DNA from: Ancylobacter mangrovi
GTDB lineage: Bacteria > Pseudomonadota > Alphaproteobacteria > Rhizobiales > Xanthobacteraceae
DNA length: 64,000 bases
Assembly (NCBI RefSeq): GCF_024752355.1
Contig: NZ_JANTHZ010000002.1
Coordinates: 124,001-188,000, forward strand
Reading direction: 5' to 3'
Positions 1-64,000 of this stretch are shown in pieces (the stretch's first letter is position 1; each line of letters begins with the position of its first letter). Below the pieces are notes generated by a model that saw only the letters and a program-made list of their open reading frames with translations, was not told where the DNA came from and did not search any database. A program made the position numbers and the translations under genes.

Positions 1-594
1 CAGGTGCTGCTGCTGAGCCGCACCGCCGAGCCGCTCGGCAAGCGCAACTACTGGCCGATCTTCGAGGCCGCCGCCGCCGCCAACCTGCCCGTCGGCGTGC
101 ACGCCTTCGGCTATGGGGGCGCGCCGGTCACCGGCTCGGGCTGGCCCTCCTACTACATCGAGGAGATGTTCGGCCATTCGCCCTCGTGCCAGGCGCTGCT
201 CGCCAGCATGATCTTCGAGGGCGTGTTCGAGCGCTACCCGAACTTCAAGCTGGTGCTGATCGAGGCCGGCTGCGCGTGGCTGCCCGCCTTCACCTGGCGC
301 CTCGACAAGCACTGGGAGCGGCTGCGCAGCGAGGTGCCCCACGTCAAGCGCCCGCCGTCCGAATACATCCGCCAGCAGGTGTGGATCACCACACAGCCGA
401 TCGAGGAGCCCGAGCCGCGCAGCCATCTGGTCGACGTCATCGACTGGATCGGCTGGGACCGGCTGCTGTTCGCCTCCGACTATCCGCACTGGGATTTCGA
501 CGATCCGGCGGTGGCCTTCCCGATCGATATCCCGCTCGACCTGCGCCAGCAGTTCCTGCTGACCAACGCCAAGGCGCTCTACGGGGTGCAGTGA
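1..594 (+). CDS. ACMSD-type amidohydrolase, 3' part (5' end outside window)
   Basis: This is the last 197 residues of a metal-dependent amidohydrolase of the Amidohydro-rel (ACMSD, 2-amino-3-carboxymuconate semialdehyde decarboxylase-like) family. The reading frame is open from the first base, so the start lies outside the window. Visible family features are the mid-barrel metal histidine in VGVHAFGYGG, the glutamate in LVLIEAGCAW, and the C-terminal ASDYPHWDFDDP motif with the catalytic Asp. It aligns along its whole length with the complete 369-residue protein at 19266-20375, including the LYG(V)Q/FGLQ end, so the missing part is probably about 170 residues. It lies upstream of an ABC transporter and a small Rieske protein on the same strand, the same neighbours its paralogues have. 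The substrate is unknown. Confidence 0.85.
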   Translation, partial: QVLLLSRTAEPLGKRNYWPIFEAAAAANLPVGVHAFGYGGAPVTGSGWPSYYIEEMFGHSPSCQALLASMIFEGVFERYPNFKLVLIEAGCAWLPAFTWRLDKHWERLRSEVPHVKRPPSEYIRQQVWITTQPIEEPEPRSHLVDVIDWIGWDRLLFASDYPHWDFDDPAVAFPIDIPLDLRQQFLLTNAKALYGVQ

Positions 595-622
595 TCCCGC
601 TCTACGGGGGTGCAGTGACCCC
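576..622 (+). repeat. Tandem microduplication of the amidohydrolase 3' end
   Basis: The last 16 coding bases, the stop codon and four following bases (576-598) are repeated almost exactly at 599-622, with one extra G and one T-to-C change. The second copy lies beyond the TGA at 592-594 and is not translated with the gene. It looks like a replication-slippage duplication. Confidence 0.7.
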
Positions 623-663
623 TGGCGCCGAACCGGGGCACGCCGAACGCGGCCCCGCGTGAA

Positions 664-687
664 GCCCGGCGCCTCGCGTCGCCGGGC
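664..687 (+). terminator. GC-rich hairpin between amidohydrolase and ABC genes
   Basis: A perfect 8-bp stem (GCCCGGCG at 664-671, CGCCGGGC at 680-687) closes an 8-base loop. There is no real T-run after it, so it may be an attenuator or an mRNA-stabilising hairpin rather than a full terminator. Confidence 0.4.
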
Positions 688-762
688 CGTTCCGGGGTGT
701 CGGGAAGGAGCCGAAAGAAGCTCGCCCGGCCCCGCCGATCAAGAACAACCAGGAGGAAACCG

Positions 763-2103
763 ATGACGTCCGACGGCAAGGGAATTTCACGACGAACCGC
801 CATGAAGGCCGCCGGCGCGGCGGGCGGCCTGTTCCTGATGGGCAAGGCCCCGGCGCTGGCGCAGGGCACGCAGGAACTCACCTTCCTCACCGGCGAGGAC
901 GGCAAGGACACGCAGGCGGTCTGGGCCAAGATGTTCAAGGAGTTCACCGACAAGAACAAGTCGGTGAGCGCCGTGGTGCCCGAATATCTCAACCCCGACG
1001 AGGCGCTGTCGCGCCTGTCGATCCTGCTCAACACCGGGCAGGCGCCCGATGTCGGCAAGTTCGACGACGTCGAGCTGACCGCCCTCGCCTATAACGGCAT
1101 GCTCGAGCCGGTGACCGACATCGTCGAGGCGATCGGCGTGCCGGAAGGCGCGCGGCTGCGCTACAAGGGCGAGGACTATTTCGTCCCCTCCGACATCGGC
1201 ATCCCGATGATGTTCTATCGGAAGGACTGGTTCGACAAGGCGGGCCTGCAGGCGCCCAAGGGCTGGGACGACTACCTGAAGGCGGCCGAGACCCTGACCG
1301 ACAAGTCGCAGCGGCGGTATGGCGACCTGCTGGTGACCAATCCGAGCTCGGGCTACACTACCAATGTCGCGCTCAACCAGGCGTGGTCCAATGGCGGCCT
1401 GTTCTTCGACTGGATCGACGGCAAGTGGCAGGTCGTGGTCGACCAGCATAAGGACGAGCTGACCCAGACCATCGAGTGGTTCAAGAAGCGCACCGCCTTC
1501 TCGCCGGTCTCCGCCAACTACGCCTATGCGCAGGTGAACCAGGCGTTCGCGGCCGGCAACGTCGCCATGATCGAGTACCCGGGCGCGCGCACGCTGAACT
1601 ACCTGCATTCCGACTTTCCCGATATCGAGAAGGTGACGGGCGTGGCGCCAGTACCGGCCAACAAGAAGCCGGCGGTGAAGCTCTCCAATGGCGGCCTGTG
1701 CATCTTCAAGAAGCAGGGGCGCGATCCCGCCGCCGCCAAGGCGCTGGTGCGCAGTATGGTAGAGAGCCCGCTCTATCTCGAATGGCTGTGGACCGTGCCG
1801 GGCCATCTGGTGCCGACCAACAAGGCGCTGTTCCTCGGCAAGTGGCGCGAGCACGAGTTCTTCAAGGCGCATCCGGACCTGCTGGCGACCATCGATGCGG
1901 CCTATCCGAGCGGCTACAGCGCCGTCACGGGGCCGGTCGCGACCAAGGGCCCGGACCTCAATCCGGCCGCCAGCAGCGTGTTCCGCGCCGGCGTCTATGC
2001 GAGCCTGATCGGCAGCCCGATCCTCGACGGCACGTCGGCCGAGCAGACCCTTGGCGCCATCGCCAAGTCGATGCAGACCGCGATGGACAAGCTGAAGACG
2101 TAA
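763..2103 (+). CDS. ABC transporter extracellular solute-binding protein (family 1)
   Basis: Periplasmic binding protein (446 residues) of a carbohydrate-type ABC importer; it captures the substrate and delivers it to the permeases that follow. The ATG at 763 is chosen because an AGGAGG ribosome site sits at 751-756; an upstream in-frame start at 697 lacks one. The N-terminus carries a twin-arginine signal (SRRTAMKAAGAAGG, ending in an ALAQ cleavage site near residue 35), so export is probably through Tat. The rest is typical of family 1 binding proteins (FYRKDWFDKAGLQAPKGWDD). It starts a five-gene operon: binding protein, two permeases, ATPase, Rieske protein. The substrate cannot be read from sequence; the family suggests a sugar, polyol or acid sugar, while the neighbouring amidohydrolase and Rieske genes suggest an oxidisable or cyclic compound. 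Confidence 0.9.
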   Translation: MTSDGKGISRRTAMKAAGAAGGLFLMGKAPALAQGTQELTFLTGEDGKDTQAVWAKMFKEFTDKNKSVSAVVPEYLNPDEALSRLSILLNTGQAPDVGKFDDVELTALAYNGMLEPVTDIVEAIGVPEGARLRYKGEDYFVPSDIGIPMMFYRKDWFDKAGLQAPKGWDDYLKAAETLTDKSQRRYGDLLVTNPSSGYTTNVALNQAWSNGGLFFDWIDGKWQVVVDQHKDELTQTIEWFKKRTAFSPVSANYAYAQVNQAFAAGNVAMIEYPGARTLNYLHSDFPDIEKVTGVAPVPANKKPAVKLSNGGLCIFKKQGRDPAAAKALVRSMVESPLYLEWLWTVPGHLVPTNKALFLGKWREHEFFKAHPDLLATIDAAYPSGYSAVTGPVATKGPDLNPAASSVFRAGVYASLIGSPILDGTSAEQTLGAIAKSMQTAMDKLKT

Positions 2104-2107
2104 CGGC

Positions 2108-3079
2108 ATGGCTCTTCACAGCGCACGCGAGTCCTACCCCGGACAGAACACTCCCGGCCTGAGAGATCAGGCCGGCGGCCGGGGCAAGGCTCTCCGGAGC
2201 ATCATCGGCACCGCTATCGTCGCGCCGTGGCTCCTTCCGGCCCTGCTGATCATCGGCCTGGTCCAGATCGGGCCGATGCTCTACGCGATCTGGCTCAGCC
2301 TCTACGAGAAGGACGCCTTCTCCTTCACCTGGGACTGGGTCGGGCTCGGCAATTATGAGACCCTGCTGCAGAGCGCCGAGTTCTGGTCGGCGGCGGGCTT
2401 CGGCGTGTGGTTCGCGGTGCTGTCGGTGGTGGTGCAGCTCGCCGTCGGCGTGCCGGTGGCGCTGCTGCTGCACCAGAACCTGCGCGGGCGTGGCCTGGCG
2501 CGCGGCATCGTGCTGCTGCCCTACATGGTGCCGACCGCCGCGATGGCGCTCGTCTTCGCGCTGATGATGAGCGACATCTACGGCGTGTTCGACCACATAC
2601 TGGTCTCGCTCGGCCTCATCGACGAGCCGATACCCTTCCTCGGCTCGCATGCATGGGCGCTGCCGGCGACGCTGGTCGCCTCGACCTGGAAGTGGACGCC
2701 CTTCGTCGTCATCGTGATCCTCGCCCGGCTGCAGACGATCGAGGTCTCGCTCTACGAATGCGCCAAGGTCGAAGGCGCGAACGCGTTCCAGCGCTTTCGC
2801 GACGTCACCCTGCCCTCGCTGCGCAGCACGCTGCTGCTGATCGTGATGCTGCGCTGCATCTGGATGTTCAACAAGTTCGAGGTGCCCTACCTGCTGACCA
2901 AGGGCGGCCCCGGCAGCGAGACCACCAATCTTCCGATCTACGCCTACAAGGTGACCTTCCTGCAGAACCAGCAGGGGCTCGGCGCCGCACTCTGTGTCGT
3001 CATGTTCGCGATGCTGTTCATCTTCGCCAGCATCTACACGAGCATCGTGAAGCCGGAAAAAGAGATCGAGGTGGAGTGA
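2108..3079 (+). CDS. ABC transporter permease, MalF/UgpA type
   Basis: Inner-membrane permease (323 residues) with about six transmembrane helices; it forms half of the translocation channel. The EAA-type coupling loop that contacts the ATPase is visible as ECAKVEGANAFQRFRDVTLPSL near residues 217-238. A hydrophilic N-terminal tail of about 30 residues precedes the first helix. The gene starts four bases after the binding-protein stop and ends one base before the next permease, which indicates one transcript. Sugar-type family 1 systems usually have exactly this pair of unequal permeases. Confidence 0.9.
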   Translation: MALHSARESYPGQNTPGLRDQAGGRGKALRSIIGTAIVAPWLLPALLIIGLVQIGPMLYAIWLSLYEKDAFSFTWDWVGLGNYETLLQSAEFWSAAGFGVWFAVLSVVVQLAVGVPVALLLHQNLRGRGLARGIVLLPYMVPTAAMALVFALMMSDIYGVFDHILVSLGLIDEPIPFLGSHAWALPATLVASTWKWTPFVVIVILARLQTIEVSLYECAKVEGANAFQRFRDVTLPSLRSTLLLIVMLRCIWMFNKFEVPYLLTKGGPGSETTNLPIYAYKVTFLQNQQGLGAALCVVMFAMLFIFASIYTSIVKPEKEIEVE

Positions 3080-3080
3080 G

Positions 3081-3908
3081 ATGGCTACGACACGGTTCCT
3101 GTCGAAGGGATTGAACTATCTCGCCCTCGCCGCGGTGTGCCTCTTCTTCATGTTCCCGATGTACTGGATGCTGAAGGGCTCGCTGGAGACGGCGCCTGAG
3201 CTGCTGAGCGCGCATCTGCTGCCCGGCTCGATCTCGTCGGAAGCCTTCCGCGAGCTCATCGGCCAGGCCTCGTTCCGGCAGTACTTCTTCAACAGCGCCA
3301 CGGTGGCGATCGCCTCCACCATCGTCTCGACGACCTGTGCGGTGCTGGCAGGCTACGGGCTCGCCCGCTTCAAGTTCCCGGGCAAGGCTGCGATGAGCCG
3401 GGGCGTGCTGTTCTGCTACATGTTCCCGTCGCTGGCGCTGTCGATCCCGCTGTTCAACATCTTCTACAGCATCCGGCTCGGCAACACGCTGTTCGGCCTG
3501 ATGCTGACCCATGTCACCCTGTCGCTGCCGTTCGGCATCTGGCTGATGTGGCAGTACTTCCAGACCATTCCCTCGGCCTTCCGCGAGAACGCGGCCCTGC
3601 TGGGGGCCGGGCGGTTCCGCACCTTCCTGGAGGTCGAACTGCCGCTGGCGCGCTCCGGCCTGATCGCGGTCGCGATCTTCGCCTTCGCGCTGTCCTGGGA
3701 AGAATACGAATTCGCCTTCGTGCTGATCACCTCGGAAGCGTCCAAGACGCTGCCGATCGGCATGACGCAGTTCGTCACGCGCGACTACGTGGTGTGGAAC
3801 ATGATCATGGCGGCCGGCATCACCATGGCCGTCCCCGCCTTCCTGCTGATCTCGTTCCTGCAGAAATACCTGGTGGCCGGCTTCACCTCCGGCGGACTGA
3901 AGGGCTGA
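3081..3908 (+). CDS. ABC transporter permease, MalG/UgpE type
   Basis: Second inner-membrane permease (275 residues, about six helices). The N-terminal helix (LNYLALAAVCLFFMFPMYWMLKGS) and the EAA-like loop (ENAALLGAGRFRTFLEVELPLA) are typical of the MalG branch. It starts one base after the upstream permease stop, with a GGTGGAG ribosome site inside that gene. It ends in the usual short SGGLKG tail. It pairs with the 2108-3079 product and is energised by the ATPase at 3978. Confidence 0.9.
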   Translation: MATTRFLSKGLNYLALAAVCLFFMFPMYWMLKGSLETAPELLSAHLLPGSISSEAFRELIGQASFRQYFFNSATVAIASTIVSTTCAVLAGYGLARFKFPGKAAMSRGVLFCYMFPSLALSIPLFNIFYSIRLGNTLFGLMLTHVTLSLPFGIWLMWQYFQTIPSAFRENAALLGAGRFRTFLEVELPLARSGLIAVAIFAFALSWEEYEFAFVLITSEASKTLPIGMTQFVTRDYVVWNMIMAAGITMAVPAFLLISFLQKYLVAGFTSGGLKG

Positions 3909-3977
3909 CGACAGCTCCCATCCGCGCCCATGGCCGGCGCGGCAAGACAACAGAGAAACCGGGAGGCCGGGAGGAAC

Positions 3978-5146
<1,169 letters not shown>

Positions 5147-5150
<4 letters not shown>

Positions 5151-5569
5151 CGGCGATGAAGAAGTATGTTGTCGGGTCCACCAAGGACATTCCCGAGGGC
5201 AGCCGCACGCTCGTTCACGTGAAGGGCCGGCCGATCGCCATCTTCAACATCAAGGGCGAGTATTTCGGCCTGTTCGACCGCTGCCCGCATCTCGGCGGCA
5301 GCCTGTGCCGCGGCGCGCTGACCGGGCTGATCCAGTCCAAGATGCCGGGCGAGTACAGCTTCATCCGCGAGGGCGAGATCGTGCGCTGCCCCTGGCATGG
5401 CTGGGAGTTCGATATCCGCACCGGCAAGTCCTATTGCGACCCGGAGAAGATCCGCGCCCGCAACTTCCCGGTCAGCGTGGAGGACGGCCGCCACCTGATG
5501 GAAGGGCCCTATGTGGCCGAGACGGTGCCGGTGAAGGTCGAGGACGACTACGTCGTCGTCGAGCTATAG
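5147..5569 (+). CDS. Small stand-alone Rieske [2Fe-2S] protein with long cluster loop
   Basis: A 140-residue soluble protein made of a single Rieske domain; there is no non-haem iron catalytic domain and no membrane anchor. The cluster ligands are C46-P-H48 and C81-P-W-H84, separated by 32 residues instead of the usual 16-17, so a loop of about 15 residues (ending GEYSFIREGEIVR) is inserted between the two ligand pairs. The GTG start overlaps the ATPase stop; an ATG nine bases later is possible. Its nearest relative in the window is the protein at 20378-20791, which has the same spacing and also follows ACMSD-type amidohydrolases. The role is unknown: an electron carrier or an accessory subunit for the amidohydrolase are both conceivable. 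Confidence 0.85.
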
Positions 5570-5620
5570 GCAGGGGCCGCGCCCCCGCGCGCCCGACCTG
5601 CGGGCCTCGCTTCAAGCCCT

Positions 5621-5650
5621 CCGCCGGATCCCGATCCGGCGGATTTTTTT
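5621..5650 (+). terminator. Intrinsic terminator of the first ABC-Rieske operon
   Basis: A 9-10 bp perfect GC-rich stem (CCGCCGGATC at 5621-5630 with GATCCGGCGG at 5633-5642) is followed at once by A and seven T residues at 5644-5650. This is the clearest rho-independent terminator in the window and it ends the plus-strand operon before the minus-strand pdxA-like gene. Confidence 0.9.
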
Positions 5651-5734
5651 GCATGAAACAGTCGAAGCCAGACGCGTCGCGCGGGAGCGGCAATGCCGCC
5701 CCGGGCGCAGGCTCACCCTGGCTCAGCCGCCCCT

Positions 5735-6760
5735 TCAGGCGCCCTTGTCGAGCCGCTGCCGGGCGAGCCGCGCGGCGAGCTGAAGCGCGCTGATCATGGC
5801 GGTAGCGTCCGCCGTGCCCTTGCCGGCGATGTCGTAGGCGGTGCCGTGGCCGGGCGTGGTGCGGATGACCGGCAGGCCATAGGCGACCGAGGCGAATTTC
5901 AGCCGCTTCAGCGGGATCGTCCCCTGGTCGTGATAGAGCGAGACCACGCCGTCATAGCGCCCCTCCTCGCCCTGCATGAACGAGACGTCCGCCGGCACGG
6001 GGCCGACAATGTCGTAGCCCCGGCCGACCGCCTCGCGGATGGCGGGCTCGATCTCGTCGATCTCCTCCTTGCCGAGCAGCCCGTTGTCGCCGGCATGCGG
6101 GTTCAGCGCCGAGACCGCGATCCGCGGCTTCTCGATGCCCCAGGCGTTCTTCAGCGCGTCGGAGAAGCGGATGGCGATGTCGAGCACATTCTCCTTCGTC
6201 ACCTTGCCGACCGCCGCCGCCAGCGACATGTGGCTCGTCATCTGCGCCACGCGCAGCTTGCCGCCGACGAGGATCTTGAGCGGCTTCGGGCCCCTGGACA
6301 GGGCCTGGATGAATTCGGTCTGGCCGGGATAGTCGCGCCCGGCGAGCTGCAGGCCCTGCTTGTTGACCGGGCCGGAGACGATGGCGTCGACCTTGCCCTC
6401 GAGCGCGATGCGGACCGCGGTCTCGGTGTCCTCGGCCGCGGCGGTGCCGCCGGCCTTAGAGAGCTTGCCGATCTCCCACTCCGCGTCGTCGATATTGTGG
6501 GTGTCGAGCACCACGACGGCGTTGGAGTTGATGCCGTCGATCTCCGACGCGTCCTTGATGGCGACGACGTCCGGGCGCTTCGCCGGGTCCCAGGTCGAGA
6601 GCGTGCGCTCGACGACGCTCGCGGCGCCGACCAGGATCGGCCGGCACTCGGCGCGCACGCCCGCTTCAATCGCGCCCTTCAGCGCCACTTCAGGGCCGAC
6701 GCCGGCCGGATCGCCGAGCGTGATCGCCACCACGGGCAGCCTGGATGGACTGGCCGGCAT
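5735..6760 (-). CDS. pdxA: PdxA/PdxA2-type 4-phospho-hydroxy-acid dehydrogenase
   Basis: A 341-residue NAD- and metal-dependent dehydrogenase of the PdxA family. The start at 6760 has a GGGAGGAAG ribosome site; the frame stays open upstream but runs antisense to the next gene. Hallmarks are LGDPAGVGPE near the N-terminus, VSGPVNKQGLQ, and the metal-binding histidines in MTSHMSL, LNPHAGDNG and LYHDQGTIPLK. PdxA makes a pyridoxine precursor from 4-phosphohydroxy-threonine. The PdxA2 branch oxidatively decarboxylates D-threonate or D-erythronate 4-phosphate made by DUF1537 kinases. The neighbourhood (a DUF1537 kinase at 9789, the FAD oxidase and gntR of the same operon, no other pdx genes) favours the catabolic PdxA2 role, but sequence alone does not settle it. 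Confidence 0.8.
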   Translation of the reverse strand: MPASPSRLPVVAITLGDPAGVGPEVALKGAIEAGVRAECRPILVGAASVVERTLSTWDPAKRPDVVAIKDASEIDGINSNAVVVLDTHNIDDAEWEIGKLSKAGGTAAAEDTETAVRIALEGKVDAIVSGPVNKQGLQLAGRDYPGQTEFIQALSRGPKPLKILVGGKLRVAQMTSHMSLAAAVGKVTKENVLDIAIRFSDALKNAWGIEKPRIAVSALNPHAGDNGLLGKEEIDEIEPAIREAVGRGYDIVGPVPADVSFMQGEEGRYDGVVSLYHDQGTIPLKRLKFASVAYGLPVIRTTPGHGTAYDIAGKGTADATAMISALQLAARLARQRLDKGA

Positions 6761-6786
6761 GTCTTCCTCCCGCATTCGCAGCCGGT

Positions 6787-8322
6787 TCAGCGAAGGCCCG
6801 ACCACCGCGGCGGTCCGAAGCCGAGCTTGCCCGGATTCATGATGTTGTTGGGGTCCCACGCGTCCTTGAGCGAGGTGATCAGGTGCCAGGCCTCGCCATA
6901 CTGGTCGCGCATGAAGCGCCCGAGCTTGAGGCCGATGCCGTGATGCTCGTTGATGACGCCGCCATATTTGAGCGAGACGGCGATTGCCGCGTCCCACAGC
7001 CGGTCGTGCAGCGCCACCGCCTCGTCCGGATCGTCCGGCGCCTCGTCGACGTAGAAGCGGTCGTAGATCATCCCGCCCCACGGGTACCAGTGCGAGAAAT
7101 GCGCGGTGTAGCGGGCGCCGAGATGAGCGAAGCCTTCCTCGATAGCGCGCTTCTTGGCGAGATAGAGCTCCGGCAGCTTGTCGAAGGTCGTCACGCTGTC
7201 GGTGGTGCCGAAGATCTGCGGCGGCGCCGGGGCGTGGCCGGAAGCGAAGGGCTGGTATTTGTTCTCCCACCAGACCGAGGCCAGCTCGGGGCCCAGATCC
7301 TCGCCGCCGGCCGCGGTGCAGATCGCGGCCACCGCGTCGACCTCGACCTCGACGACGGGCGCGTTGCCCTCGCAGCAGATGACCATCACCGAGCCGGAGA
7401 TGTCGCGGCCGATGACCTTGCCGAGCTTGCCCGCATCGGCGGGATCGTAGAGACGAATGACCGCGGGCTTCCACCGCTTGGTCATGATCTGGCGCGCAGC
7501 CTCGATGCCGGCAACGGCGGTGTCGAAGCGGAAGGTCACGAAGTCGCGGCGCTCGGGCAGGCGCTCGAGCTGGAACTTGAGCTCGGTGATCGCGCCGAGC
7601 GTGCCCTCGGAGCCGACCAGCACCTGCAGCAGGTCCGGCCCGGCGGCATGGTTGCGCACCGGCAGGGTCTCGACGATGCGGCCCGGCGGCATCACGGCCT
7701 TCACCTGCAGCACGAGGTCTTCCGCCTTGCCGTACTTGGTCGAGACCACGCCCGAGCCGCGCGCCGCCACATAGCCGCCCGCGGTGGCGCCGTGATGCAT
7801 CGAGCCGGGATAGTGCGGCAGGGTGAGGCCGCGCTCGTTGAGCTTCTGCTCCAGCTCCCAGCCATTCATGCCGGCCTCGACGGACAGGATCAGGCTCTGC
7901 TCGTCGATGTCGAGGATGCGGTTCATGCGGCTGAGGTCGAGCGCGATGCCGCCATAGGGCGCCAGCGTGCCGCCCTGCGTGCCCGAGCCGCCGCCGCGCA
8001 CGATCACCGGCACCCGGAAATGATCGGCGATGCGCACGACCTCGGCGACCTCGGCCGTCGACGCCGGCGAGACGGCGAGGTCGGCGCTGGGCAGGGGAAG
8101 GTCGCGGTACTTCAGATATTGCGAGAACCAGGACCAGTCGGCCGCCTGCGCCTGCAGAACCTTCGGGTCATCGCTGACATGCGCCGGCCCGACGGCGCGC
8201 TCCAGCTCGTGGGCGACCATCGAGCGGATATAGGCGGCACCGCCGCTGGCGGCCGCCGCCCCGGCGGACGGGCCGGCCGTGGCGGGCCTGTCCAGCACCT
8301 GGGCTGCGCTTTGGGTTCGCAT
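6787..8322 (-). CDS. FAD-linked oxidase, GlcD/AGPS type
   Basis: A 511-residue flavoprotein of the PCMH/VAO family. The FAD-binding segment shows VIVRGGGSGTQGG and the PGSMHHGATAGGYVAARGSG loop; the C-terminal FAD-oxidase domain ends with the conserved INEHHGIGLKLG. Relatives include glycolate oxidase GlcD, D-lactate dehydrogenase and alkylglycerone-phosphate synthase; they oxidise 2-hydroxy acids or use FAD in related chemistry. No signal peptide is visible. It lies between gntR (3 bases upstream) and the pdxA-like gene (26 bases downstream) in one minus-strand operon, so a 2-hydroxy acid such as a tetronate is a reasonable but unproven substrate. Confidence 0.85.
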   Translation of the reverse strand: MRTQSAAQVLDRPATAGPSAGAAAASGGAAYIRSMVAHELERAVGPAHVSDDPKVLQAQAADWSWFSQYLKYRDLPLPSADLAVSPASTAEVAEVVRIADHFRVPVIVRGGGSGTQGGTLAPYGGIALDLSRMNRILDIDEQSLILSVEAGMNGWELEQKLNERGLTLPHYPGSMHHGATAGGYVAARGSGVVSTKYGKAEDLVLQVKAVMPPGRIVETLPVRNHAAGPDLLQVLVGSEGTLGAITELKFQLERLPERRDFVTFRFDTAVAGIEAARQIMTKRWKPAVIRLYDPADAGKLGKVIGRDISGSVMVICCEGNAPVVEVEVDAVAAICTAAGGEDLGPELASVWWENKYQPFASGHAPAPPQIFGTTDSVTTFDKLPELYLAKKRAIEEGFAHLGARYTAHFSHWYPWGGMIYDRFYVDEAPDDPDEAVALHDRLWDAAIAVSLKYGGVINEHHGIGLKLGRFMRDQYGEAWHLITSLKDAWDPNNIMNPGKLGFGPPRWSGLR

Positions 8323-8325
8323 CGT

Positions 8326-9045
8326 TCACCTGGCCCTTCTACCTGTCGGTCCGCCCGACGTGCCGCGCGGCAGGAAGGCTGCGGCGCGCATCAGCAGGTC
8401 GGTCAGACTCAGCCGCATATGTGCGATGTGCTCCTTGACCATCGACACGACGCTCTCGACGTCGCCGTCGCGCATGGCCCGGGCGATCCGCTCGTGCTCG
8501 GCGGAGCATTCCTGAAGCCGCTCCGGCCGCACCGAGGTCGCCCAGAAGCGATGGATCCGGCGGCGCGTCTTCACCGCCAGCGAGGTGATGAGCTCGTTGT
8601 CCGCGCCGGCCTCGATCAGCTTGTGGAACTCGCGGTCGGCGAGGCCCCAGCGCTCGATGTCCTGCGCCTGCGCCGCCGCCTTCATCTCGGCCGTGTAGCC
8701 GATCAGCGCGTCGAACGTCTCCGGCGGGCAGTGCTGGATCGCGCGGGTGACGATGTAGCAGTCCAGCACTTCGAGCAGGTCGCAGATCTCGTTCACGTCG
8801 CGCGGCGTCAGCCCGCGCACGACGTAGGAGCTGCCGCTCGGCTGCTCCAGCAGGCCCTCGAGCTCCAATTGGCGGAGCGCGGCGCGCACCGGCGTGCGGC
8901 TGACGCCCATCTCCTTGGCCAGCTTGTTCTCGGAAAGCGCCGTTCCCGGCGGGATTTCCAGAGCAATCAGGGATTGGGTCAGCCGCTCGTAGACGAGGTC
9001 GCTGCGGCGGGTTGCCTCCGAGGCACTGAACGCTTCTTCGCTCAT
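8326..9045 (-). CDS. GntR-family regulator, FCD (FadR-like) subfamily
   Basis: A 239-residue transcription factor. Residues of about 10-75 form the winged helix-turn-helix (ENKLAKEMGVSRTPVRAALRQLELEGLL); the remaining helical part is an FCD ligand-binding domain of the type that binds small organic acids. The ATG at 9045 has a strong AAGGAG site. It is the first gene of the gntR-FAD oxidase-pdxA operon, and a perfect CTGTATACAG palindrome sits 22-31 bases upstream of its start, suggesting autorepression relieved by a pathway intermediate. Confidence 0.9.
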   Translation of the reverse strand: MSEEAFSASEATRRSDLVYERLTQSLIALEIPPGTALSENKLAKEMGVSRTPVRAALRQLELEGLLEQPSGSSYVVRGLTPRDVNEICDLLEVLDCYIVTRAIQHCPPETFDALIGYTAEMKAAAQAQDIERWGLADREFHKLIEAGADNELITSLAVKTRRRIHRFWATSVRPERLQECSAEHERIARAMRDGDVESVVSMVKEHIAHMRLSLTDLLMRAAAFLPRGTSGGPTGRRAR

Positions 9046-9066
9046 CGTCGCTCCTTGGATGCCAAC

Positions 9067-9076
9067 CTGTATACAG
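9067..9076. promoter_or_regulatory. Palindromic operator candidate for the FCD-GntR regulator
   Basis: CTGTATACAG is a perfect 10-bp palindrome just upstream of the gntR start. FCD-type GntR proteins commonly bind short palindromes with a GTATAC or GTnnAC core, so this is a likely autoregulatory site. A related 12-bp palindrome is at 55423-55434. Confidence 0.5.
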
Positions 9077-9126
9077 ACCTGTGCGGCACCGTCAATCGAT
9101 GATCCCGATCCGCGCCCAGAAAATGG

Positions 9127-9155
9127 AAAACCCGTGCGCCGGCGGGCGCGCCGGG
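9127..9155 (-). terminator. Terminator after otnC
   Basis: On the minus strand a stem of CCCG-GCGC pairing with GCGC-(A bulge)-CGGG closes an 8-base loop and runs into TTTTCC. It begins right at the otnC stop and separates the denD-otnK-otnC operon from gntR. Confidence 0.55.
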
Positions 9156-9156
9156 C

Positions 9157-9792
9157 CTATCTGAGCGCGAAGGAAACGGTGAGGTCGTCGACGTCGCCCT
9201 CGTCCAGCCGCCGCACCTTGAGGTGCCGGGTGAGCAGCACGAGCTTCGCCGTCTCCTCGAGTTCCTCCGCCGCGAAGACCGCGTCCTCCAGCGACTTGCC
9301 CGACACCACCGGCCCGTGATTGGCGATCAGCATCGCGGCGTGGTCGCGGGCCTTGATCTCGAATTGCGGGCCGAGCGGGGCGCCGGGCTTCACATAGGGC
9401 AGCACCGGGACCTTGCCGACGCGCATCACCACATAGGGCGTGATCGGCGGGATCGCGTCGCGCGGGTCGACATCGGCGAGGCAGGACAGCGCGGTGGCGT
9501 AGGTCGAGTGCAGATGCACCACGGCGCGCGCCTTCGGCCGGCTGCGGTAGAAGCCCAGATGCAGCGGCAGTTCCTTGGTCGGCTTGTCGCCTGATACCGG
9601 ATGGCCGGTCTCGTCGACCTTGGACAACCGTTCAGCCTGGAGGAAGCCGAGGCAGGAATTGGTCGGCGTCGTCAGGAAGCCGTCGTCGAGCCGCACCGAG
9701 ATGTTGCCGGTCGAACCCGAGGTCAGGCCGCGCTGGAAGAGGGATGCGCCCCATTTGACGATGGCCGCCCTCAGCTCGTGTTCGTCCGTCAT
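9157..9792 (-). CDS. otnC: Class II aldolase-type 3-oxo-tetronate 4-phosphate decarboxylase
   Basis: A 211-residue protein of the class II aldolase/adducin family. The substrate loop SGSTGNISVR, the metal histidines in VVHLHSTYATALS and a third His in IANHGPVVSG are present. In the OtnC branch the enzyme decarboxylates 3-oxo-tetronate 4-phosphate to dihydroxyacetone phosphate. The ATG at 9792 has a GGAGG site and overlaps the otnK stop by four bases (ATGA), so the two are translationally coupled. The kinase-aldolase pair is the diagnostic arrangement for four-carbon acid sugar catabolism, which supports otnC over fuculose- or ribulose-phosphate aldolase. Confidence 0.85.
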   Translation of the reverse strand: MTDEHELRAAIVKWGASLFQRGLTSGSTGNISVRLDDGFLTTPTNSCLGFLQAERLSKVDETGHPVSGDKPTKELPLHLGFYRSRPKARAVVHLHSTYATALSCLADVDPRDAIPPITPYVVMRVGKVPVLPYVKPGAPLGPQFEIKARDHAAMLIANHGPVVSGKSLEDAVFAAEELEETAKLVLLTRHLKVRRLDEGDVDDLTVSFALR

Positions 9793-11045
9793 ACCGCCTC
9801 CAAAGCGCGCAAGGCACGATCGTAGAAATCCCGTCCGCCGAAGTTGCCGCTCTTGAGCGCCAGATGCAGCGGCGTTCGGCCGTTGGCGACCAGCGCCGGG
9901 ACCCCGGGGTCGATCTCGCCGCCGACGCGCAGCTGCGAGATGCCGAGCGCCGTCACCACCGCGCCCGCCGTCTCCCCGCCGCCGACCGCCAGGCGCGCGA
10001 CGCCGAGCGCGGGCAGGCTCCGCGCGAGATCGGCGAAGAAGGCCTCGAAGGACTGCGCGACCGCCTCGCGCCCGTAGCGGGACTGCGCGGCGGCAACCTT
10101 GTCGGGATCGGCGGTCGAATAGATCAAGGGACTCCGGTCCAGATGCTCGCTCACGAAGGCCAGCGCATCGGCAACCGTGATCCGGCTGGAGATGAGCGCC
10201 TCGGCCTCGACGCGCAGCCCGGGATGGGCATGCAAATGAACGGCCACCTGCTCGCGCGTCGCCACCGAGCAGGAGCCCGAAAGCGCGACGCCCGGCCCGG
10301 TGGCGCGGGCCTGCTGCGGGGCGGCGGCGGCGAGGAGGCCCTGCCGGCGGAAATTCTCCGGCAGCCCCAGCGCGATGCCCGAGCCGCCGGTGACGAGCCG
10401 ATGCCCGGCGATCGCGGCGCCGATCGCCATCAGGTCCTCGTCGCCCAGCGCGTCGACGACGACGAGGCGGTTGCCGGCGGCGGCCTGTGCGTCGAGCGCG
10501 GCGCGGATCGGCTCGCTGCCGCGCCGCACCACGTCGAACGGCACCAGCCCCACCTCGCCCCGCGTCTGGTGCCGCAGCCAGCGGCACAGGTCCGCATCGG
10601 TCATCGGCGTCAGCGGGTGGTTCTGCATGCCGGATTCGTTCAGCAGGCGGCCGCCGACGAACAGGTGGCCGGCGAAGATCATGCGCCCGGCGAGCGGGAA
10701 GGCCGGGCAGACGACCGCGACCGGCGCGTCGAGGGCGTCGAGCAGCGCCTCAGCCACCGGGCCGATATTGCCTTGCGGCGTCGAATCGAAGGTCGAGCAG
10801 TATTTGAACAGGATCTGCGTGCAGCCCTGGCCGCGCAGCCATTCCAGCGCGTCGAGCGACTGGCGCACCGCCTCCGCCGGGGCGATGGAGCGCGACTTGA
10901 GCGCCACCACGCCGGCCTCGCAGTCGAGCCGCCCGTCCCCTTCCGGGATGCCGACGAACTGGGTCGTGCGCATCCCGCCCTTGGCCAGCGTGTTGGCGAG
11001 GTCGCTGGCGCCGGTGAAATCGTCCGCTATGCAGCCGAGCAGCAT
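9789..11045 (-). CDS. otnK: 3-oxo-tetronate kinase (DUF1537 four-carbon acid sugar kinase)
   Basis: A 418-residue ATP-dependent kinase of the family formerly called DUF1537. The N-terminus MLLGCIADDFTGASDLANTLAKGGM is diagnostic for OtnK-type members; the C-terminal nucleotide-binding half has VGGGETAGAVVTALG, and the protein ends in GGRDFYDRAL. It phosphorylates 3-oxo-tetronate made from erythronate or threonate. It lies between denD (12 bases upstream) and otnC (4-base overlap), the standard order. A DtnK role (direct phosphorylation of D-threonate before PdxA2) is possible because a pdxA-like gene is close, but the tight otnC linkage makes OtnK more likely. Confidence 0.9.
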   Translation of the reverse strand: MLLGCIADDFTGASDLANTLAKGGMRTTQFVGIPEGDGRLDCEAGVVALKSRSIAPAEAVRQSLDALEWLRGQGCTQILFKYCSTFDSTPQGNIGPVAEALLDALDAPVAVVCPAFPLAGRMIFAGHLFVGGRLLNESGMQNHPLTPMTDADLCRWLRHQTRGEVGLVPFDVVRRGSEPIRAALDAQAAAGNRLVVVDALGDEDLMAIGAAIAGHRLVTGGSGIALGLPENFRRQGLLAAAAPQQARATGPGVALSGSCSVATREQVAVHLHAHPGLRVEAEALISSRITVADALAFVSEHLDRSPLIYSTADPDKVAAAQSRYGREAVAQSFEAFFADLARSLPALGVARLAVGGGETAGAVVTALGISQLRVGGEIDPGVPALVANGRTPLHLALKSGNFGGRDFYDRALRALEAV

Positions 11046-11057
11046 GGTCGTCTCCCG

Positions 11058-12041
11058 TCAGGCCGGGCCCGTCGCGGCCGCGAGCTCGTCTTCGATGTGG
11101 ACGCGCACGATCGCGTCGAAATCCGGTTCCGCCCGGAAGCCGAGTGCGAGGGCGGCCTTCGGGTCGAAGCGCTGCGGCCAGCCGAGCACGATCCGCGCGA
11201 TGGTCTCGTCCGGCTGGCGCCGGATCAGGCGCACCGCCCTCTCGCCGCCGAAGCGGCGCAGCGCCTCGATCTCCTCGCCCACCGTCGCCGACACGCCGGG
11301 CATGGTGAGGCTGCGCCGCGCGCCGAGGCCGGAAAGGTCGATCCCGGCCGCGTGCTCGAGGAAGCCCACCGCCGCGCGGGGCGAGGCGAACCAGTGCCGC
11401 ACCGATTCGGGAACCGGCAGCACCGCCTCCTCGCCGACCAGCGGCTCGCGCAGGATACTCGAAAAGAAGCCGGAAGCGGCCTTGTTCGGCTTGCCGGGGC
11501 GGATGCAGATCGTCGGCAGGCGAATGGCGATGCCGTCGATGAAGCCGCGCCGGCTGTAATCGGCCAGCAGCAGCTCGCCGATGGCCTTCTGGGTGCCATA
11601 GCTGGTGGAGGGCGTGGCAAAGAACTCGTCGGGTATCTCCTCCGGGAACGGCGCCCCGAACACGGCGAGCGAGGAGGAGAACACCAGCCGCGGGCAATAG
11701 GGCCCCTGCGCGCCGGCGCTGCGGATCGCCTCCAGCAGGTGGCGCGTACCGTCCAGATTGATCCGGTAGCCCTTCTCGAAATCCGCCTCGGCCTCGCCCG
11801 AGACGATCGCGGCGAGGTGGAAGATCACGTCCGGCCGCCCGGCGACAAGCTCGGCCGCATCGCCGAGCGAGGAGACGTCGGCGGTCAGGGTGCGGATGCC
11901 GGGCCCGCACTGGGACGGCTCGATCACGTCCGCCAGCGTCAGCAGGTCGATCGGCCGGCCGGCGACCTCGCCCCTCGCGACGAGCCGGGACGCAAGCTTG
12001 CGGCCCAGCATCCCGGCCGCGCCGATGATCATCACATGCAT
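11058..12041 (-). CDS. denD: D-erythronate dehydrogenase (extended SDR/epimerase family)
   Basis: A 327-residue NAD-binding protein of the extended short-chain dehydrogenase family. The Rossmann motif is IGAAGMLGRKLA at the N-terminus; the catalytic Tyr-x3-Lys is in SYGTQKAIGEL, with the catalytic Ser shortly before (SSSLAVFG). DenD oxidises D-erythronate at C2 to 2-oxo-tetronate. The ATG at 12041 gives the canonical MHVMIIGAAG start; a GTG at 12074 is also in frame but less likely. It is first in the denD-otnK-otnC operon and shares a 348-bp divergent promoter region with the ABC transporter at 12390. An alternative is another sugar-acid dehydrogenase, but the otn neighbours argue for DenD. 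Confidence 0.8.
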   Translation of the reverse strand: MHVMIIGAAGMLGRKLASRLVARGEVAGRPIDLLTLADVIEPSQCGPGIRTLTADVSSLGDAAELVAGRPDVIFHLAAIVSGEAEADFEKGYRINLDGTRHLLEAIRSAGAQGPYCPRLVFSSSLAVFGAPFPEEIPDEFFATPSTSYGTQKAIGELLLADYSRRGFIDGIAIRLPTICIRPGKPNKAASGFFSSILREPLVGEEAVLPVPESVRHWFASPRAAVGFLEHAAGIDLSGLGARRSLTMPGVSATVGEEIEALRRFGGERAVRLIRRQPDETIARIVLGWPQRFDPKAALALGFRAEPDFDAIVRVHIEDELAAATGPA

Positions 12042-12389
12042 TGTCGTCGACCCCGCCGCACGGCCTCCGTCCACGCTCGCGGGGAATAGCGTCGAGCACG
12101 CGCCGGCGCGTGCTTTCCCACCATCCTGCTGTATGAACTCTGTGAGACTTTTGACATTTTCTGTGAAAATATGATTACACTTTGGCCGATTGTGTTACAA
12201 GAGGGATATCGTCGTCGAAGGAAGTGAAGCCGCGTTTCGGGACAGGACTGCATCCTCGGTGCTGCAGAACCCTCCCCCTTCCGGGCTCCGACTTCGGTGA
12301 CGCGATCTCCGTCAAAACGATTCCCGGCAAAGAGCCGAAGGCCTCCGGGACAATCCGCGTCATCATAATACCTGGGGAGGATGTGAGTG
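12042..12389. promoter_or_regulatory. Divergent control region between denD and the second ABC operon
   Basis: This 348-base gap holds no gene. Its centre (about 12130-12200) is the only AT-rich patch. It contains a TTGACA box at 12151-12156 with a possible ATTACA -10 at 12174-12179 (17-base spacer), the inverted repeat ATTTTC-TGT-GAAAAT at 12156-12170, and CTGTGA repeated at 12140 and 12161 (21 bases apart). A GGGGAGG ribosome site at 12374-12380 serves the binding-protein gene. Confidence 0.55.
12159..12179 (+). promoter_or_regulatory. 21-bp operator candidate, copy 1 (denD / ABC transporter)
   Basis: The site reads TTCTGTGA, then AAA, then TATG, A, TTACA. It matches the inverted site at 22366-22386 at 17 of 21 positions. 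It overlaps the putative -10 region of the plus-strand promoter. The DeoR protein at 23344 is the first candidate for the binding protein. Confidence 0.55.
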
Positions 12390-13736
12390 ATGCCTAGTTC
12401 GATATGGGCCCGTGTGCCCACTCGCGCGGCGACAATAACCCTGTACACGCTGTTCTGCAGTCTGCCGGCGATGGCCCAGCAGCAGGTGGTGCGCTTCCTG
12501 CACAACGAGACCGATCCGCCGAGCATCGAATTCTACAACAAGGCGATCGCCGAGTTCGAAAAGGAAAATCCGGGCATCGAGATCCAGATGGAGGCCGTGG
12601 GAACCGACGCGCGCCTGCAGAAGGTGATGGCGACGATCTCGGCCAAGACCATGCCGGAAGTGTTCAAGATCCTTCCGGAGGAAGTGCCCGAATTCGCCAA
12701 GCGCGGCTACATCATGAAGCTGGACGATTTCGTCGACCAGATCGGGCGCGACGACTTCGTCGCCGGCTCGATCGCCACGGTCGACGGCGCGGCCTACAGC
12801 GTGCCCTACACGATGGGCAATTTCAGCGTCCTGTTCTACCGTAAGGATCTGCTCGACGCGAAGGGCATCGCCGTCCCGAAGAACTGGGACGAGTTGAAGG
12901 CGGCGGCCAAGGCGCTCACCGGCAACGGGGTCTACGGCTTCGTCTTCCCCGCGGGCAAGAACCGCATGACCAGCATCTTCTTCAGCTCGCTGATGTGGTC
13001 CGCCGGCGGCACCTATTTCGACAAGGACCTGAACGTCACCTTCAACAACCCGGGCACCATCAAGGCGCTCCAGTTCATGAAGGACATGAAGGCCTACGCC
13101 CCGCCCGGCATCGCGTCGTACTCCTATAACGACATGATCAACTCCTACATGACCGGCACCGTGGCGCTCGACATCTACGCCTCGCGGCTGCCGGCCAACG
13201 CGGCGGCGAACACGCCGGACCTGTTCGCCAAGACCGAGGCGGCGCCGATGCCGATCGGGCCCGCCGGCCTCGCCGTGCATTACGTCAGCCCGGACAGCTT
13301 CGCGCTGACCACGCCGGCCGCCGGCTCCAAGAGCCCTGAGGCCGCGCAGAAGTTCCTGAAGTTCATCATCACCGGCGAACGGCTGAAGGACTTCTCGATG
13401 ACCGCTTTCCCCCATCTCATCCCGCCGCTGAAGAGCGTGCAGGCCGAGCTGATCAAGGACGGCTCGGTGCAGCTCGACAACCGCACCGAGTTCGCCGAGC
13501 AGGCGTTCAACACCACCAACGCGCTCGACTTCGACATCGAGGCCGGGGCGACGTTCAAGGACGGCAAGGTGACGCTGTCGGGCGTGCGCAACCCCTATAT
13601 CGGGCCGATCATCGCGCGCGACATTCCCGCCGTGGTGGTCCAGCGCGTGGTGCTGCAGGGCGAGGACCCCGCCGCGGCCGCGGCCTGGGGCGCCAAGCAG
13701 ATGCAGCAGATCGTGGACGATCTGAAGAGCAACTGA
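12390..13736 (+). CDS. ABC transporter extracellular solute-binding protein (family 1)
   Basis: Periplasmic binding protein (448 residues) of a second carbohydrate-type importer. A Sec signal peptide is visible (positive WARVPTR, hydrophobic TLYTLFCSLP, cleavage after AMA near residue 25). The mature part has the family 1 pattern, including VLFYRKDLLDAKGIAVPKNWDEL. The ATG at 12390 lies nine bases after GGGGAGG; an overlapping GTG at 12387 is less likely. It is divergent from denD and shares its control region, and the next three plus-strand genes supply the ATPase and permeases. A four-carbon acid sugar is therefore a reasonable guess for the substrate; the protein itself does not show this. 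Confidence 0.9.
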   Translation: MPSSIWARVPTRAATITLYTLFCSLPAMAQQQVVRFLHNETDPPSIEFYNKAIAEFEKENPGIEIQMEAVGTDARLQKVMATISAKTMPEVFKILPEEVPEFAKRGYIMKLDDFVDQIGRDDFVAGSIATVDGAAYSVPYTMGNFSVLFYRKDLLDAKGIAVPKNWDELKAAAKALTGNGVYGFVFPAGKNRMTSIFFSSLMWSAGGTYFDKDLNVTFNNPGTIKALQFMKDMKAYAPPGIASYSYNDMINSYMTGTVALDIYASRLPANAAANTPDLFAKTEAAPMPIGPAGLAVHYVSPDSFALTTPAAGSKSPEAAQKFLKFIITGERLKDFSMTAFPHLIPPLKSVQAELIKDGSVQLDNRTEFAEQAFNTTNALDFDIEAGATFKDGKVTLSGVRNPYIGPIIARDIPAVVVQRVVLQGEDPAAAAAWGAKQMQQIVDDLKSN

Positions 13737-13774
13737 CCTCGATGCCGGCATCCGGGGCACCGCCCCGGCGCCCC

Positions 13775-13801
13775 GGGACCGTCCGCCAACCGGGCGGTCC
13801 C
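13775..13801 (+). terminator. Hairpin after the binding-protein gene
   Basis: An 11-bp stem (GGGACCGTCCG with CGGGCGGTCCC, one G-T pair) closes a CCAAC loop 39 bases after the stop codon. No T-run follows. Such hairpins often protect or partly terminate transcripts so that the binding protein is made in excess over the membrane parts. Confidence 0.6.
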
Positions 13802-13868
13802 GTTCGGGCCTCGGTCGGGATGCGAGCCGTCCCGCCCCTCTCGGAAGATCTCTGGAGGTACGACGCTC

Positions 13869-14913
<1,045 letters not shown>

Positions 14914-14921
<8 letters not shown>

Positions 14922-15810
14922 ACCCAACACCGACCTGCCGGGCGACCGGCTGCTCGCCTATCTCGCCCTGTCCCCCAGCATCGCCATCCTGATCCTGCTC
15001 GTCGCCGTGCCGATGGTCACGGTGTTCGCCATGAGCATGCAGCACATCAGCCTCGGCGAACTGAGCGGCCCCTTCGTCGGCCTGCGCAATTTCGAGCGCG
15101 TGCTGGCCGACCCCGCCTTCCTCAACGCGCTGGGCAACACCTTCGTCTGGGTGTTCGGCAGCGTCGCCATCGAGATGGCGCTCGGCCTCGGCATCGCGCT
15201 GCTGCTGAACATCGACTTCAGGATGCGCGGCATCGCCCGCGCGGTGATCCTGACGCCCTACCTGATCCCCACCGTCGTCGCCGTGCTGACCTGGCACTAC
15301 ATGTTCAACGACATCATCGGTGTGCTGAACTACCTGCTGATGGCCGTCGGGCTCATCAGCCAGCCGCTGCTGTGGCTCAACAGCACCTCGATGGCGATGT
15401 TCTCGGTGATCCTGGTCGGGGTCTGGAAGTTCTTCCCCTTCGTCGTCATCGCGCTGATGGGGATCCTGCAGGCGATCCCGCAGGAGCAGTACGAGGCCGC
15501 CGACATCGACGGGGCGAGCGCGCTGCAGAAGTTCTGGCGCATCACCCTGCCGCACATCATGCCGGTGTTCCTGCTGACCGCGCTGCTGCGGACGATCTGG
15601 ACCTTCCACAAGTTCGACATCATCTACCTGATGACGGGCGGCGGGCCGATCGACGCCACCACCACGCTGCCGGTCCTCGTCTACCAGCAGGGCTTCGTCG
15701 ACTTTGCGCTCGGGCGCGCGGCGGCGACGGCGATCATCACCTTCGCCATCCTCGGCGTGCTGCTCGCCGTCTATCTCCACCTGATGAAGCGCGCGGAGGC
15801 CCGCCAATGA
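14914..15810 (+). CDS. ABC transporter permease, MalF/UgpA type
   Basis: Inner-membrane permease (298 residues, about six helices). The first helix is IAILILLVAVPMVTVFAMSM; the coupling loop is EQYEAADIDGASALQKFWRITLPHI near residues 190-214. It overlaps the ATPase gene at its start and the second permease gene at its end (ATGA), so all four genes form one transcript. It pairs with the 15807 product. Confidence 0.9.
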
Positions 15811-16715
15811 GCACGACGGAGCTCTCCCTCGCCGGCTCCCAGCCGGGCGGCCTCGGCCGCTACAACCGGCAGGCGGCGGACCTGCACTATGTCACCTCGC
15901 GCGTGATGGTCTATCTGCTGGCCTTCACCGCGGTCAGCGTGATCGGCTTCCCGCTGTTCTGGATGGTGATCTGCTCGTTCAAGACCTCGACCGAGCTCTA
16001 CCAGTTCCCGCCCGCCTTCCTGCCGCACGACTGGACGCTGACGAACTACCGGGACCTGTTCATCCAGACCAACTTCCCGATCTACTTCGTCAACAGCCTC
16101 GTCGTTGCCGGCGGGGCGACGCTGCTCTCGCTGGTCGTCGGCGGGCTCGGCGCCTACAGCCTCAGCCGGTTCAAGTTCGCCGGCATGCGCACAGTCTCGA
16201 TGCTGACGCTGCTGTGCTACATGCTGCCGGAAGTGCTGCTGGTGATCCCGCTCTACCTGTTCGTGGTGGATCTCGGCATGGCGGACACGCTGATCTCGCT
16301 GATCATCGCCAACACCGCCTTCACCCTGCCGCTGACCATGTGGTTCATGCGCTCCTACTTCAACGCCATCCCGGCGAGCCTGGAGGAGAGCGCGATGATC
16401 GACGGCTGCTCGCGCTTCCAGGCGATGCGGAAGGTCACGCTGCCGCTCGCCCTGCCGGGCCTCGTCTCGGTCGGCGTGTTCAGCTTCAACCACGCCTGGA
16501 ACGAGTTCCTGTTCGCGCTCGTCTTCACCTCGTCGGAAACCAAGAAGGTGCTGTCGCTCGGCCTCGCGACCTGGATCGGGCAGGACAACATCTATTCCTG
16601 GGGCATGCTGCTCGCCGGGGCGGTGCTCGTCACCATCCCGGTCGTGCTGTTCTATCTGCTGGTGCAGCGCCGGCTGGTGGTCGGCCTGTCGGAGGGCGGC
16701 GTGAAGGGCGAATGA
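15807..16715 (+). CDS. ABC transporter permease, MalG/UgpE type
   Basis: Second permease (302 residues) of the 12390 importer. About 35 hydrophilic residues precede the first helix (MVYLLAFTAVSVIGFPLFWMV). The EAA-like loop is EESAMIDGCSRFQAMRKVTLPLA, and the protein ends SEGGVKGE like other MalG-type permeases. The ATG at 15807 overlaps the upstream stop; the frame remains open far upstream but antisense composition shows that part is not coding. It is the last gene before a bidirectional hairpin. Confidence 0.9.
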   Translation: MSTTELSLAGSQPGGLGRYNRQAADLHYVTSRVMVYLLAFTAVSVIGFPLFWMVICSFKTSTELYQFPPAFLPHDWTLTNYRDLFIQTNFPIYFVNSLVVAGGATLLSLVVGGLGAYSLSRFKFAGMRTVSMLTLLCYMLPEVLLVIPLYLFVVDLGMADTLISLIIANTAFTLPLTMWFMRSYFNAIPASLEESAMIDGCSRFQAMRKVTLPLALPGLVSVGVFSFNHAWNEFLFALVFTSSETKKVLSLGLATWIGQDNIYSWGMLLAGAVLVTIPVVLFYLLVQRRLVVGLSEGGVKGE

Positions 16716-16764
16716 CGCCCCTGGGCCGCGAGGGCCTCACCGGGGCGCATGTGGGGGACGGGAG

Positions 16765-16791
16765 GGGCGGGCATCCTCGGGGTGCCCGCCC
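16765..16791. terminator. Bidirectional hairpin between convergent genes
   Basis: A perfect 9-bp stem (GGGCGGGCA at 16765-16773, TGCCCGCCC at 16783-16791) with a 9-base loop lies between the permease stop and the stop of the minus-strand dehydratase gene. It probably ends both transcripts. Confidence 0.6.
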
Positions 16792-16798
16792 TTGCCTG

Positions 16799-17938
16799 CT
16801 ACTTCACGTAGCCGGGCCCGTCGATGAGCGGGAAGCGGGCGATGCAGCTCTCGTCGACCTCCACCCCGAGGCCCGGCCCTTCGGGCGCCCGGGCCATGCC
16901 GTCCGCGAAGACGTAGGGGCTGCTGCAGAGCGTGTCGCGGAACGGGTTGACCTCCGCGACCTCGGCTTCGAAATAGCCCGGATTGTCGATCGCGCCGAGG
17001 AAATGCAGCGTCGCCGCCATGTTGAGGCTGGTGGCCGAGCAGTGCGGGTTGATCGACAGCTTCCACGCCGAGGCGAGGCCGGCGATGCGCAGCGCCTCGG
17101 TGATTCCGCCGGCCTTGGAGAGGTCGGGCTGGAGATAGGTCACCGCCCCGTCCTCGATCAGCCGCACGAACTCGAAGCGGGTGTAGTGGTTCTCGCCGGC
17201 CGCGAGCGGGGTCGAGCCGAAGCCCGCCGCGGTCCGGTAGCGGCGGTAGTCGTGCGGGGCGAAGGGTTCCTCCAGCCAGCCGACGCGGTTGGCGTCGAGG
17301 CACGGCATGATCGCGCGCACATGCTCGACCGTGGCGTTGGCATTGGCGTCGGTGAGGATGTCGACCTCCGGCCCGACGCGCTCGCGCACCGCCGTCACCC
17401 GCGCCATGTCGTTGGCCGGCGTGTCGCCGATGCGCAGCTTCATCGCCCGATAGCCCCGCGCCACCAGCGCCTGCGCCTCGTCGGCGAGGCTCTCCGGCGG
17501 CTGGTAGCCGAGCGCGATGCCGCCCGCATAGGCCTTGGCCGGACGCCGCGCGCCGCCGAGCAGGGCATGGAGCGGCAGGCCGAGCGCCTTGCCGCGTATG
17601 TCCCACAGCGCCATGTCGATGCCGCTCATGGCGATCGCGGCGGCCGCGCCCATGCCGTGGCTGGCGAGTTGCAGCAGATAGATGCGCTGCCAGATGCCGA
17701 CGACGTCGTTCACGTCATGGCCGGTGACGAGCTCGCGCAGCGTGCTGTTGACGAGGTTGGCGATGGCGCCCGGCGCGCGCCCGTGATGGGCCTCCCCATA
17801 GCCGGTAAGCCCGTCGTCGGTGGTGACCTTCACCAGCACCGTGTCGCGCTTCACCGTGGTGCCGATGCCGAGCGTGACGCGGGCATTCTCGGGCAGGCGG
17901 GCCGACAGGGGAAAGGCCTCGATGGAACGGATATGCAT
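16799..17938 (-). CDS. Mandelate racemase/enolase-superfamily dehydratase
   Basis: A 379-residue enzyme of the enolase superfamily, mandelate racemase subgroup. The capping domain (residues 1-115) is followed by the barrel with the three metal ligands in LTDANANAT, WLEEPFAPHD and AAGENHYTRFE. The second-strand motif MKLRIG replaces the racemase KxK with KxR, and the His of the His-Asp dyad is in INPHCSATSLN. Members with this layout abstract the alpha proton of acid sugars, usually for dehydration. It stands alone on the minus strand between an ABC transporter and the amidohydrolase operon. An acid-sugar substrate fits the region, but the exact one cannot be named. Confidence 0.85.
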   Translation of the reverse strand: MHIRSIEAFPLSARLPENARVTLGIGTTVKRDTVLVKVTTDDGLTGYGEAHHGRAPGAIANLVNSTLRELVTGHDVNDVVGIWQRIYLLQLASHGMGAAAAIAMSGIDMALWDIRGKALGLPLHALLGGARRPAKAYAGGIALGYQPPESLADEAQALVARGYRAMKLRIGDTPANDMARVTAVRERVGPEVDILTDANANATVEHVRAIMPCLDANRVGWLEEPFAPHDYRRYRTAAGFGSTPLAAGENHYTRFEFVRLIEDGAVTYLQPDLSKAGGITEALRIAGLASAWKLSINPHCSATSLNMAATLHFLGAIDNPGYFEAEVAEVNPFRDTLCSSPYVFADGMARAPEGPGLGVEVDESCIARFPLIDGPGYVK

Positions 17939-17955
17939 AGGCGGCGTGTCCTCGA

Positions 17956-17976
17956 ATTTGTTATTTTATGTGAATA
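17956..17976 (+). promoter_or_regulatory. 21-bp operator candidate, weaker copy 3
   Basis: The core ATTTTATGT is identical to the core of the inverted copy at 22366-22386, and 15 of 21 positions match overall. The site is 18 bases upstream of the minus-strand dehydratase start, so it could bring that gene into the same regulon. Confidence 0.35.
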
Positions 17977-18054
17977 GCGGCCTTCTGGAACGGAGGACGA
18001 GCGCGCCTTGATTCCGTTTCCTAACAGATCCGCACAAAAACCGTACATCCATTC

Positions 18055-18082
18055 TTGCGCGCGAGATAGAGCGGTCTATAGT
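18055..18082 (+). promoter_or_regulatory. Candidate sigma-70 promoter for the amidohydrolase operon
   Basis: TTGCGC at 18055-18060 and TATAGT at 18077-18082 are separated by 16 bases and lie about 65 bases upstream of the first amidohydrolase start. This is a pattern match only. Confidence 0.4.
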
Positions 18083-18147
18083 AGCCGATCAATAATCCTC
18101 GGCCGTCCGGCAGTCCTGACGCTGCTGACACGGGCGCGGTAACAAGA

Positions 18148-19269
18148 ATGCCGGATGCCGCTCGCGGTCCATCCGCGGAGGAGCGCAAGGGCTACAAGTC
18201 GATGGACGCTGGCATACATTCGATCGACTGCGACATTCACCCCTCGATTCCCGGCACCAAGGCACTAATGCCCTATCTGGAGGAGCATTGGCGCGATCAT
18301 CTCTCGTTCCGCGGGATCGATGACGTCGAACTGACTTACAACGCCTACCGCAATCCGTTTTCCTGCCGGCCCGACTGGCGCCCGCCCTCCGGCAAGCCGG
18401 GCGGCGACCCGTCACAGGTGCTGGAACAGGCGCTCGACGCGTTCGGCGCCTCGATCGGCATCCTCAACCCGCTGTGGGGCGGTCCGGTGGTTTATGCGGA
18501 CGACATGGCGTTCGCGCTCTGCCACGCGGCCAATGACTGGATCGCCGCGACCTGGCTCGATCGCGACCCGCGCCTGCGCGCCTCGATGCTGGTGCCGTTC
18601 GAGAGCCCGGAGCTGGCGGCCGAGGAGATCGAGCACCGGGCGCGGGACCCGCGCTTCGTGCAGGTGCTGCTGCTGGCGATGACCGAGGCGCCGCTCGGGC
18701 GCCGGCACTACTGGCCGATCTATCGCGCGGCGGCGCGTGCCGGCCTGCCGATCGCGATCCATGCCGGGACCGGGTACCGCAATCCGCCGACCGGCATCGG
18801 CTGGCCCTCCACCTATGTCGAGGACTACGCCGCGCAGACCGGCGGCTTCCAGACCCAGGTGCTGAGCCTGATGACCGAGGGGGTGCTGACCAAGTTCCCC
18901 GAGCTGAAGGTGGTGCTGGTGGAATCAGGCGTCGCCTGGCTGACCAGCTTCCTCTGGCGCCTGAACAAGACGTGGCGCGGCGTCCGCATCGAGGTGCCGT
19001 GGATCAAGGAGGCGCCGGCCGAGATCCTGCGGCGCAGCCTGCGCATGACGATCCAGCCGCTGAACGCGCCGAAGGGCGAGGAGCAGGTGCGGCGCATGCT
19101 CGACCATATCGGCGGCGACCACATGCTGCTGTTCTCCACCGACTATCCGCACTGGCATTTCGACGGCGGCGACGCGATGCCCCCCGGCCTGCCCGCCGCG
19201 CTGCACCGGAAGATCCGGCTCGACAATCCGCTCGAGACATATAGCCGGCTAACGGAGACGCTGCAATGA
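18148..19269 (+). CDS. ACMSD-type amidohydrolase
   Basis: A 373-residue metal-dependent hydrolase/decarboxylase of the Amidohydro-rel family. The first metal motif is DCDIHPSIP (D-x-D-x-H instead of H-x-H); other conserved parts are IAIHAGTGYRNP, VLVESGVAWL and the C-terminal STDYPHWHFDGGD. The start could be the ATG at 18148 or the one at 18202 (MDAGIHSIDCDIH), which has GGAGG at a rather long distance. The gene overlaps the next amidohydrolase by four bases (ATGA), so the two related proteins are made together and may form a hetero-oligomer. The substrate is unknown. Confidence 0.85.
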   Translation: MPDAARGPSAEERKGYKSMDAGIHSIDCDIHPSIPGTKALMPYLEEHWRDHLSFRGIDDVELTYNAYRNPFSCRPDWRPPSGKPGGDPSQVLEQALDAFGASIGILNPLWGGPVVYADDMAFALCHAANDWIAATWLDRDPRLRASMLVPFESPELAAEEIEHRARDPRFVQVLLLAMTEAPLGRRHYWPIYRAAARAGLPIAIHAGTGYRNPPTGIGWPSTYVEDYAAQTGGFQTQVLSLMTEGVLTKFPELKVVLVESGVAWLTSFLWRLNKTWRGVRIEVPWIKEAPAEILRRSLRMTIQPLNAPKGEEQVRRMLDHIGGDHMLLFSTDYPHWHFDGGDAMPPGLPAALHRKIRLDNPLETYSRLTETLQ

Positions 19270-20375
19270 GCGATACCGCCAAACGTGAGGTCGCCGTCGC
19301 TTCCGCGCAGAAGCTCGGATTGTTCGATGCCGATATCCATCCGGTGCCGAAGAGCGGCACCGAGATCCGAAGCTATCTCGCGCCCGACTGGCACGGGCAT
19401 TTCGACCATTACCGCGAGTTCCAGCGCAAGCCGTTCGCGAACGCCAATTCCTATCCGCGCGCGGTCCGGGCGCTGTCGCGGCGCGATTCGTGGCCGCCCG
19501 GCGGAGGCCTGCCGGGCTCGGACCTCGAGTTCATGCGCGAGCAGCATCTCGATCCCTACAACATCGAGTGCGGCGTGTTGCAGGTGCTCGATCCGGTCGG
19601 CAACAAGCTGCGCCATCCCGGCTTCGCCGCCGCCATGTGCTCGGCGATCAACGACTGGCAGGCGCTGGCCTGGGCCGAGCCGGAGCCCCGGCTGAAGGGC
19701 TCCATCATCGTGCCGCAGGAGGACACCCGCGCCGCGATCCGAGAGATCGAGCGGCTCGGCAGGTCTCCCCTGTTCCGGCAGATCATGATCAGCCCCCGCA
19801 GCGAGGAGCCGCTCGGGCGCCCGCGCTACTGGCCGATCTACGAGGCCGCCGAGGCGCTCGGCATCAGCGTCACGCTGCATGTCGGCGGCGAGAACGGCTT
19901 TCCGGTCACGCCGGCGGGCCACCCCTCCTTCTTCTTCGAGCAGCGGGAATCGCACGTCCCGGCGGCCGAGGCCGTGCTCACCAGCCTGATCCTCGAAGGG
20001 GTGATCGAGCGCTTCCCGCGGCTGCGGGTGATCACGGTCGAGGCCGGCGGCATCGGCTGGGTGCCGGCGCTCTCCTGGCGGCTCGACCATTGCTGGGAGC
20101 GCATGGGCGGCGAGATACCTCAGGTCCGCAAGCCGCCCTCCAGCTATCTGCGCAGCAATTTCTGGTTCTCCAGCCAGCCGATCGACGAGCCGGAAAAGCC
20201 TGAGCATCTGCGCGAGGTGTTCGATTGGGTGGGCTGGGACCGCATCCTGTTCGCCACCGACTACCCGCACTGGGATTTCGACGACCCGAAATATGCGGTG
20301 AAGTTCGCCATGACCCCGGCCGAGCAGCAGATGTTCTTCCGCGACAATGCGCGCACCGCGTTCGGGCTGCAGTGA
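19266..20375 (+). CDS. ACMSD-type amidohydrolase (paralogue)
   Basis: A 369-residue relative of the preceding protein. Metal-site motifs are FDADIHPVPK near the N-terminus, VTLHVGGENG, VITVEAGGIGW, and ATDYPHWDFDDP at the C-terminus. It is closer to the truncated protein at 1-594 than to its direct neighbour, sharing RYWPIYEAA, the QPIDEPE segment and the end of the protein, which suggests that the two loci carry copies of one module. The stop overlaps or nearly touches the Rieske gene start, so all three genes are one operon. Family members are decarboxylases or hydrolases of cyclic or aromatic acids; the exact reaction is not known. Confidence 0.85.
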   Translation: MSDTAKREVAVASAQKLGLFDADIHPVPKSGTEIRSYLAPDWHGHFDHYREFQRKPFANANSYPRAVRALSRRDSWPPGGGLPGSDLEFMREQHLDPYNIECGVLQVLDPVGNKLRHPGFAAAMCSAINDWQALAWAEPEPRLKGSIIVPQEDTRAAIREIERLGRSPLFRQIMISPRSEEPLGRPRYWPIYEAAEALGISVTLHVGGENGFPVTPAGHPSFFFEQRESHVPAAEAVLTSLILEGVIERFPRLRVITVEAGGIGWVPALSWRLDHCWERMGGEIPQVRKPPSSYLRSNFWFSSQPIDEPEKPEHLREVFDWVGWDRILFATDYPHWDFDDPKYAVKFAMTPAEQQMFFRDNARTAFGLQ

Positions 20376-20377
20376 CG

Positions 20378-20791
20378 ATGGCGCGTTTCGTGGTGGCGAA
20401 GGTCGGCGAGATTCCGCGCGGCGAGCAGAAGGTGGTCCGGGTGAAGGGCCGCGAGATCCTGCTGCTGAACGTCGACGACGAGTACGCCGCTCTGCTCAAC
20501 CGCTGCCCGCACGAGGGGGCGAAGCTTTTGTGCGGCGCTCGGGTGGGGCTGCTCGAATCCGACGAGCCCGGCCGCTTCTCCTATACCCGCCAGGGCGAGT
20601 TCCTGCGCTGCCCGTGGCACGGCTGGGAGTTCGAGATCAGGACCGGTCAGTCCTGGTGCGATCCCAAGGACACCCGGATCAAGAACTACGACGTGAAGAT
20701 CGAGCCGGGGGAGAGCCTGGCGAAGGGCCCCTATGTGGCCGAGAGCTTCCCGGTCCATGTCGAGGACAGCTACATCGTCATCTATCTCTGA
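20378..20791 (+). CDS. Small stand-alone Rieske [2Fe-2S] protein with long cluster loop
   Basis: A 137-residue single-domain Rieske protein. Ligands are C43-P-H45 and C78-P-W-H81, again 32 residues apart, exactly as in the paralogue at 5147. After the second pair both have GWEF-[DE]-IRTG-[KQ]-S-[YW]-CDP, and both end in KGPYVAE/EGPYVAE plus a short strand. There is no catalytic iron domain. The ATG at 20378 is used; a GTG at 20372 overlapping the amidohydrolase stop is the alternative and would mirror the GTGA overlap at 5147. It faces, tail to tail, a ferredoxin reductase gene that could supply electrons. Confidence 0.85.
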   Translation: MARFVVAKVGEIPRGEQKVVRVKGREILLLNVDDEYAALLNRCPHEGAKLLCGARVGLLESDEPGRFSYTRQGEFLRCPWHGWEFEIRTGQSWCDPKDTRIKNYDVKIEPGESLAKGPYVAESFPVHVEDSYIVIYL

Positions 20792-20817
20792 GCGCTCCGC
20801 CCAGGGGGCGCGTGCTG

Positions 20818-21861
20818 TCAGAAAAAGCTGTCGTAGTGGATCTGGCCGCGCGGCACCGAGGCGCCGGTCTCCAGCAACTCGACCAGCGCCTCCACCATCG
20901 GCGCCGGGCCGCACAGATAATAGTCGAAGTTCGGCATGTCGGCGCTCGCCAGCACCTTCTGCACGATCTCGTGGATGAAGCCGCGATGCCCGGTCCAGTC
21001 GGCCGCGCCCGCGGCAGTCGGATCGGAGATCGCCACATGGCATTCGGCATGGGTGTGCAGGCGGCGGTTCTCCTGCCAGAAGGTCGTCGTGCACAGGTCG
21101 TCCGGGCCGCGCCCGCCATAGAAGACCGTGATCCTGCGGTGCTCCAGCAGTTCGTCGTCGGCCACCGCCGCGCGCGCGATCGAGATGATCGGCGACAGGC
21201 CGGAGCCGCCGGCGATGCAGATGATGTCGCGCCCGGTGTCGGTGCGCAGATAGGCGTTGCCATAGGGGCCGTCGAGCTCGACAGCCGCGCCCTCTTCCAT
21301 CTCGAACAGCCGCCCGGTGCCCGCGCCGCCCGGCACGCGGCGCACCACGAACTCCCAGCGGCCGTCCTCATTGGCGAGATTGGACATGGAATAGGCGCGC
21401 CGCCCCGCGACGCCGGGCAGTTGCAGCAACGCGAACTGGCCGGGCAGGAAGCGGGCGGCGCCCTCGGCGGCGAAGGCGAACTCGGCCATACCCGGGGCCA
21501 GCATGCGGCGGGAGACGAGCCGCGCCGGCCGCCGCGCCGGCCGGATCGGTGGCGCCAGTGCCGGGTCGGGGCGCAGCTTGATGGTGCAGTCGCCGAGCGG
21601 ACGCGACTGGCAGGCCAGCCGGCGCCCGCGCTCGCGGGCCCTCGGCGACAGGCCCTTGGCCTCCAGCCAGATGTCCTCGACGGCGCCGCCGGCGAGGTCG
21701 AAATAGCACTTGCCGCAGCCGCCCGAGAGGCATTCATGCGGCAGGCCGATGCCCGCGCGCAGCCCGCCGCTGAGAATGGTGTCGTCCTTGCCGCAGGGAA
21801 AGGCCAGCGGCCCGCCGGCTATGGTGACGGTGTGGATGCCGGCCTTGATGTCAGTGCCCAT
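20818..21861 (-). CDS. Oxygenase-type ferredoxin reductase (2Fe-2S, FAD, NAD domains)
   Basis: A 347-residue electron-transfer protein. An N-terminal plant-type ferredoxin domain carries C44, C49, C52 and C84 (CLSGGCGKC then C). The FAD domain has RRAYSMSNLA and the NAD domain GGSGLSPIISIAR and the C-terminal YYLCGPAPMVEAL. The layout matches reductases of the toluene monooxygenase (TmoF) and XylA type, which move electrons from NADH to a Rieske ferredoxin or oxygenase. The gene follows a Rieske ferredoxin gene (21 bases upstream on the same strand) and converges on the small Rieske protein. No oxygenase large subunit is found in the window, so the final acceptor is open. Confidence 0.9.
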   Translation of the reverse strand: MGTDIKAGIHTVTIAGGPLAFPCGKDDTILSGGLRAGIGLPHECLSGGCGKCYFDLAGGAVEDIWLEAKGLSPRARERGRRLACQSRPLGDCTIKLRPDPALAPPIRPARRPARLVSRRMLAPGMAEFAFAAEGAARFLPGQFALLQLPGVAGRRAYSMSNLANEDGRWEFVVRRVPGGAGTGRLFEMEEGAAVELDGPYGNAYLRTDTGRDIICIAGGSGLSPIISIARAAVADDELLEHRRITVFYGGRGPDDLCTTTFWQENRRLHTHAECHVAISDPTAAGAADWTGHRGFIHEIVQKVLASADMPNFDYYLCGPAPMVEALVELLETGASVPRGQIHYDSFF

Positions 21862-21882
21862 GAGCCCGTCCCGAACCGGCGG

Positions 21883-22218
21883 TCAGCGCGGCATCGCCAC
21901 GTAGATCTCGCCGTCCTCGAGCCGCACCTCGTAGGTCTGCAGATCCTTGGTGACCGGCGCGCAGACACCCTTGCCGGTCTTCACGTTGAACGCGCCGCCA
22001 TGCAGCGGGCACTCGATGGTCTCGCCGTCGAGCCAGCCGTCGGACAGGTAAGCGAGGGCATGGGTGCAGATATTGTCGGTCGCGAACACGCCGCCCTCGT
22101 CCTCGAGCCGGTAGAGGGCGATCGACTTGTCGCCGATGGCGACGCCCAGGATCGCTCCCTCGCCGAGCTCGGCCAGCGAGGCGGCCCGAACCCAGGTCAC
22201 ATTTTCGGTGGTCGTCAC
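21883..22218 (-). CDS. Rieske-type ferredoxin
   Basis: A 111-residue ferredoxin. Ligands C51-T-H53 and C70-P-L-H73 are 16 residues apart, the normal spacing, which makes it a useful contrast with the two long-loop proteins. It has the compact fold of ferredoxin components of dioxygenases (MocE, BphF) and of NirD. It is upstream of, and presumably reduced by, the 20818-21861 reductase. The pair is a complete NADH-to-ferredoxin chain. Confidence 0.9.
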   Translation of the reverse strand: MTTTENVTWVRAASLAELGEGAILGVAIGDKSIALYRLEDEGGVFATDNICTHALAYLSDGWLDGETIECPLHGGAFNVKTGKGVCAPVTKDLQTYEVRLEDGEIYVAMPR

Positions 22219-22365
22219 GTTCTGCCCGCTCGTCTGTTGGAGGAGCCGCCGAGGGCTCTCGCGTTGATCCCTGGCGCGCCGGTCCCGGAAGGGATTTCAG
22301 GTGGCGCGCCGCGCCGCTTTCCACGCCGCGAAGACGATGCGCCCTTGTAACATAGACCGGAGCCA

Positions 22366-22386
22366 TGTAAACATAAAATCACAGAA
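22366..22386 (-). promoter_or_regulatory. 21-bp operator candidate, copy 2 (ltnD-deoR)
   Basis: Read on the minus strand it is TTCTGTGA, TTT, TATG, T, TTACA, matching the 12159 site at 17 of 21 positions. It lies 34 bases before the ltnD start, within an AT-rich spot of the divergent region to the Rieske ferredoxin gene. On the plus strand an ATGT-AA-ACAT inverted repeat is part of it (22365-22374). Confidence 0.55.
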
Positions 22387-22419
22387 TCCGATCAAATCGT
22401 AACGGAGAATACGGCCGCG

Positions 22420-23328
22420 ATGACCCCGAAAATGAACTCCGTCGGCGTCATCGGATTGGGATCGATGGGTTACGGCGTCGCGACCTCCTGCATCGCAGCG
22501 GGGCTCGAGACCTACGGCTCGGACATCCGGCCGGAGGTATGCGCCAGGCTGATCGCCGAGGGCGCGGCGGATGCCTCGACCTCGCCGGCGGCCTTCGCCG
22601 GCCGGCTCGACGCGGTCATCCTGCTCGTGGTCTCCGCGGCGCAGTGCGAGGAGGCGCTGTTCGGCGAGGACGGCCTCGCGCCGAAGCTTCGCCCCGGCGT
22701 GCCGGTGGTAATCTCCGCCACCATCGCGCCGGCCGATTCACGCCGGCTCGGCGCGCGGCTCGCCGGGATGGGCCTGCCCATGCTGGACGCGCCGGTGTCC
22801 GGCGGCTCGATCAAGGCCGGCAAGGGGCAGCTCACGGTGATGGCGGCGGGCGCGCCGGAGACCTTCGACGCCGTCGCGCCGCTGCTCGATGCCATGGCCG
22901 AGAAGGTGTACCGCACCGGCACGCAGATCGGCGACGGGGCGATGGTGAAGACCGTGCACCAGCTCCTCGCCGGCGTGCACATCGCCGTCGCCGCCGAGGC
23001 GATGGCGCTCGCCGCGCGGGCCGGCATTCCGCTCGAGCTGATGTACGATGTCGTCACCCATTCCGCCGGCAATTCCTGGATGTTCGCCGACCGGATGCAG
23101 CACGTGCTCGACGGGGACTACACGCCGCGCTCGGCGGTCGATATCTTCGTCAAGGATCTCGGCCTGGTGAACGCGACCGGCGACAGCCTTTCCTTCCCTC
23201 TGCCGCTCGCGCGGAAGGCCTACGAGCTGTTCGCCAAGGCGAGCGAGCAGGGCTTCGGCAAGCTGGATGACAGTGCTGTTATAATGAATTATGTCGGTTC
23301 CGAGCTCCCGGGCACCCGGGACAACTGA
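22420..23328 (+). CDS. ltnD: L-threonate dehydrogenase-like 3-hydroxyacid dehydrogenase
   Basis: A 302-residue NAD-dependent enzyme of the 3-hydroxyisobutyrate dehydrogenase superfamily. The nucleotide motif is VIGLGSMGYGVA near residue 9, the substrate loop DAPVSGGSIKAGKG, and the catalytic lysine is in GAMVKTVHQLLAGVH. The segment from AGVHIAVAAEAM through YDVVTHSAGNSWMF to YTPRSAVDIFVKDLGLV is characteristic of LtnD (YgbJ), which oxidises L-threonate at C2 to 2-oxo-tetronate. A DeoR regulator follows 15 bases later, a common arrangement for these genes. Its product would be shared with DenD and passed to the OtnI-, OtnK- and OtnC-like enzymes elsewhere in the window. Confidence 0.8.
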   Translation: MTPKMNSVGVIGLGSMGYGVATSCIAAGLETYGSDIRPEVCARLIAEGAADASTSPAAFAGRLDAVILLVVSAAQCEEALFGEDGLAPKLRPGVPVVISATIAPADSRRLGARLAGMGLPMLDAPVSGGSIKAGKGQLTVMAAGAPETFDAVAPLLDAMAEKVYRTGTQIGDGAMVKTVHQLLAGVHIAVAAEAMALAARAGIPLELMYDVVTHSAGNSWMFADRMQHVLDGDYTPRSAVDIFVKDLGLVNATGDSLSFPLPLARKAYELFAKASEQGFGKLDDSAVIMNYVGSELPGTRDN

Positions 23329-23343
23329 AGAACGGCGAGGCAC

Positions 23344-24165
23344 ATGGCGAAACTGGCGAGTGCTTCGGCGTCGGCGCGGTTGAAGGCCAGCCGCGACGGG
23401 CAGCCGATGATCCCGGCGGAACGGCAGCACTTCATCATCGACCGGCTGGACGAGATGGGCGTGCTCAGCATCGCCGCTCTGAGCGAGGTGCTCGGCGTGT
23501 CGCAGATGACGGTCCGCCGCGACATCGAACAGCTCGAGCGGGCCGGGCGCGTAATGTCCGTCACCGGCGGGGTTCAGCTTCCCGAGCGCATCCTCTCCGA
23601 GCCCTCGCACACCATAAAGGGGCAGATGCACCGCGCCGAGAAGGTGGCGATCGGCCGGCTCGCCGCCTCCATGGTGAAGAGCAATGACGTGATCTATCTC
23701 GACGCCGGCACCACCACGCTTGAGATCGCCAAGCGGCTGCTCAACCTGCCCGACATCACCGTCGTCACCAACGACTTCACCATCTGCAGCACGCTGGCCG
23801 CGGCCGCGCACTGCCAGCTCTGCCACACCGGCGGGCGCGTGGACCGCGAGAACCAGTCCTGCATCGGCAACCGCGCCGCCGACATGGTGAAGCAGTTCAA
23901 TTTCGACATCGCCTTCATCTCGACCTCCTCATGGGGCATGCGCGGCATTTCCACGCCGTCCGAAGACAAGATCGCGGTGAAGACATCGGCGGTCGAATGC
24001 GCCGTGCGCAGTGTGCTGGTGACGGATTCGAGCAAGTACGGAAAGCTCGCCGCCTATCACTCGCTGCCGCTGCGCGCCTTCACCACCATCATCTCCGATT
24101 CCGGGCTGGCCGAAACCGTGTGCCAGGGCATCCGCGAACAGGGTATCGAATTGCTGGTCGCCTGA
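23344..24165 (+). CDS. DeoR-family regulator
   Basis: A 273-residue repressor. After about 20 loose residues comes the DeoR helix-turn-helix (RQHFIIDRLDEMGVLSIAALSEVLGVSQMTVRRDIEQLE), then the sugar-phosphate-isomerase-like sensor domain with the conserved YLDAGTTTLEIAK and, near the end, VTDSSKYGK. Such sensors bind phosphorylated sugars or acid sugars. The gene is co-transcribed with ltnD, so its effector is likely a tetronate-pathway phosphate, and the 21-bp sites at 22366 and 12159 are its most likely targets. A TATAAT at 23280-23285, inside the end of ltnD, could add an internal promoter. Confidence 0.9.
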   Translation: MAKLASASASARLKASRDGQPMIPAERQHFIIDRLDEMGVLSIAALSEVLGVSQMTVRRDIEQLERAGRVMSVTGGVQLPERILSEPSHTIKGQMHRAEKVAIGRLAASMVKSNDVIYLDAGTTTLEIAKRLLNLPDITVVTNDFTICSTLAAAAHCQLCHTGGRVDRENQSCIGNRAADMVKQFNFDIAFISTSSWGMRGISTPSEDKIAVKTSAVECAVRSVLVTDSSKYGKLAAYHSLPLRAFTTIISDSGLAETVCQGIREQGIELLVA

Positions 24166-24190
24166 GGGCGGACGAGCCAGGCCCGCCCTC
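24164..24190. terminator. Bidirectional hairpin between convergent genes
   Basis: GAGGGCGG at 24164-24171 pairs perfectly with CCGCCCTC at 24183-24190 across an 11-base loop. It spans the deoR stop codon and faces the end of the minus-strand dehydrogenase gene. Confidence 0.5.
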
Positions 24191-24219
24191 TCCAGCACCG
24201 GGGCGCGTCGCGCCGGCTA

Positions 24220-25413
24220 TCAGCCGGCCCGCGCGGCTTGTCCCGCGGCCTGCTCCATCGCCGTCGGCAGGGCGCCGCGCAGGAAGTCGCGCAGTTCGCC
24301 CGAGGGCCAGCTCCGCCCTTCGATCGCGTCGAAGGAAGGCGCGCGCCATTGCGGCGTCCCGCCCTCCGCGCTCACGCGCGACATGGCGGCGATCACGGTG
24401 CGGGTGAAGTCGCTCGTCGACACGCCGGCGCCGTTGGCGGCGAGGTCCGAGGTCAGGGCGCTGCCCTCGCGCAGCACCAGCGCCAGCGCCCGCTCGATCC
24501 GCCGCGCGGCGGCGAACCGGCCGACATGGTCGAGCAGCAGCACCGCCGCGCGCAGCAGCGCGGTGGGATTGGCGAGGTTGCGGCCGGCGATGTCCGGCGC
24601 GGTGCCGTGCACCGCCTCGAACAGCGCGACCTCGCGGCCGAGATTGATCGAGGCGCAGACCCCGAGCCCGCCGACGAGGCCGGCGGTGAGGTCGCTCAGG
24701 ATGTCGCCGTAGAGATTGCTGGTGACGATGACGTCGAAGCTTTCCGGCCGGGTCACGAGGCGGCAGGCGGCCGCGTCGACCAGGATCCGGTCGGCCTCGA
24801 TGCCCTTCCAGCGCGCCGCTTCCTCGTCGAAGATGCGGTCGAAGCCGCCATCGGTCACCTTGAGGATGTTCGACTTCGAGATGCCGGTGACGCGGCGCCG
24901 TCCCAGCGCCTGCGCGACCGCGAACGCGGCCTGGCAGATCCGGCGCGTATTGGTCTGCGAGTTCGCCTTCAGCGCCACCGAGACGCCCCGGTCGAGCCCG
25001 TATTCGAGGCCGAGATAGAGATCCTCGAGGTTCTCGCGGATCAGGACGAGGTCGACGCCCGGGAAACGGGCATGCCCCTCGAGGCCGGGCAGTACCGCGG
25101 CCGGGCGGATGGCGGCGAAGGTCTCGAAGGTCTCGCGCAGCCGGACATTGGCGCTGCGCTCGCCGCCGCCCAGCGGCGTCGCCAGCGGCGCCTTGAGCGC
25201 GACCCCGCAGCGGCGGATGGTGTCGATCGTCGCCGCCGGCAGGCCGGTCGGGTCGCCGCCTCGAAACACGCGCTCGCCCGCCGCGCACGGAATCCATTCG
25301 ATGCCGGCGCCGGCCGCGTCGACGATCTCGGTGACGGCGGCGCTGATCTCGGGACCGATGCCGTCCCCGGGGAGGAGTGCGACCGGGATCGCGTCGGTGC
25401 TGTTCGATGTCAT
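24220..25413 (-). CDS. Isopropylmalate/tartrate/isocitrate dehydrogenase family enzyme
   Basis: A 397-residue beta-decarboxylating dehydrogenase. Features include VALLPGDGIGPEI at the N-terminus, the substrate arginine region around LVLIRENLEDLYLGLEY, the KSNILK motif, and VTSNLYGDILSDLTAGLVGG with the metal-binding aspartates, then FEAVHGTAPDIAGR. These enzymes oxidise a 2-hydroxy acid and release CO2. The start at 25413 has AAAGG eight bases upstream; an ATG at 25431 overlaps the upstream stop (ATGA) and is equally in frame. The family-typical core ends near residue 340; the extra tail of about 40 residues is unusual. Tartrate or malate-like substrates fit the neighbourhood better than leucine synthesis. 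Confidence 0.8.
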   Translation of the reverse strand: MTSNSTDAIPVALLPGDGIGPEISAAVTEIVDAAGAGIEWIPCAAGERVFRGGDPTGLPAATIDTIRRCGVALKAPLATPLGGGERSANVRLRETFETFAAIRPAAVLPGLEGHARFPGVDLVLIRENLEDLYLGLEYGLDRGVSVALKANSQTNTRRICQAAFAVAQALGRRRVTGISKSNILKVTDGGFDRIFDEEAARWKGIEADRILVDAAACRLVTRPESFDVIVTSNLYGDILSDLTAGLVGGLGVCASINLGREVALFEAVHGTAPDIAGRNLANPTALLRAAVLLLDHVGRFAAARRIERALALVLREGSALTSDLAANGAGVSTSDFTRTVIAAMSRVSAEGGTPQWRAPSFDAIEGRSWPSGELRDFLRGALPTAMEQAAGQAARAG

Positions 25414-25427
25414 CGGATGGGCCTTTG

Positions 25428-26288
25428 TCATTGTTCGGCGAAAGCGGTGAGGCCGAAGAGGCGGGCAGGGTTGGTCGTGAGGATCGCGCGGCGCGCGCCG
25501 GCGTCGGGCACCCAGCGGGCGAGCCAGTCGAGCGTGTCGGTGTAGCGGTAGCGGCCCTCGAACTGGGTCCATGGCCAGTCGCTGCCCCAGACCACGCGGC
25601 CGGGGCCGACGGTGGCGACGAGCGCACCGGCGCATCCGGCGGCGGCGCCGTCGGCGAAGCGGTAGGGACCGGAGAACTTGAACCAGAGGTTCTCCGTCTC
25701 CGCCGCCGCGGCGAGCAGCGCCTCGAAGCCGCCGCTCGCGTCGCCGGCGGGCGTGCGGCCGAAATGGTCCACCAGCACCGGTCCGGGAAGCTGCGGCAGG
25801 CACGGCGCGATCGATCGCCACTGCGCCCCCTCCGCCTGGATCTCGATCACGAGGCCGGCGGCGGCCAGGCGCTCGGCCATCTCGCGGTGGACGCCGCGGC
25901 TGAAATCGGGCGCCGGCCCGCCGATGCAGTTGAGCCGGATGCCGACGATGCCGGCCCTGCGTAGCGTGGCGAGGTCCTCCGCGCCCATGCCGGGATCGAT
26001 CACCGCCACGCCGGCGAAGGCGCCGCGCGAGCGCAGCACCTGCTCGATCACGTAGCTGTTATCCGTGCCGAGAAAGCTCGGCTGGACCAGGATCGCGCGG
26101 GCGATGCCGGCCGGCCGCATCACGCCGAGCAGGTCCGCCGCGGTCGCGTCGTAATCGGGCTGGTAGCGCCGCTGTGCGGCGAGCGGGAGGCTGCGCTCGA
26201 ACACATGGACATGGGTGTCGACCGTGGCCGGCATGTCTGCCGCAAGCCGGAAGCCGCCCTGGAAAGCCGATGCTGCATCCCGACTCAT
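25428..26288 (-). CDS. PDC-lactonase-like amidohydrolase
   Basis: A 286-residue amidohydrolase of the LigI (2-pyrone-4,6-dicarboxylate lactonase) and sugar-lactonase branch. The metal motif TVDTHVHVFER is near residue 20; others are LVQPSFLGTDNSYV, GIRLNCIGG, LVDHFGR and the C-terminal WGSDWPWTQFE. Enzymes of this branch open lactones to carboxylic acids. The ATG at 26288 has AAGGTGG ten bases upstream; the frame stays open further upstream but crosses the promoter region. It overlaps or abuts the dehydrogenase gene, so lactone opening followed by oxidative decarboxylation is a plausible two-step route. Confidence 0.8.
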   Translation of the reverse strand: MSRDAASAFQGGFRLAADMPATVDTHVHVFERSLPLAAQRRYQPDYDATAADLLGVMRPAGIARAILVQPSFLGTDNSYVIEQVLRSRGAFAGVAVIDPGMGAEDLATLRRAGIVGIRLNCIGGPAPDFSRGVHREMAERLAAAGLVIEIQAEGAQWRSIAPCLPQLPGPVLVDHFGRTPAGDASGGFEALLAAAAETENLWFKFSGPYRFADGAAAGCAGALVATVGPGRVVWGSDWPWTQFEGRYRYTDTLDWLARWVPDAGARRAILTTNPARLFGLTAFAEQ

Positions 26289-26385
26289 TCTCGACAAACC
26301 ACCTTGATTGACTCCAATAGAGTTATATAAGACTAGAGCTATAAGCAGGACATCAAGGTCTTGCAAGCGCCAGGAGGAGACGGAC
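26289..26385. promoter_or_regulatory. Divergent promoter region, lactonase / amino-acid ABC operon
   Basis: A short AT-rich gap. It has the inverted repeat ACTC-CAATA-GAGT at 26311-26323 followed by TTATATAA, which could be an operator overlapping a -10 element. AGGAGG at 26372-26377 is the ribosome site of the ATPase gene. Confidence 0.35.
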
Positions 26386-27156
26386 GTGGCGATGAGCGAA
26401 GCGAGGGCCCAAGAGGCCGACACGCCGGCGATCGTCATCGACAAGGTGACCAAGCACTACGGCCCGCACCGCGCGCTCGACGACGTGGAGCTGAGCGTCG
26501 CCAAGGGCGAGGTCGTGGTCATCATCGGCCCGTCGGGCTCGGGCAAGTCGACGCTGTGCCGGACCATCAACCGGCTGGAGACGGTCGACAGCGGCCGCAT
26601 CCTCGTCAATGGCCAGCCCCTGCCGGCCGAGGGGCGCGAGCTCGCCCAGCTTCGCGCCAGCGTCGGCATGGTGTTCCAGTCGTTCAACCTGTTCGCCCAC
26701 CGCACCGTGCTCGAGAACGTCACGCTCGGCCCGATGCGTGTGCGCGGCCTGAGCGCGAAGGCCGCCCGCCGGCGCGCGCTCGAACTGCTCGAGCGCGTCG
26801 GCGTGCACGAGCATGCGTACAAGATGCCGGCCCAGCTCTCGGGCGGGCAGCAGCAGCGGGTGGCGATCGCCCGCGCGCTCGCCATGGACCCCGAGGTGAT
26901 GCTGTTCGACGAGCCGACCTCGGCGCTCGACCCGGAAATGGTCAGCGACGTGCTCGACGTCATGCGCGCCCTCGCCGAGGGCGGCATGACCATGGTGGTC
27001 GTGACCCACGAGATGGGCTTCGCCCGCTCGGCGGCGGACCGGGTCGTGTTCATGGATGGCGGGCGCATCGTCGAGCAGGCCGAGCCCGAAGCCTTCTTCG
27101 CCGCGCCGAAGAGCGAACGGGCGCGGGACTTCCTCGCCAAGGTTCTCCAGCACTGA
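26386..27156 (+). CDS. Polar amino-acid-type ABC transporter ATP-binding protein
   Basis: ATPase (256 residues) of the HisP/GlnQ family. Walker [10 protein letters not shown], the Q-loop [10 protein letters not shown], the signature [15 protein letters not shown], Walker [14 protein letters not shown] and [10 protein letters not shown] are all present, and there is no TOBE domain, as expected for this family. The GTG at 26386 is chosen for its eight-base distance from AGGAGG; the ATG at 26392 is the alternative. It leads an operon of ATPase, binding protein and two permeases, followed by a GntR regulator and sugar-acid enzymes, so the substrate may be a small acid rather than an amino acid. 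Confidence 0.9.
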
Positions 27157-27205
27157 CCCCCGTCGCGAGCGACGGCTCTCCACCACAACAACAGGGACGG
27201 AAACG

Positions 27206-28048
27206 ATGAAACTCTTTGCTTCGATGGCGCTGCTCTGCGCCGTATGCGCCGGCGCCACGGCGGCGGTCGCGCAGGACGCGCCGAACTTTCCGGCCGGCTC
27301 GACCATGGAGCGCCTGTCCAAGGCGCCGAACCTGCGCGTCGGGGTGAAGTTCGACCAGCCGCTGTTCGGGCTGCGCGACCTGTCCGGCAAGCCGGTCGGC
27401 TTCGACGTCGAGATCGCCAAGCTCATCGCCGGCAAGCTCGGCGTGCCGCCCGAGCGCATCACCTGGGTCGAGACCTCCTCCGCCAACCGCGAGCCGTTCC
27501 TCGAGCAGGGCAAGGTCGACTACATCGTCGCCACCTACGCCATGAACGACAAGCGCAAGAAGGTCATTAACTTCGCCGGGCCGTATATCGTCGGCGGCCA
27601 GGACCTGATGGTGAAGAAGGGCAACCCGCTCAAGATCACGGGACCGGCCGACCTCGCCGGCCGCAAGGCCTGCGTCATCAACGGCAGCGAGGGCCAGGCG
27701 GTGCTGGTGCGCGACTACAAGGACGCGACCGTGGTGCCGTTCGACGTGATCTCCAAATGCGTCGAGGCGCTGAAGAACGGCTCGGTCGACGCGGTGGCCA
27801 CGACCAACTTCATCCTCGCCGGCCTCGTCAGCCGCGACCCCTCGAACCTCGAGCTGGTCGGCAAGCCCTTCACCCGCGAGCCCTGGGGCATCGGCATGCC
27901 GAAGTCCGAACCGGACCTCTGCCGCTTCGCCGAGAAATCGCTGACCGAGGCCGACAAGGACGGCACCTACGCCAAGCTCTACGACGCCAAGCTGAAGCCC
28001 TATCTCGGCGGCGAGGGCAAGCTGCCGGAACTGGACCCCTGCCCGTGA
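27206..28048 (+). CDS. ABC transporter substrate-binding protein (family 3)
   Basis: Periplasmic binding protein (280 residues) of the amino-acid family. A Sec signal peptide (MKLFASMALLCAVCAGATAA, cleavage after VAQ or TAAVA) is clear. The mature domain shows LRVGVKFDQPLFG, the GFDVEIAKLIAGKLG motif typical of family 3 and the second-lobe DLAGRKACVINGSEG. It lies between the ATPase and the permeases of the same importer. Confidence 0.9.
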   Translation: MKLFASMALLCAVCAGATAAVAQDAPNFPAGSTMERLSKAPNLRVGVKFDQPLFGLRDLSGKPVGFDVEIAKLIAGKLGVPPERITWVETSSANREPFLEQGKVDYIVATYAMNDKRKKVINFAGPYIVGGQDLMVKKGNPLKITGPADLAGRKACVINGSEGQAVLVRDYKDATVVPFDVISKCVEALKNGSVDAVATTNFILAGLVSRDPSNLELVGKPFTREPWGIGMPKSEPDLCRFAEKSLTEADKDGTYAKLYDAKLKPYLGGEGKLPELDPCP

Positions 28049-28097
28049 CCGGCCGCGGGACGGCGGGCGGCAGATCCCCTCAGGGTAGCGCGCGGAC

Positions 28098-28745
28098 ATG
28101 AATGTCTTTCTCGACAATATCGGGGTGTTCCGGGACGGCGTCCTGGTCACCCTCGCGCTGGCCGCGGCGTCGACCGCCGTGGCCCTGCCGCTCGGCGTCC
28201 TGCTCGCCGTGATGCGGGTGTCGCCGGTGGAAGGCTTCCGCACGGTCGGCACGGTCTATGTGGGGATCGTGCGCAACATCCCGCTCACGGTGGTGTTCTT
28301 CTTCTCCGCCTTCGTGCTGCCACAGCTCGGCGTGCGCTTCTCCTATTTCGGCTTCGCGGTCATCGCGCTGGTCGCCTACTACGCCTCCTTCTTCTGCGAG
28401 GCGGTGCGCTCGGGCATCAACGCGGTGCCGGTCGGGCAGGCCGAGGCGGCCCGCTCGATCGGCCTGCCGTTCCACGAGTGCCTGCGCTTCGTCATCCTGC
28501 CGCAGGCGCTGCGCAGCAGCATCCCGCCGATGGTGAACGTGATGATCGCGCTGGTGAAGAACACCGCGGTCGCCTCCGCCTTCGGGGTCACCGAATCGCT
28601 CGGCACCATGGAGCTGCTGGCCAACCGCGAAAGCACCGCCGTGCTGTCGGTGCTGATCGCGACCGGCCTCGTCTATCTGGCGATCACGATCCCGCTCGGC
28701 CTCCTCACCACCCACATCGAACGCAAGGTGGCGTTTTCCCGATGA
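28098..28745 (+). CDS. Amino-acid-type ABC transporter permease
   Basis: A 215-residue inner-membrane permease of the HisMQ family with about five helices. The coupling loop AVRSGINAVPVGQAEAARSIGLPFHECLRFVILPQALR is the family's conserved EAA region. It overlaps the next permease gene by four bases (ATGA). The two permeases form a heterodimer. Confidence 0.9.
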   Translation: MNVFLDNIGVFRDGVLVTLALAAASTAVALPLGVLLAVMRVSPVEGFRTVGTVYVGIVRNIPLTVVFFFSAFVLPQLGVRFSYFGFAVIALVAYYASFFCEAVRSGINAVPVGQAEAARSIGLPFHECLRFVILPQALRSSIPPMVNVMIALVKNTAVASAFGVTESLGTMELLANRESTAVLSVLIATGLVYLAITIPLGLLTTHIERKVAFSR

Positions 28746-29533
28746 GCTCCGTCCTCTACGACGTTCCGGGACCGAAGGCGCGGCGGCTCTCCCGCCGGCT
28801 GACCTGGCTGGCGGCGCTGCTGGTGGCGGCGGGGCTCGGCTGGATCGCCTACTCCCTGTCGCAGGCCGGCTTGCTGGCGCCGGAACTGTGGACCGCGCTG
28901 CTCAACCCGAACCTCGTGACGCTGCTCGCCGGCGGGCTGCTCGCCACCATCGAGGTCGCGCTGCTGTCCATGGTGCTGTCGCTGATCTTCGGCGCACTGC
29001 TCGCCGCCGGCCTGCTGTCGGGCTCGAACTGGCTGGTCGGCGTGCTGCGCGGCTATGTCGAGCTGTTCCGCGGCCTACCGCTGCTGCTGCTGATCTTCTT
29101 CATCTTCCTCGGCGGCCCGGCCATCGGCGTCGACGTGCCCACCTTCTGGTCGCTGGTGATCGGCCTCGTGCTCTACAACACGGCGGTGATCGCCGAGATC
29201 TTCCGCGCCGGCATCCTCTCGCTCCCGCGCGGGCAGATCGAAGCGGGACTGGCGATCGGGCTGAGCGAGGCCGAGGTGTTCCGCATCATCCTGCTGCCGC
29301 AGTCGATCCGGCGCATGCTGCCCGCCCTCATCAGCCAGCTCGTGGTGGTGGTGAAGGAGACCTCGTTCGGCTTCATCATCGGCTACACCGAGCTTCTGCG
29401 CGACGCCCGCACGGCGGTGGAGTTTCTCGGGGGCAGCTACTCGCTGCCGGTCTACACGCTGGTCGCGATCATCTACATCGTCATCAACTCCTTGCTGTCC
29501 TGGGTCGCCGAGCGGACCCAGAGGATTCTCTAG
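28742..29533 (+). CDS. Amino-acid-type ABC transporter permease
   Basis: Second HisMQ-type permease (263 residues). A hydrophilic start of about 20 residues precedes the first helix (LTWLAALLVAAGLGWIAYSL). The EAA region is EIFRAGILSLPRGQIEAGLAIGLSEAEVFRIILLPQSIR. The ATG at 28742 overlaps the upstream stop. With the genes at 26386, 27206 and 28098 it completes the importer. Confidence 0.9.
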   Translation: MSSVLYDVPGPKARRLSRRLTWLAALLVAAGLGWIAYSLSQAGLLAPELWTALLNPNLVTLLAGGLLATIEVALLSMVLSLIFGALLAAGLLSGSNWLVGVLRGYVELFRGLPLLLLIFFIFLGGPAIGVDVPTFWSLVIGLVLYNTAVIAEIFRAGILSLPRGQIEAGLAIGLSEAEVFRIILLPQSIRRMLPALISQLVVVVKETSFGFIIGYTELLRDARTAVEFLGGSYSLPVYTLVAIIYIVINSLLSWVAERTQRIL

Positions 29534-29570
29534 GAATCCCGTGCGGCAACGGGCATCGAGGGGACGCGAC

Positions 29571-30332
29571 ATGACGAATCGAAGCACCGGCTCCAATCCC
29601 CCCGCCCCGCTCGAGGGCGACGCGCACCTGCCGCTGTACCGGCGGCTGTACCAGACCATCGCCGGGCGCATCACCAGCGGCGACTGGCGGCCGGGCGACG
29701 CGCTGCCGGCCGAGCTCGACCTCGCGCGCCTCTACGGCGTGGCGCCGGGAACGGTGCGCAAGGCGATCGACGAGCTGGTGGATGACGGGCTGATCGAGCG
29801 GCGGCACGGCTCCGGCACCTTCATCCGCCGGCCGAACTTCGACAACATGATGGTCCGGTTCCTGCTGTACCGCGACCCGGAAGGCCGCGAGATCATGCCC
29901 GCGAGCCACATCATCTCGCGCGAGATCGTGCCGGCGCCCGCGGCCATCGCCCAGCATCTCGGGATGGCGGAGGGCGAGGACGTGATCCGCATGGTGCGCC
30001 ACCGCCACTGGGAGGGGGCGGCGCGGCTGCTGGAGGACATCTACCTGCCGCCCGCGCGCTTCCGGCCGATGATCGAGCATTCGCCGGAGGAGATCGGCCC
30101 GCTGCTCTACCCGGCCTATGAGAGGCTGTGCGGCCAGCTCGTCTGCTTCATCGAGGAGGAGATCACCATCCTCGACGCCACGCCGGAGGATGCCGCCCTG
30201 CTCGGCCTGAAGGACGGCGACCTCGTGGTGGCGATCGAGCGCATCGCCAAGAACGCCTCGGGCCAGCCGATCGAATGGCGCATCTCGCGTGGCGAGGCCC
30301 GCCGCTTCCGGTACAGGATCAGCGTCGGCTGA
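29571..30332 (+). CDS. GntR-family regulator with UTRA domain (HutC subfamily)
   Basis: A 253-residue regulator. The winged helix covers about residues 18-90 (DWRPGDALPAELDLARLYGVAPGTVRKAIDELVDDGLIERRHGSGTF), followed by a UTRA ligand-binding domain that ends in RYRISVG. A GAGGGGA site precedes the ATG at 29571; an upstream ATG at 29541 is less well placed. It is 37 bases after the permease stop and upstream of the isomerase gene, so it probably senses the imported compound. Its operator may be in the 26289-26385 region. Confidence 0.85.
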   Translation: MTNRSTGSNPPAPLEGDAHLPLYRRLYQTIAGRITSGDWRPGDALPAELDLARLYGVAPGTVRKAIDELVDDGLIERRHGSGTFIRRPNFDNMMVRFLLYRDPEGREIMPASHIISREIVPAPAAIAQHLGMAEGEDVIRMVRHRHWEGAARLLEDIYLPPARFRPMIEHSPEEIGPLLYPAYERLCGQLVCFIEEEITILDATPEDAALLGLKDGDLVVAIERIAKNASGQPIEWRISRGEARRFRYRISVG

Positions 30333-30392
30333 GGCTGCCGTGGCATCCTTCCCGCTCGCCACCCATATACCGCCGTGCAGAGGTACAGCTTC

Positions 30393-31184
30393 GTGTCTTC
30401 ATCCCGCCTTTCGGCCCATATCGGCTATCTCTACGGCGAATTCCCGCTGCTCGAGCGCGTGAACGCGGCGCGGCGGGCGGGGTTCTCGGCGGTCGAGCAT
30501 CCCAACCCGATGGCGATCCCGGCGCGCGAGATGCGGGCGCGGCTCGAGGAGCAGGGCATGGCCTTCGCCCAGATGGCGGCGGCGACCGGCGACGGCGCGC
30601 GCGGCGAGAAGGGGCTCACGGCCTTGCCCGGCCGCGAGGCCGACTTCCGCGACGCGCTGGCGCGTAGCCTCGACTATGCCGAGGCGATCGGCTGCCCGCT
30701 GCTCCATCCCATGGCCGGCGTCGCCGAGGGCGATGCCGCGCGCGCCGCCGACACCTACCGCGCCAATCTGCGCCACGCGGTCGAGCAGTGCCGCGGGCGG
30801 CCGGTCCGCATCCTCGTCGAGGCGATCAGCGAGGCGGCGGTTCCCGGCTATTTCATGTCGCGGCTCGAGCAGGCCGTGGCCATGGCCGACGAGATCGCGC
30901 CTGACGAGATCCTCCTGCTCGCCGACACCTTCCACGCCGCCGCCAACGGCACCGACCTCCTCGCCTTCATCGGGGCGCAGGCGCCGCGCATCGGCCATGT
31001 GCACATCGCCGACCATCCCGGCCGTCACGAGCCGGGCACCGGCAACCTCGCCTTCGAGCCTGTCCTGCGGGCGCTGCTCGCGGCGGGGTACGGGCGGGCG
31101 ATCGGCTTCGAATACATCCCAACCGCCGCGACGGACGCTACTCTCTCCTGGATGGCGGCGTGGAAGGACCTACTGAACGCGTGA
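30393..31184 (+). CDS. otnI: Hydroxypyruvate isomerase-like TIM-barrel isomerase (OtnI candidate)
   Basis: A 263-residue protein of the AP endonuclease 2/xylose isomerase-like family, Hyi branch. The start region (SAHIGYLYGEFPLLERVNAARRAGFSAVEH), the catalytic glutamate in ILVEAIS, the metal motif LADTFHAA, and HIADHPGRHEPGTGNL followed by GFEYIPT are typical. Hyi and OtnI are close relatives: Hyi converts hydroxypyruvate to tartronate semialdehyde, while OtnI interconverts 2- and 3-oxo-tetronate. The GTG at 30393 has AGAGG nine bases upstream; a GTG at 30375 is the alternative. The presence of denD, ltnD, otnK and otnC without any other isomerase in the window favours OtnI, though it is not in their operons. 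Confidence 0.65.
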   Translation: MSSSRLSAHIGYLYGEFPLLERVNAARRAGFSAVEHPNPMAIPAREMRARLEEQGMAFAQMAAATGDGARGEKGLTALPGREADFRDALARSLDYAEAIGCPLLHPMAGVAEGDAARAADTYRANLRHAVEQCRGRPVRILVEAISEAAVPGYFMSRLEQAVAMADEIAPDEILLLADTFHAAANGTDLLAFIGAQAPRIGHVHIADHPGRHEPGTGNLAFEPVLRALLAAGYGRAIGFEYIPTAATDATLSWMAAWKDLLNA

Positions 31185-31224
31185 CGCTCCCTCGCGCCGC
31201 GGTTCCACAAGCGAAGGTGACATC

Positions 31225-32598
31225 ATGATCCGATCGATCAATCCGGCCACGGGCGCGGAGATCGCGCGCTACGAATTCAACACGGCGGGCGAGGTGGACG
31301 CCGCGCTGTCGGCCGCGGTGGCGGCGCAGGCACGCTGGCGCGAGGTGCCGATCACCGAGCGCGTCCGCCTGCTCACCCGCATGGCGCAGGTGCTGCGCAG
31401 CAACGCCGACCGCTACGCCCGGCTGATCACGCAGGAGATGGGCAAGCCGCTCGCCGAATCGATCGCCGAGATCGAGAAGTGCGCCTGGAACTGCGATTTC
31501 TACGCCGAAAAGGCGCCTGAGTTCCTGGCCGACGAGCCCGTCGCCTCGAGCGCCTCGGAAAGCCTCATCGCCTATGACCCGCTCGGCGTGGTGCTCGCCA
31601 TCATGCCGTGGAACTACCCGTTCTGGCAGTTCTTCCGTTTCGCCGCGCCCGCGCTCGCGGCCGGCAACGGCTCGGTTCTGAAGCACGCCAACAACGTGCC
31701 GGCCTGCGCCCTCGCCTGCGAGGAGGTGCTGCGCGAGGCGCAGGCCCCGGCCGGGCTGGTGCGCACTCTGCTGATCGACGCAGGCGACGTCGCCGCGCTG
31801 ATCGCCGACGAGCGGATCGCGGCGGTGACGCTGACCGGCTCGACCGAGGTCGGCGCCATCGTCGCCTCCCAGGCCGGCAAGGCGCTGAAGAAGCAGGTGC
31901 TCGAGCTCGGCGGCTCGGACCCCTTCATCGTGCTCGCCGACGCCGACGTCGAGCAGGCGGCGGCCATGGCGGTGAAGGCGCGCTACGTCAATGTCGGCCA
32001 GAGCTGCGTCAACGCCAAGCGCTTCATCGTCGAGCAGAGCGTGGCGGATCGTTTCGCCGACGCCTTCGTCGCCGGGGTCGCCGGGCTCAAGGTCGGCGAT
32101 CCGATGGAGATGGACACCAGGATCGGCCCGATGGCGCGGGCCAATCTGCGCGACACGCTGCACGACCAGGTCGAGCGCTCGATCACCGCCGGTGCCACGC
32201 TGCGATGCGGCGGCGCGCTCGCCAACGGGCCGGGCTTCTACTACCCGCCGACCGTGCTCGACAACGTGACGCCGGCCGCCGCCGCCTTCACCGAGGAGAC
32301 CTTTGGCCCGGTGGCGGCGATCATCCGCGCCGGCGATGCCGAGGAGGCGATCCGCCTCGCCAACCAGAGCGAATACGGTCTCGGCGCCGCACTGTGGACG
32401 CGCGACCTCGATCTGGCGCGCCGGCTGACGCGGCGCATCGAGGCCGGCGCGGTGTTCGTCAACGGCATGGTCGCCTCCGATCCGCGCCTGCCGTTCGGCG
32501 GCATCAAGCGCTCGGGCTACGGGCGCGAGCTCGGCTATCACGGCATCCGCGAGTTCACCAATGTGAAGACGGTGTGGATCGGCCCCGCGCGGGCCTGA
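31225..32598 (+). CDS. NAD(P)-dependent aldehyde dehydrogenase, succinate-semialdehyde type
   Basis: A 457-residue aldehyde dehydrogenase close in layout to GabD/Sad. It has IMPWNYPFWQFFRFAAPALAAGN in the cofactor-binding part, the general base E227 in LELGGSDP, the nucleophile C261 in NVGQSCVNAKRF, and FGPVAAI in the substrate part. It oxidises an aldehyde to an acid, for example a semialdehyde. It is 40 bases after the isomerase gene and 43 bases before the cupin gene in the same orientation. Exact substrate unknown; tartronate or other hydroxy-semialdehydes fit the context. Confidence 0.85.
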   Translation: MIRSINPATGAEIARYEFNTAGEVDAALSAAVAAQARWREVPITERVRLLTRMAQVLRSNADRYARLITQEMGKPLAESIAEIEKCAWNCDFYAEKAPEFLADEPVASSASESLIAYDPLGVVLAIMPWNYPFWQFFRFAAPALAAGNGSVLKHANNVPACALACEEVLREAQAPAGLVRTLLIDAGDVAALIADERIAAVTLTGSTEVGAIVASQAGKALKKQVLELGGSDPFIVLADADVEQAAAMAVKARYVNVGQSCVNAKRFIVEQSVADRFADAFVAGVAGLKVGDPMEMDTRIGPMARANLRDTLHDQVERSITAGATLRCGGALANGPGFYYPPTVLDNVTPAAAAFTEETFGPVAAIIRAGDAEEAIRLANQSEYGLGAALWTRDLDLARRLTRRIEAGAVFVNGMVASDPRLPFGGIKRSGYGRELGYHGIREFTNVKTVWIGPARA

Positions 32599-32641
32599 TG
32601 AGGCGGTCCCTCACGATGTCCGCCAACCAAGGAGCGAGCGT

Positions 32642-33055
32642 ATGACGGAGCAACCGCGCGCGAGGGCCGCGATCCTGCGGCCGGGCGAGATCACGCCGCA
32701 TGACCGCGGCAACGGGGCGCGCACCATTCCGCTGGTGACGCGCGCCTCGGGCTCGACCAGCCTGCTCAACGGCATCACCGAGTTCGGGCCCGGCGCGGCA
32801 ATCGCGCTCCACACCCACAATTGCGAGGAGAGCGTGATGGTGCTGGAGGGCGAGGCGATCGCCGAGATCGACGGCACCGCGCACCTCATGGGCGCGGGCG
32901 ACACCACCTGGGTGCCCGCCAACCTGCCGCACCGCTTCATCAACACCTCGGATACGCAGCGGATGCGGATCTTCTGGACCTACGCCTCGGTCGAGGCCAC
33001 CCGCACCATCGTCGCCACCGGCGACACGCGGTCCATCGATTCCGAGCGGAAATAG
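32642..33055 (+). CDS. Cupin-domain protein
   Basis: A 137-residue single cupin domain. The metal ligands of motif 1 (HTHNCEESVMVLEGE) and the His of motif 2 (VPANLPHRFIN) are present. Small cupins act as isomerases, dioxygenases or sensors; nothing here decides which. AAGGAG lies eight bases before the ATG. It is the last gene of the 26386 operon. Confidence 0.8.
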   Translation: MTEQPRARAAILRPGEITPHDRGNGARTIPLVTRASGSTSLLNGITEFGPGAAIALHTHNCEESVMVLEGEAIAEIDGTAHLMGAGDTTWVPANLPHRFINTSDTQRMRIFWTYASVEATRTIVATGDTRSIDSERK

Positions 33056-33202
33056 CGGGGGCCGCCGGGCTCCCGCTGGAGGCGGGGCAACGGACCCGGG
33101 GAGACGGCGCGTGCCGCGCCCCCCGGCCTGCCCTCCCAGGCACTCTGAACAGTCGACGCAGCCGAAGGCGCCGAAGCGTCTCCGGCCGGTCTGGCACGGC
33201 TC

Positions 33203-34168
33203 CTAGGCCGGCACGCGGACGGCGGCCTCGTCGGACATGCCGCTCAGCCAGCGCTCCACGTCGATGGCGGCCATGCAGCCCATCCCCGCTGCCGTCACCG
33301 CCTGTCGGTAATGCTCGTCCGTCACGTCGCCGGCGGCGAACACGCCCGGCACGCTGGTCTGCGTGCCGCGGCCCACGATCTCGATATAGCCCGACGGCGT
33401 CAGCCGGAGCTGGCCGGCGAACAGTTCGGTCGCCGGCTTGTGGCCGATGGCGACGAACACGCCGTCGACCGGGATCAGGTCCGCCACCCCGGTCACGCTG
33501 TCGCGCACGCGCAGGCCCTGCACGTTGCGCGGCTTCTCGGAGCCGACGATCTCCTCGACCACCGTGTTCCAGCGGATCTCGACATTCGGCGCCCGGCGCA
33601 GGCGCTCCTGCAGGATGGCTTCCGCGCGCAGCGTGTCGCGGCGATGGATCAGCGTCACCCGGGCGGCGATGGAGGACAGCGCCAGCGCCTCCTCGACCGC
33701 CGTGTTGCCGCCGCCGATCACTGCCACCTCCTGCTGCCGGTAGAAGAAGCCGTCGCAGGTGGCACAGGACGACACACCGAAATTGCGGAACGCCGTCTCA
33801 CCGGCGACGTTCGTCCAGCGCGTCTGCGCGCCGGTGCAGATGACGAGCGCGTCGCAGAAATAGGTCGCGTTGCGGCCGGTCAGGCAAAACGGCCGGCGTG
33901 AGAGGTCGACCGAGACGATGTTGTCGGACATGGCCCGCATGCCGAACGCCACCGCCTGCGCCTTCATCTGCTCCATCAGCCAGGGGCCGGTGATCGGCGC
34001 GGCGAAGCCGGGATAGTTCTCGACGTCGCTGGTGGTGGAAAGCTGGCCGCCCGCCTGCTCGCCCTCGACCATGATCGGCGCCAGCATGGCCCGCGCGGCA
34101 TAGAGACCGGCGGTGCAGCCGGCGGGGCCGGAGCCGAGTATCAGCACATTCGTGTGGTGTTCAGTCAT
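33203..34168 (-). CDS. trxB: Thioredoxin reductase
   Basis: A 321-residue flavoprotein of the low-molecular-weight thioredoxin reductase family. FAD motif GSGPAGCTAG near residue 12, redox-active C135-A-T-C138, NADPH motif IGGGNTAVEEAL and the C-terminal VFAAGDVTD are intact. It transfers electrons from NADPH to thioredoxin-like partners. It is the last gene of an operon that starts with tctC, 70 bases after the glutaredoxin-DinB gene, so the partner may be that protein rather than a housekeeping thioredoxin. It may be a second trxB in the genome. Confidence 0.9.
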   Translation of the reverse strand: MTEHHTNVLILGSGPAGCTAGLYAARAMLAPIMVEGEQAGGQLSTTSDVENYPGFAAPITGPWLMEQMKAQAVAFGMRAMSDNIVSVDLSRRPFCLTGRNATYFCDALVICTGAQTRWTNVAGETAFRNFGVSSCATCDGFFYRQQEVAVIGGGNTAVEEALALSSIAARVTLIHRRDTLRAEAILQERLRRAPNVEIRWNTVVEEIVGSEKPRNVQGLRVRDSVTGVADLIPVDGVFVAIGHKPATELFAGQLRLTPSGYIEIVGRGTQTSVPGVFAAGDVTDEHYRQAVTAAGMGCMAAIDVERWLSGMSDEAAVRVPA

Positions 34169-34238
34169 CGAGGCACACGTTCGGTTCGATGAGCCGCCAC
34201 GGCGGCCGGGCGCGGGCGTGTGGAGTGCGGGCTTGTAG

Positions 34239-35000
34239 TCATTCCCAGACGCCGATCGGCATGGGCAGCCCGTCATAGGCGTCGGGCCGCAGCAGCGACG
34301 AGCCCTGCTCGCCGAAGCCGTCGAGCACGAAGGCAAGCTGGCGAATGTGCTGGGCCGAGTGCCAGGTGGAGCGCTCGAGCACACCGTGCACCGGCTGCAG
34401 GCCGTAATAGACCTGGATCATGTCCTGCTCGGTGGGAAGCGGCCGCGCGGCCCAGTCTTTCAGCCGCGCGAGGATGGAATCGGCATAGCCGAGGACGTCG
34501 TCCTTGGTCTTCAGGTCGGGACGCTTCACGCTGAAGATCGTGCGCAAGTCCTCGAGCCCGTTCTCCATCGCCTCGAGGAAGGCGTGCGGGCTCTGGAAGA
34601 TGTGGTAGCTGAGGTCGCGCATAGTGCGCGGGCGCTCCGCGACCGGCCGGTATTCGAGCTTGTCGTCGGGAATGAGCGTTATCAGCTCGCGCGCGCATTC
34701 CAACAGGTAGATCCATCGCTCGACGAGCTGGGGGATCGACAGGCGTCGCCCGGAGAACGGGATGCCGACGAACTTCGCCACATCCGCCAGTTCCTGGGCG
34801 AACACGAACTCGTCGCCCTTGCTGACGATTGGCACGGTGCGCACGCCGAACTTGAGCAGTTCGTCGAATCCGGTCGGCTCGGCGAGGACGTTGACGGAGA
34901 CGAAGGGGACCTCCATCGAGGTCAGGAACTCCTTCACCTTCACGCAGCTCGAGCAGCCCGGCTGCCAGTAGACCTTGAACGGATGTTCTTGGGTTTGCAC
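34239..35000 (-). CDS. Glutaredoxin-DinB fusion protein
   Basis: A 253-residue two-domain protein. Residues 1-80 are a glutaredoxin with the redox pair C16-S-S-C19 and the cis-Pro loop VRTVP. Residues of about 90-250 form a DinB-like four-helix bundle in which H133 (or H139), H214 and H218 (HSAQH) can form the usual metal site. DinB-like enzymes include thiol-dependent isomerases and transferases such as maleylpyruvate isomerase and bacillithiol S-transferases, so a fused glutaredoxin suggests a thiol-linked reaction with reduction of a mixed disulfide. The GTG start at 35000 has AAGGAG seven bases upstream. It sits between tctA and trxB. Confidence 0.8.
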   Translation of the reverse strand: MQTQEHPFKVYWQPGCSSCVKVKEFLTSMEVPFVSVNVLAEPTGFDELLKFGVRTVPIVSKGDEFVFAQELADVAKFVGIPFSGRRLSIPQLVERWIYLLECARELITLIPDDKLEYRPVAERPRTMRDLSYHIFQSPHAFLEAMENGLEDLRTIFSVKRPDLKTKDDVLGYADSILARLKDWAARPLPTEQDMIQVYYGLQPVHGVLERSTWHSAQHIRQLAFVLDGFGEQGSSLLRPDAYDGLPMPIGVWE

Positions 35001-35047
35001 AGGAATTCTCCTTTGAATGCTTGCTGCGCCACGACGCCGACCCGGCG

Positions 35048-36559
35048 TCAGGCTTCGAGCGCGCGCCCGTAGCGCCGGCTGACGAGCCGCGCCGCGATCG
35101 GCCAGATGCCGATGAGGACCGCGATGGTCAGCAGGATGATGCTGATGGGGCTGCTGATGAGGATCATCGGATCGCCCTGTCCGATGGCGAGGGCGCGACG
35201 AAGCTGCTGCTCGGCCAGCGGGCCGAGGATGAGGCCGATCACCACGGGGGCTATCGGGTAGTCGAGCAGGCGCATGACGAAGCCGAGCACGCCGACCACG
35301 AGAAGGATGGTCAGCTCGACCGGCGAGGGGTTCGAGCCCATGGTGCCGAGAACGGCGAACAGCAGGATGCCGGGATAGAGCCAGTGCCGCGGCACGGTGA
35401 GCAGCCGCACCCAGAGCCCGACCAGCGGCAGGTTGAGCACGATCAGCATCATGTTGGCGATGAACAGGCTGGCGATCAGCCCCCACACCAGGTCGCCGTG
35501 ATTGGCGAACAGCAGCGGGCCCGGATAGATGCCGTATTGCTGGAAGCCGGCGAGCATCATGGCGGCGGTGGCCGAGGTCGGCAGACCGAGGGTGAGCAGG
35601 GGCATCAGCGTGCCCGCCGCCGAGGCATTGTTCGCCGCCTCCGGGCCGGCGACGCCCTCGATGGCGCCGGTGCCGAACTCCTCCGGGTGCTTCGAGAAAC
35701 GCTTCTCGACCGCATAGGAGATGAATGTCGGGATCTCGGCGCCGCCGGCGGGCAGCGCGCCAATCGGGAAGCCGATGACGGTGCCGCGAAGCCACGGGAA
35801 GATGGAGCGCTTCCAGTCCTCGCGCGTCATCCAGAGCGAGCCCTTGATCGCCGTCACCTCCTCGTGGAAGTCGAGCGAGCGGGTGGCCATGAACAGCGTC
35901 TCGCCGACCGCGAAGATGCCGACCGCCAGCGTCGTGACGCTGATGCCATTCATCAGGTCGAGGCTGCCGAAGGTCATGCGCGGCTGGCCGGAAAGCAGGT
36001 CGATGCCGATCAGCCCGAGCGCGAGGCCGATGAACAGGCTGACGAAGCCGCGAAGTTGCGATTCACCGAGCGCCGAGGAGACGGTGGTGAAGGCGACTAC
36101 CATCAGGATGAAGTATTCCGATGGCCCGAAGGCGAGCGCGATCTTCACCAGATAGGGCGCGAGCAGCGCCAGTGCCGCAGTGGCGATCGAGCCCGCCACG
36201 AAGGAGCCGATCGCGGCCGTGGCGAGGGCGGGACCGCCGCGCCCGCGCCGGGCCATCTGGTTGCCTTCCAGCGCGGTGACCACCGAGCAGCCCTCGCCGG
36301 GCGTGTTCAGGAGGATCGAGGTGGTCGAGCCACCATACATGCTGCCGTAGTAGATACCAGCGAACATGATGAGCGAGCCGGCCGGGTCGAGCTTGAAGGT
36401 GACCGGCAGCAGCAGCGCCACCGTCATCGCCGGCCCGATGCCAGGAAGCACGCCGATTGCCGTGCCCAGCATCACGCCGATGAAGGCGAACAGGAGGTTC
36501 ATCGGCTGCAGCGCCGTATGAAGCCCGTTGAACAGAAGTGAGAAGGTCTCGAACGTCAT
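35048..36559 (-). CDS. tctA: Tripartite tricarboxylate transporter, large membrane subunit TctA
   Basis: A 503-residue integral membrane protein with about twelve helices. The N-terminal [21 protein letters not shown] motif and the repeated PGIGP/PGGGAEIP-like segments are characteristic of TctA (seen as [16 protein letters not shown] in the second half). It forms the sodium-coupled channel for carboxylates delivered by TctC. Its start overlaps the tctB stop by four bases (ATGA). Confidence 0.95.
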
Positions 36560-37041
36560 AGGAGCGCCTCCAGAGGTCCTTCCGGAAGGGAGAGCTGCAA
36601 TCCGAAGCGGAAGCCGATATAGGCCGCGAGTGCCGCGAGAATGCCGGCCGGCAGCAGCACCAGGAACGACTTCCTGGCGAAGGCGCGCGCGGAGAGCGCG
36701 AACATGACGCCGGTGGCGAGGGTGAACCCCGCCGTGTCGAGCAGCACGATGTTGGCGACGAGGCCGCCGAGGATCCAGGGCAGGGCCCCGGCGTTCGGGA
36801 CGCCGAGGTTGACCGTGTGGTGGCCGAACGCCGATTTCAGCGTCAGCAGCCCGAGGACCGCTAGCCCGGCGGCGATGAGCATCGGGAAGGTCGACGGCCC
36901 GACGCCGACATCGGTCATCGGCTGCCTCAGATGCGAGGCGTCATAGACCGTCAGCCCTGCCAGCAGCAGGAGAAAGGCGCCGATCAGCAGCGTGGGGACG
37001 TCGCCGCGCCGGCCGTGCCCGGAGAAACCGTGCTCGCTCAT
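36556..37041 (-). CDS. tctB: Tripartite tricarboxylate transporter, small membrane subunit TctB
   Basis: A 161-residue membrane protein with four predicted helices, the usual size for TctB. The N-terminal helix is [22 protein letters not shown], and the [19 protein letters not shown] segment is typical. The ATG at 37041 overlaps the tctC stop (ATGA), and its own stop overlaps the tctA start, so C, B and A are translated in a coupled way. Confidence 0.9.
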
Positions 37042-38006
37042 TTGATGAATCCGATCTCGCGCAGGACGTCCGTCGTGATGTCGGTCTCCGACTTGACGAA
37101 GGCGTCGAGCTCGGGGCCGGTCATAAGGCCCGAGGTCCATCCGCGCTCTGCCAGCAGCTTGCTCCACGCCTCGCTGGTGGCCGCCGCCTTGACGCAGGCG
37201 ACGAGCGCGGCGTGCTGCTCGTCGGTGATGCCGGGCGGGGCGGTGACCATGCGCCAGACCTGCGCCACCACGTCGACGCCCTGCTCCTTGAGGGTCGGCG
37301 CGTCGACCTTCGGCAGACGCTCGGGGCCGGCGACGGCGAGGAGCCTGAGATCGCCCGAGGCGATCTGCTCGCGGAACTCGCTATAGGTGTTCAGCCCCGC
37401 CGAGACCTTGCCGCCGAGCACCGAGGCCAGCGCCTCGCCACCGCCGGCGAAGGCGATGTAGTTGACCTTGCGCGGATCGACGCCGACCGCCTTGGCGATG
37501 AGGGCGGCGGTGATCTGGTCGGTGCCACCGGCCGACCCGCCGGCCCAGCTCACCTTGCCGGGATCGGCCTTCAGAGCGTCAAGGAGGTCCTGAAGTGTCT
37601 TGAAGGGAGAATCCTTCGGCACCACGATCACCTCGTACTCGCTGACGAGGCGCGCCACCGGGCGGGTGTCGGCGAGCGTGATCGATGAGCCGTTGGAGAG
37701 GATCGCGCCGATCAGCACATTGGCCGCGACCATCAGCGTGCCGGGGTCCTTGCGCGACTGCGTCACCATCTGCGCAATGCCGATCGTGCCGCCCGCGCCC
37801 GGCACGTTCAGCACCTGGACGTTGTCGTCGAGCTTTTCCGTGACGAGGATCTGTTGAAGAGCGCGTCCGGTTTGGTCGAGACCTCCGCCCGGGGCGGCGG
37901 GCGCAATAATGTGCAGCGGGCTGGGGCAGTTCTGCGCGAGCGCAGCCGAACAGACGGAGCCCAGCGACAGCGCCGCGAGGGCGCCGACAATAACGGTCTT
38001 TCTCAT
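37038..38006 (-). CDS. tctC: Tripartite tricarboxylate transporter substrate-binding protein TctC
   Basis: A 322-residue periplasmic protein of the Bug/TctC family. A Sec signal peptide (MRKTVIVGALAALSLGSVCSAALA) is clear. The APAAPGGGLDQTGRAL motif near residue 35 and GGSAGGTDQ near residue 158 line the carboxylate site. It is first in the tctCBA-glutaredoxin/DinB-trxB operon and divergent from a GntR regulator. The ligand is some carboxylate; the family is too broad to name it. Confidence 0.95.
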   Translation of the reverse strand: MRKTVIVGALAALSLGSVCSAALAQNCPSPLHIIAPAAPGGGLDQTGRALQQILVTEKLDDNVQVLNVPGAGGTIGIAQMVTQSRKDPGTLMVAANVLIGAILSNGSSITLADTRPVARLVSEYEVIVVPKDSPFKTLQDLLDALKADPGKVSWAGGSAGGTDQITAALIAKAVGVDPRKVNYIAFAGGGEALASVLGGKVSAGLNTYSEFREQIASGDLRLLAVAGPERLPKVDAPTLKEQGVDVVAQVWRMVTAPPGITDEQHAALVACVKAAATSEAWSKLLAERGWTSGLMTGPELDAFVKSETDITTDVLREIGFIK

Positions 38007-38330
38007 TCATTCCTCCCGATGGCGCATGATTATTTTATGGCGCGCCGTTTCTCCTTCCGCGGCGCCTGCCCTCTTCGACGCGCGGGCACCGGGTATCCCT
38101 TTTGCACTTTCACGCTACAGATTGTTCGTTTCACTGTAAACGAGCAATTCTGGCATACCAGAGAAAGTTTGAAATTCGCGCCGTCGGCCGGCCGACGGGG
38201 ACTGCGCGGCGCGCCGCAAGGGGCTATTGACAAGCGCCCCGATCGATTGTTCGGGTTCCGCCCGGAATTATTGACCCTTGGGAATACATCGGGGACCGCA
38301 CCGCCGACGCGTGCGGCGAATGTTCAGTCC
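38007..38330. promoter_or_regulatory. Divergent control region, tctC / GntR regulator
   Basis: These 324 bases hold no convincing gene. The main feature is the perfect inverted repeat TCTGG-CATA-CCAGA at 38149-38162, the size and symmetry expected for a GntR dimer. AT-rich stretches around 38028-38040 and 38100-38170 probably contain the promoters, but I cannot fix -35 and -10 boxes. Confidence 0.45.
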
Positions 38331-39248
38331 ATGGATTCGCTCTCGGCCCGACCGGGCTCCAGCCGACGCAGCACCGCGCTCAACGACCTCGCACGGCGGA
38401 TCGCGGACCATATCCGCGAGTCGAACCTGCCGAGCGGCGCCCACATCTCGGCCCAGGACCTCGCCAGCCGCTTCAGCGCGTCGCGCACACCGATCAACCG
38501 GGCGCTGCGGCTGCTGGAGACGCGCAACATTCTCGTCCACCACACCAATCGCGGCTTCTTCGTCGCCTCGGGCGACAGCGCCCACACCGAAGCCGACGAT
38601 TCGATCAACGAGCTGGAGCGGATCTACACGGCGATCCTGACCGACCGGATCCGGGACAACATTCCGAACGTCGTCCTCGAGAGCCACCTCATCAACCGCT
38701 ACAACATAAGCGCCAGCCAGCTCTCCATGGTGCTGTCGCGCATTGCGAAGGAAGGATGGATCGAGCGCCGCGGCGGCTATGGCTGGGAGTTCACCGAGTA
38801 CCTGACCACGCCCGAGGCGCTCGCCCAGACCTTCCGGGTGCGCCAAGCGCTCGAGCCGGCCAGCCTGCTGGAGCCGGGCTACGAACTCGATCTCGACCGC
38901 GCCGCCTATTGCCGGCTGGTCGAGCAGAACATGCTGGCGGGCGACATACAGAGCATGTCGCCCGAAGCGCTGTTCATGCGCGGCGTGCGCTTCCACGAGA
39001 CGATCGTTGCCGGCAGCAAGAACCCGTTCATGATCGAGACGATCCAGAAGATGAACCGGCTGCGCCGCCTGCTTGCCTACTACGCCACCGAGCAGCGGCG
39101 GGCCTACCACCAGCACTGCTACGAGCATCTCGAGCTGCTCGACCTGCTGGAGGCTGGCAAGCACCGCCAGGCCGCCGACGCGCTGCGCCTGCATCTCCAG
39201 AACGTGGAAGCCAATTACGAGCGCATCCGCGCCGTGCTGACGAAGTGA
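38331..39248 (+). CDS. GntR-family regulator with two winged-helix domains
   Basis: A 305-residue regulator. It has a GntR winged helix at about residues 15-80 (SAQDLASRFSASRTPINRALRLLETRNIL) and, unusually, a second one at about 95-155 (YNISASQLSMVLSRIAKEGWIERRGGYGWEF), followed by an FCD-like helical domain with the conserved ARG-rich RFHETIVAGSKNPFM. The ATG at 38331 has no good ribosome site; the frame is open further upstream but the composition there is non-coding. It is divergent from tctC and is expected to regulate that operon through the palindrome at 38149-38162. Confidence 0.8.
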   Translation: MDSLSARPGSSRRSTALNDLARRIADHIRESNLPSGAHISAQDLASRFSASRTPINRALRLLETRNILVHHTNRGFFVASGDSAHTEADDSINELERIYTAILTDRIRDNIPNVVLESHLINRYNISASQLSMVLSRIAKEGWIERRGGYGWEFTEYLTTPEALAQTFRVRQALEPASLLEPGYELDLDRAAYCRLVEQNMLAGDIQSMSPEALFMRGVRFHETIVAGSKNPFMIETIQKMNRLRRLLAYYATEQRRAYHQHCYEHLELLDLLEAGKHRQAADALRLHLQNVEANYERIRAVLTK

Positions 39249-39378
39249 ACGGCTTCCGGATGGCTGGTTGGCGCAACAACAGAGCCGGCTAATTATCTAT
39301 TCTCCGTAGGATATGCGCGGTTGCGATCGGCCGGCCAAAGCAGTGCTCGCGCCCAGGCCCGAGAACCGACCAACGCTA

Positions 39379-39414
39379 GATCGGCAGGATAACTTGCAAG
39401 TTTTCCTGTCGATC
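39379..39414. promoter_or_regulatory. 36-bp near-perfect palindrome upstream of marR
   Basis: Arms GATCG, CAGGA and AACTTG on the left are mirrored exactly by CAAGTT, TCCTG and CGATC on the right; only two position pairs fail to match. The centre AACTTG-CAAGTT (39391-39402) is a perfect 12-bp palindrome. The site ends 14 bases before the marR start, so binding would block transcription or initiation. Confidence 0.75.
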
Positions 39415-39428
39415 TCTATGTTCGGGGC

Positions 39429-39893
39429 ATGAGCGTTCCCGCCGATGCATCGATGCCGCTGGAAGCGGCCGTGACCGAGCTTTCGCTGGCGATCGGCCAG
39501 CTCCTGCGGCGGTTGCGCGCCGAATCCAATCCCGACGGGCTGACCTGGTCGCAGACCGTGGCGCTGGCCCGGCTGGAGGAGATCGGCCCGACCACGACGG
39601 CGGACCTCGCCCGCGCCGAGTCGGTGAAGCCACAGTCGATGGGCGCCACGCTCGCCGAAATGGAGCGCGAGGGGCTGGTCGAGCGCCGCCCGCACCCGAC
39701 CGACGGCCGGCAGGTCCTGTTCGCCCTCACCGCCGCCGGCATCGAGGCCAAGCGCAAGCGCAGCGCCGCCAAGCAGAAATGGCTGCTGTCGGCGATGGCC
39801 GCCCTCGATCCCGACGAACAGCGCACGCTCATCGCGGCCGTTGCCCTGGTGAGGCGCCTGAGCGAGGCCGGGACGGGCCACCCCGACGACTGA
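39429..39893 (+). CDS. MarR-family regulator
   Basis: A 154-residue dimeric winged-helix repressor. Helix-turn-helix region TTTADLARAESVKPQSMGATLAEMEREGLVERR with the wing PTDGRQVLFALT is at about residues 55-105. MarR proteins respond to phenolic or electrophilic compounds or to redox changes; the single-domain protein here has no cysteine visible in the sequence, which argues against a thiol redox switch. It heads an operon with the isochorismatase-family gene 45 bases downstream and is preceded by the palindrome at 39379-39414. Confidence 0.9.
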   Translation: MSVPADASMPLEAAVTELSLAIGQLLRRLRAESNPDGLTWSQTVALARLEEIGPTTTADLARAESVKPQSMGATLAEMEREGLVERRPHPTDGRQVLFALTAAGIEAKRKRSAAKQKWLLSAMAALDPDEQRTLIAAVALVRRLSEAGTGHPDD

Positions 39894-39937
39894 GGCCGGT
39901 CCGGCCCCGCCATCCCAACATCAGAAGGACAATACCC

Positions 39938-40498
39938 GTGACCGTAACCACCCTCGACCCGAGGTCGGCGCTCATCGTCGTCGACCTGCAGAAAGGCATC
40001 GTCTCGCTTCCGACCGCGCATCCGGCGGGCGATGTGGTGAAGCAGGTGCGCAAACTGGCGGACGCGTTTCGCGGCCATGGCCTGCCGGTCGTGCTGGTCA
40101 ACGTCGCCGGCGGCGCGCCGGGCCGCACCGAGCAGCAACGGCCGCGACGGGACTATGCAGCCGACTGGGCCGAGCTCATTCCCGAACTCGATCGCCAGCC
40201 GCAGGACCATCTGGTGACGAAGCATACGCTGGGCGCGTTCACCAACACCGATCTCGACGCCTGGCTGAAGGCGGCCGGCGTCACGCAGGTCGTGGTCGCC
40301 GGCATCGCCACCAGCATCGGCGTCGAGACCACCGCGCGGCAGGCCTATGAGCTCGGCTTCAACGTCACGCTCGCGACCGACGCCATGACCGACCTGCAGG
40401 CGGATCCCCACGCCTACAGCATCACGCACGTCTTCCCCCGCATCGGCGAGACCGGCACGACGCAGGAGATCATCACGCTGCTGGAGCGGAGCGCCTGA
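39938..40498 (+). CDS. Isochorismatase-family hydrolase
   Basis: A 186-residue protein of the cysteine-hydrolase/isochorismatase fold. The catalytic Asp (VVDLQKG, D16) and Lys (VTKHTLGAF) are present, but the position of the nucleophilic Cys in amidase members is Gly here (GIATSIGVETTARQA). That is the pattern of true isochorismatases, which hydrolyse a vinyl ether without a cysteine. The GTG at 39938 has AGAAGG about nine bases upstream. It lies between marR and a small membrane protein, and its real substrate is not known. Confidence 0.85.
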   Translation: MTVTTLDPRSALIVVDLQKGIVSLPTAHPAGDVVKQVRKLADAFRGHGLPVVLVNVAGGAPGRTEQQRPRRDYAADWAELIPELDRQPQDHLVTKHTLGAFTNTDLDAWLKAAGVTQVVVAGIATSIGVETTARQAYELGFNVTLATDAMTDLQADPHAYSITHVFPRIGETGTTQEIITLLERSA

Positions 40499-40500
40499 GG

Positions 40501-40824
40501 GTGAACTGGCTCCACGAGCTGTCCTATTTCGCCGGCGGCGCGTTCCTCGCCAACGCCGTCCCGCACTTCGTCAGCGGGATGAGCGGAAGGGTGTTCCAGA
40601 GCCCGTTCGCCCGTCCGCCCGGCGAGGGGCTGTCGTCCTCGACGGTGAACGTGGTATGGGGATTTGCCAACTTCGTCGTCGCCTATGTGCTGATCGCCCG
40701 CGTCGGCAGCTTCGACCTCCACGCCACGCGCGACGTCGCCGCCGCCGGCGCGGGGGTCCTGCTGATGGGCGTGATCGCCGCGCGCCTGTTCGGGCGTTTG
40801 CACGGCGGCAACTCGCCGGCCTGA
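40501..40824 (+). CDS. Small membrane protein, unknown function
   Basis: A 107-residue protein with about three hydrophobic segments (LSYFAGGAFLANAVPHFV, VNVVWGFANFVVAYVLIA, AGAGVLLMGVIAARLFG). The start is a GTG two bases after the upstream stop, so it is translationally linked to the isochorismatase-family gene. I do not recognise a function. The linkage to marR suggests a role in the same stress or aromatic-compound response. Confidence 0.7.
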   Translation: MNWLHELSYFAGGAFLANAVPHFVSGMSGRVFQSPFARPPGEGLSSSTVNVVWGFANFVVAYVLIARVGSFDLHATRDVAAAGAGVLLMGVIAARLFGRLHGGNSPA

Positions 40825-40846
40825 GCGGAGGACAGCCCCCGCCGGA

Positions 40847-41887
40847 TCAGCCCTCCGCCCCCGGCCCGCCATAGGCACCCTCGTGCAGCGCGGTCTTGCC
40901 GCGGAACACCCAGTAGGCGTGGGCCTGATAGGCGAGGACGATCGGCAGCACGATCATGAGCCCGACGGCGATGAAGGCCAGCGTCTGCGGATCCGACGCC
41001 CCGTCCCACACCGTCACCTCGCGCGGCACCACATAGGGCCACAGGCTCACCACCAGTCCGACCAGGCCGAGCGCGAACAGCGCCAGCGCCGAGAGGAAGG
41101 TGCGCGGCTCGGCGCCCTCCCACAGCCCGCGCCACGTGAAGGCGACCACCGCGAGCGCCATCAGCGGCACCGGGGCGAGCAGGGCGAGGTTCGGCCAGGC
41201 GAACCAGCGCGCGGCCACCTCCGGCACGCTCCAGGCGCTCCACAGGCTCACCAGCCCCATCATGACGGCGGCGAGGATCAGCGCCGAATGGCCGATCTCG
41301 CGGGCGAAGACCTGGGTCGACCCGTCCGTCTTCCAGATCAGCCAGCCGGCGCCCATCAGCGCGTAGCCGCCGATCAGCCCGACGCCGCACATCAGGCCGA
41401 GCAGGCCGAAAAAGCTGAACGGGCCGCCCGCGAACATGCCGTGCTCGACATGCACCCCGCCGATCAGCCCACCGAGGATGAGCCCCTGGCACAGCGTTGC
41501 CACGATCGAGCCGGCCGAGAAGGCGATGTCCCAGACATAGCGAAAGCGGGTCGCCTGCAGGCGGAAGCCGAAGGCCACGCCCCGGAAGATGAGGGCGAAC
41601 AGCATGAGCATGACCGGCAGGTAGAAGGCCGGCAGCAGCACGTAGTAGCCGGCCGGGAAGGCGGCGACGAGCAGCGTGCCGCCCATCACCAGCCAGGTCT
41701 CGTTGGCGTCCCACACCGGCTCGATGCTCGCCATCATCAGGTCGCGCTGCTCCTCGCGGGGCGCGACGAGGAAGATGATGCCGACGCCGAGGTCCAGCCC
41801 GTCGGCGAGCACGTAGACGGTGACGCAGAACGCCACCAGGGCGCCGAAGATCAGCGGAACGCCGTCCGACTGCATGAGCTCGATCAT
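40847..41887 (-). CDS. cydB: Cytochrome bd/CIO quinol oxidase subunit II
   Basis: A 346-residue membrane protein with about eight to nine helices, the usual length for CydB/CioB. The N-terminus VTVYVLADGLDLGVGIIFL and WDANETWLVMGGTLLVAAFPAGYYVL are family signatures. It follows cydA by four bases. No cydX-like small gene follows: the next gene is convergent, 22 bases away. Confidence 0.95.
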   Translation of the reverse strand: MIELMQSDGVPLIFGALVAFCVTVYVLADGLDLGVGIIFLVAPREEQRDLMMASIEPVWDANETWLVMGGTLLVAAFPAGYYVLLPAFYLPVMLMLFALIFRGVAFGFRLQATRFRYVWDIAFSAGSIVATLCQGLILGGLIGGVHVEHGMFAGGPFSFFGLLGLMCGVGLIGGYALMGAGWLIWKTDGSTQVFAREIGHSALILAAVMMGLVSLWSAWSVPEVAARWFAWPNLALLAPVPLMALAVVAFTWRGLWEGAEPRTFLSALALFALGLVGLVVSLWPYVVPREVTVWDGASDPQTLAFIAVGLMIVLPIVLAYQAHAYWVFRGKTALHEGAYGGPGAEG

Positions 41888-41891
41888 GGCA

Positions 41892-43295
41892 TCAGCCTCC
41901 GATGGGACCGGACGTCGCGGCGGCGCCGTCGACCAGGGTTGTGGTGTTGAGCCGCTCGAGGCCGGGGCGCTCGCGGGTCGGGGGCGCGGCGTCGTCAGGG
42001 CCCTTCAGCGCCACGCGGGCGGCGAACCAGAAGAAGGCGAGCAGCAGCAGGTTGTAGATGACGAAGAAGCCGATGAAGCTCGCCGTCACCGCGCCGGCGC
42101 TGACCGGCGAGATCGCCTGCGCCGTGCGCAGGTGCCCGTAGACGACCCAGGGCTGGCGCCCGGCCTCGGTCACGGTCCAGCCGGCGACCACGGCGACGAA
42201 GCCGAGCGGCATGGTGGCCATGGTCAGAAGCTGGAACCAGCGCGCCTCGAACAGCCGCCCGCGCAGGCGCAGCGCCAGCCCGGCGACGGCGGTCGCCAGC
42301 AGCAGCATGCCGATGCCGACCATGATGCGGAAGGCGAAGAAGACTATCGGCACGTCCGGCTGGTCGGAGGGCGGCACGCTCTTGAGGCCCTGCACCTCGC
42401 CGTCCCAGCTATGGGTGAGGTAGAGGCTGGCGAGGTGGGGGATGTCGAGCGCGTAGAGGTTGCGCTGGTCCTTCTGGTCCGGCCAGGCGATCACCGTCAT
42501 GGCCGGGCCGCGCGTGGTGTCCCACAGCCCCTCCATGGCGGCGAGCTTGACCGGCTGCTCCTTCAGCGTGTTGCGCCCCTGCAGGTCGCCGAGGAAGATC
42601 TGCGCCGGTGCGGTGATGAGGGCGAGCCACATCGCCAGCGAGAAGGCCGCGCGCGACACCTCGAGGTGCCGGCCGCGCCACAGATGCCAGGCCGAGACCC
42701 CGGCGACGATGAAGGAGCCGGTGAGGAAGCTCGCGCAGACCATGTGCGCCAGGCGATAGGGGAAGGAGGGCGAGACCACCGCCTGCCACCAGTCGACGAC
42801 GTGGAAGATGCCGTTCGCGTCCTCCACCGCACCGGCGGGGGTCTGCATCCAGCTATTGGCGGCGATAATCCATGTGGCGCTGAACAGCGCCCCGCTCGCC
42901 ACCATCAGGCAGGCGAAGAAATGCGCGCCCCGGCTCACCCGCCCCTCGCCGAACAGCATGATGCCGACGAAGCCCGCCTCCAGGAAGAAGGCGGTGAGCG
43001 TCTCGTACATGAACATGGGGCCGAGCACATTGGCGACGGCGCGCGAATAGCCGGCCCAGTTGGTGCCGATCTCGTAGCTCATCACGATGCCGGTGATGAC
43101 GCCCATGCCGAAGCCGAGCGCGAAGATGCGCATCCAGAAGCGCATCAGGTCGCGATAGACCGTGTTCCCGGTCCGCCACCACAGCAGGCTGAGCAGGGTG
43201 ACGAACCAGGCGATGCCGATGGTGAAGGTGGGCCACAATATGTGGAACGCGGCGGTGAAGGCGAACTGCGCGCGGGCGATGTCGACGGCGTCCAT
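41892..43295 (-). CDS. cydA: Cytochrome bd/CIO quinol oxidase subunit I
   Basis: A 467-residue haem-bearing subunit that oxidises quinol and reduces oxygen to water. It has the N-terminal RAQFAFTAAFHILWPTFTIG with a haem-ligand histidine, FMYETLTAFFLEAGFVGIMLFG, and the quinol-site motif AGWTVTEAGRQPWVVYGHLRT. The short Q-loop and length below 480 residues point to the cyanide-insensitive CIO type. The ATG at 43295 is two bases after the stop of the molybdoenzyme gene, with GGGAGGG upstream, so the three genes form one operon. Confidence 0.95.
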   Translation of the reverse strand: MDAVDIARAQFAFTAAFHILWPTFTIGIAWFVTLLSLLWWRTGNTVYRDLMRFWMRIFALGFGMGVITGIVMSYEIGTNWAGYSRAVANVLGPMFMYETLTAFFLEAGFVGIMLFGEGRVSRGAHFFACLMVASGALFSATWIIAANSWMQTPAGAVEDANGIFHVVDWWQAVVSPSFPYRLAHMVCASFLTGSFIVAGVSAWHLWRGRHLEVSRAAFSLAMWLALITAPAQIFLGDLQGRNTLKEQPVKLAAMEGLWDTTRGPAMTVIAWPDQKDQRNLYALDIPHLASLYLTHSWDGEVQGLKSVPPSDQPDVPIVFFAFRIMVGIGMLLLATAVAGLALRLRGRLFEARWFQLLTMATMPLGFVAVVAGWTVTEAGRQPWVVYGHLRTAQAISPVSAGAVTASFIGFFVIYNLLLLAFFWFAARVALKGPDDAAPPTRERPGLERLNTTTLVDGAAATSGPIGG

Positions 43296-43297
43296 GG

Positions 43298-45598
43298 TCA
43301 GCGCCCTCCCCCGGCCGGGGTGCACTTCTCCAGCCGCACCGGCACCGCCTTGTAGGAGGGCGTGAAGCTCTGGGGATCGTGCGCCGCCAGCGGGACCAGC
43401 GGGTTCATCTCCGGGTAGTAGGCGGCGCAGGCGCCGTCCGGGAAGGCGTGGGGCACGACGCGGAAGCCGCGCACCCGGCGCTCGACGCCGTCCTCGGCGA
43501 TGGTGACGATGTCGACCCGGTCGTCGGCGGCGAGGCCGCGCCGTTCGATTTCCGCCGGGTTGAGGAACAGCACGTCGCGCTGGCCGTAGACGCCGCGATA
43601 GCGATCCGAGAGCGAGTAGAGCGTGGTGTTGTACTGGTCGTGGCTGCGCACGCTGGTCAGCCACAGCGCCTCGGGATCCGTCATTGCCGGGTCCTCGCAC
43701 AGGCCCTCGCAGACGAGGAGGTTGGCCTTGCCGGACGGCGTCGCCCAGATGCGCTCGCGCGCCGGCGAGGCAAGGTGGAAGCCGCCGGGCCGGGCGATGC
43801 GCGCGTTGTAGCCCTCGAAGATCGGGAACACCGCCTCGATGTCGTCGCGGATCAGCGCGTAGTCGCCCACCAGCCGCTCCCAGCCGACCTTCGAGCGCGT
43901 GCCGAGCGTGGCGCGGGCCATACCGGCGACGATGGCCGGCTCGCTCATCAGCTGCTCGGAGGCGGGCGGGTTCATGCCCTTCGAGGCGTGCACCATGGAC
44001 ATCGAATCCTCGACCGTGACCGCCTGCGCGCCGCCCGCCTGCAGGTCGAGCTCGGTGCGTCCGAGGCACGGCAGGATCAGCGCCTCGCGGCCGTGGACGA
44101 GATGGCTGCGGTTGAGCTTGGTCGAGACCTGGACGGTGAGGTCCAGCCGGCGAAGCGCCGCCTGCGTCGCGCCCCAGTCGGGAATGGCGGCGGCGAAATT
44201 GCCGCCCATGCCGATGAACACCCGCGCCTCGCCGCGCAGCATGGCGTCGAGCGCGGTGACGACGTTGTGGCCGTGCGCGCGCGGCGGCTCGAAGCCGAAG
44301 CGGGCGGCGAGGGCGTCGAGCAGCGCCGGACCCGGCACCTCGGTGATGCCGACCGTGCGGTCGCCCTGCACGTTGGAATGGCCGCGCACCGGGCAGATGC
44401 CGGAGCCCTCGCGGCCGATATTGCCGCGCAGCAAGGCGAGGTTCGCGAGCTGCTGGACGTTCTGCGCGCCGTGCCGGTGCTGGGTGAGGCCCATGCCGAA
44501 AGCGAGGATGGCGCACTTCGAGCGGGCGTAGGCGCGGGCGGCGCATTCGATGTCGTCGCGCGACAGGCCGGACCTGCGCTCGATGTCGGCCCAGTGCGTG
44601 GCGTCGAGATCGGCGACCAGCGCCTCGATGCCGGCGGTGTGCCCGCGGATGAAGTCCCAGTCCAGCACCCGCGCGCCGTCCTCGCGCAAGGCGAGGCGGT
44701 CGGCCTCGACCAGCCACTTCATCATGCCCTTGATCACCGCGACGTCGCCGCCGACCCTGACCTGGAACAGGCGCGAGGAGATCGGCGTCGCGGTGAGGGT
44801 CGCCATCTCCACCGGGTTCTGCGGCGCCTGGAAGCGCTCCAGCGCCCGCTCGCGGAACGGGTTGAACGACATGATGGTGGCGCCGCGCCGGGACGCGTCG
44901 CGCAGGCTCGTCATCATGCGCGGCGAGTTGGTGCCGGGGTTCTGGCCGAAGATGAAGATCGCGTCGGCCTTGTCGAAATCCTCCAGCAGCACCGTGCCCT
45001 TGCCGACGCCGAGCGACTGCGGCAGCCCGACGCTGGTCGCCTCGTGGCACATGTTGGAGCAGTCGGGGAAATTGTTGGTGCCGTATTCGCGGGCGAAGAG
45101 CTGGTAGAGGAAGGCGGCCTCGTTCGAGGTGCGGCCGGAGGTGTAGAACTCGGCCATGTTGGGGTCTGGCAGCGCGTTGAGGTGGCGGGCGATGGTGGCG
45201 AAGGCCTCCTCCCAGCTCACCGGCACATAGGTGTCGCTGCGCTCGTCATAGCGCATCGGGTGGGTGAGGCGGCCGACCATCTCGAGCTCGAAGTCGTTCC
45301 ATTCCTCGAGGTCCGTCACCGTGTGCGCGGCGAGGAATTCGGGCGTGCAGCGCTTCGCCGTCGCCTCCCACGCCACCGCCTTGGCGCCGTTCTCGCAATA
45401 TTCGAACGGCGAGGTGTGCTGAGGATCGGGCCAGGCGCAGCCGGGGCAGTCGAAACCGCCGGGCTGGTTCATATGCGCCAGGGTCGCCATTCCGGAGACG
45501 GCGACGTGCTGTTCCACCAGCGCCTCCCCCATGGCCTTCAACGCGCCCCAGCCGCCGGCCGGCTGGTGATAGGGGCGGATGGTCTTCACGATCCCCAT
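43298..45598 (-). CDS. FdhF/YdeP-like molybdopterin oxidoreductase
   Basis: A 766-residue molybdopterin enzyme of the YdeP/FdhF-like family. It has the family motif GGFDCPGCAWPDP near residue 50, then CENGAKAVAWE; molybdopterin-domain segments (FTSGRTSNEAAF-like, FGQNPGTNSPRM, RGNIGREGSGICPVRGHSNVQGDRT) and a C-terminal dinucleotide-binding domain. No Tat signal is visible, so it is probably cytoplasmic. The ATG at 45598 has GAGGAGG upstream. The real substrate of this family is not settled: E. coli YdeP contributes to acid resistance. Co-transcription with cydAB suggests that it feeds electrons to the quinol pool. Confidence 0.85.
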   Translation of the reverse strand: MGIVKTIRPYHQPAGGWGALKAMGEALVEQHVAVSGMATLAHMNQPGGFDCPGCAWPDPQHTSPFEYCENGAKAVAWEATAKRCTPEFLAAHTVTDLEEWNDFELEMVGRLTHPMRYDERSDTYVPVSWEEAFATIARHLNALPDPNMAEFYTSGRTSNEAAFLYQLFAREYGTNNFPDCSNMCHEATSVGLPQSLGVGKGTVLLEDFDKADAIFIFGQNPGTNSPRMMTSLRDASRRGATIMSFNPFRERALERFQAPQNPVEMATLTATPISSRLFQVRVGGDVAVIKGMMKWLVEADRLALREDGARVLDWDFIRGHTAGIEALVADLDATHWADIERRSGLSRDDIECAARAYARSKCAILAFGMGLTQHRHGAQNVQQLANLALLRGNIGREGSGICPVRGHSNVQGDRTVGITEVPGPALLDALAARFGFEPPRAHGHNVVTALDAMLRGEARVFIGMGGNFAAAIPDWGATQAALRRLDLTVQVSTKLNRSHLVHGREALILPCLGRTELDLQAGGAQAVTVEDSMSMVHASKGMNPPASEQLMSEPAIVAGMARATLGTRSKVGWERLVGDYALIRDDIEAVFPIFEGYNARIARPGGFHLASPARERIWATPSGKANLLVCEGLCEDPAMTDPEALWLTSVRSHDQYNTTLYSLSDRYRGVYGQRDVLFLNPAEIERRGLAADDRVDIVTIAEDGVERRVRGFRVVPHAFPDGACAAYYPEMNPLVPLAAHDPQSFTPSYKAVPVRLEKCTPAGGGR

Positions 45599-45963
45599 GG
45601 GGTCCTCCTCTGGCCGGACAGCGCCCCGACCGGGCGCGGATGGCTGCCGATTGCTCGAAACAGAGGACAGGAACGGCGCGGGTCGATCCATTCTACGTGG
45701 GTTTGCCCGAATATATTTTCGGCTATAGCGTATCATACCTGCGTATATCCGTCACGTATTCCGGGCGTTTAACAGACGTCTATCCGCCGTCTCCGACGCG
45801 ATCTTAAGTATAATTTTCTCTTCAGCTTACATATCGGCAGGGAATGCTTCTCGTCACGGCGAAGGCGCGATGCGATTCGGCAAAGATGCGTGGCGGGCGA
45901 AAAGACCTGACCCACCGGCACGCGCACCCTCGGCCATCATTCATTCCGGCCCTGGAGGGGCAC
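45599..45963. promoter_or_regulatory. Divergent control region, molybdoenzyme / efflux operon
   Basis: These 365 bases contain no gene. The AT-rich centre holds a perfect inverted repeat, CCGAA-TATATT-TTCGG (45707-45722), a GCGTAT direct repeat near 45728 and 45742, and TATAAT at 45809-45814 that could be the -10 of the plus-strand operon; no good -35 is seen. GGAGG at 45954-45958 is the ribosome site of the efflux gene. Confidence 0.5.
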
Positions 45964-47151
45964 ATGAACATGGCCACGGATCCCGCCAAGCTCGACGCCC
46001 GCCCCGTGCCGGCGCCGCTCCCGCCCGGCCCCGCCATTCCCGGGGCGAAGCCGGCCGTTCCCCCGCCGCCAAAGTCCCATGTCGGGCGCCGGCGCGCCAT
46101 CGAGGCGGCGATCGCCCTCGTCGTGATCGGCGGCCTCGCCGTCGTCGGCACCGAATACTGGAAGGTCTGGCGCTTCGAGGTGGCGACCGACGACGCCTAT
46201 GTGCAGGCGGACATCGTCACCATCGCCCCCCAGGTCTCCGGCTATCTCACCGCGGTCGACGTCACCGACAACCAGCCGGTGAAGAAGGGCGACGTGCTCG
46301 CCACCATCGACCCGCGCGACTACCAGGCGGCGGTCGACCAGGCCGGGGCCGACGTCGCCGAGGCGAAGGCCACCATCGACGACCGGCAGGCGCAGATCGC
46401 CGAGCAGCAGGCGCTGATCGAGGAGGCGAAGGCGCAGATCGTCGCCGACGAGGCGCAGGCGACCTTCGCCGAGCAGAACAACAAGCGCTTCGGCACGCTG
46501 GCGCAGGACGGCTACGGCTCGGTCGAGACCGCCCAGCAGGCGAGCGCCCAGATCACGCAGGCGCAGGCGCAGGTGAGCCGCGACAAGGCGGCGCTCGACG
46601 CCGCGCAGAAACAGGTCGCCACGCTCGACGCCCAGCTCGAGCAGGCGAAGGCGACGCTCGCCCACAATCAGGCGGCGCTCGACAAGGCCAAGCTAGACCT
46701 CGGCTACACGGTGCTGCGCGCGCCGGTGGACGGGGTGGTGGGCGCGCGCACGCTGCGCGTCGGGCAATATGTCGAGCCGGGCACGGCGCTGCTCGCGGTG
46801 GTGCCCCTGCAAGCGACTTACGTGGTCGCCAACTACAAGGAGACGGAGCTGTCGCAGGTGGAGCCGGGGCAGGCGGTCTCGATCGAGGTCGACACCTTCC
46901 CCGACCGGCCGGTGCGCGGCTACGTCGCCAGCCTCGCCCCCGCCAGCGGGCAGGAATTCGCCCTGCTGCCCCCGGACAACGCCACCGGCAACTTCACCAA
47001 GATCGTCCAGCGCATCCCGGTGCGGATCGACCTCGACCCGACCGACCCGCTCGCCGGGCGGCTGCGCCCGGGCATGTCGGTGACGCCGACCATCCATATC
47101 GACCAGCGCTCGCCCGCCGCGCCGGCCACTCCCTCTCCCACCAGATCGTGA
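45964..47151 (+). CDS. emrA: HlyD/EmrA-type membrane fusion protein
   Basis: A 395-residue periplasmic adaptor. A proline-rich cytoplasmic start is followed by one helix (AIEAAIALVVIGGLAVVGTEYW, about residues 40-62), the first half of a lipoyl/barrel-sandwich domain (ATDDAYVQADIVTIAPQVSGYL), a long alanine/glutamine-rich coiled coil (about 115-235), the second lipoyl half (LGYTVLRAPVDGVVG) and a beta-barrel. It links the inner-membrane pump to an outer-membrane channel. The ATG at 45964 or 45970 may be used. The pump gene follows after nine bases. Confidence 0.9.
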   Translation: MNMATDPAKLDARPVPAPLPPGPAIPGAKPAVPPPPKSHVGRRRAIEAAIALVVIGGLAVVGTEYWKVWRFEVATDDAYVQADIVTIAPQVSGYLTAVDVTDNQPVKKGDVLATIDPRDYQAAVDQAGADVAEAKATIDDRQAQIAEQQALIEEAKAQIVADEAQATFAEQNNKRFGTLAQDGYGSVETAQQASAQITQAQAQVSRDKAALDAAQKQVATLDAQLEQAKATLAHNQAALDKAKLDLGYTVLRAPVDGVVGARTLRVGQYVEPGTALLAVVPLQATYVVANYKETELSQVEPGQAVSIEVDTFPDRPVRGYVASLAPASGQEFALLPPDNATGNFTKIVQRIPVRIDLDPTDPLAGRLRPGMSVTPTIHIDQRSPAAPATPSPTRS

Positions 47152-47160
47152 GGTGATGCC

Positions 47161-48726
47161 ATGGACACGACCGCATCGCCTCCCCTCGTGCCGGCCGACG
47201 CCGAGCCGGGGGCCAGCCTCACCACCTGGATCGCCGTATTCGGCTGCATGCTCGGCGCCCTGATCGCCGTGCTCGACATCCAGATCACCAACGCCTCGCT
47301 GCCCGAGATCGAGGGCGGCATCGGCACCGGGATCGACAACGGCACCTGGATCTCCACCGCCTATCTGATCGGCGAGATCATCATGATCCCGCTGACCGAC
47401 TATCTCAGCCGGGTGTTCGGCTTCCGCCGCTTCATCCTCGGCTCGGTGATGCTGTTCCTCGCCTTCTCGATGGGCTGCGCCTTCGCGACCAATCTCAGCG
47501 AGATGATCGTGATGCGCGGCTTCCAGGGCTTCTTTGCCGGCTGCCTGATCCCGCTCGCCTTCACCATGGTGCTGACCCGGCTGCCGCGACGCCAGCAGCC
47601 GGTCGGCATCGCCATCTTCGCGCTCACCGCCACCTTCGGCCCGTCGATCGGGCCGACCATCGGCGGCTATCTGACCGAGCAGTATGGCTGGCCCACCATC
47701 TTCTTCGTGAACCTGATCCCCGGCTCGGTGATGCTCGCCCTGCTCTACCCGACGCTGGAGCGCTCGGCGATGCAGCTCCACCTGCTGCGCGAGGGCGACT
47801 GGTGGGGCATCGGCTTCATGTCGATCGGGCTCGCCTGCCTTCAGACGGTGCTCGACGAGGGCAACAAGGACGACTGGTTCGGCTCGCCGCTGATCGTGCG
47901 GCTCAGCCTCGTCGCCGCGGCCTGCCTTGTCGTCTTCGTCGCCATCGAGCTGACGGTGGAGCGCCCGGCGGTGCAGCTCCGGCTGTTCCTGCGCCGCAAC
48001 TTCGCGCTCGGCACGGTCGCCAACACCATCGTCGGCTTCGCCCTGTTCGGCTCGGTCTACGTGCTGCCGACCTATCTCGACGAGGTGCAGGGCTACAATG
48101 CACAGCAGATCGGCGCGGTGCTGGCCTGGGTCGGGCTGCCGCAGCTCGTCATCATCCCGTTCATGCCGTTCCTGATGAAGCGGATCGACGCGCGCCTGCT
48201 GGTCGGGGTCGGGCTGGTGGTGTTCGCGGTCAGCTGCTTCATGAACAGCCATCTGAGCTTCGACGATGGCGGGCAGCAGTTCATGCTCACCAACATCGTC
48301 CGGGCGATCGGGCAGGCGATCGTCATCTCCCCGCTCGCCAGCATCACAATGATCGGCACGCCGCCGGCGCTGTCGGGGCAGGCGTCCGGCCTGTTCAACA
48401 TGATGCGCAGCCTCGGCGGGGCCGTCGGCACGGCGATCCTCGCGACCATCATCTCCAAGCGCGAGCAGTTCCACTCGAACATCATCGGCCAGTCGGTCAC
48501 GCCGTTCGGCGAGCAGGTGCGCGACTTCCTGGACCGCATGCAGCACTATTTCATGACCCACGGCGTGCCCGACCCGGCGCGGGCCTACCACCAGGCGGAG
48601 GTGCTGCTCGGCAACCTGGTGGCGCAGCAGGCGCTCATCATGGGCTTTTCCGACACCTTCGCGGCGATGGGCGCGCTGCTGCTGTTCGCCGCCATCGCGG
48701 TGGCGCTCATCCGCAAGACGGCATGA
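47161..48726 (+). CDS. emrB: EmrB/QacA-type (DHA2) drug efflux transporter
   Basis: A 521-residue major facilitator protein with fourteen predicted helices, the DHA2 layout. The motifs ISTAYLIGEIIMIPLTDYLSRVFG and FQGFFAGCLIPLAFTM are typical of EmrB. Proton-driven export of hydrophobic compounds through EmrA is expected. No outer-membrane channel gene is present here. A hairpin (TGAGGC/GCCTCA, 48724-48767) follows. Confidence 0.95.
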   Translation: MDTTASPPLVPADAEPGASLTTWIAVFGCMLGALIAVLDIQITNASLPEIEGGIGTGIDNGTWISTAYLIGEIIMIPLTDYLSRVFGFRRFILGSVMLFLAFSMGCAFATNLSEMIVMRGFQGFFAGCLIPLAFTMVLTRLPRRQQPVGIAIFALTATFGPSIGPTIGGYLTEQYGWPTIFFVNLIPGSVMLALLYPTLERSAMQLHLLREGDWWGIGFMSIGLACLQTVLDEGNKDDWFGSPLIVRLSLVAAACLVVFVAIELTVERPAVQLRLFLRRNFALGTVANTIVGFALFGSVYVLPTYLDEVQGYNAQQIGAVLAWVGLPQLVIIPFMPFLMKRIDARLLVGVGLVVFAVSCFMNSHLSFDDGGQQFMLTNIVRAIGQAIVISPLASITMIGTPPALSGQASGLFNMMRSLGGAVGTAILATIISKREQFHSNIIGQSVTPFGEQVRDFLDRMQHYFMTHGVPDPARAYHQAEVLLGNLVAQQALIMGFSDTFAAMGALLLFAAIAVALIRKTA

Positions 48727-48767
48727 GGCGTGTGGGGCGGACGCCACCCGCACGGGCGGTAGCCTCA
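48724..48767. terminator. Weak hairpin between convergent genes
   Basis: TGAGGC at 48724-48729 can pair with GCCTCA at 48762-48767, with further partial pairing inside the 32-base loop. It overlaps both stop codons of the convergent emrB and hyuB-like genes. Confidence 0.35.
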
Positions 48768-50819
48768 GATGCGGATCACCTCGCGGTTCGGCTTGGCATC
48801 GGGCCACGAGCCGAAGAACTTCAGCGCCTGCGGGTGCGGGCGCTTGGCGCTCCATTCGCGCATGAACTCGCCATAGGGCTTGGCCCGGGCGAGGCGGGCG
48901 AGGCGCGCCTCGGCGCGGGCGGCCTCGGTCGCCTCCTCGTCCACCAGCAGCGTCTCGGGCTCGATCACCACATGGTAGACGCGCCGCGCCGTCTCCGGCG
49001 TGATCGCGCGGGTGCGCACATCCTCGGCGACCTCGGCGGCGGGGCGCTCCAGCACGTCGCCATAGCCGCCCCCGCCCTGGGTCGAGGAGCAGATGATCTC
49101 GCCGCGATGGACCACGCGCGCCGGGCGTGCCTGGTGCTCCATCACGATCGTGCCGCCGAACGGGTTCTCCTTCACGAGGTCGGCGTCGCCGTCGGCGAGC
49201 GCCAGCGCGCCGTCCTTCATCGCCGCGACGGCGTCGGTGCCGACCACGCGGATCGCCGGCACCACGGTCTCCGAATAGCCGCCGAACAGGCCGGTATGGG
49301 TGGGGAACTTCGATTCCTTGGTGGTCGCGGTGAACACCGCATAGGGCACCTTGTGCACCACATAGGCGATGGTCACGCCATTGCCGCCGCGCCAGCGCCC
49401 GAAGCCGCCGGAATCGGGCATGTTCTTCTGGTAGAGGTGCAGCAGCGGGAAGGCCCGCTCGATGTCCTCCACGTCCGGCCCCTTGCCCCACGGCCCGTGC
49501 GGGAAGCCGAAGGCGTCGATGCCGTCCATGTCGTGGCGCGCCGACAGGCCCCAGGCGTTGAGCGGGAAGCCCATGAAGTCGACCACCTTGGCGCCGTGCT
49601 GATTGGTGCAGGCGATCATCGGCGCCGAGGAATTGGACGAGCAGAAGCCGCAGACGAGGTCGCGCTGCGGGCTGTCATACATCATCTTGGAGATGGCGAC
49701 GCCGAGCAGCGGGAACACTGCCGAGGCGGTGATCGGCGAGCAGGAGATCGCCGCTTCCGGGTCCGGGTCCATGATGGTGCCGTGCGGGATCACGAAGTCC
49801 ACCGGCTCCATCGTGCCCGCCGAGATCGGGAAGTCGTGGAACGGGAACTGGTAGAGATTGACCGCGCAGTGCGCGCGCACGGAGGGCGCCAGCGCCTGGA
49901 ACGAGCCCTCGTGCTCGGGCGAGGTGCCGGTGAGGTCGATAGTCAGCCGGTCGCCCTTCTTGTGGACCGCGATCGGCACCCGCAGCAGGCTCGCCTCCGA
50001 GCCGGTGGTGTCGATGAACACGACGTGGCGGTAGACGCCGTCGTTCCAGGTCGAGATGCGCTTGCGCGCGCCGTCCTCGGATTCCTTGATCATCTTGCGG
50101 AACAGGCCGGAGAGGAACCGCGCGCCGCGCCGGGCGGCAACCTCCTGCACCCGCAGCCGGATCCGGTCGCAGGCGGCGACGCGCGCCTTCACGTCCGTCA
50201 CCTGCATGCGCGGCGCGCGGGAGATGAAGTTTTCCATCATCATCAGGATGTCGGTCTTCAGGCGGTAGTTCTCGCCGATCTTGATCGGCGTCAGCTTCAT
50301 GCCCTCGTCGTGGCGGCTCACGGCGGTGGTGACCTCGCCGCCCGGCTCCTTGCCACCGGTCTCCGACTGGTGGGCGCCGACCACCACCCAGGAGACGATC
50401 GCACCCTCATGGAAGATCGGCATGATGGCGAACTGGTCGGGATTGTGGATCCCGCCATAGATCGCCTCGTTGCAGTAGAAGACGTCGCCCTCGCGCACGC
50501 CCACGCTCGGGTCCTGCTCGAAATAGCGCAGGATGAACTTCACCGGGATCTGCCCGGTGACGCAGTGCAGATAAGTGCCGCAGGCCGTGGTCACGAGGTC
50601 GCCCTCGGCGGTGTAGATGCCGGCCATGGTGTCGCCGGAATGGAGCATGGAGGAGATGCCCATCAGGGTCATCACCCGCTTGCCCTCCTCCAGGATCATG
50701 TTGAGCTTCTCGGAGAAGATCTCGTAGTCGCCGGGGCCGAGCTCCTCCATCGCCGCGAGCTGCTCGGGGCTGGGTGCGGTCGGCTTGAGGCCGGAGGTCA
50801 CCAGTTCCATGTCGAACAT
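48765..50819 (-). CDS. hyuB: HyuB-type beta subunit of a ketone carboxylase/hydantoinase
   Basis: A 684-residue protein of the hydantoinase B/acetone carboxylase alpha family. Conserved parts are SSMLHSGDTMAGIYTAEGDLV, CNEAIYGGIHNPDQFAIMPIF, and the glycine-rich PDSGGFGRWRGGNGV. These subunits carry the hydrolase or carboxylase site and depend on HyuA partners for ATP. The ATG at 50819 has AAGGAG; the reading frame continues antisense through the next gene but that part is not coding. It is the last of four minus-strand genes whose subunit set (two HyuA, one HyuB, one small zinc subunit) matches acetophenone carboxylase. Confidence 0.85.
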   Translation of the reverse strand: MFDMELVTSGLKPTAPSPEQLAAMEELGPGDYEIFSEKLNMILEEGKRVMTLMGISSMLHSGDTMAGIYTAEGDLVTTACGTYLHCVTGQIPVKFILRYFEQDPSVGVREGDVFYCNEAIYGGIHNPDQFAIMPIFHEGAIVSWVVVGAHQSETGGKEPGGEVTTAVSRHDEGMKLTPIKIGENYRLKTDILMMMENFISRAPRMQVTDVKARVAACDRIRLRVQEVAARRGARFLSGLFRKMIKESEDGARKRISTWNDGVYRHVVFIDTTGSEASLLRVPIAVHKKGDRLTIDLTGTSPEHEGSFQALAPSVRAHCAVNLYQFPFHDFPISAGTMEPVDFVIPHGTIMDPDPEAAISCSPITASAVFPLLGVAISKMMYDSPQRDLVCGFCSSNSSAPMIACTNQHGAKVVDFMGFPLNAWGLSARHDMDGIDAFGFPHGPWGKGPDVEDIERAFPLLHLYQKNMPDSGGFGRWRGGNGVTIAYVVHKVPYAVFTATTKESKFPTHTGLFGGYSETVVPAIRVVGTDAVAAMKDGALALADGDADLVKENPFGGTIVMEHQARPARVVHRGEIICSSTQGGGGYGDVLERPAAEVAEDVRTRAITPETARRVYHVVIEPETLLVDEEATEAARAEARLARLARAKPYGEFMREWSAKRPHPQALKFFGSWPDAKPNREVIRI

Positions 50820-50830
50820 CGCGCGCTCCT

Positions 50831-52990
50831 TCAGCCCTGCTGCGCGGGGGAACGCCCGCCCGCGCCGATGCGGCGGATCAGCCCGTTGCCGTATTCGTCG
50901 AGCAGGAAGCTCCAGCCCGGCTCGACGACGATGGTGGTGTCCGACGCCTCGATCAGCGCCGGGCCCTCGAAGCTGTTGCCGGGCGTGAGGCGCTCGCGGT
51001 CGTAGATGTCGGTCTCGTGCCAGCCGATGTCGCGCCAGTAGGCCGGGCGGGTGCCGGTGCGGGCGGCGGACGGGTCGGCGTCGCCGAGCGGCAGCGTCCT
51101 CGCCGCGGGCTTGGGCATGCGCACGGTGGCGCGGATGACGAAGTTCTCGATCTCCACCCCGGCCTCGGGGGTGAGGCCCATGGCGCTGTAGGCGGCGGCG
51201 TAGTCGGCCTCGAACGCCTTGTAGAGCGCGGCGACGTCGCCTTCCCCGTCGAGATGCAGCACCGGCGAGATGGTGCGGCTGGTGTTGAGCTGGCCGCCGA
51301 ACTTCATGTCGAGCTCGAGCTGCCATTCGGCCTTGTCGGGATCGACGCCCTCGCCACGGAAGTCCTGCCGGCCGCGCTCGATCAGCGCGTCCACCACGGC
51401 GTTGAAGGTGGCGAAATCGTCGAAGGTGCGCCCGTTCAGGTCGATCAGGTGGAGATGGAGCGACTTCTCGTAGAGATGGACGATGTCCATGGTCGAGGAG
51501 CCGAAGGCGCAGAAGGTCGAGGAATAGGGGAACACCACCACGGTCTCGAGCTGTGCCGCCTCGGCGAATCCGGTCGCGTGGACCGGGCCGGCGCCGCCCA
51601 GCGCGAACAGGATGAAGTCGCGCGGGTCGAAGCCCTTGAGCACGGTCTCCTTGTAGATCTCCCCGCCCATCGTGCCGTCGATGACGCGCTTGGCGAGCAG
51701 CGCCGCCTCCTCCACCGGCACGCCGAGCGGACCCGCGACCTTCTCGGCCACCGCCTTGCGGGCGAGGTCGCGGTCGAGCGTCAGCCGCCCGCCATGGAAG
51801 GTGCTGGGGTTGAGATAGCCCAGCACGAGGTCGGCGTCGGTCACGGTCGGCAGGTCGCCGCCCTGGTCGTAGCAGGCGGGGCCGGGATTCGAGCCCGCGC
51901 TCTCCGGCCCGACGGTGAGCTGGTTGCCGAGCAGCGGGTTGACCTGGATGATCGAGCCGCCGCCCGCGCCGATGGAGCGCACATCGAGGATGGTGGCATC
52001 GACGGTCCAGGTGTCGATCACCGGCTGGAACTGGTAGAAGCGGGTCGAGCCCTCCGCCACCATGCCGATGTCGAAGCTGGTGCCGCCCATATCGGCGGAA
52101 ATCACGTTCTTGTAGCCGTAGAGCGGGGCGAGGTGATAGCTGCCCATCACACCCGCCACCGGCCCGCCATTGAAGGTGTTCACGGCCGAGGTCTTCAGCA
52201 CGGAGGCCATGCCGCCGGTGTTGTGCACCATCATCAGCGGCTTGCGGTAGGCGCGCTCGCGGAACTCCTCGGCGATGCCCATCAGCTCGTGATACATCGC
52301 CTGGTGCAGATAGCCGTTCAGCAGCGTCATCATGGTGCGCGGATATTCGAAGATCCGCGGCGACACCTCGCTGGAGAGGAACACCGGCATCGAGCCGAGA
52401 TAGGCGTCGCCATATTCCTCGAGGATCAGCTCCTTGATGCGCTGCTCGTGGACCGGGTTCATGAACGACCACAGCAGCGAGACCACGAAGCTGCGCGCGC
52501 CGCGGTCCACCAGGCCGCGAAGCTGCTCGAGGAAGCGCGCCTCGTCGAGCGGGTAGATCACCTCGCCAGTGGAATCGACGCGCTCGGCGACGCCGACCAC
52601 CATCACCCGGTCGACCAGCGGCTCGGGGCGCTTCATGCGCGCGATGTTGCGCGTCGTCTTGAACGGCAGGCCGTCGGCCCACTGGCTGCAACGGCCGATG
52701 AAGATCGTGTCCTCGAAGCCGTGGGTTGTGATCAGCGCGACCTTGGGGCCGTTGCGCTGGATCAGCTTGTTCATGGCGATGGTCGAGGAGTAGCGCACGA
52801 TGCCGGTCTCGGCGAGCAGCTGCTCCACCGACAGGTCGAGCTTTGCCGCCCCCTCCTCGATCGCCTGCAGCGTGCAGACCGACAGGTCGTAGGCGGTCGT
52901 GCGCGCCTTGCACCACACGCTTTCCTCGCCGCGAGCGATGTAGCAGTCGGTGAAGGTGCCGCCGATGTCGATGTCGATTGCGGTGGTCAT
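50831..52990 (-). CDS. hyuA: HyuA-type ATPase subunit (alpha)
   Basis: A 719-residue protein of the hydantoinase A/5-oxoprolinase/acetone carboxylase beta family. It has the actin-like ATP-binding motifs DIDIGGTFTDCYIA at the N-terminus and ADMGGTSFDIGMV near residue 300. It activates the carbonyl or lactam substrate with ATP. It ends 11 bases before hyuB and starts 31 bases after the gamma-type gene. It is about 50 residues longer than the second HyuA at 53351, and the two are clearly diverged, so they are distinct subunits rather than recent copies. Confidence 0.85.
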   Translation of the reverse strand: MTTAIDIDIGGTFTDCYIARGEESVWCKARTTAYDLSVCTLQAIEEGAAKLDLSVEQLLAETGIVRYSSTIAMNKLIQRNGPKVALITTHGFEDTIFIGRCSQWADGLPFKTTRNIARMKRPEPLVDRVMVVGVAERVDSTGEVIYPLDEARFLEQLRGLVDRGARSFVVSLLWSFMNPVHEQRIKELILEEYGDAYLGSMPVFLSSEVSPRIFEYPRTMMTLLNGYLHQAMYHELMGIAEEFRERAYRKPLMMVHNTGGMASVLKTSAVNTFNGGPVAGVMGSYHLAPLYGYKNVISADMGGTSFDIGMVAEGSTRFYQFQPVIDTWTVDATILDVRSIGAGGGSIIQVNPLLGNQLTVGPESAGSNPGPACYDQGGDLPTVTDADLVLGYLNPSTFHGGRLTLDRDLARKAVAEKVAGPLGVPVEEAALLAKRVIDGTMGGEIYKETVLKGFDPRDFILFALGGAGPVHATGFAEAAQLETVVVFPYSSTFCAFGSSTMDIVHLYEKSLHLHLIDLNGRTFDDFATFNAVVDALIERGRQDFRGEGVDPDKAEWQLELDMKFGGQLNTSRTISPVLHLDGEGDVAALYKAFEADYAAAYSAMGLTPEAGVEIENFVIRATVRMPKPAARTLPLGDADPSAARTGTRPAYWRDIGWHETDIYDRERLTPGNSFEGPALIEASDTTIVVEPGWSFLLDEYGNGLIRRIGAGGRSPAQQG

Positions 52991-53021
52991 GCGTGCATCC
53001 CCGCGGAGGCGAAGCCGGGCG

Positions 53022-53354
53022 TCAGGCCCCGTGCCGGGCTTTGAGGGCGTCGATGTCGAGTTCGATGTCGTGGGTGATCGGATGGCCGGGCGGCAGGTAC
53101 TCGACCTCGATCAGCGTGGCGCAGTTCGGGCAGTAGAACTCGACCAGCCGGCACCATTCCGGGTCGGGCGCGAAGGTGTACTCGCCCTCCACAACCGGCT
53201 CGTGCACCTCGCGCGGGTCGCGGTCGGCGACGAGGCAGCCTTCCTTGTAGTTGGCGCGCGCCGGCCCAAGGTCGTGGTCGCAGCGCCGGCACTGCCAGCG
53301 CTCGCGCGCGAGGTCGATGGCGAGATATTCGGTGATCTCAACCTTGCCGCTCAT
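53022..53354 (-). CDS. Acetone carboxylase gamma-like zinc subunit
   Basis: A 110-residue protein resembling the acetone carboxylase gamma subunit. Two CxxC pairs, C22-R-R-C25 and C75-P-N-C78, can bind one zinc ion. The sequence DLARERWQCRRCDHDLGPARANYKEG at the start and EFYCPNCATLIEVE later are typical. It overlaps the second HyuA gene by four bases, which means the subunits are made together. Its presence separates this cluster from ordinary hydantoinase or 5-oxoprolinase loci. Confidence 0.8.
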   Translation of the reverse strand: MSGKVEITEYLAIDLARERWQCRRCDHDLGPARANYKEGCLVADRDPREVHEPVVEGEYTFAPDPEWCRLVEFYCPNCATLIEVEYLPPGHPITHDIELDIDALKARHGA

Positions 53355-55351
53355 GATGTGATCTCCACCACGCCGCCGCCATGCGGATCGATCTCGAGCG
53401 TGCGGCCCGCCGGCACAAGGATCGAGGTGTGCTCGGTCTCGGCGATGGCCGGGCCGGCGATGCGCGCGCCGATCGGCAGCCGGTCGAAACGGTAGACGGG
53501 CGCGGTGACCCGGCCTTCGGCGGTGACGATCGCCCGCGTGCCGGCGAGCGCGGCGTCCGCCTCCGCCGCCCGCTCGCCGAGCGCGGCCAGCACCGGATGG
53601 GGAATGCGCCCGGTGGCGGTCAGGCGCAGCTCGACATAGCCGCCCGTGCCGCCGCTCGCATCGCCCGCCTGCGCGGCGAGCGCGCCGATCGCCGCCATCG
53701 CCTCCTCGCCCACGGGCAACGGGCCGATGCGCGCCGCGCTGGCGCGGCCGGCGAACACGGCCGCCTCGAGGGTGCTGTCGACCTCGGCCGGCAGGAAGCC
53801 CTCGCCGCGCATGTCGCGCGCCGCCTCCGCCTCCATGCCGGCGATCTTGCCGGCCACGGCGTCGGGTCCCGCACCCGCCGGCAGGATCGCCTCGTAATGA
53901 TGGGTGACGTCGAGCGTCGAGGCTCCGAAGGCGGAGAACACCGGCGCGGTCAGCGGGAAATAGGCCCGCGCCGCGCCGAGCTTCTCGGCGACGCCGACGG
54001 TGAGGAGCCCGCCGCCGCCGCCCACCGCATAGAGCGTGACGTCGCCGAAGCCGGCGCCTTCGGACACGAAGCCGCCGTCGGAAATGTAGCGGGCCAGCCG
54101 CGCCTCCACCGCCTCCTTGGCGGCCAGCATCGCCGCCTCGGGCGCGAGGCCGAGCGGGCCGGCGAGCTCGCGCTCGACCGCGGCGCGGGCGAGGTCGCCC
54201 TTCAGCTTCTTGCGGCCGCCGAGATAGGCGTCGGCCTCGATCAGGCCGAGCGCCAGCCAGACGTCGGTGGGCGTCGCCATGGTGCCGCCGAGCCCGAAGC
54301 CGGCCGGTCCGGGCACCGCGCCCTGGCTGTCCGGTCCGACCGTCAGCGTGCCGTCCGCGGCGCGGATCTTCGAGCCGCCGCCGACGCCGTAGGAGATGAT
54401 GTCGGGGATGCGCTGGAGCACGTCGACATCGCGGATCGGGCGCTGGCTGGCGCCGTTCGGCCGGCCGTTCTCGATATAGGCGACGTCCGAGGTGGTGCCG
54501 CCGACATCGATCACCAGCACCTTCGCATGGCCGAGCGCCTCGGCGGTGACGCCGGCGCCACGCACGCAGGCGGCGGGACCGGACTGGTAGGAATTGATGG
54601 CGCGCGTCTTGGCGACGCGGGTGCAGCCGAAATCCGCCGTCACAATCATCAGCGGGTGGCGGTAGCGGTTGCGGCGGACGAGGTCCTCGGCCTTGTAGAG
54701 CGACTGCGCCAGCGAACGGTGGAAATAGGCGTTGATCACCGTGGTGTTGGCGCGCAGCGCGTCGTCCGGCACCATTGAGATCTGGTGCGAGGCCAGCATC
54801 GGCACCGCGCCGAGATAATGGCGCGGGTACGAGGCCTCCAGCACCGCGCGCACCTTCTTCTCATTGGCCGGGTTGAGATGGGCGTTGGCGAGGCAGATGA
54901 CGAGCATGCGCGCGCCCTGCTCCAGGATCTCGCGCGCCTTGGCCTCGATCTCGTCGGTCGAGGGCTCGCGGACCACCGCGCCGCCGGCATCCACCTCCTC
55001 GTCGAGGCCGACCACGAGCCGCGCCGGCAGGAAGGCGAAGAGCGGGTTGGCGCCGCCCGCGCCGTAGAGCGCTTCCTCCGCGCCGCGCGTCACGATGACG
55101 CCGAGCTTGGGGCCGGAAAGCTGAACCGCCGCATTGGTGGCGATGGTTGAGGAGAAGCGCACCACGCGGGTCTGCGCCAGAAGGTCGCTGGTCGGCAGGC
55201 CGATCGCCTTCGCCCCGCTCTCGATGCAGTTCCAGAAGCACAGGGTGAGGTCGTGGGGCGTGGTGTCGACCTTGACGCCGACCTTGCGGTCGGGACCCGC
55301 CACATAGCCGTCGGTGAAGGTGCCGCCGGTGTCGATGTCGATGGTGTACAC
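53351..55351 (-). CDS. hyuA: HyuA-type ATPase subunit (alpha')
   Basis: A 666-residue second member of the hydantoinase A family. ATP-site motifs are DIDTGGTFTDGYVAG at the N-terminus and VIDVGGTTSDVAYI near residue 275, with RAINSYQSGPAACVRG between them. It is first in the operon, and its stop overlaps the gamma-subunit start. A 12-bp palindrome (55423-55434) lies upstream of the start, in the gap to the divergent enoyl-CoA hydratase gene. Confidence 0.85.
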   Translation of the reverse strand: MYTIDIDTGGTFTDGYVAGPDRKVGVKVDTTPHDLTLCFWNCIESGAKAIGLPTSDLLAQTRVVRFSSTIATNAAVQLSGPKLGVIVTRGAEEALYGAGGANPLFAFLPARLVVGLDEEVDAGGAVVREPSTDEIEAKAREILEQGARMLVICLANAHLNPANEKKVRAVLEASYPRHYLGAVPMLASHQISMVPDDALRANTTVINAYFHRSLAQSLYKAEDLVRRNRYRHPLMIVTADFGCTRVAKTRAINSYQSGPAACVRGAGVTAEALGHAKVLVIDVGGTTSDVAYIENGRPNGASQRPIRDVDVLQRIPDIISYGVGGGSKIRAADGTLTVGPDSQGAVPGPAGFGLGGTMATPTDVWLALGLIEADAYLGGRKKLKGDLARAAVERELAGPLGLAPEAAMLAAKEAVEARLARYISDGGFVSEGAGFGDVTLYAVGGGGGLLTVGVAEKLGAARAYFPLTAPVFSAFGASTLDVTHHYEAILPAGAGPDAVAGKIAGMEAEAARDMRGEGFLPAEVDSTLEAAVFAGRASAARIGPLPVGEEAMAAIGALAAQAGDASGGTGGYVELRLTATGRIPHPVLAALGERAAEADAALAGTRAIVTAEGRVTAPVYRFDRLPIGARIAGPAIAETEHTSILVPAGRTLEIDPHGGGVVEITS

Positions 55352-55422
55352 CCGAGACTCCGCCGCTTCCGGAAGCCGCCCGAGAGGACATCGCCCACGA
55401 GCCGTTTCCGTCTCCGCCCGAT

Positions 55423-55434
55423 CTGTATATACAG
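55423..55434. promoter_or_regulatory. 12-bp palindromic operator candidate
   Basis: CTGTATATACAG is perfectly symmetric and lies 72 bases from the carboxylase start and 118 from the hydratase start, so it could regulate both. It is a two-base longer version of the palindrome at 9067-9076, which suggests a GntR protein of the FCD type. Confidence 0.5.
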
Positions 55435-55552
55435 GTAAACATAGATGACGACGGGGCGGAAGATGCCGCCGAGGTCAAAGTTTAGGCACGGCTGCAATGA
55501 CGCTGCCGCAATGGCACGCAAGGATGTGCCGGGCGTGCGGAGGGGACGAACG

Positions 55553-56341
55553 ATGGCGGAAGCGGCGGATTCGCGCGGGCGCATCACACTCGAGATCGAG
55601 GACGGCATCGCGCGCATCGCGATCGACCGGCCGGCCCATCTCAACGCACTGAACAACGCGCTGCGCGCCGAGCTCGCCGGTGCGGTCGAGTGCGCCGCCG
55701 CCGCGCCGGAGACACGGGTGATCGTGCTGCGCGGCGCCGGCGAGCGGGCCTTCGTCGCCGGGGCCGACATCGAGGAGCTGATCGATCTCGACGAGGCGGG
55801 CTCGGTCGCGCTGTCCGACCGCATCGCCGACTTCCACGACCGGCTGGCGGCGCTGCCGGTGCCGGTAATCGCCGGAATCCGGGGCTGGTGCCTCGGCGGC
55901 GGGCTGGAGCTGGCGCTCGCCGCCGATATCCGCCTCGCCAGCGAGAATGCGCGCTTCGGCCTGCCGGAGATCAAGCTCGGCATTTTGCCCGGCGGTGGCG
56001 GCATCACGCGGCTGAAGCGTCTGGCGCCCGGCGCGGCGCATATGTGCCTCACCGGCGAGATCATCCTGGCCGAGCGCGCCCTCGCGGCCGGGCTGGTGAG
56101 CGAGGTCTGCTCGGAAGAGGCGTTCGAGGCCCGTCTCGACGCGCTGGCCCGCGAGCTCGCGGGCTTCAGCGCCCCGGCGCTGGCGGCGATGAAGGCGGCT
56201 CTGCGCCTCTCCCCCGCCCTCGATGTCGGCGAGGCGACACGGCGCGAGGGGCGCATCGGCGCCCCGCTCTACGGCACGCCGGGGCAGCGCACGGCGATGG
56301 CCGACTTCCTCGAGGCGCGGGCGCGGCGCCGGAAATCATAG
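55553..56341 (+). CDS. Enoyl-CoA hydratase/isomerase
   Basis: A 262-residue crotonase-family enzyme. The oxyanion-hole motifs are AFVAGADIEEL near residue 65 and IRGWCLGGGLELALAADIR near residue 105; a glutamate in LPEIKLGILPGGGG occupies the usual catalytic position. It hydrates or isomerises an acyl-CoA. GGAGGGG lies seven bases before the ATG. It is divergent from the carboxylase operon and convergent with the CoA transferase, so it may handle the CoA ester of a carboxylation product. Confidence 0.85.
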   Translation: MAEAADSRGRITLEIEDGIARIAIDRPAHLNALNNALRAELAGAVECAAAAPETRVIVLRGAGERAFVAGADIEELIDLDEAGSVALSDRIADFHDRLAALPVPVIAGIRGWCLGGGLELALAADIRLASENARFGLPEIKLGILPGGGGITRLKRLAPGAAHMCLTGEIILAERALAAGLVSEVCSEEAFEARLDALARELAGFSAPALAAMKAALRLSPALDVGEATRREGRIGAPLYGTPGQRTAMADFLEARARRRKS

Positions 56342-56356
56342 CCGGCTACGTGGCCG

Positions 56357-57547
56357 CTAGATGATCCCGGCCCGGCGCAATTCCTCGCGCCGCTCCGCCG
56401 GCACGCCGAGCACCTCCTCGAGGATCGCGTCGGTATGCTCGCCGAGCAGCGGCGCCGGCGCCACCTCGCCGCGCGGCACGTCGTAGAACTGCACCGGCTG
56501 CTCCATCACCCGCATCGTGCCGGCGGCCGGATGGTCGACCTCGGCGAAAAGCCGGCGGAAGGTGACATGCGCGCTCGCCGCCGCCTGCTCCACCGACCAG
56601 ATTGGCGAGACCGGGATGCCTTCCCGGTCGAGGATCGCGACCACCTCCTCGACCGAACGCGCGCGCGTCCATGCCTCGACCGCCGGCCGCAGCACCTCGG
56701 CATGCTCGGTGCGGCTGCTGTCGGTGGCGAAGCGGGGATCGTCCGCAAGCTCTGGCTGGCCCATGGCGGCGGCGAGGCGCGCGAACAGCGCATTGTTCGC
56801 CACCGCGATGATGACCTGCCCGTCGCGCGCGGCGAAGCTGCCGAAGGGCGTCGAGATCGCATGGTGGTTGCCGGTGCGCGTGGGGCTGGCGCCGGCGAAG
56901 AGCATGAGGCTCATCGGCGTGGGCAGGAGCGAGAAGATGGAATCGAACATGGCGACGTCGATCCGCCGCCCCTCGCCGCTGCGCAGCCGCCCGACCAGCG
57001 CCACCGCCACCGCCCAGGCGCCGTAAAGGCCGGAGGAGAGGTCGCCGAGCGCGTCGCCCACCCGGGTCGGCGGGCCGTCGGGGTCGCCGGTCATGCTCAT
57101 CATGCCGGCCATGGCCTGGGCGACGATGTCGTAGGAGGGACGCTTGGCGAGCGGGCCCTCCTGGCCGAAGCCGGAAATGGAGAGATAGACGATGCCGGGG
57201 TTGATCGCCTTGGCCTGCTCGAAGCCGATGCCGAGCCGGTCGGCGACGCCGGGGCGGAAATTCTCCACGATCACGTCGCTCTTCGCGATCAGCTCATGGG
57301 CGAGCTCGCGCGCCGCCTCCTGCTTGAGGTCGAGCGCCATCGAGCGCTTGTTGCGGTTCATCAGCAGGAACAGCCCGCCCTCCCCGCCGACGAACGGGCC
57401 GATATGGCGGTAGTCGTCGCCCTGCGGCGGCTCGACCTTGATCACCTCGGCGCCGACATCGGCCAGCAGCGCGGTGCAGAACGGGCCGGCGAGGACGCGG
57501 GAAAAATCGAGCACGCGAATGCCGGCGAGCGGCTTGGATCCGGCCAC
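56357..57547 (-). CDS. Class III CoA transferase (CaiB/BaiF family)
   Basis: A 396-residue CoA transferase. The N-terminus LAGIRVLDFSRVLAGPFCTALLADVGAEVIKVEPPQGDD is the family signature, the catalytic aspartate lies in GGEGGLFLLMNRNKRSMALDLK or the later TGDPDGPPTRVGDALGDL segment, and GFGQEGPLAKRPSYD is conserved. It moves CoA between carboxylic acids without thioester waste. Its promoter region (57548-57653) contains a TCTAGA-centred site resembling the HutC operator. Confidence 0.9.
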   Translation of the reverse strand: MAGSKPLAGIRVLDFSRVLAGPFCTALLADVGAEVIKVEPPQGDDYRHIGPFVGGEGGLFLLMNRNKRSMALDLKQEAARELAHELIAKSDVIVENFRPGVADRLGIGFEQAKAINPGIVYLSISGFGQEGPLAKRPSYDIVAQAMAGMMSMTGDPDGPPTRVGDALGDLSSGLYGAWAVAVALVGRLRSGEGRRIDVAMFDSIFSLLPTPMSLMLFAGASPTRTGNHHAISTPFGSFAARDGQVIIAVANNALFARLAAAMGQPELADDPRFATDSSRTEHAEVLRPAVEAWTRARSVEEVVAILDREGIPVSPIWSVEQAAASAHVTFRRLFAEVDHPAAGTMRVMEQPVQFYDVPRGEVAPAPLLGEHTDAILEEVLGVPAERREELRRAGII

Positions 57548-57612
57548 TGAAATCTCCTGCGGCGGGCTGTCGAGAGGCGAGCGAGCTTAAGCGTCGCCAC
57601 CCTATCTATACA

Positions 57613-57622
57613 AGTCTAGATC
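57613..57622. promoter_or_regulatory. Degenerate HutC-type operator
   Basis: AGTCTAGATC matches the perfect TGTCTAGACA at 58553-58562 in eight central positions out of ten or nearly so. It lies between the CoA transferase start and the regulator's stop, where it could control the transferase gene. Confidence 0.45.
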
Positions 57623-57653
57623 ATCGCGCGGCGCAGCGCCCGGCGCTTCCGCT

Positions 57654-58403
57654 TCAGTCCCGCGTCGTCGTGCGGCCGGAGAGGCTGTAGCGCGAGCCGG
57701 GATGGACGAAGGTCATGTAGTTGGTGACGGTCGGCCCGACCCAGGTGCGGCGCTTGACCACGAGGCACGGCTCGCCCGGCACGATATCGAGATGCCCGCA
57801 CCATTCCTCCCGCCCGGCCACTGCCTCGATCAGGTGGTCGGCCTCGGTGGGCGGGGTGATCGAGAACAGATAGGCGGTGGTGCTGCCGGTCTCGTAATTC
57901 TGCTTCAGAAAGTCGGGGGCGAAGGCGGGCAGCACATAGCGGTCCTCGAGCTGCACCGGCACCTCGTTCGCCGCATGGACGATGAGGGCGCGGTAGAGCT
58001 TCGCCTTCTCCGGCGTCGCCATGCCGAGGCTGACCTCGCGTGGGGGCACCACGGCGCGCAGCTCGATCACGCGGCTCGAATGCACCTCGCCGCGCGAGCG
58101 GATGTGGTCGGCGATGTTGTGAATCTCCACCACCGCCGAGGCCGGCTTGGCGCTGGCGACGAAGGTGCCGACTCCGGGAATGCGGTCGATCACGTTGCGG
58201 CGCGCCAGCTCGCGCATCGCCCGGTTGATGGTCATGCGCGAGATGCCGAGCAGGCGCGAGAATTCCGGCTCGCTCGGCAGCCGGTGGCTGGCGCCCCACT
58301 CGCCCGACTCGATCTTCCCGAGAATGAAGCGTTCGACCCGCTCGTAGAGCGGCGCCGGATCCTGCGGGAACTGGTCGAGGGAAATGGTCACTGCGCCGTC
58401 CAT
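57654..58403 (-). CDS. GntR-family regulator, HutC subfamily
   Basis: A 249-residue regulator. The winged helix (HRLPSEPEFSRLLGISRMTINRAMRELARRNVIDRIPGVGTF, about residues 30-80) is followed by a UTRA domain with LEDRYVLPAFAPDFL and ending in VHPGSRYSLSGR. The ATG at 58403 has GGAAGG upstream; a longer frame to 58511 is probably not used. It lies between the CoA transferase and the divergent hydroxyacid dehydrogenase, each with a TCTAGA-type site upstream, so it probably controls both and itself. Confidence 0.85.
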   Translation of the reverse strand: MDGAVTISLDQFPQDPAPLYERVERFILGKIESGEWGASHRLPSEPEFSRLLGISRMTINRAMRELARRNVIDRIPGVGTFVASAKPASAVVEIHNIADHIRSRGEVHSSRVIELRAVVPPREVSLGMATPEKAKLYRALIVHAANEVPVQLEDRYVLPAFAPDFLKQNYETGSTTAYLFSITPPTEADHLIEAVAGREEWCGHLDIVPGEPCLVVKRRTWVGPTVTNYMTFVHPGSRYSLSGRTTTRD

Positions 58404-58552
58404 CCTGCCTTCCAGCCGCCCGCCGGTCGCCCTTCGTCCAGCCCGGCCATGCGACGCATCGCTCCGTTCCCGGGGATTCGGCCACGACGATCCATGGGCA
58501 AATCTAGCCATGGCACGGTCCGATGCCCGATTCCAGAGGGTTTTTCCAAACC

Positions 58553-58562
58553 TGTCTAGACA
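58553..58562. promoter_or_regulatory. HutC-type operator, TGTCTAGACA
   Basis: A perfect 10-bp palindrome between the regulator and the dehydrogenase gene. HutC-subfamily GntR proteins such as NagR bind sites with a GTCTAGAC core, so this is a convincing operator for the 57654-58403 protein. Confidence 0.7.
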
Positions 58563-58616
58563 TGTCTTTGGTGCACCCTAAGATGGAATGCCTCGCGAGC
58601 GACAGGGGAGACGGCC

Positions 58617-59543
58617 GTGGCTGAGCGTATCGGGTTCCTTGGCACCGGGCTGATGGGGCGACCGATGGCCGAGCGCCTGCTCGCCGCCGGCCTGCCGCTC
58701 GCCGCCTGGAACCGGACGCTGGAGAAGGCCCGCCCGCTCGAAGCCCTCGGCGCCACGATCGCGCCCACCCCGGCCGCGGCAGTCGAGGGCGCGGGAATCG
58801 TCTGCATCATCCTCGAACATGCGGCGTCGATCGAGGAGGTGCTGTTCGCGCCCGCGCTGATCGAGGCGCTGGCCCCCGGCACGGTGGTGGTCGATCTCAC
58901 CTCGCTGCATCCCGACGCCGCGCGCGAGAACGCCCGGCGCCTCGCCGGGCACGGCGTCGTCTATCTCGACGCGCCGGTGTCGGGCGGCCCTCCCGGCGCC
59001 GTCGAGGGAACGCTGGCGATCATGGTGGGCGGAGAGCCTCGCGGGTTCGAGCGCGCGCAGCCGGTGCTGAGCCGGCTCGGCCGTGCCATCCATGTCGGGC
59101 CCTCCGGCTCGGGCCAGATCACCAAGCTCGGCAGCCAGATCATCTCCGGCGCGGCGCTGGCGGCGGTCGCCGAGGCGCTGCTGCTGTTCTCGCAGACCGG
59201 GGTCGCGGTGGAGCGCGCACGTGAGGCGCTGTTCGGCGGCTATGCCGACAGCAAGGTGCTGCGCCTGCATGGCGAGCGGATGATCGGGCGCCATTTCGAG
59301 CCCGGCGGCCATGTCCGCACCTTCCTGAAGGACCTCAACGCCGCCGCCGACCTCGCCGCGCGCGCCGAACTCGACCTGCCGGTCGCCACCCTCTCGCGGG
59401 CGATGTTCGACGCCCTGTCGCGGGACGGCCACGGCGAATGCGACATCGCCGCCATGGCGCTGGAGATCGAGCGGCGCAATGCGGGACGGCGCATCGGCGC
59501 GCTCCCTGCTGGCGAGGCGGCGACCGGGGAGACGTCGCGCTGA
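58617..59543 (+). CDS. 3-hydroxyisobutyrate dehydrogenase-family oxidoreductase
   Basis: A 308-residue NAD(P)-dependent beta-hydroxyacid dehydrogenase. IGFLGTGLMGRPMAERL at the N-terminus binds the nucleotide, DAPVSGGPPGAVEGTL is the substrate loop and the catalytic lysine is in SGQITKLGSQIISG. The usual KxxNN is KLGSQ here, so the substrate may differ from 3-hydroxyisobutyrate. The GTG at 58617 has AGGGGAG upstream. It is divergent from the HutC-type regulator. Confidence 0.85.
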   Translation: MAERIGFLGTGLMGRPMAERLLAAGLPLAAWNRTLEKARPLEALGATIAPTPAAAVEGAGIVCIILEHAASIEEVLFAPALIEALAPGTVVVDLTSLHPDAARENARRLAGHGVVYLDAPVSGGPPGAVEGTLAIMVGGEPRGFERAQPVLSRLGRAIHVGPSGSGQITKLGSQIISGAALAAVAEALLLFSQTGVAVERAREALFGGYADSKVLRLHGERMIGRHFEPGGHVRTFLKDLNAAADLAARAELDLPVATLSRAMFDALSRDGHGECDIAAMALEIERRNAGRRIGALPAGEAATGETSR

Positions 59544-59675
59544 GGTGGCTGAACCTCCATCTCCATACCTCACCCCCACACCTCCATTCCTCCCGCCATC
59601 TCGCAATCCGCCGCGAAGCGGATAAGCTGCTGCCGTTGCGGCGTGTCGGGAGCGCCGCGCTTCGAATGTGAGTGC

Positions 59676-62060
59676 ATGATACCGAGGGACGAACTGAAGG
59701 CACCGCTCGCCGCCATACTGGTCGGCGCGTTGACGGCGCTTGTCCTCCTGCTGCTTCCGCTCGCGCGCGAGCCGGGGATCGTCACCCCCGCGGCGGCCGA
59801 TTCCGCCGAGCTGGCGGCGGGCGGCATCGGTGCGCTCACCCCCGGCGCGCCGGCTGGCTTTGCCGGCTCGGCGGCCTGTGCCGGTTGCCACGCCCCGGAA
59901 GTGAAGGCCTGGCTCTCCTCCCAGCATGCCGAGGCCATGAGCCTCGCCACGGCAGAGACCGTGCGCGGCGATTTCGACGATGCGCGGGCGGGCAAGGAAG
60001 GCGCGAGCGCGCGCTTCTTCCGCGACGGGGGGCGCTATGAGGTCGAGATCGAAGGCAAGGACGGTACGCCGTCCCGCTTCACCGTCACCCACACCTTCGG
60101 CCTTTATCCGCTGCAGCAATATCTGGTCACCATGCCCGACGGGCGGCTGCAGGCGCTGCCCTTCGCCTATGACACGCGCCCGAAATCGGAGGGCGGGCAG
60201 CGCTGGTTCCACCTCTATGCCGACGATCCGCCGGCGCCCGGCGACCCGCTGCACTGGACCGGGCCGCAGCAGAACTGGAACTTCATGTGCGCGGAGTGCC
60301 ACTCCACGGCGCTGCGCAAGAATTACGACGCCGCCACCGACACGTTCCACACGACGTTTTCGGAAATCAGCGTCGGCTGCGAGAGCTGCCACGGCGCCGC
60401 GGAAGGCCACATCGCCTGGGCCAGGCAGGCGCGGGAAAAGGGCACAAGCGACGCGACGACGCCGAACAAGGGCTTCGCGAGCGTTGCCGCGGTGCGCCTA
60501 CCCGCCGACTGGACGATCGACCCCGCGACCGGGAGCCCTGCCCATGGCGTCTCGCGTCCTGCCGGCGACGTGGTCGAGACCTGCGCGCGCTGCCATGCCC
60601 GGCGCGGCGTCTTCTCGGAGAACTGGCAACCCGGCCAGCCGCTGACCGACACGCATGTGCCGGTGCTGCTGGGAGAGGGGCTGTTCGAGGCCGACGGCCA
60701 GAATCTCGACGAGGTGTTCAACGACCACGCCTTCAAGCAGAGCCGCATGTATGCGAAGGGCGTGACCTGCACCGACTGTCACGATCCCCATACGGCGCAG
60801 CTGCGCGCGCCCGGGGCGCAGGTCTGCGGCCAGTGCCACATGCCCGAGCGCTTCGATACCGAGGCCCATACCGGCCACGCGCCCGGCCCGAACGCGCCGG
60901 ACTGCATCGCCTGCCACATGCCCGCGCGCACCTACATGGTGATCGACCGCCGGCACGATCATTCCTTCCGCATCCCGCGCCCGGACCTTTCGATGACGCT
61001 GGGCACGCCGAACACGTGCAATGCCTGCCACACCGACAAGCCGCCGAGCTGGGCCGCGGCAGCGATCGAGCGCTGGCACGGACCCGAGCGCAAGGGCTTC
61101 CAGAGCTGGGGCCCGGCCTTCCACGACGCCCGCGCCGGAGCGCCCGAGGCGCGCGAGGAGCTGATCGCGCTTGCCGGCACGCCGTCCGTGCCGGGCATCG
61201 TGCGGGCAACGGCGATCGGCGAACTCGAGCGCTTCCCCTCCGTCGCCAGCGACGAGGCGGCGCGGCGCGCGCTGTCCGATCCCGACCCGATGGTGCGGGT
61301 TGCGGCGCTGCGCGCTCAGGCCGGGCTTCCTCTCGACCAGCGCTGGCGCCGCGCCGGCCGGCTGCTCGACGATCCCTCCCCCCTCGTCCGGCTGGAGGCG
61401 GCCAGCCTGCTCGCCGACCAGGCCCCCGCGACGCTCGATCCCGCCGACCGGGCGCGGCTGGAAGCCGCCTTCCGCGCCTATGTCGAGGCCCAGCAACTCG
61501 CTGCCGACCGGCCGGAGGGCCATGGCAATCTCGGCCTCTTCCTCTCGCGCCGGGGCGATCTCGCGGGTGCGGAGAAGGAGCTGCAGCAGGGGCTGGCGCT
61601 TCATCCGCTTGCCTCGACGCTCCGGCTGAACCTTTCCGACCTGTACCGGGCCCAGCACCGCGAAGAGGAAGCCGAACGCGTGCTGCGCGAGGGCCTCGCC
61701 CTGCACGAGGAGGCCGATCTGCACCATGCGCTGGGCCTCGCCCTGGTGCGGCAGAAGCGCTACGACGAGGCGCTCGCCGAACTCGCCCGCGCGAGCGCGC
61801 TGGCGCCCGACGCGCCGCGCTATGCCTATGTCTACGCGGTCGCGTTGCAATCGCGCGGAGAGCAGGCGCAGGCGCAGCGCGTGGTGGCCGGGGCGCTGGC
61901 GCGCCATCCCAACGATCCCGGCCTCATCAGCCTCGCGCTCGGGCGGGCGCTCCGCACCCGCGACATCGAGCGGGCACGCGGCCTCGCCCGGCGCCTCGCT
62001 GCGCTGCAGCCCGACAATGCCGACATCGCCCGCCTCGCCGCCCAGCTCGAAGGGCGCTAG
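59676..62060 (+). CDS. Eight-haem cytochrome c with HEAT-like and TPR repeats
   Basis: A 794-residue exported protein. One N-terminal helix (LAAILVGALTALVLLLLPLA, residues 11-30) is a signal anchor. Eight CxxCH haem motifs follow between C68 and H452 (CAGCH, CAECH, CESCH, CARCH, CTDCH, CGQCH, CIACH, CNACH), in the style of the cytochrome c554/c' family. Residues of about 480-610 resemble HEAT repeats, and about 615-790 are TPR repeats (RPEGHGNLGLFLSRRGDLAGAEKELQQGL and following). The TPR part suggests partner binding in the periplasm. The ATG at 59676 lacks a good ribosome site; a GTG at 59643 is possible. The electron donor, acceptor and substrate are unknown. Confidence 0.85.
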   Translation: MIPRDELKAPLAAILVGALTALVLLLLPLAREPGIVTPAAADSAELAAGGIGALTPGAPAGFAGSAACAGCHAPEVKAWLSSQHAEAMSLATAETVRGDFDDARAGKEGASARFFRDGGRYEVEIEGKDGTPSRFTVTHTFGLYPLQQYLVTMPDGRLQALPFAYDTRPKSEGGQRWFHLYADDPPAPGDPLHWTGPQQNWNFMCAECHSTALRKNYDAATDTFHTTFSEISVGCESCHGAAEGHIAWARQAREKGTSDATTPNKGFASVAAVRLPADWTIDPATGSPAHGVSRPAGDVVETCARCHARRGVFSENWQPGQPLTDTHVPVLLGEGLFEADGQNLDEVFNDHAFKQSRMYAKGVTCTDCHDPHTAQLRAPGAQVCGQCHMPERFDTEAHTGHAPGPNAPDCIACHMPARTYMVIDRRHDHSFRIPRPDLSMTLGTPNTCNACHTDKPPSWAAAAIERWHGPERKGFQSWGPAFHDARAGAPEAREELIALAGTPSVPGIVRATAIGELERFPSVASDEAARRALSDPDPMVRVAALRAQAGLPLDQRWRRAGRLLDDPSPLVRLEAASLLADQAPATLDPADRARLEAAFRAYVEAQQLAADRPEGHGNLGLFLSRRGDLAGAEKELQQGLALHPLASTLRLNLSDLYRAQHREEEAERVLREGLALHEEADLHHALGLALVRQKRYDEALAELARASALAPDAPRYAYVYAVALQSRGEQAQAQRVVAGALARHPNDPGLISLALGRALRTRDIERARGLARRLAALQPDNADIARLAAQLEGR

Positions 62061-62084
62061 CGGCGCGGCGCAGGACGCGACCGC

Positions 62085-62142
62085 CATGGGGTAACGTAAA
62101 CCTGCATGGCGTTACGTAAACCGACAGGGCGTGACGCAAAAT
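62085..62142 (+). repeat. Three 20-bp direct repeats upstream of the barrel gene
   Basis: Imperfect units start at 62085, 62105 and 62125, each 20 bases apart. Units 1 and 2 share CATGG, then GTAACGTAAACC or GTTACGTAAACC; unit 3 is more diverged (CAGGGCGTGACGCAAAAT). The regular spacing is about two helical turns, so a protein could bind side by side on one face. They lie 84-141 bases before the ATG at 62226. Confidence 0.7.
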
Positions 62143-62225
62143 GCAAAGCAGGCCGCGCGATCCTGCGCCATCATTTCGCGTCATGCGTGCGCCCGCGGGA
62201 AGGCGCGCGCCATACGGGGGCTTCC

Positions 62226-63065
62226 ATGCGCATCGTCGGCATCGTTGCTGGTCTTCTCTGCGGCACCGTCCTCAGCGGCGCCCTCACATGCGGCGCGCTC
62301 GTCTGGAGCGCGCGGACGGCCGCAGCGGCGGACCTCGGGCCCTCGGTGCCCGTGGCCACGGGGCCGGTCGAGATTCCCTCCTCCGACTGGCGCTACCAGC
62401 TCACATTCTATGGCTGGCTGACCGGGCTCAACGGGCATGTCGGCGTGCGCGGCCTGCCGCCCGCCAATGTCGACATATCGGCGAAGGACGCGCTGGAGGA
62501 CCTCGACGGTGCCCTCATGGGCTCGTTCCTGGCCCAGAACGACAAATGGACCCTTCTGTTCGACCTCATCTATACCGACGTCACCTCGCAGGCGACCTTC
62601 GGCCCGCTCGGCGGCAGCACGGCGCGGCTCGGCCTCACCCAGGTCATCGTGCAGGGCCTCGCCGGCTACGCCCTGCCGGTCGGCCTGCCCGAGGGCGCCA
62701 CGCTGAGCGGCACGGTCGGCTTCCGCTACCAGCACCTCGACAGCGACTTCAATTTCACCAACGCCTATGTGCCGCTCGCGATCTCGAGCAGCGGCACACA
62801 GGACTGGATCGACCCCACCGTCGGCCTGTTCCTGCAGTACAAGATCAACGACAAGTGGTTCTTCAACGCGCTCGGCGACGTCGGCGGCTTCGGTGTCTCC
62901 TCCAAGCTGACCGCGCAGGGCTTCGCCTCGCTCGGCTATATGTGGACCGACTCCCTCTCCACCGCGATCGGCTATCGCGCGATCTACACCGACTACGAGG
63001 ATGGCGGCTTCGTCTACGACGTGACCCAGCACGGCGTGTTCATCAGTGCCGCCTATCACTTCTGA
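62226..63065 (+). CDS. Outer-membrane beta-barrel protein
   Basis: A 279-residue exported protein. A long signal sequence (MRIVGIVAGLLCGTVLSGALTCGALVWSARTAAAA) is followed by alternating hydrophobic strands (YQLTFYGWLTGLNGHVGV, WTLLFDLIYTDVTSQ, SLSTAIGYRAIYTDYEDGG) and ends in a terminal Phe (ISAAYHF), the signal for outer-membrane insertion. Probably an 8-10 strand barrel of unknown role. The ATG at 62226 gives a clean signal peptide; the frame is open further upstream, through the repeats. It follows the haem protein by 165 bases. Confidence 0.8.
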   Translation: MRIVGIVAGLLCGTVLSGALTCGALVWSARTAAAADLGPSVPVATGPVEIPSSDWRYQLTFYGWLTGLNGHVGVRGLPPANVDISAKDALEDLDGALMGSFLAQNDKWTLLFDLIYTDVTSQATFGPLGGSTARLGLTQVIVQGLAGYALPVGLPEGATLSGTVGFRYQHLDSDFNFTNAYVPLAISSSGTQDWIDPTVGLFLQYKINDKWFFNALGDVGGFGVSSKLTAQGFASLGYMWTDSLSTAIGYRAIYTDYEDGGFVYDVTQHGVFISAAYHF

Positions 63066-63273
63066 GGCCGGCGCCACAGCCCCCAAGCCCGCGCCCCCCG
63101 GCCCCGGCCAAGTCCTTGATCGGAATCACTCTTTGTTCACGCCGGAACGAATCAGGACTCCCTGGGCGATTCACGCAATGCAAGCGGAGAATCCGAATTC
63201 GCCCGCGGCGGGGCGGACCGCGCCCGCCGTCCGGGCCGCCTCCCGAGGAGGCTTGAGACCGGCGCGGCGAGGG

Positions 63274-63298
63274 TTTACCTGAGGACATCACAGGTGAA
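63274..63298 (+). promoter_or_regulatory. Hairpin overlapping the ribosome site of the last gene
   Basis: TTTACCTG (63274-63281) can pair with CAGGTGAA (63291-63298) across a 9-base loop, with one G-T pair. The right arm contains the AGGTGA ribosome site of the 63305 gene, so folding would hide it. Confidence 0.35.
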
Positions 63299-63304
63299 TC
63301 GTCC

Positions 63305-64000
63305 ATGCTCCAGGATGCCGTAAGATCCTTCGTCCAGACCTTCTCGCGCGAGTACCGGCGTTTTCTCTGGCGGTCGATCATCCTCGCGGTCGGACTTCTC
63401 GTGGCACTGGGCATCGGCAGCTATTACGCCCTGACCTATTTCGTCTCCCTGCAATGGGACTGGGCGAACGTCACGCTGGACATACTGGCGGCGGTCGGGA
63501 TCTTCGCCGGCGCGGTGTTCCTGGTGCCGCCGGTGACCTCGCTGATCGCCGGCCTGTTCGTCGACGAGGTGGCCGAGCAGGTCGAGGCCAACGAGTTCAA
63601 CGACATACAGGTCGGCCGCGCGCTGCCCGCCGGCCGCGCGCTGGTGCTCAGCCTGCGGTTCTTCGGGCTCACCCTCGCGGTCAACCTGGTGGCGCTGCTG
63701 CTCCTGCTGGTGCCCGGCGTCAACATCGTCGTGTTCTACGTCGCCAACGGCTACCTGCTTGGGCGTGAATATTTCCAGCTCGCGGCGCTGCGCTTCCGCA
63801 CCGAGGACGAGGCGGCGCTGGTGCGGCGCCACCATGGGCTCGCGGTCTTCGCCGCCGGCATGATCATCGCCCTGGTGGTCTCCGTGCCGATCCTCAACCT
63901 CATCACGCCGATCTTCGCCACCATCTTCATGGTGCGGCTGCACAAGCGGCTGACGCGCTCACGCTCCTACGCCGCCGCTAGGCGGGGGTCTTCTCCGGCC
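63305..64000 (+). CDS. EI24/CysZ-like membrane protein, 5' part
   Basis: An open frame of 232 codons with no stop before the window ends. The protein has four or five hydrophobic segments (SIILAVGLLVALGIGSYYAL, LDILAAVGIFAGAVFLVPPVTSLIAGLFVDEVAE, LTLAVNLVALLLLLVPGVNIVVFYVANGYLLGREYF, LAVFAAGMIIALVVSVPILNLITPIFATIFMVRL). The SLIAGLFVDEVAE and NGYLLGREYF segments are typical of the EI24 domain, found in CysZ sulfate-import proteins and relatives. The last residues (RSRSYAAARRGSSPA) are polar, so little is probably missing. A possible ribosome site AGGTGA is seven bases before the ATG. Confidence 0.75.
   Translation, partial: MLQDAVRSFVQTFSREYRRFLWRSIILAVGLLVALGIGSYYALTYFVSLQWDWANVTLDILAAVGIFAGAVFLVPPVTSLIAGLFVDEVAEQVEANEFNDIQVGRALPAGRALVLSLRFFGLTLAVNLVALLLLLVPGVNIVVFYVANGYLLGREYFQLAALRFRTEDEAALVRRHHGLAVFAAGMIIALVVSVPILNLITPIFATIFMVRLHKRLTRSRSYAAARRGSSPA

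What the first reader, a model, noticed from the sequence alone, without database searches (positions are those of the whole stretch)
1..20791. Repeated amidohydrolase-Rieske module with a CxH-x32-CxxH cluster motif
Two loci (1-5569 and 18148-20791) pair ACMSD-type amidohydrolases with a stand-alone Rieske protein of about 140 residues. Seen directly: both Rieske proteins have 32 residues between the two ligand pairs, against 16 in the ordinary Rieske ferredoxin at 21883 in the same window; both lack a catalytic iron domain; gene overlaps show co-translation. Known: ACMSD-family enzymes are non-redox decarboxylases or hydrolases, so an obligate iron-sulfur partner is unexpected. Inference: the pair is an enzyme-electron-carrier or regulatory complex for a compound brought in by the linked ABC transporter.
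Basis: partly seen in the sequence, partly recalled or inferred. Interest (0 to 1): 0.75.

Follow-up and report, generated by a model that had tools for sequence, protein, structure and literature searches.

The report
Twin amidohydrolase-fold oxygenases with Rieske partners
Two neighbouring gene sets that look like hydrolases plus an iron-sulfur protein are most likely oxygen-using enzymes of a recently described family, so the pairing is real but not new; a possible second iron-sulfur protein in the electron chain is the fresh lead.

Summary
Both loci hold two PF04909 proteins plus a ~138-residue Rieske protein with CPH-x32-CPWH; locus 1's first amidohydrolase lies just upstream of the window. 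They are not ACMSD-like. One subunit of each pair matches AibH1 best and the other AibH2 best (phmmer E 2e-75 to 2e-94). All six AibH2 metal ligands are kept, and the window's AibH2-like subunits alone keep second-shell Asp342. My tests: 34 of 34 long-loop Rieske loci (x32-x38) from relatives and a class sample have an ARO-like neighbour on the same strand within 1.5 kb, against 0 of 29 short-ferredoxin loci; exceptions exist elsewhere (18 of 80). Fresh lead: the short Rieske ferredoxin and reductase beside module 2 resemble those of related ARO operons, and I found no Rieske oxygenase for them to serve. The long-loop Rieske may be the oxygenase's own cluster subunit, giving two Rieske proteins in series. 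Substrate unknown; tetronate catabolism genes lie between and beside the modules.

The parts
1..594 (+). 3' part of B1, AibH2-like (catalytic) subunit of module 1; the gene starts upstream at contig C15:123482; the partner A1 (AibH1-like) is C15:122421-123485, outside the window
   Evidence: (all six ligands, DYPHWD)
697..2103 (+). ABC solute-binding protein (PF01547) of module 1; start may be 802
2108..3079 (+). ABC permease, first of two
   Evidence: homologues sit in Roseomonas, Microvirga and Mesorhizobium ARO loci
3081..3908 (+). ABC permease, second of two
3978..5150 (+). ABC ATPase, UgpC subfamily-like (411.6 bits, cut-off 432)
5147..5569 (+). R1, long-loop Rieske protein, CPH-x32-CPWHGW, AibG counterpart of module 1
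12387..16715 (+). second sugar-type ABC transporter (binding protein 12387-13736, ATPase 13869-14921, permeases 14914-15810 and 15807-16715), between the modules; its link to them is inferred from position
18202..19269 (+). A2, AibH1-like subunit of module 2 (ORF open from 18148); Asp342 position is His
19266..20375 (+). B2, AibH2-like catalytic subunit of module 2; ligands D23 H25 H205 E259 D332 H335, second-shell D337
20378..20791 (+). R2, long-loop Rieske protein of module 2 (GTG start 20372 possible)
20818..21861 (-). NADH reductase with plant-type 2Fe-2S, FAD and NAD domains (BenC/AntC-like architecture), likely electron source
21883..22218 (-). short (x16) Rieske ferredoxin, inferred shuttle to the ARO modules

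Best explanation
Each module is an ARO: a heteromer of an AibH1-like structural subunit (A) and an AibH2-like catalytic subunit (B) whose six ligands hold a dinuclear metal site (Mn/Fe or Fe2) that uses O2 to hydroxylate a C-H bond of a small polar substrate. The long-loop Rieske protein (R) passes electrons to B. Shown here: homology, subunit assignment, ligand conservation, recurring linkage. From literature on AibH1H2GF: redox role, heterotetramer, Mn/Fe cofactor. Inferred: electrons come from NADH via the BenC-like reductase (20818-21861) and the short Rieske ferredoxin (21883-22218), then R, then B, at least for module 2; the ABC transporter of locus 1 imports the substrate. Substrate unknown; because genes for D-erythronate and L-threonate catabolism lie between and beside the modules, a small hydroxy acid or sugar-like compound (for example a deoxytetronate hydroxylated at its methyl group, as AibH1H2 does to Aib) is a guess, at most 1 in 10.
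For: A1 and A2 hit AibH1 best (E 8e-81 and 2e-75, against AibH2 2e-58 and 2e-63); B2 and B1 hit AibH2 best (1.5e-80 and 1.6e-94, against AibH1 1e-41 and 6e-56). Ligands D,H,H,E,D,H in all four proteins; Asp342 position D in B1/B2, Q/H in A1/A2; over the window and 128 loci scanned, A-type rows have Q 70, H 6, R 1 and B-type rows D 79, unread 1, with 39 rows too close to call (D 34, N 1, Q 1, unread 3). D342A lowers AibH1H2 activity (PMC10401708, passage). Foldseek of the B2 model: top 8 hits all AibH1H2 chains, best TM 0.87. Long-loop Rieske with ARO neighbour 34 of 34, short ferredoxins 0 of 29. AibH1, AibH2, AibG and AibF were all needed for product (PMC7782822). Short ferredoxin: sister (100/99) to the one in a Sulfitobacter gene run B-R-ferredoxin-reductase, whose B (60%), R (59%) and ferredoxin (58%) are the nearest to module 2 among loci held. 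The genome's other PF00355 proteins are two GbcA-like oxygenases, each with a PF00175 reductase within 2 kb, and the bc1 subunit.
Against: No activity, metal or complex data. 73 of 87 x32-x34 ARO loci scanned have neither the short ferredoxin nor a recognised reductase within 8.5 kb (some held stretches are shorter), so a dedicated two-Rieske chain is not general. The window's reductase is BenC-like, not the FMN-type AibF, and runs convergent to module 2. The Sulfitobacter relative has no A gene annotated; an IS5-like transposase lies directly upstream of B. Only PF00355 and PF00175 proteins were sought in the genome, so other redox partners could be missed. Tetronate genes do not recur beside relatives (99 loci: DenD 1, LtnD 1, OtnK/OtnC/PdxA2 0), so they say little about substrate.
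Confidence: 0.88

Rival explanations
1. The long-loop Rieske protein is a plain soluble ferredoxin taking electrons straight from a reductase (as AibG is described), and the short ferredoxin next to module 2 serves something else or is a redundant donor.
For: In five scanned x32-x34 loci a PDR/VanB-type reductase is present without a second ferredoxin (one of the five, L018, is annotated as a hybrid-cluster oxidoreductase); AibF-AibG-AibH1H2 works as three components (PMC7782822). Sequence search of R against PDB gives Rieske ferredoxins first (E 7.8e-13; Rieske oxygenases from 2e-5). In 17 genomes with a stand-alone R, 36 of 49 strong AibH2-like genes have no R found beside them, as a shared soluble carrier would allow.
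Against: R has an aromatic residue two after the last ligand in 124 of 128 rows, as the genome's two GbcA-like oxygenases have Trp, while short ferredoxins have G/A/V in 28 of 28 rows. The short ferredoxin lies in the same gene run as R in Sulfitobacter and in ARO loci of Mesorhizobium.
Confidence: 0.4
2. The amidohydrolases are ordinary metal-dependent hydrolases or decarboxylases of the ACMSD kind and the Rieske protein is a bystander or regulator.
For: Same Pfam family PF04909; distant matches of B2 to ACMSD and to resorcylate and carboxyvanillate decarboxylases (E 3e-9 to 2e-14).
Against: AibH2 matches B2 better by 66 orders of magnitude or more; all six dinuclear ligands kept; Rieske linkage 34 of 34.
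Confidence: 0.04
3. Two modules hydroxylate paired substrates of the tetronate island (for example 4-deoxy-erythronate and 4-deoxy-threonate) to feed DenD/OtnK/OtnC and LtnD.
For: OtnC, OtnK, DenD and LtnD all pass NCBIfam curated cut-offs and lie between or next to the modules; AibH1H2 hydroxylates a methyl group next to a substituted acid carbon (PMC7782822).
Against: The linkage is not seen in relatives; two sugar-type ABC transporters here, and neighbours in relatives (DhaK/DhaL, trehalase-like, IlvD/Edd), point to varied carbohydrate-like substrates.
Confidence: 0.08

Closest known systems
AibH1H2-AibG-AibF, 2-aminoisobutyrate monooxygenase of Rhodococcus wratislaviensis (PMC7782822, PMC10401708; PDB 6m1w, 8fun)
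   Same: two PF04909 subunits with separate H1-like and H2-like sequences, same metal ligands and Asp342 pattern, small Rieske protein encoded alongside
   Different: reductase here is BenC-like with plant-type 2Fe-2S and FAD; an extra x16 Rieske ferredoxin; sugar-type ABC transporter and tetronate genes instead of amino acid genes; two modules in about 22 kb
SfbO and three other candidate AROs (PMC10811679; PDB 8sm6-8sm9)
   Same: PF04909 dinuclear oxygenase found through an adjacent Rieske gene
   Different: as the parts I read describe them, each PF04909 protein was expressed and purified on its own; here A-B pairs
PtmU3 (PDB 6omp)
   Same: amidohydrolase-fold dinuclear hydroxylase (as cited in PMC10401708 and PMC7782822)
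   Different: distant (E 7.6e-18 to B2; 9.6e-21 to B1); biosynthetic
Three-component Rieske oxygenases (reductase, Rieske ferredoxin, oxygenase with its own Rieske domain; scheme recalled)
   Same: proposed order of carriers; R shares the aromatic residue after the last ligand with the genome's two GbcA-like oxygenases
   Different: no fused catalytic domain; catalytic site sits on a separate TIM-barrel protein

Membership tests
ARO (AibH2-like amidohydrolase-related dinuclear oxygenase) | PF04909 fold with AibH2 as closest solved relative | tested here: met
   B1, B2: (A1, A2 closest to AibH1)
ARO (AibH2-like amidohydrolase-related dinuclear oxygenase) | six metal ligands D25 H27 H211 E265 D337 H340 (AibH2 numbering) | tested here: met
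   B2 D23 H25 H205 E259 D332 H335; same letters in B1, A1, A2; AibH2 list from PMC7782822
ARO (AibH2-like amidohydrolase-related dinuclear oxygenase) | second-shell Asp342 in the catalytic subunit | tested here: met
   D in B1, B2; H/Q in A2, A1
ARO (AibH2-like amidohydrolase-related dinuclear oxygenase) | small Rieske protein encoded nearby | tested here: met
   R1, R2
ARO (AibH2-like amidohydrolase-related dinuclear oxygenase) | dinuclear Mn/Fe or Fe2 cofactor and O2-dependent C-H oxidation | not testable with these tools
   needs protein
AibH1H2 heteromer | one AibH1-like and one AibH2-like subunit assembling as heterotetramer | tested here: inconclusive
   sequence pairing met in both modules; assembly not testable here
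AibF-type reductase | FMN reductase in the operon (PDR/VanB-type in my reading) | tested here: not met
   window reductase is Fer2-FAD-NAD, AntC/BenC/MmoC-like, all under cut-off
ACMSD/resorcylate decarboxylase | mononuclear site with His rather than Glu at the AibH2 E265 position (motif recalled) | tested here: not met
   E in all four proteins; distant E-values for B2
Rieske oxygenase alpha subunit | Rieske domain fused to a catalytic mononuclear-iron domain | tested here: not met
   R1, R2 are 137-140 aa with a Rieske domain only
dioxygenase-type Rieske ferredoxin | x16 spacing with small residue two after the last ligand (pattern taken from the control rows) | tested here: not met
   R1, R2 x32 and Trp; 28 of 28 control rows x16 with G/A/V

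The most novel reading that the evidence does not exclude
AROs may mirror Rieske oxygenases with the parts separated: the long-loop Rieske protein, whose 16-residue insert is predicted as a beta-hairpin between the two ligand pairs, would be the oxygenase's own cluster subunit acting in trans, reached either directly by a PDR/VanB-type reductase or through a second, short Rieske ferredoxin. That would be two Rieske proteins in series in front of a dinuclear Mn/Fe site, with the reductase type deciding whether the second ferredoxin is present.
Probability: 0.35. Interest if true: 0.6.

Novelty: new member of a known kind. Interest (0 to 1): 0.4.

Why it matters
The family is recent and, in the papers I read, few substrates are known. 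A genome whose strong ARO genes all lie in two modules, beside sugar-acid catabolic genes and transporters, is a small system for finding a new substrate class by genetics. The two-Rieske chain, if right, would explain why long-loop Rieske proteins differ from ordinary ferredoxins and tell biochemists which proteins to add to obtain native turnover in place of ascorbate.

Tried and rejected
Tetronate-gene linkage as a substrate clue: scanned 99 long-loop loci; OtnK, OtnC, PdxA2 0, DenD 1, LtnD 1, the last two at loci without A/B, so it is local to this window. Some of those loci are short contigs.

Long-loop Rieske as an exclusive ARO marker: 18 of the 80 best genome-contig loci (80 kept of at least 590 that encode a relative) have no A/B within the held DNA; 12 of the 18 are titled Acetobacteraceae, Asaia or Rhodopila (the last two placed in that family by recall), and some lie at contig ends. 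17 of the 18 genomes hold AibH2-like genes at E below 1e-150 elsewhere, one (G363) holds none at 1e-30. Those 18 genomes have 31 long-loop Rieske matches, of which 13 lie directly beside one of the 49 strong AibH2-like genes; the other 36 AibH2-like genes have none found beside them, some possibly for lack of contig.

x21 Rieske proteins (663-709 aa frames) matched the profile in 5 places and have no ARO neighbour (0 of 5). They were left out of the first fetch, then fetched, and are not in the 34 of 34.

Control: 30 short-ferredoxin loci, one of which (L152) is the window itself and was dropped, giving 0 of 29 within 1.5 kb. The x16 spacing was read in 24 of these 29; in the rest the frame was scored as a fused reductase frame or the motif was not found. 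One flank was cut by a contig end (L160). Of 8 refetched at up to 10 kb each side, one has a weak PF04909-like hit (82 bits, DFPHSI instead of the ARO motif) about 4 kb away.

Reductase-type dichotomy: of 87 loci, PDR without short ferredoxin 5, FNR or BenC type with short ferredoxin 5, FNR without 1, short ferredoxin with no recognised reductase 3, neither 73. Several of these loci supplied the profiles, the window is one of the 87, and one PDR hit (L018) is annotated as a hybrid-cluster oxidoreductase, so this is suggestive only. ARO-linked short ferredoxins cluster on a tree but are not one clade (4 changes against a shuffled mean of 7.5, 0 of 500 as low).

Literature: searches for HpoBCDF and for picolinic acid with amidohydrolase and Rieske found no papers in the library, a recalled lead left untested. 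For the ARO family I searched amidohydrolase with Rieske and oxygenase words, AibH1H2, AibH2/PtmU3, SfbO, and PF04909 with PF00355, and saw two of three parts of PMC10811679, two of six parts of PMC7782822, passages and section 7 of PMC10401708 and passages of PMC12141560. I do not claim that a two-Rieske ARO chain is absent from print.


Full report
What is there. Locus 1 begins upstream of the window: A1 (C15:122421-123485) overlaps B1 (C15:123482-124594, window 1-594), followed by an ABC binding protein, two permeases, an ATPase, and R1, which overlaps the ATPase gene. Locus 2 is A2 (18202-19269), B2 (19266-20375), R2 (20378-20791), all on the + strand, then on the other strand a reductase (20818-21861) and a short Rieske ferredoxin (21883-22218). 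R1 and R2 have 32 residues between the ligand pairs, the short ferredoxin 16. The modules are diverged copies: A 54%, B 44%, R 51% identical.

What it is. Against solved structures, A1 and A2 hit AibH1 first (8e-81, 2e-75) and B1 and B2 hit AibH2 first (1.6e-94, 1.5e-80); for B2, ACMSD stands at about 3e-9. The six ligands reported for AibH2 (PMC7782822, read) are present in all four proteins. The position of Asp342, whose change to Ala lowers AibH1H2 activity (PMC10401708, passage), is Asp in B1 and B2, Gln in A1, His in A2. Across the window and 128 loci, including those the profiles were built from, A-type rows (score lead over 100 bits) have Q 70, H 6, R 1 and B-type rows D 79 with 1 unread; 39 rows, many of them single-subunit AROs, fell under the lead (D 34, N 1, Q 1, unread 3). 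The B2 model (pLDDT 81.7) is closest to AibH1H2 chains. These are members of the family named 'amidohydrolase-related dinuclear oxygenases' (PMC10811679, parts 1 and 2 of 3 read).

Is the linkage general? The R profile at E 1e-15 gave 39 places outside this genome in 60 relatives and 288 other genomes of the class (in the class search at most 14 candidates per genome were scored). All 39 were fetched. The 34 with loops of 32-38 all have an A/B-type gene on the same strand within 1.5 kb; the 5 with a loop of 21 have none. Of 30 short-ferredoxin loci, one is the window; none of the other 29 has one within 1.5 kb (Fisher p 1.3e-18, not corrected for relatedness; x16 read in 24 of the 29). In the x36-x38 group the nearest B match is weak (92-167 bits; L136 also has one of 262), so these are a more distant branch; where the trimmed alignment covers the columns the ligands are kept, except L125, which aligned badly, and two fragments (L136, L144). 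Among the 80 best genome-contig loci, 62 have A or B and 18 do not. 17 of those 18 genomes hold strong AibH2-like genes elsewhere, 49 in all and up to 6 per genome at E below 1e-150, several with a second PF04909 gene alongside. Only 13 of the 49 have a long-loop Rieske gene beside them, so there Rieske genes are fewer than enzymes and one may serve several. The published figure from the AibH2 side is 90% co-occurrence (PMC10401708).

Patchiness. None of 29 same-genus genomes has an x32 match at E 1e-15; two have x36/x37 ones. The modules are accessory. This genome has four strong ARO genes, all in the two modules, and two weak matches on C19 (E 9e-25 and 6e-11).

Electron chain. The genome has six PF00355 proteins: R1, R2, the short ferredoxin, two GbcA-like oxygenases (543 and 454 bits, cut-off 670) and the bc1 Rieske subunit. 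Each GbcA-like gene has a PF00175 reductase within 2 kb. The short ferredoxin and reductase in the window therefore have no Rieske oxygenase partner that I could find, and the ARO modules are the candidates. The ferredoxin's nearest relative is in a Sulfitobacter plasmid run B-R-ferredoxin-FAD reductase (tree support 100/99); no A gene is annotated there, and an IS5-like transposase lies upstream of B. Three Mesorhizobium ARO loci also carry such a ferredoxin and an FAD reductase. Loci with a PDR/VanB-type reductase lack it (5 of 5, one of the five doubtful), but 73 of 87 loci have neither within 8.5 kb. R differs from ferredoxins at the residue two after the last ligand (aromatic in 124 of 128 rows; G/A/V in 28 of 28 ferredoxin rows), where the genome's two GbcA-like oxygenases have Trp. 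The R2 model (pLDDT 83.5, lower at the hairpin tip) puts the insert in a two-stranded hairpin, residues 54-77, between ligands C43/H45 and C78/H81. By sequence R is still nearer to ferredoxins, and by fold both kinds appear. I take the series chain as the most novel open reading, not as shown.

Substrate. Between and beside the modules lie genes that pass NCBIfam cut-offs for 3-oxo-tetronate 4-phosphate decarboxylase, 3-oxo-tetronate kinase, D-erythronate dehydrogenase, L-threonate dehydrogenase and PdxA, and, under cut-off, a YgbI-like regulator and an enolase-superfamily dehydratase. Relatives have other neighbours: DhaK/DhaL, a trehalase-like gene, IlvD/Edd, sugar-type ABC transporters, and the tetronate set does not recur. 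The substrate stays unknown.

Verdict. A real feature, correctly seen, belonging to a family already described; new member of a known kind with an added redox-chain lead.

Noticed in passing
window 5735-12041 (-), 22420-24165 (+), 30375-31184 (+): Tetronate catabolism set: PdxA, OtnC, OtnK, DenD, LtnD (each over a curated cut-off), YgbI-like regulator and OtnI-like isomerase (both under cut-off).
   Followed up: partly
L007:8634-9923 (-), contig C15 about 120.6-121.9 kb: A second kinase of the same two-domain kind as OtnK (D-threonate kinase-like, under cut-off) upstream of module 1.
   Followed up: no
genomes of L022, L026, L030, L032, L035 and others of the 18 searched: Several strong AibH2-like genes per genome (up to 6), several with a second PF04909 gene alongside, but fewer long-loop Rieske genes, at least one of them standing alone.
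   Followed up: partly
L182, L183, L184, L185, L186: x21 Rieske segments in 663-709-codon open frames, with CPHQG and Trp after the last ligand but no ARO neighbour.
   Followed up: no
window 48765-55351 (-): Gene run resembling hydantoinase/acetone carboxylase subunits by eye only (recalled, no tool run).
   Followed up: no
window 25428-26234 (-): A further PF04909 protein, closest to the 4-sulfomuconolactone hydrolase model but far under its cut-off, not part of the modules.
   Followed up: no
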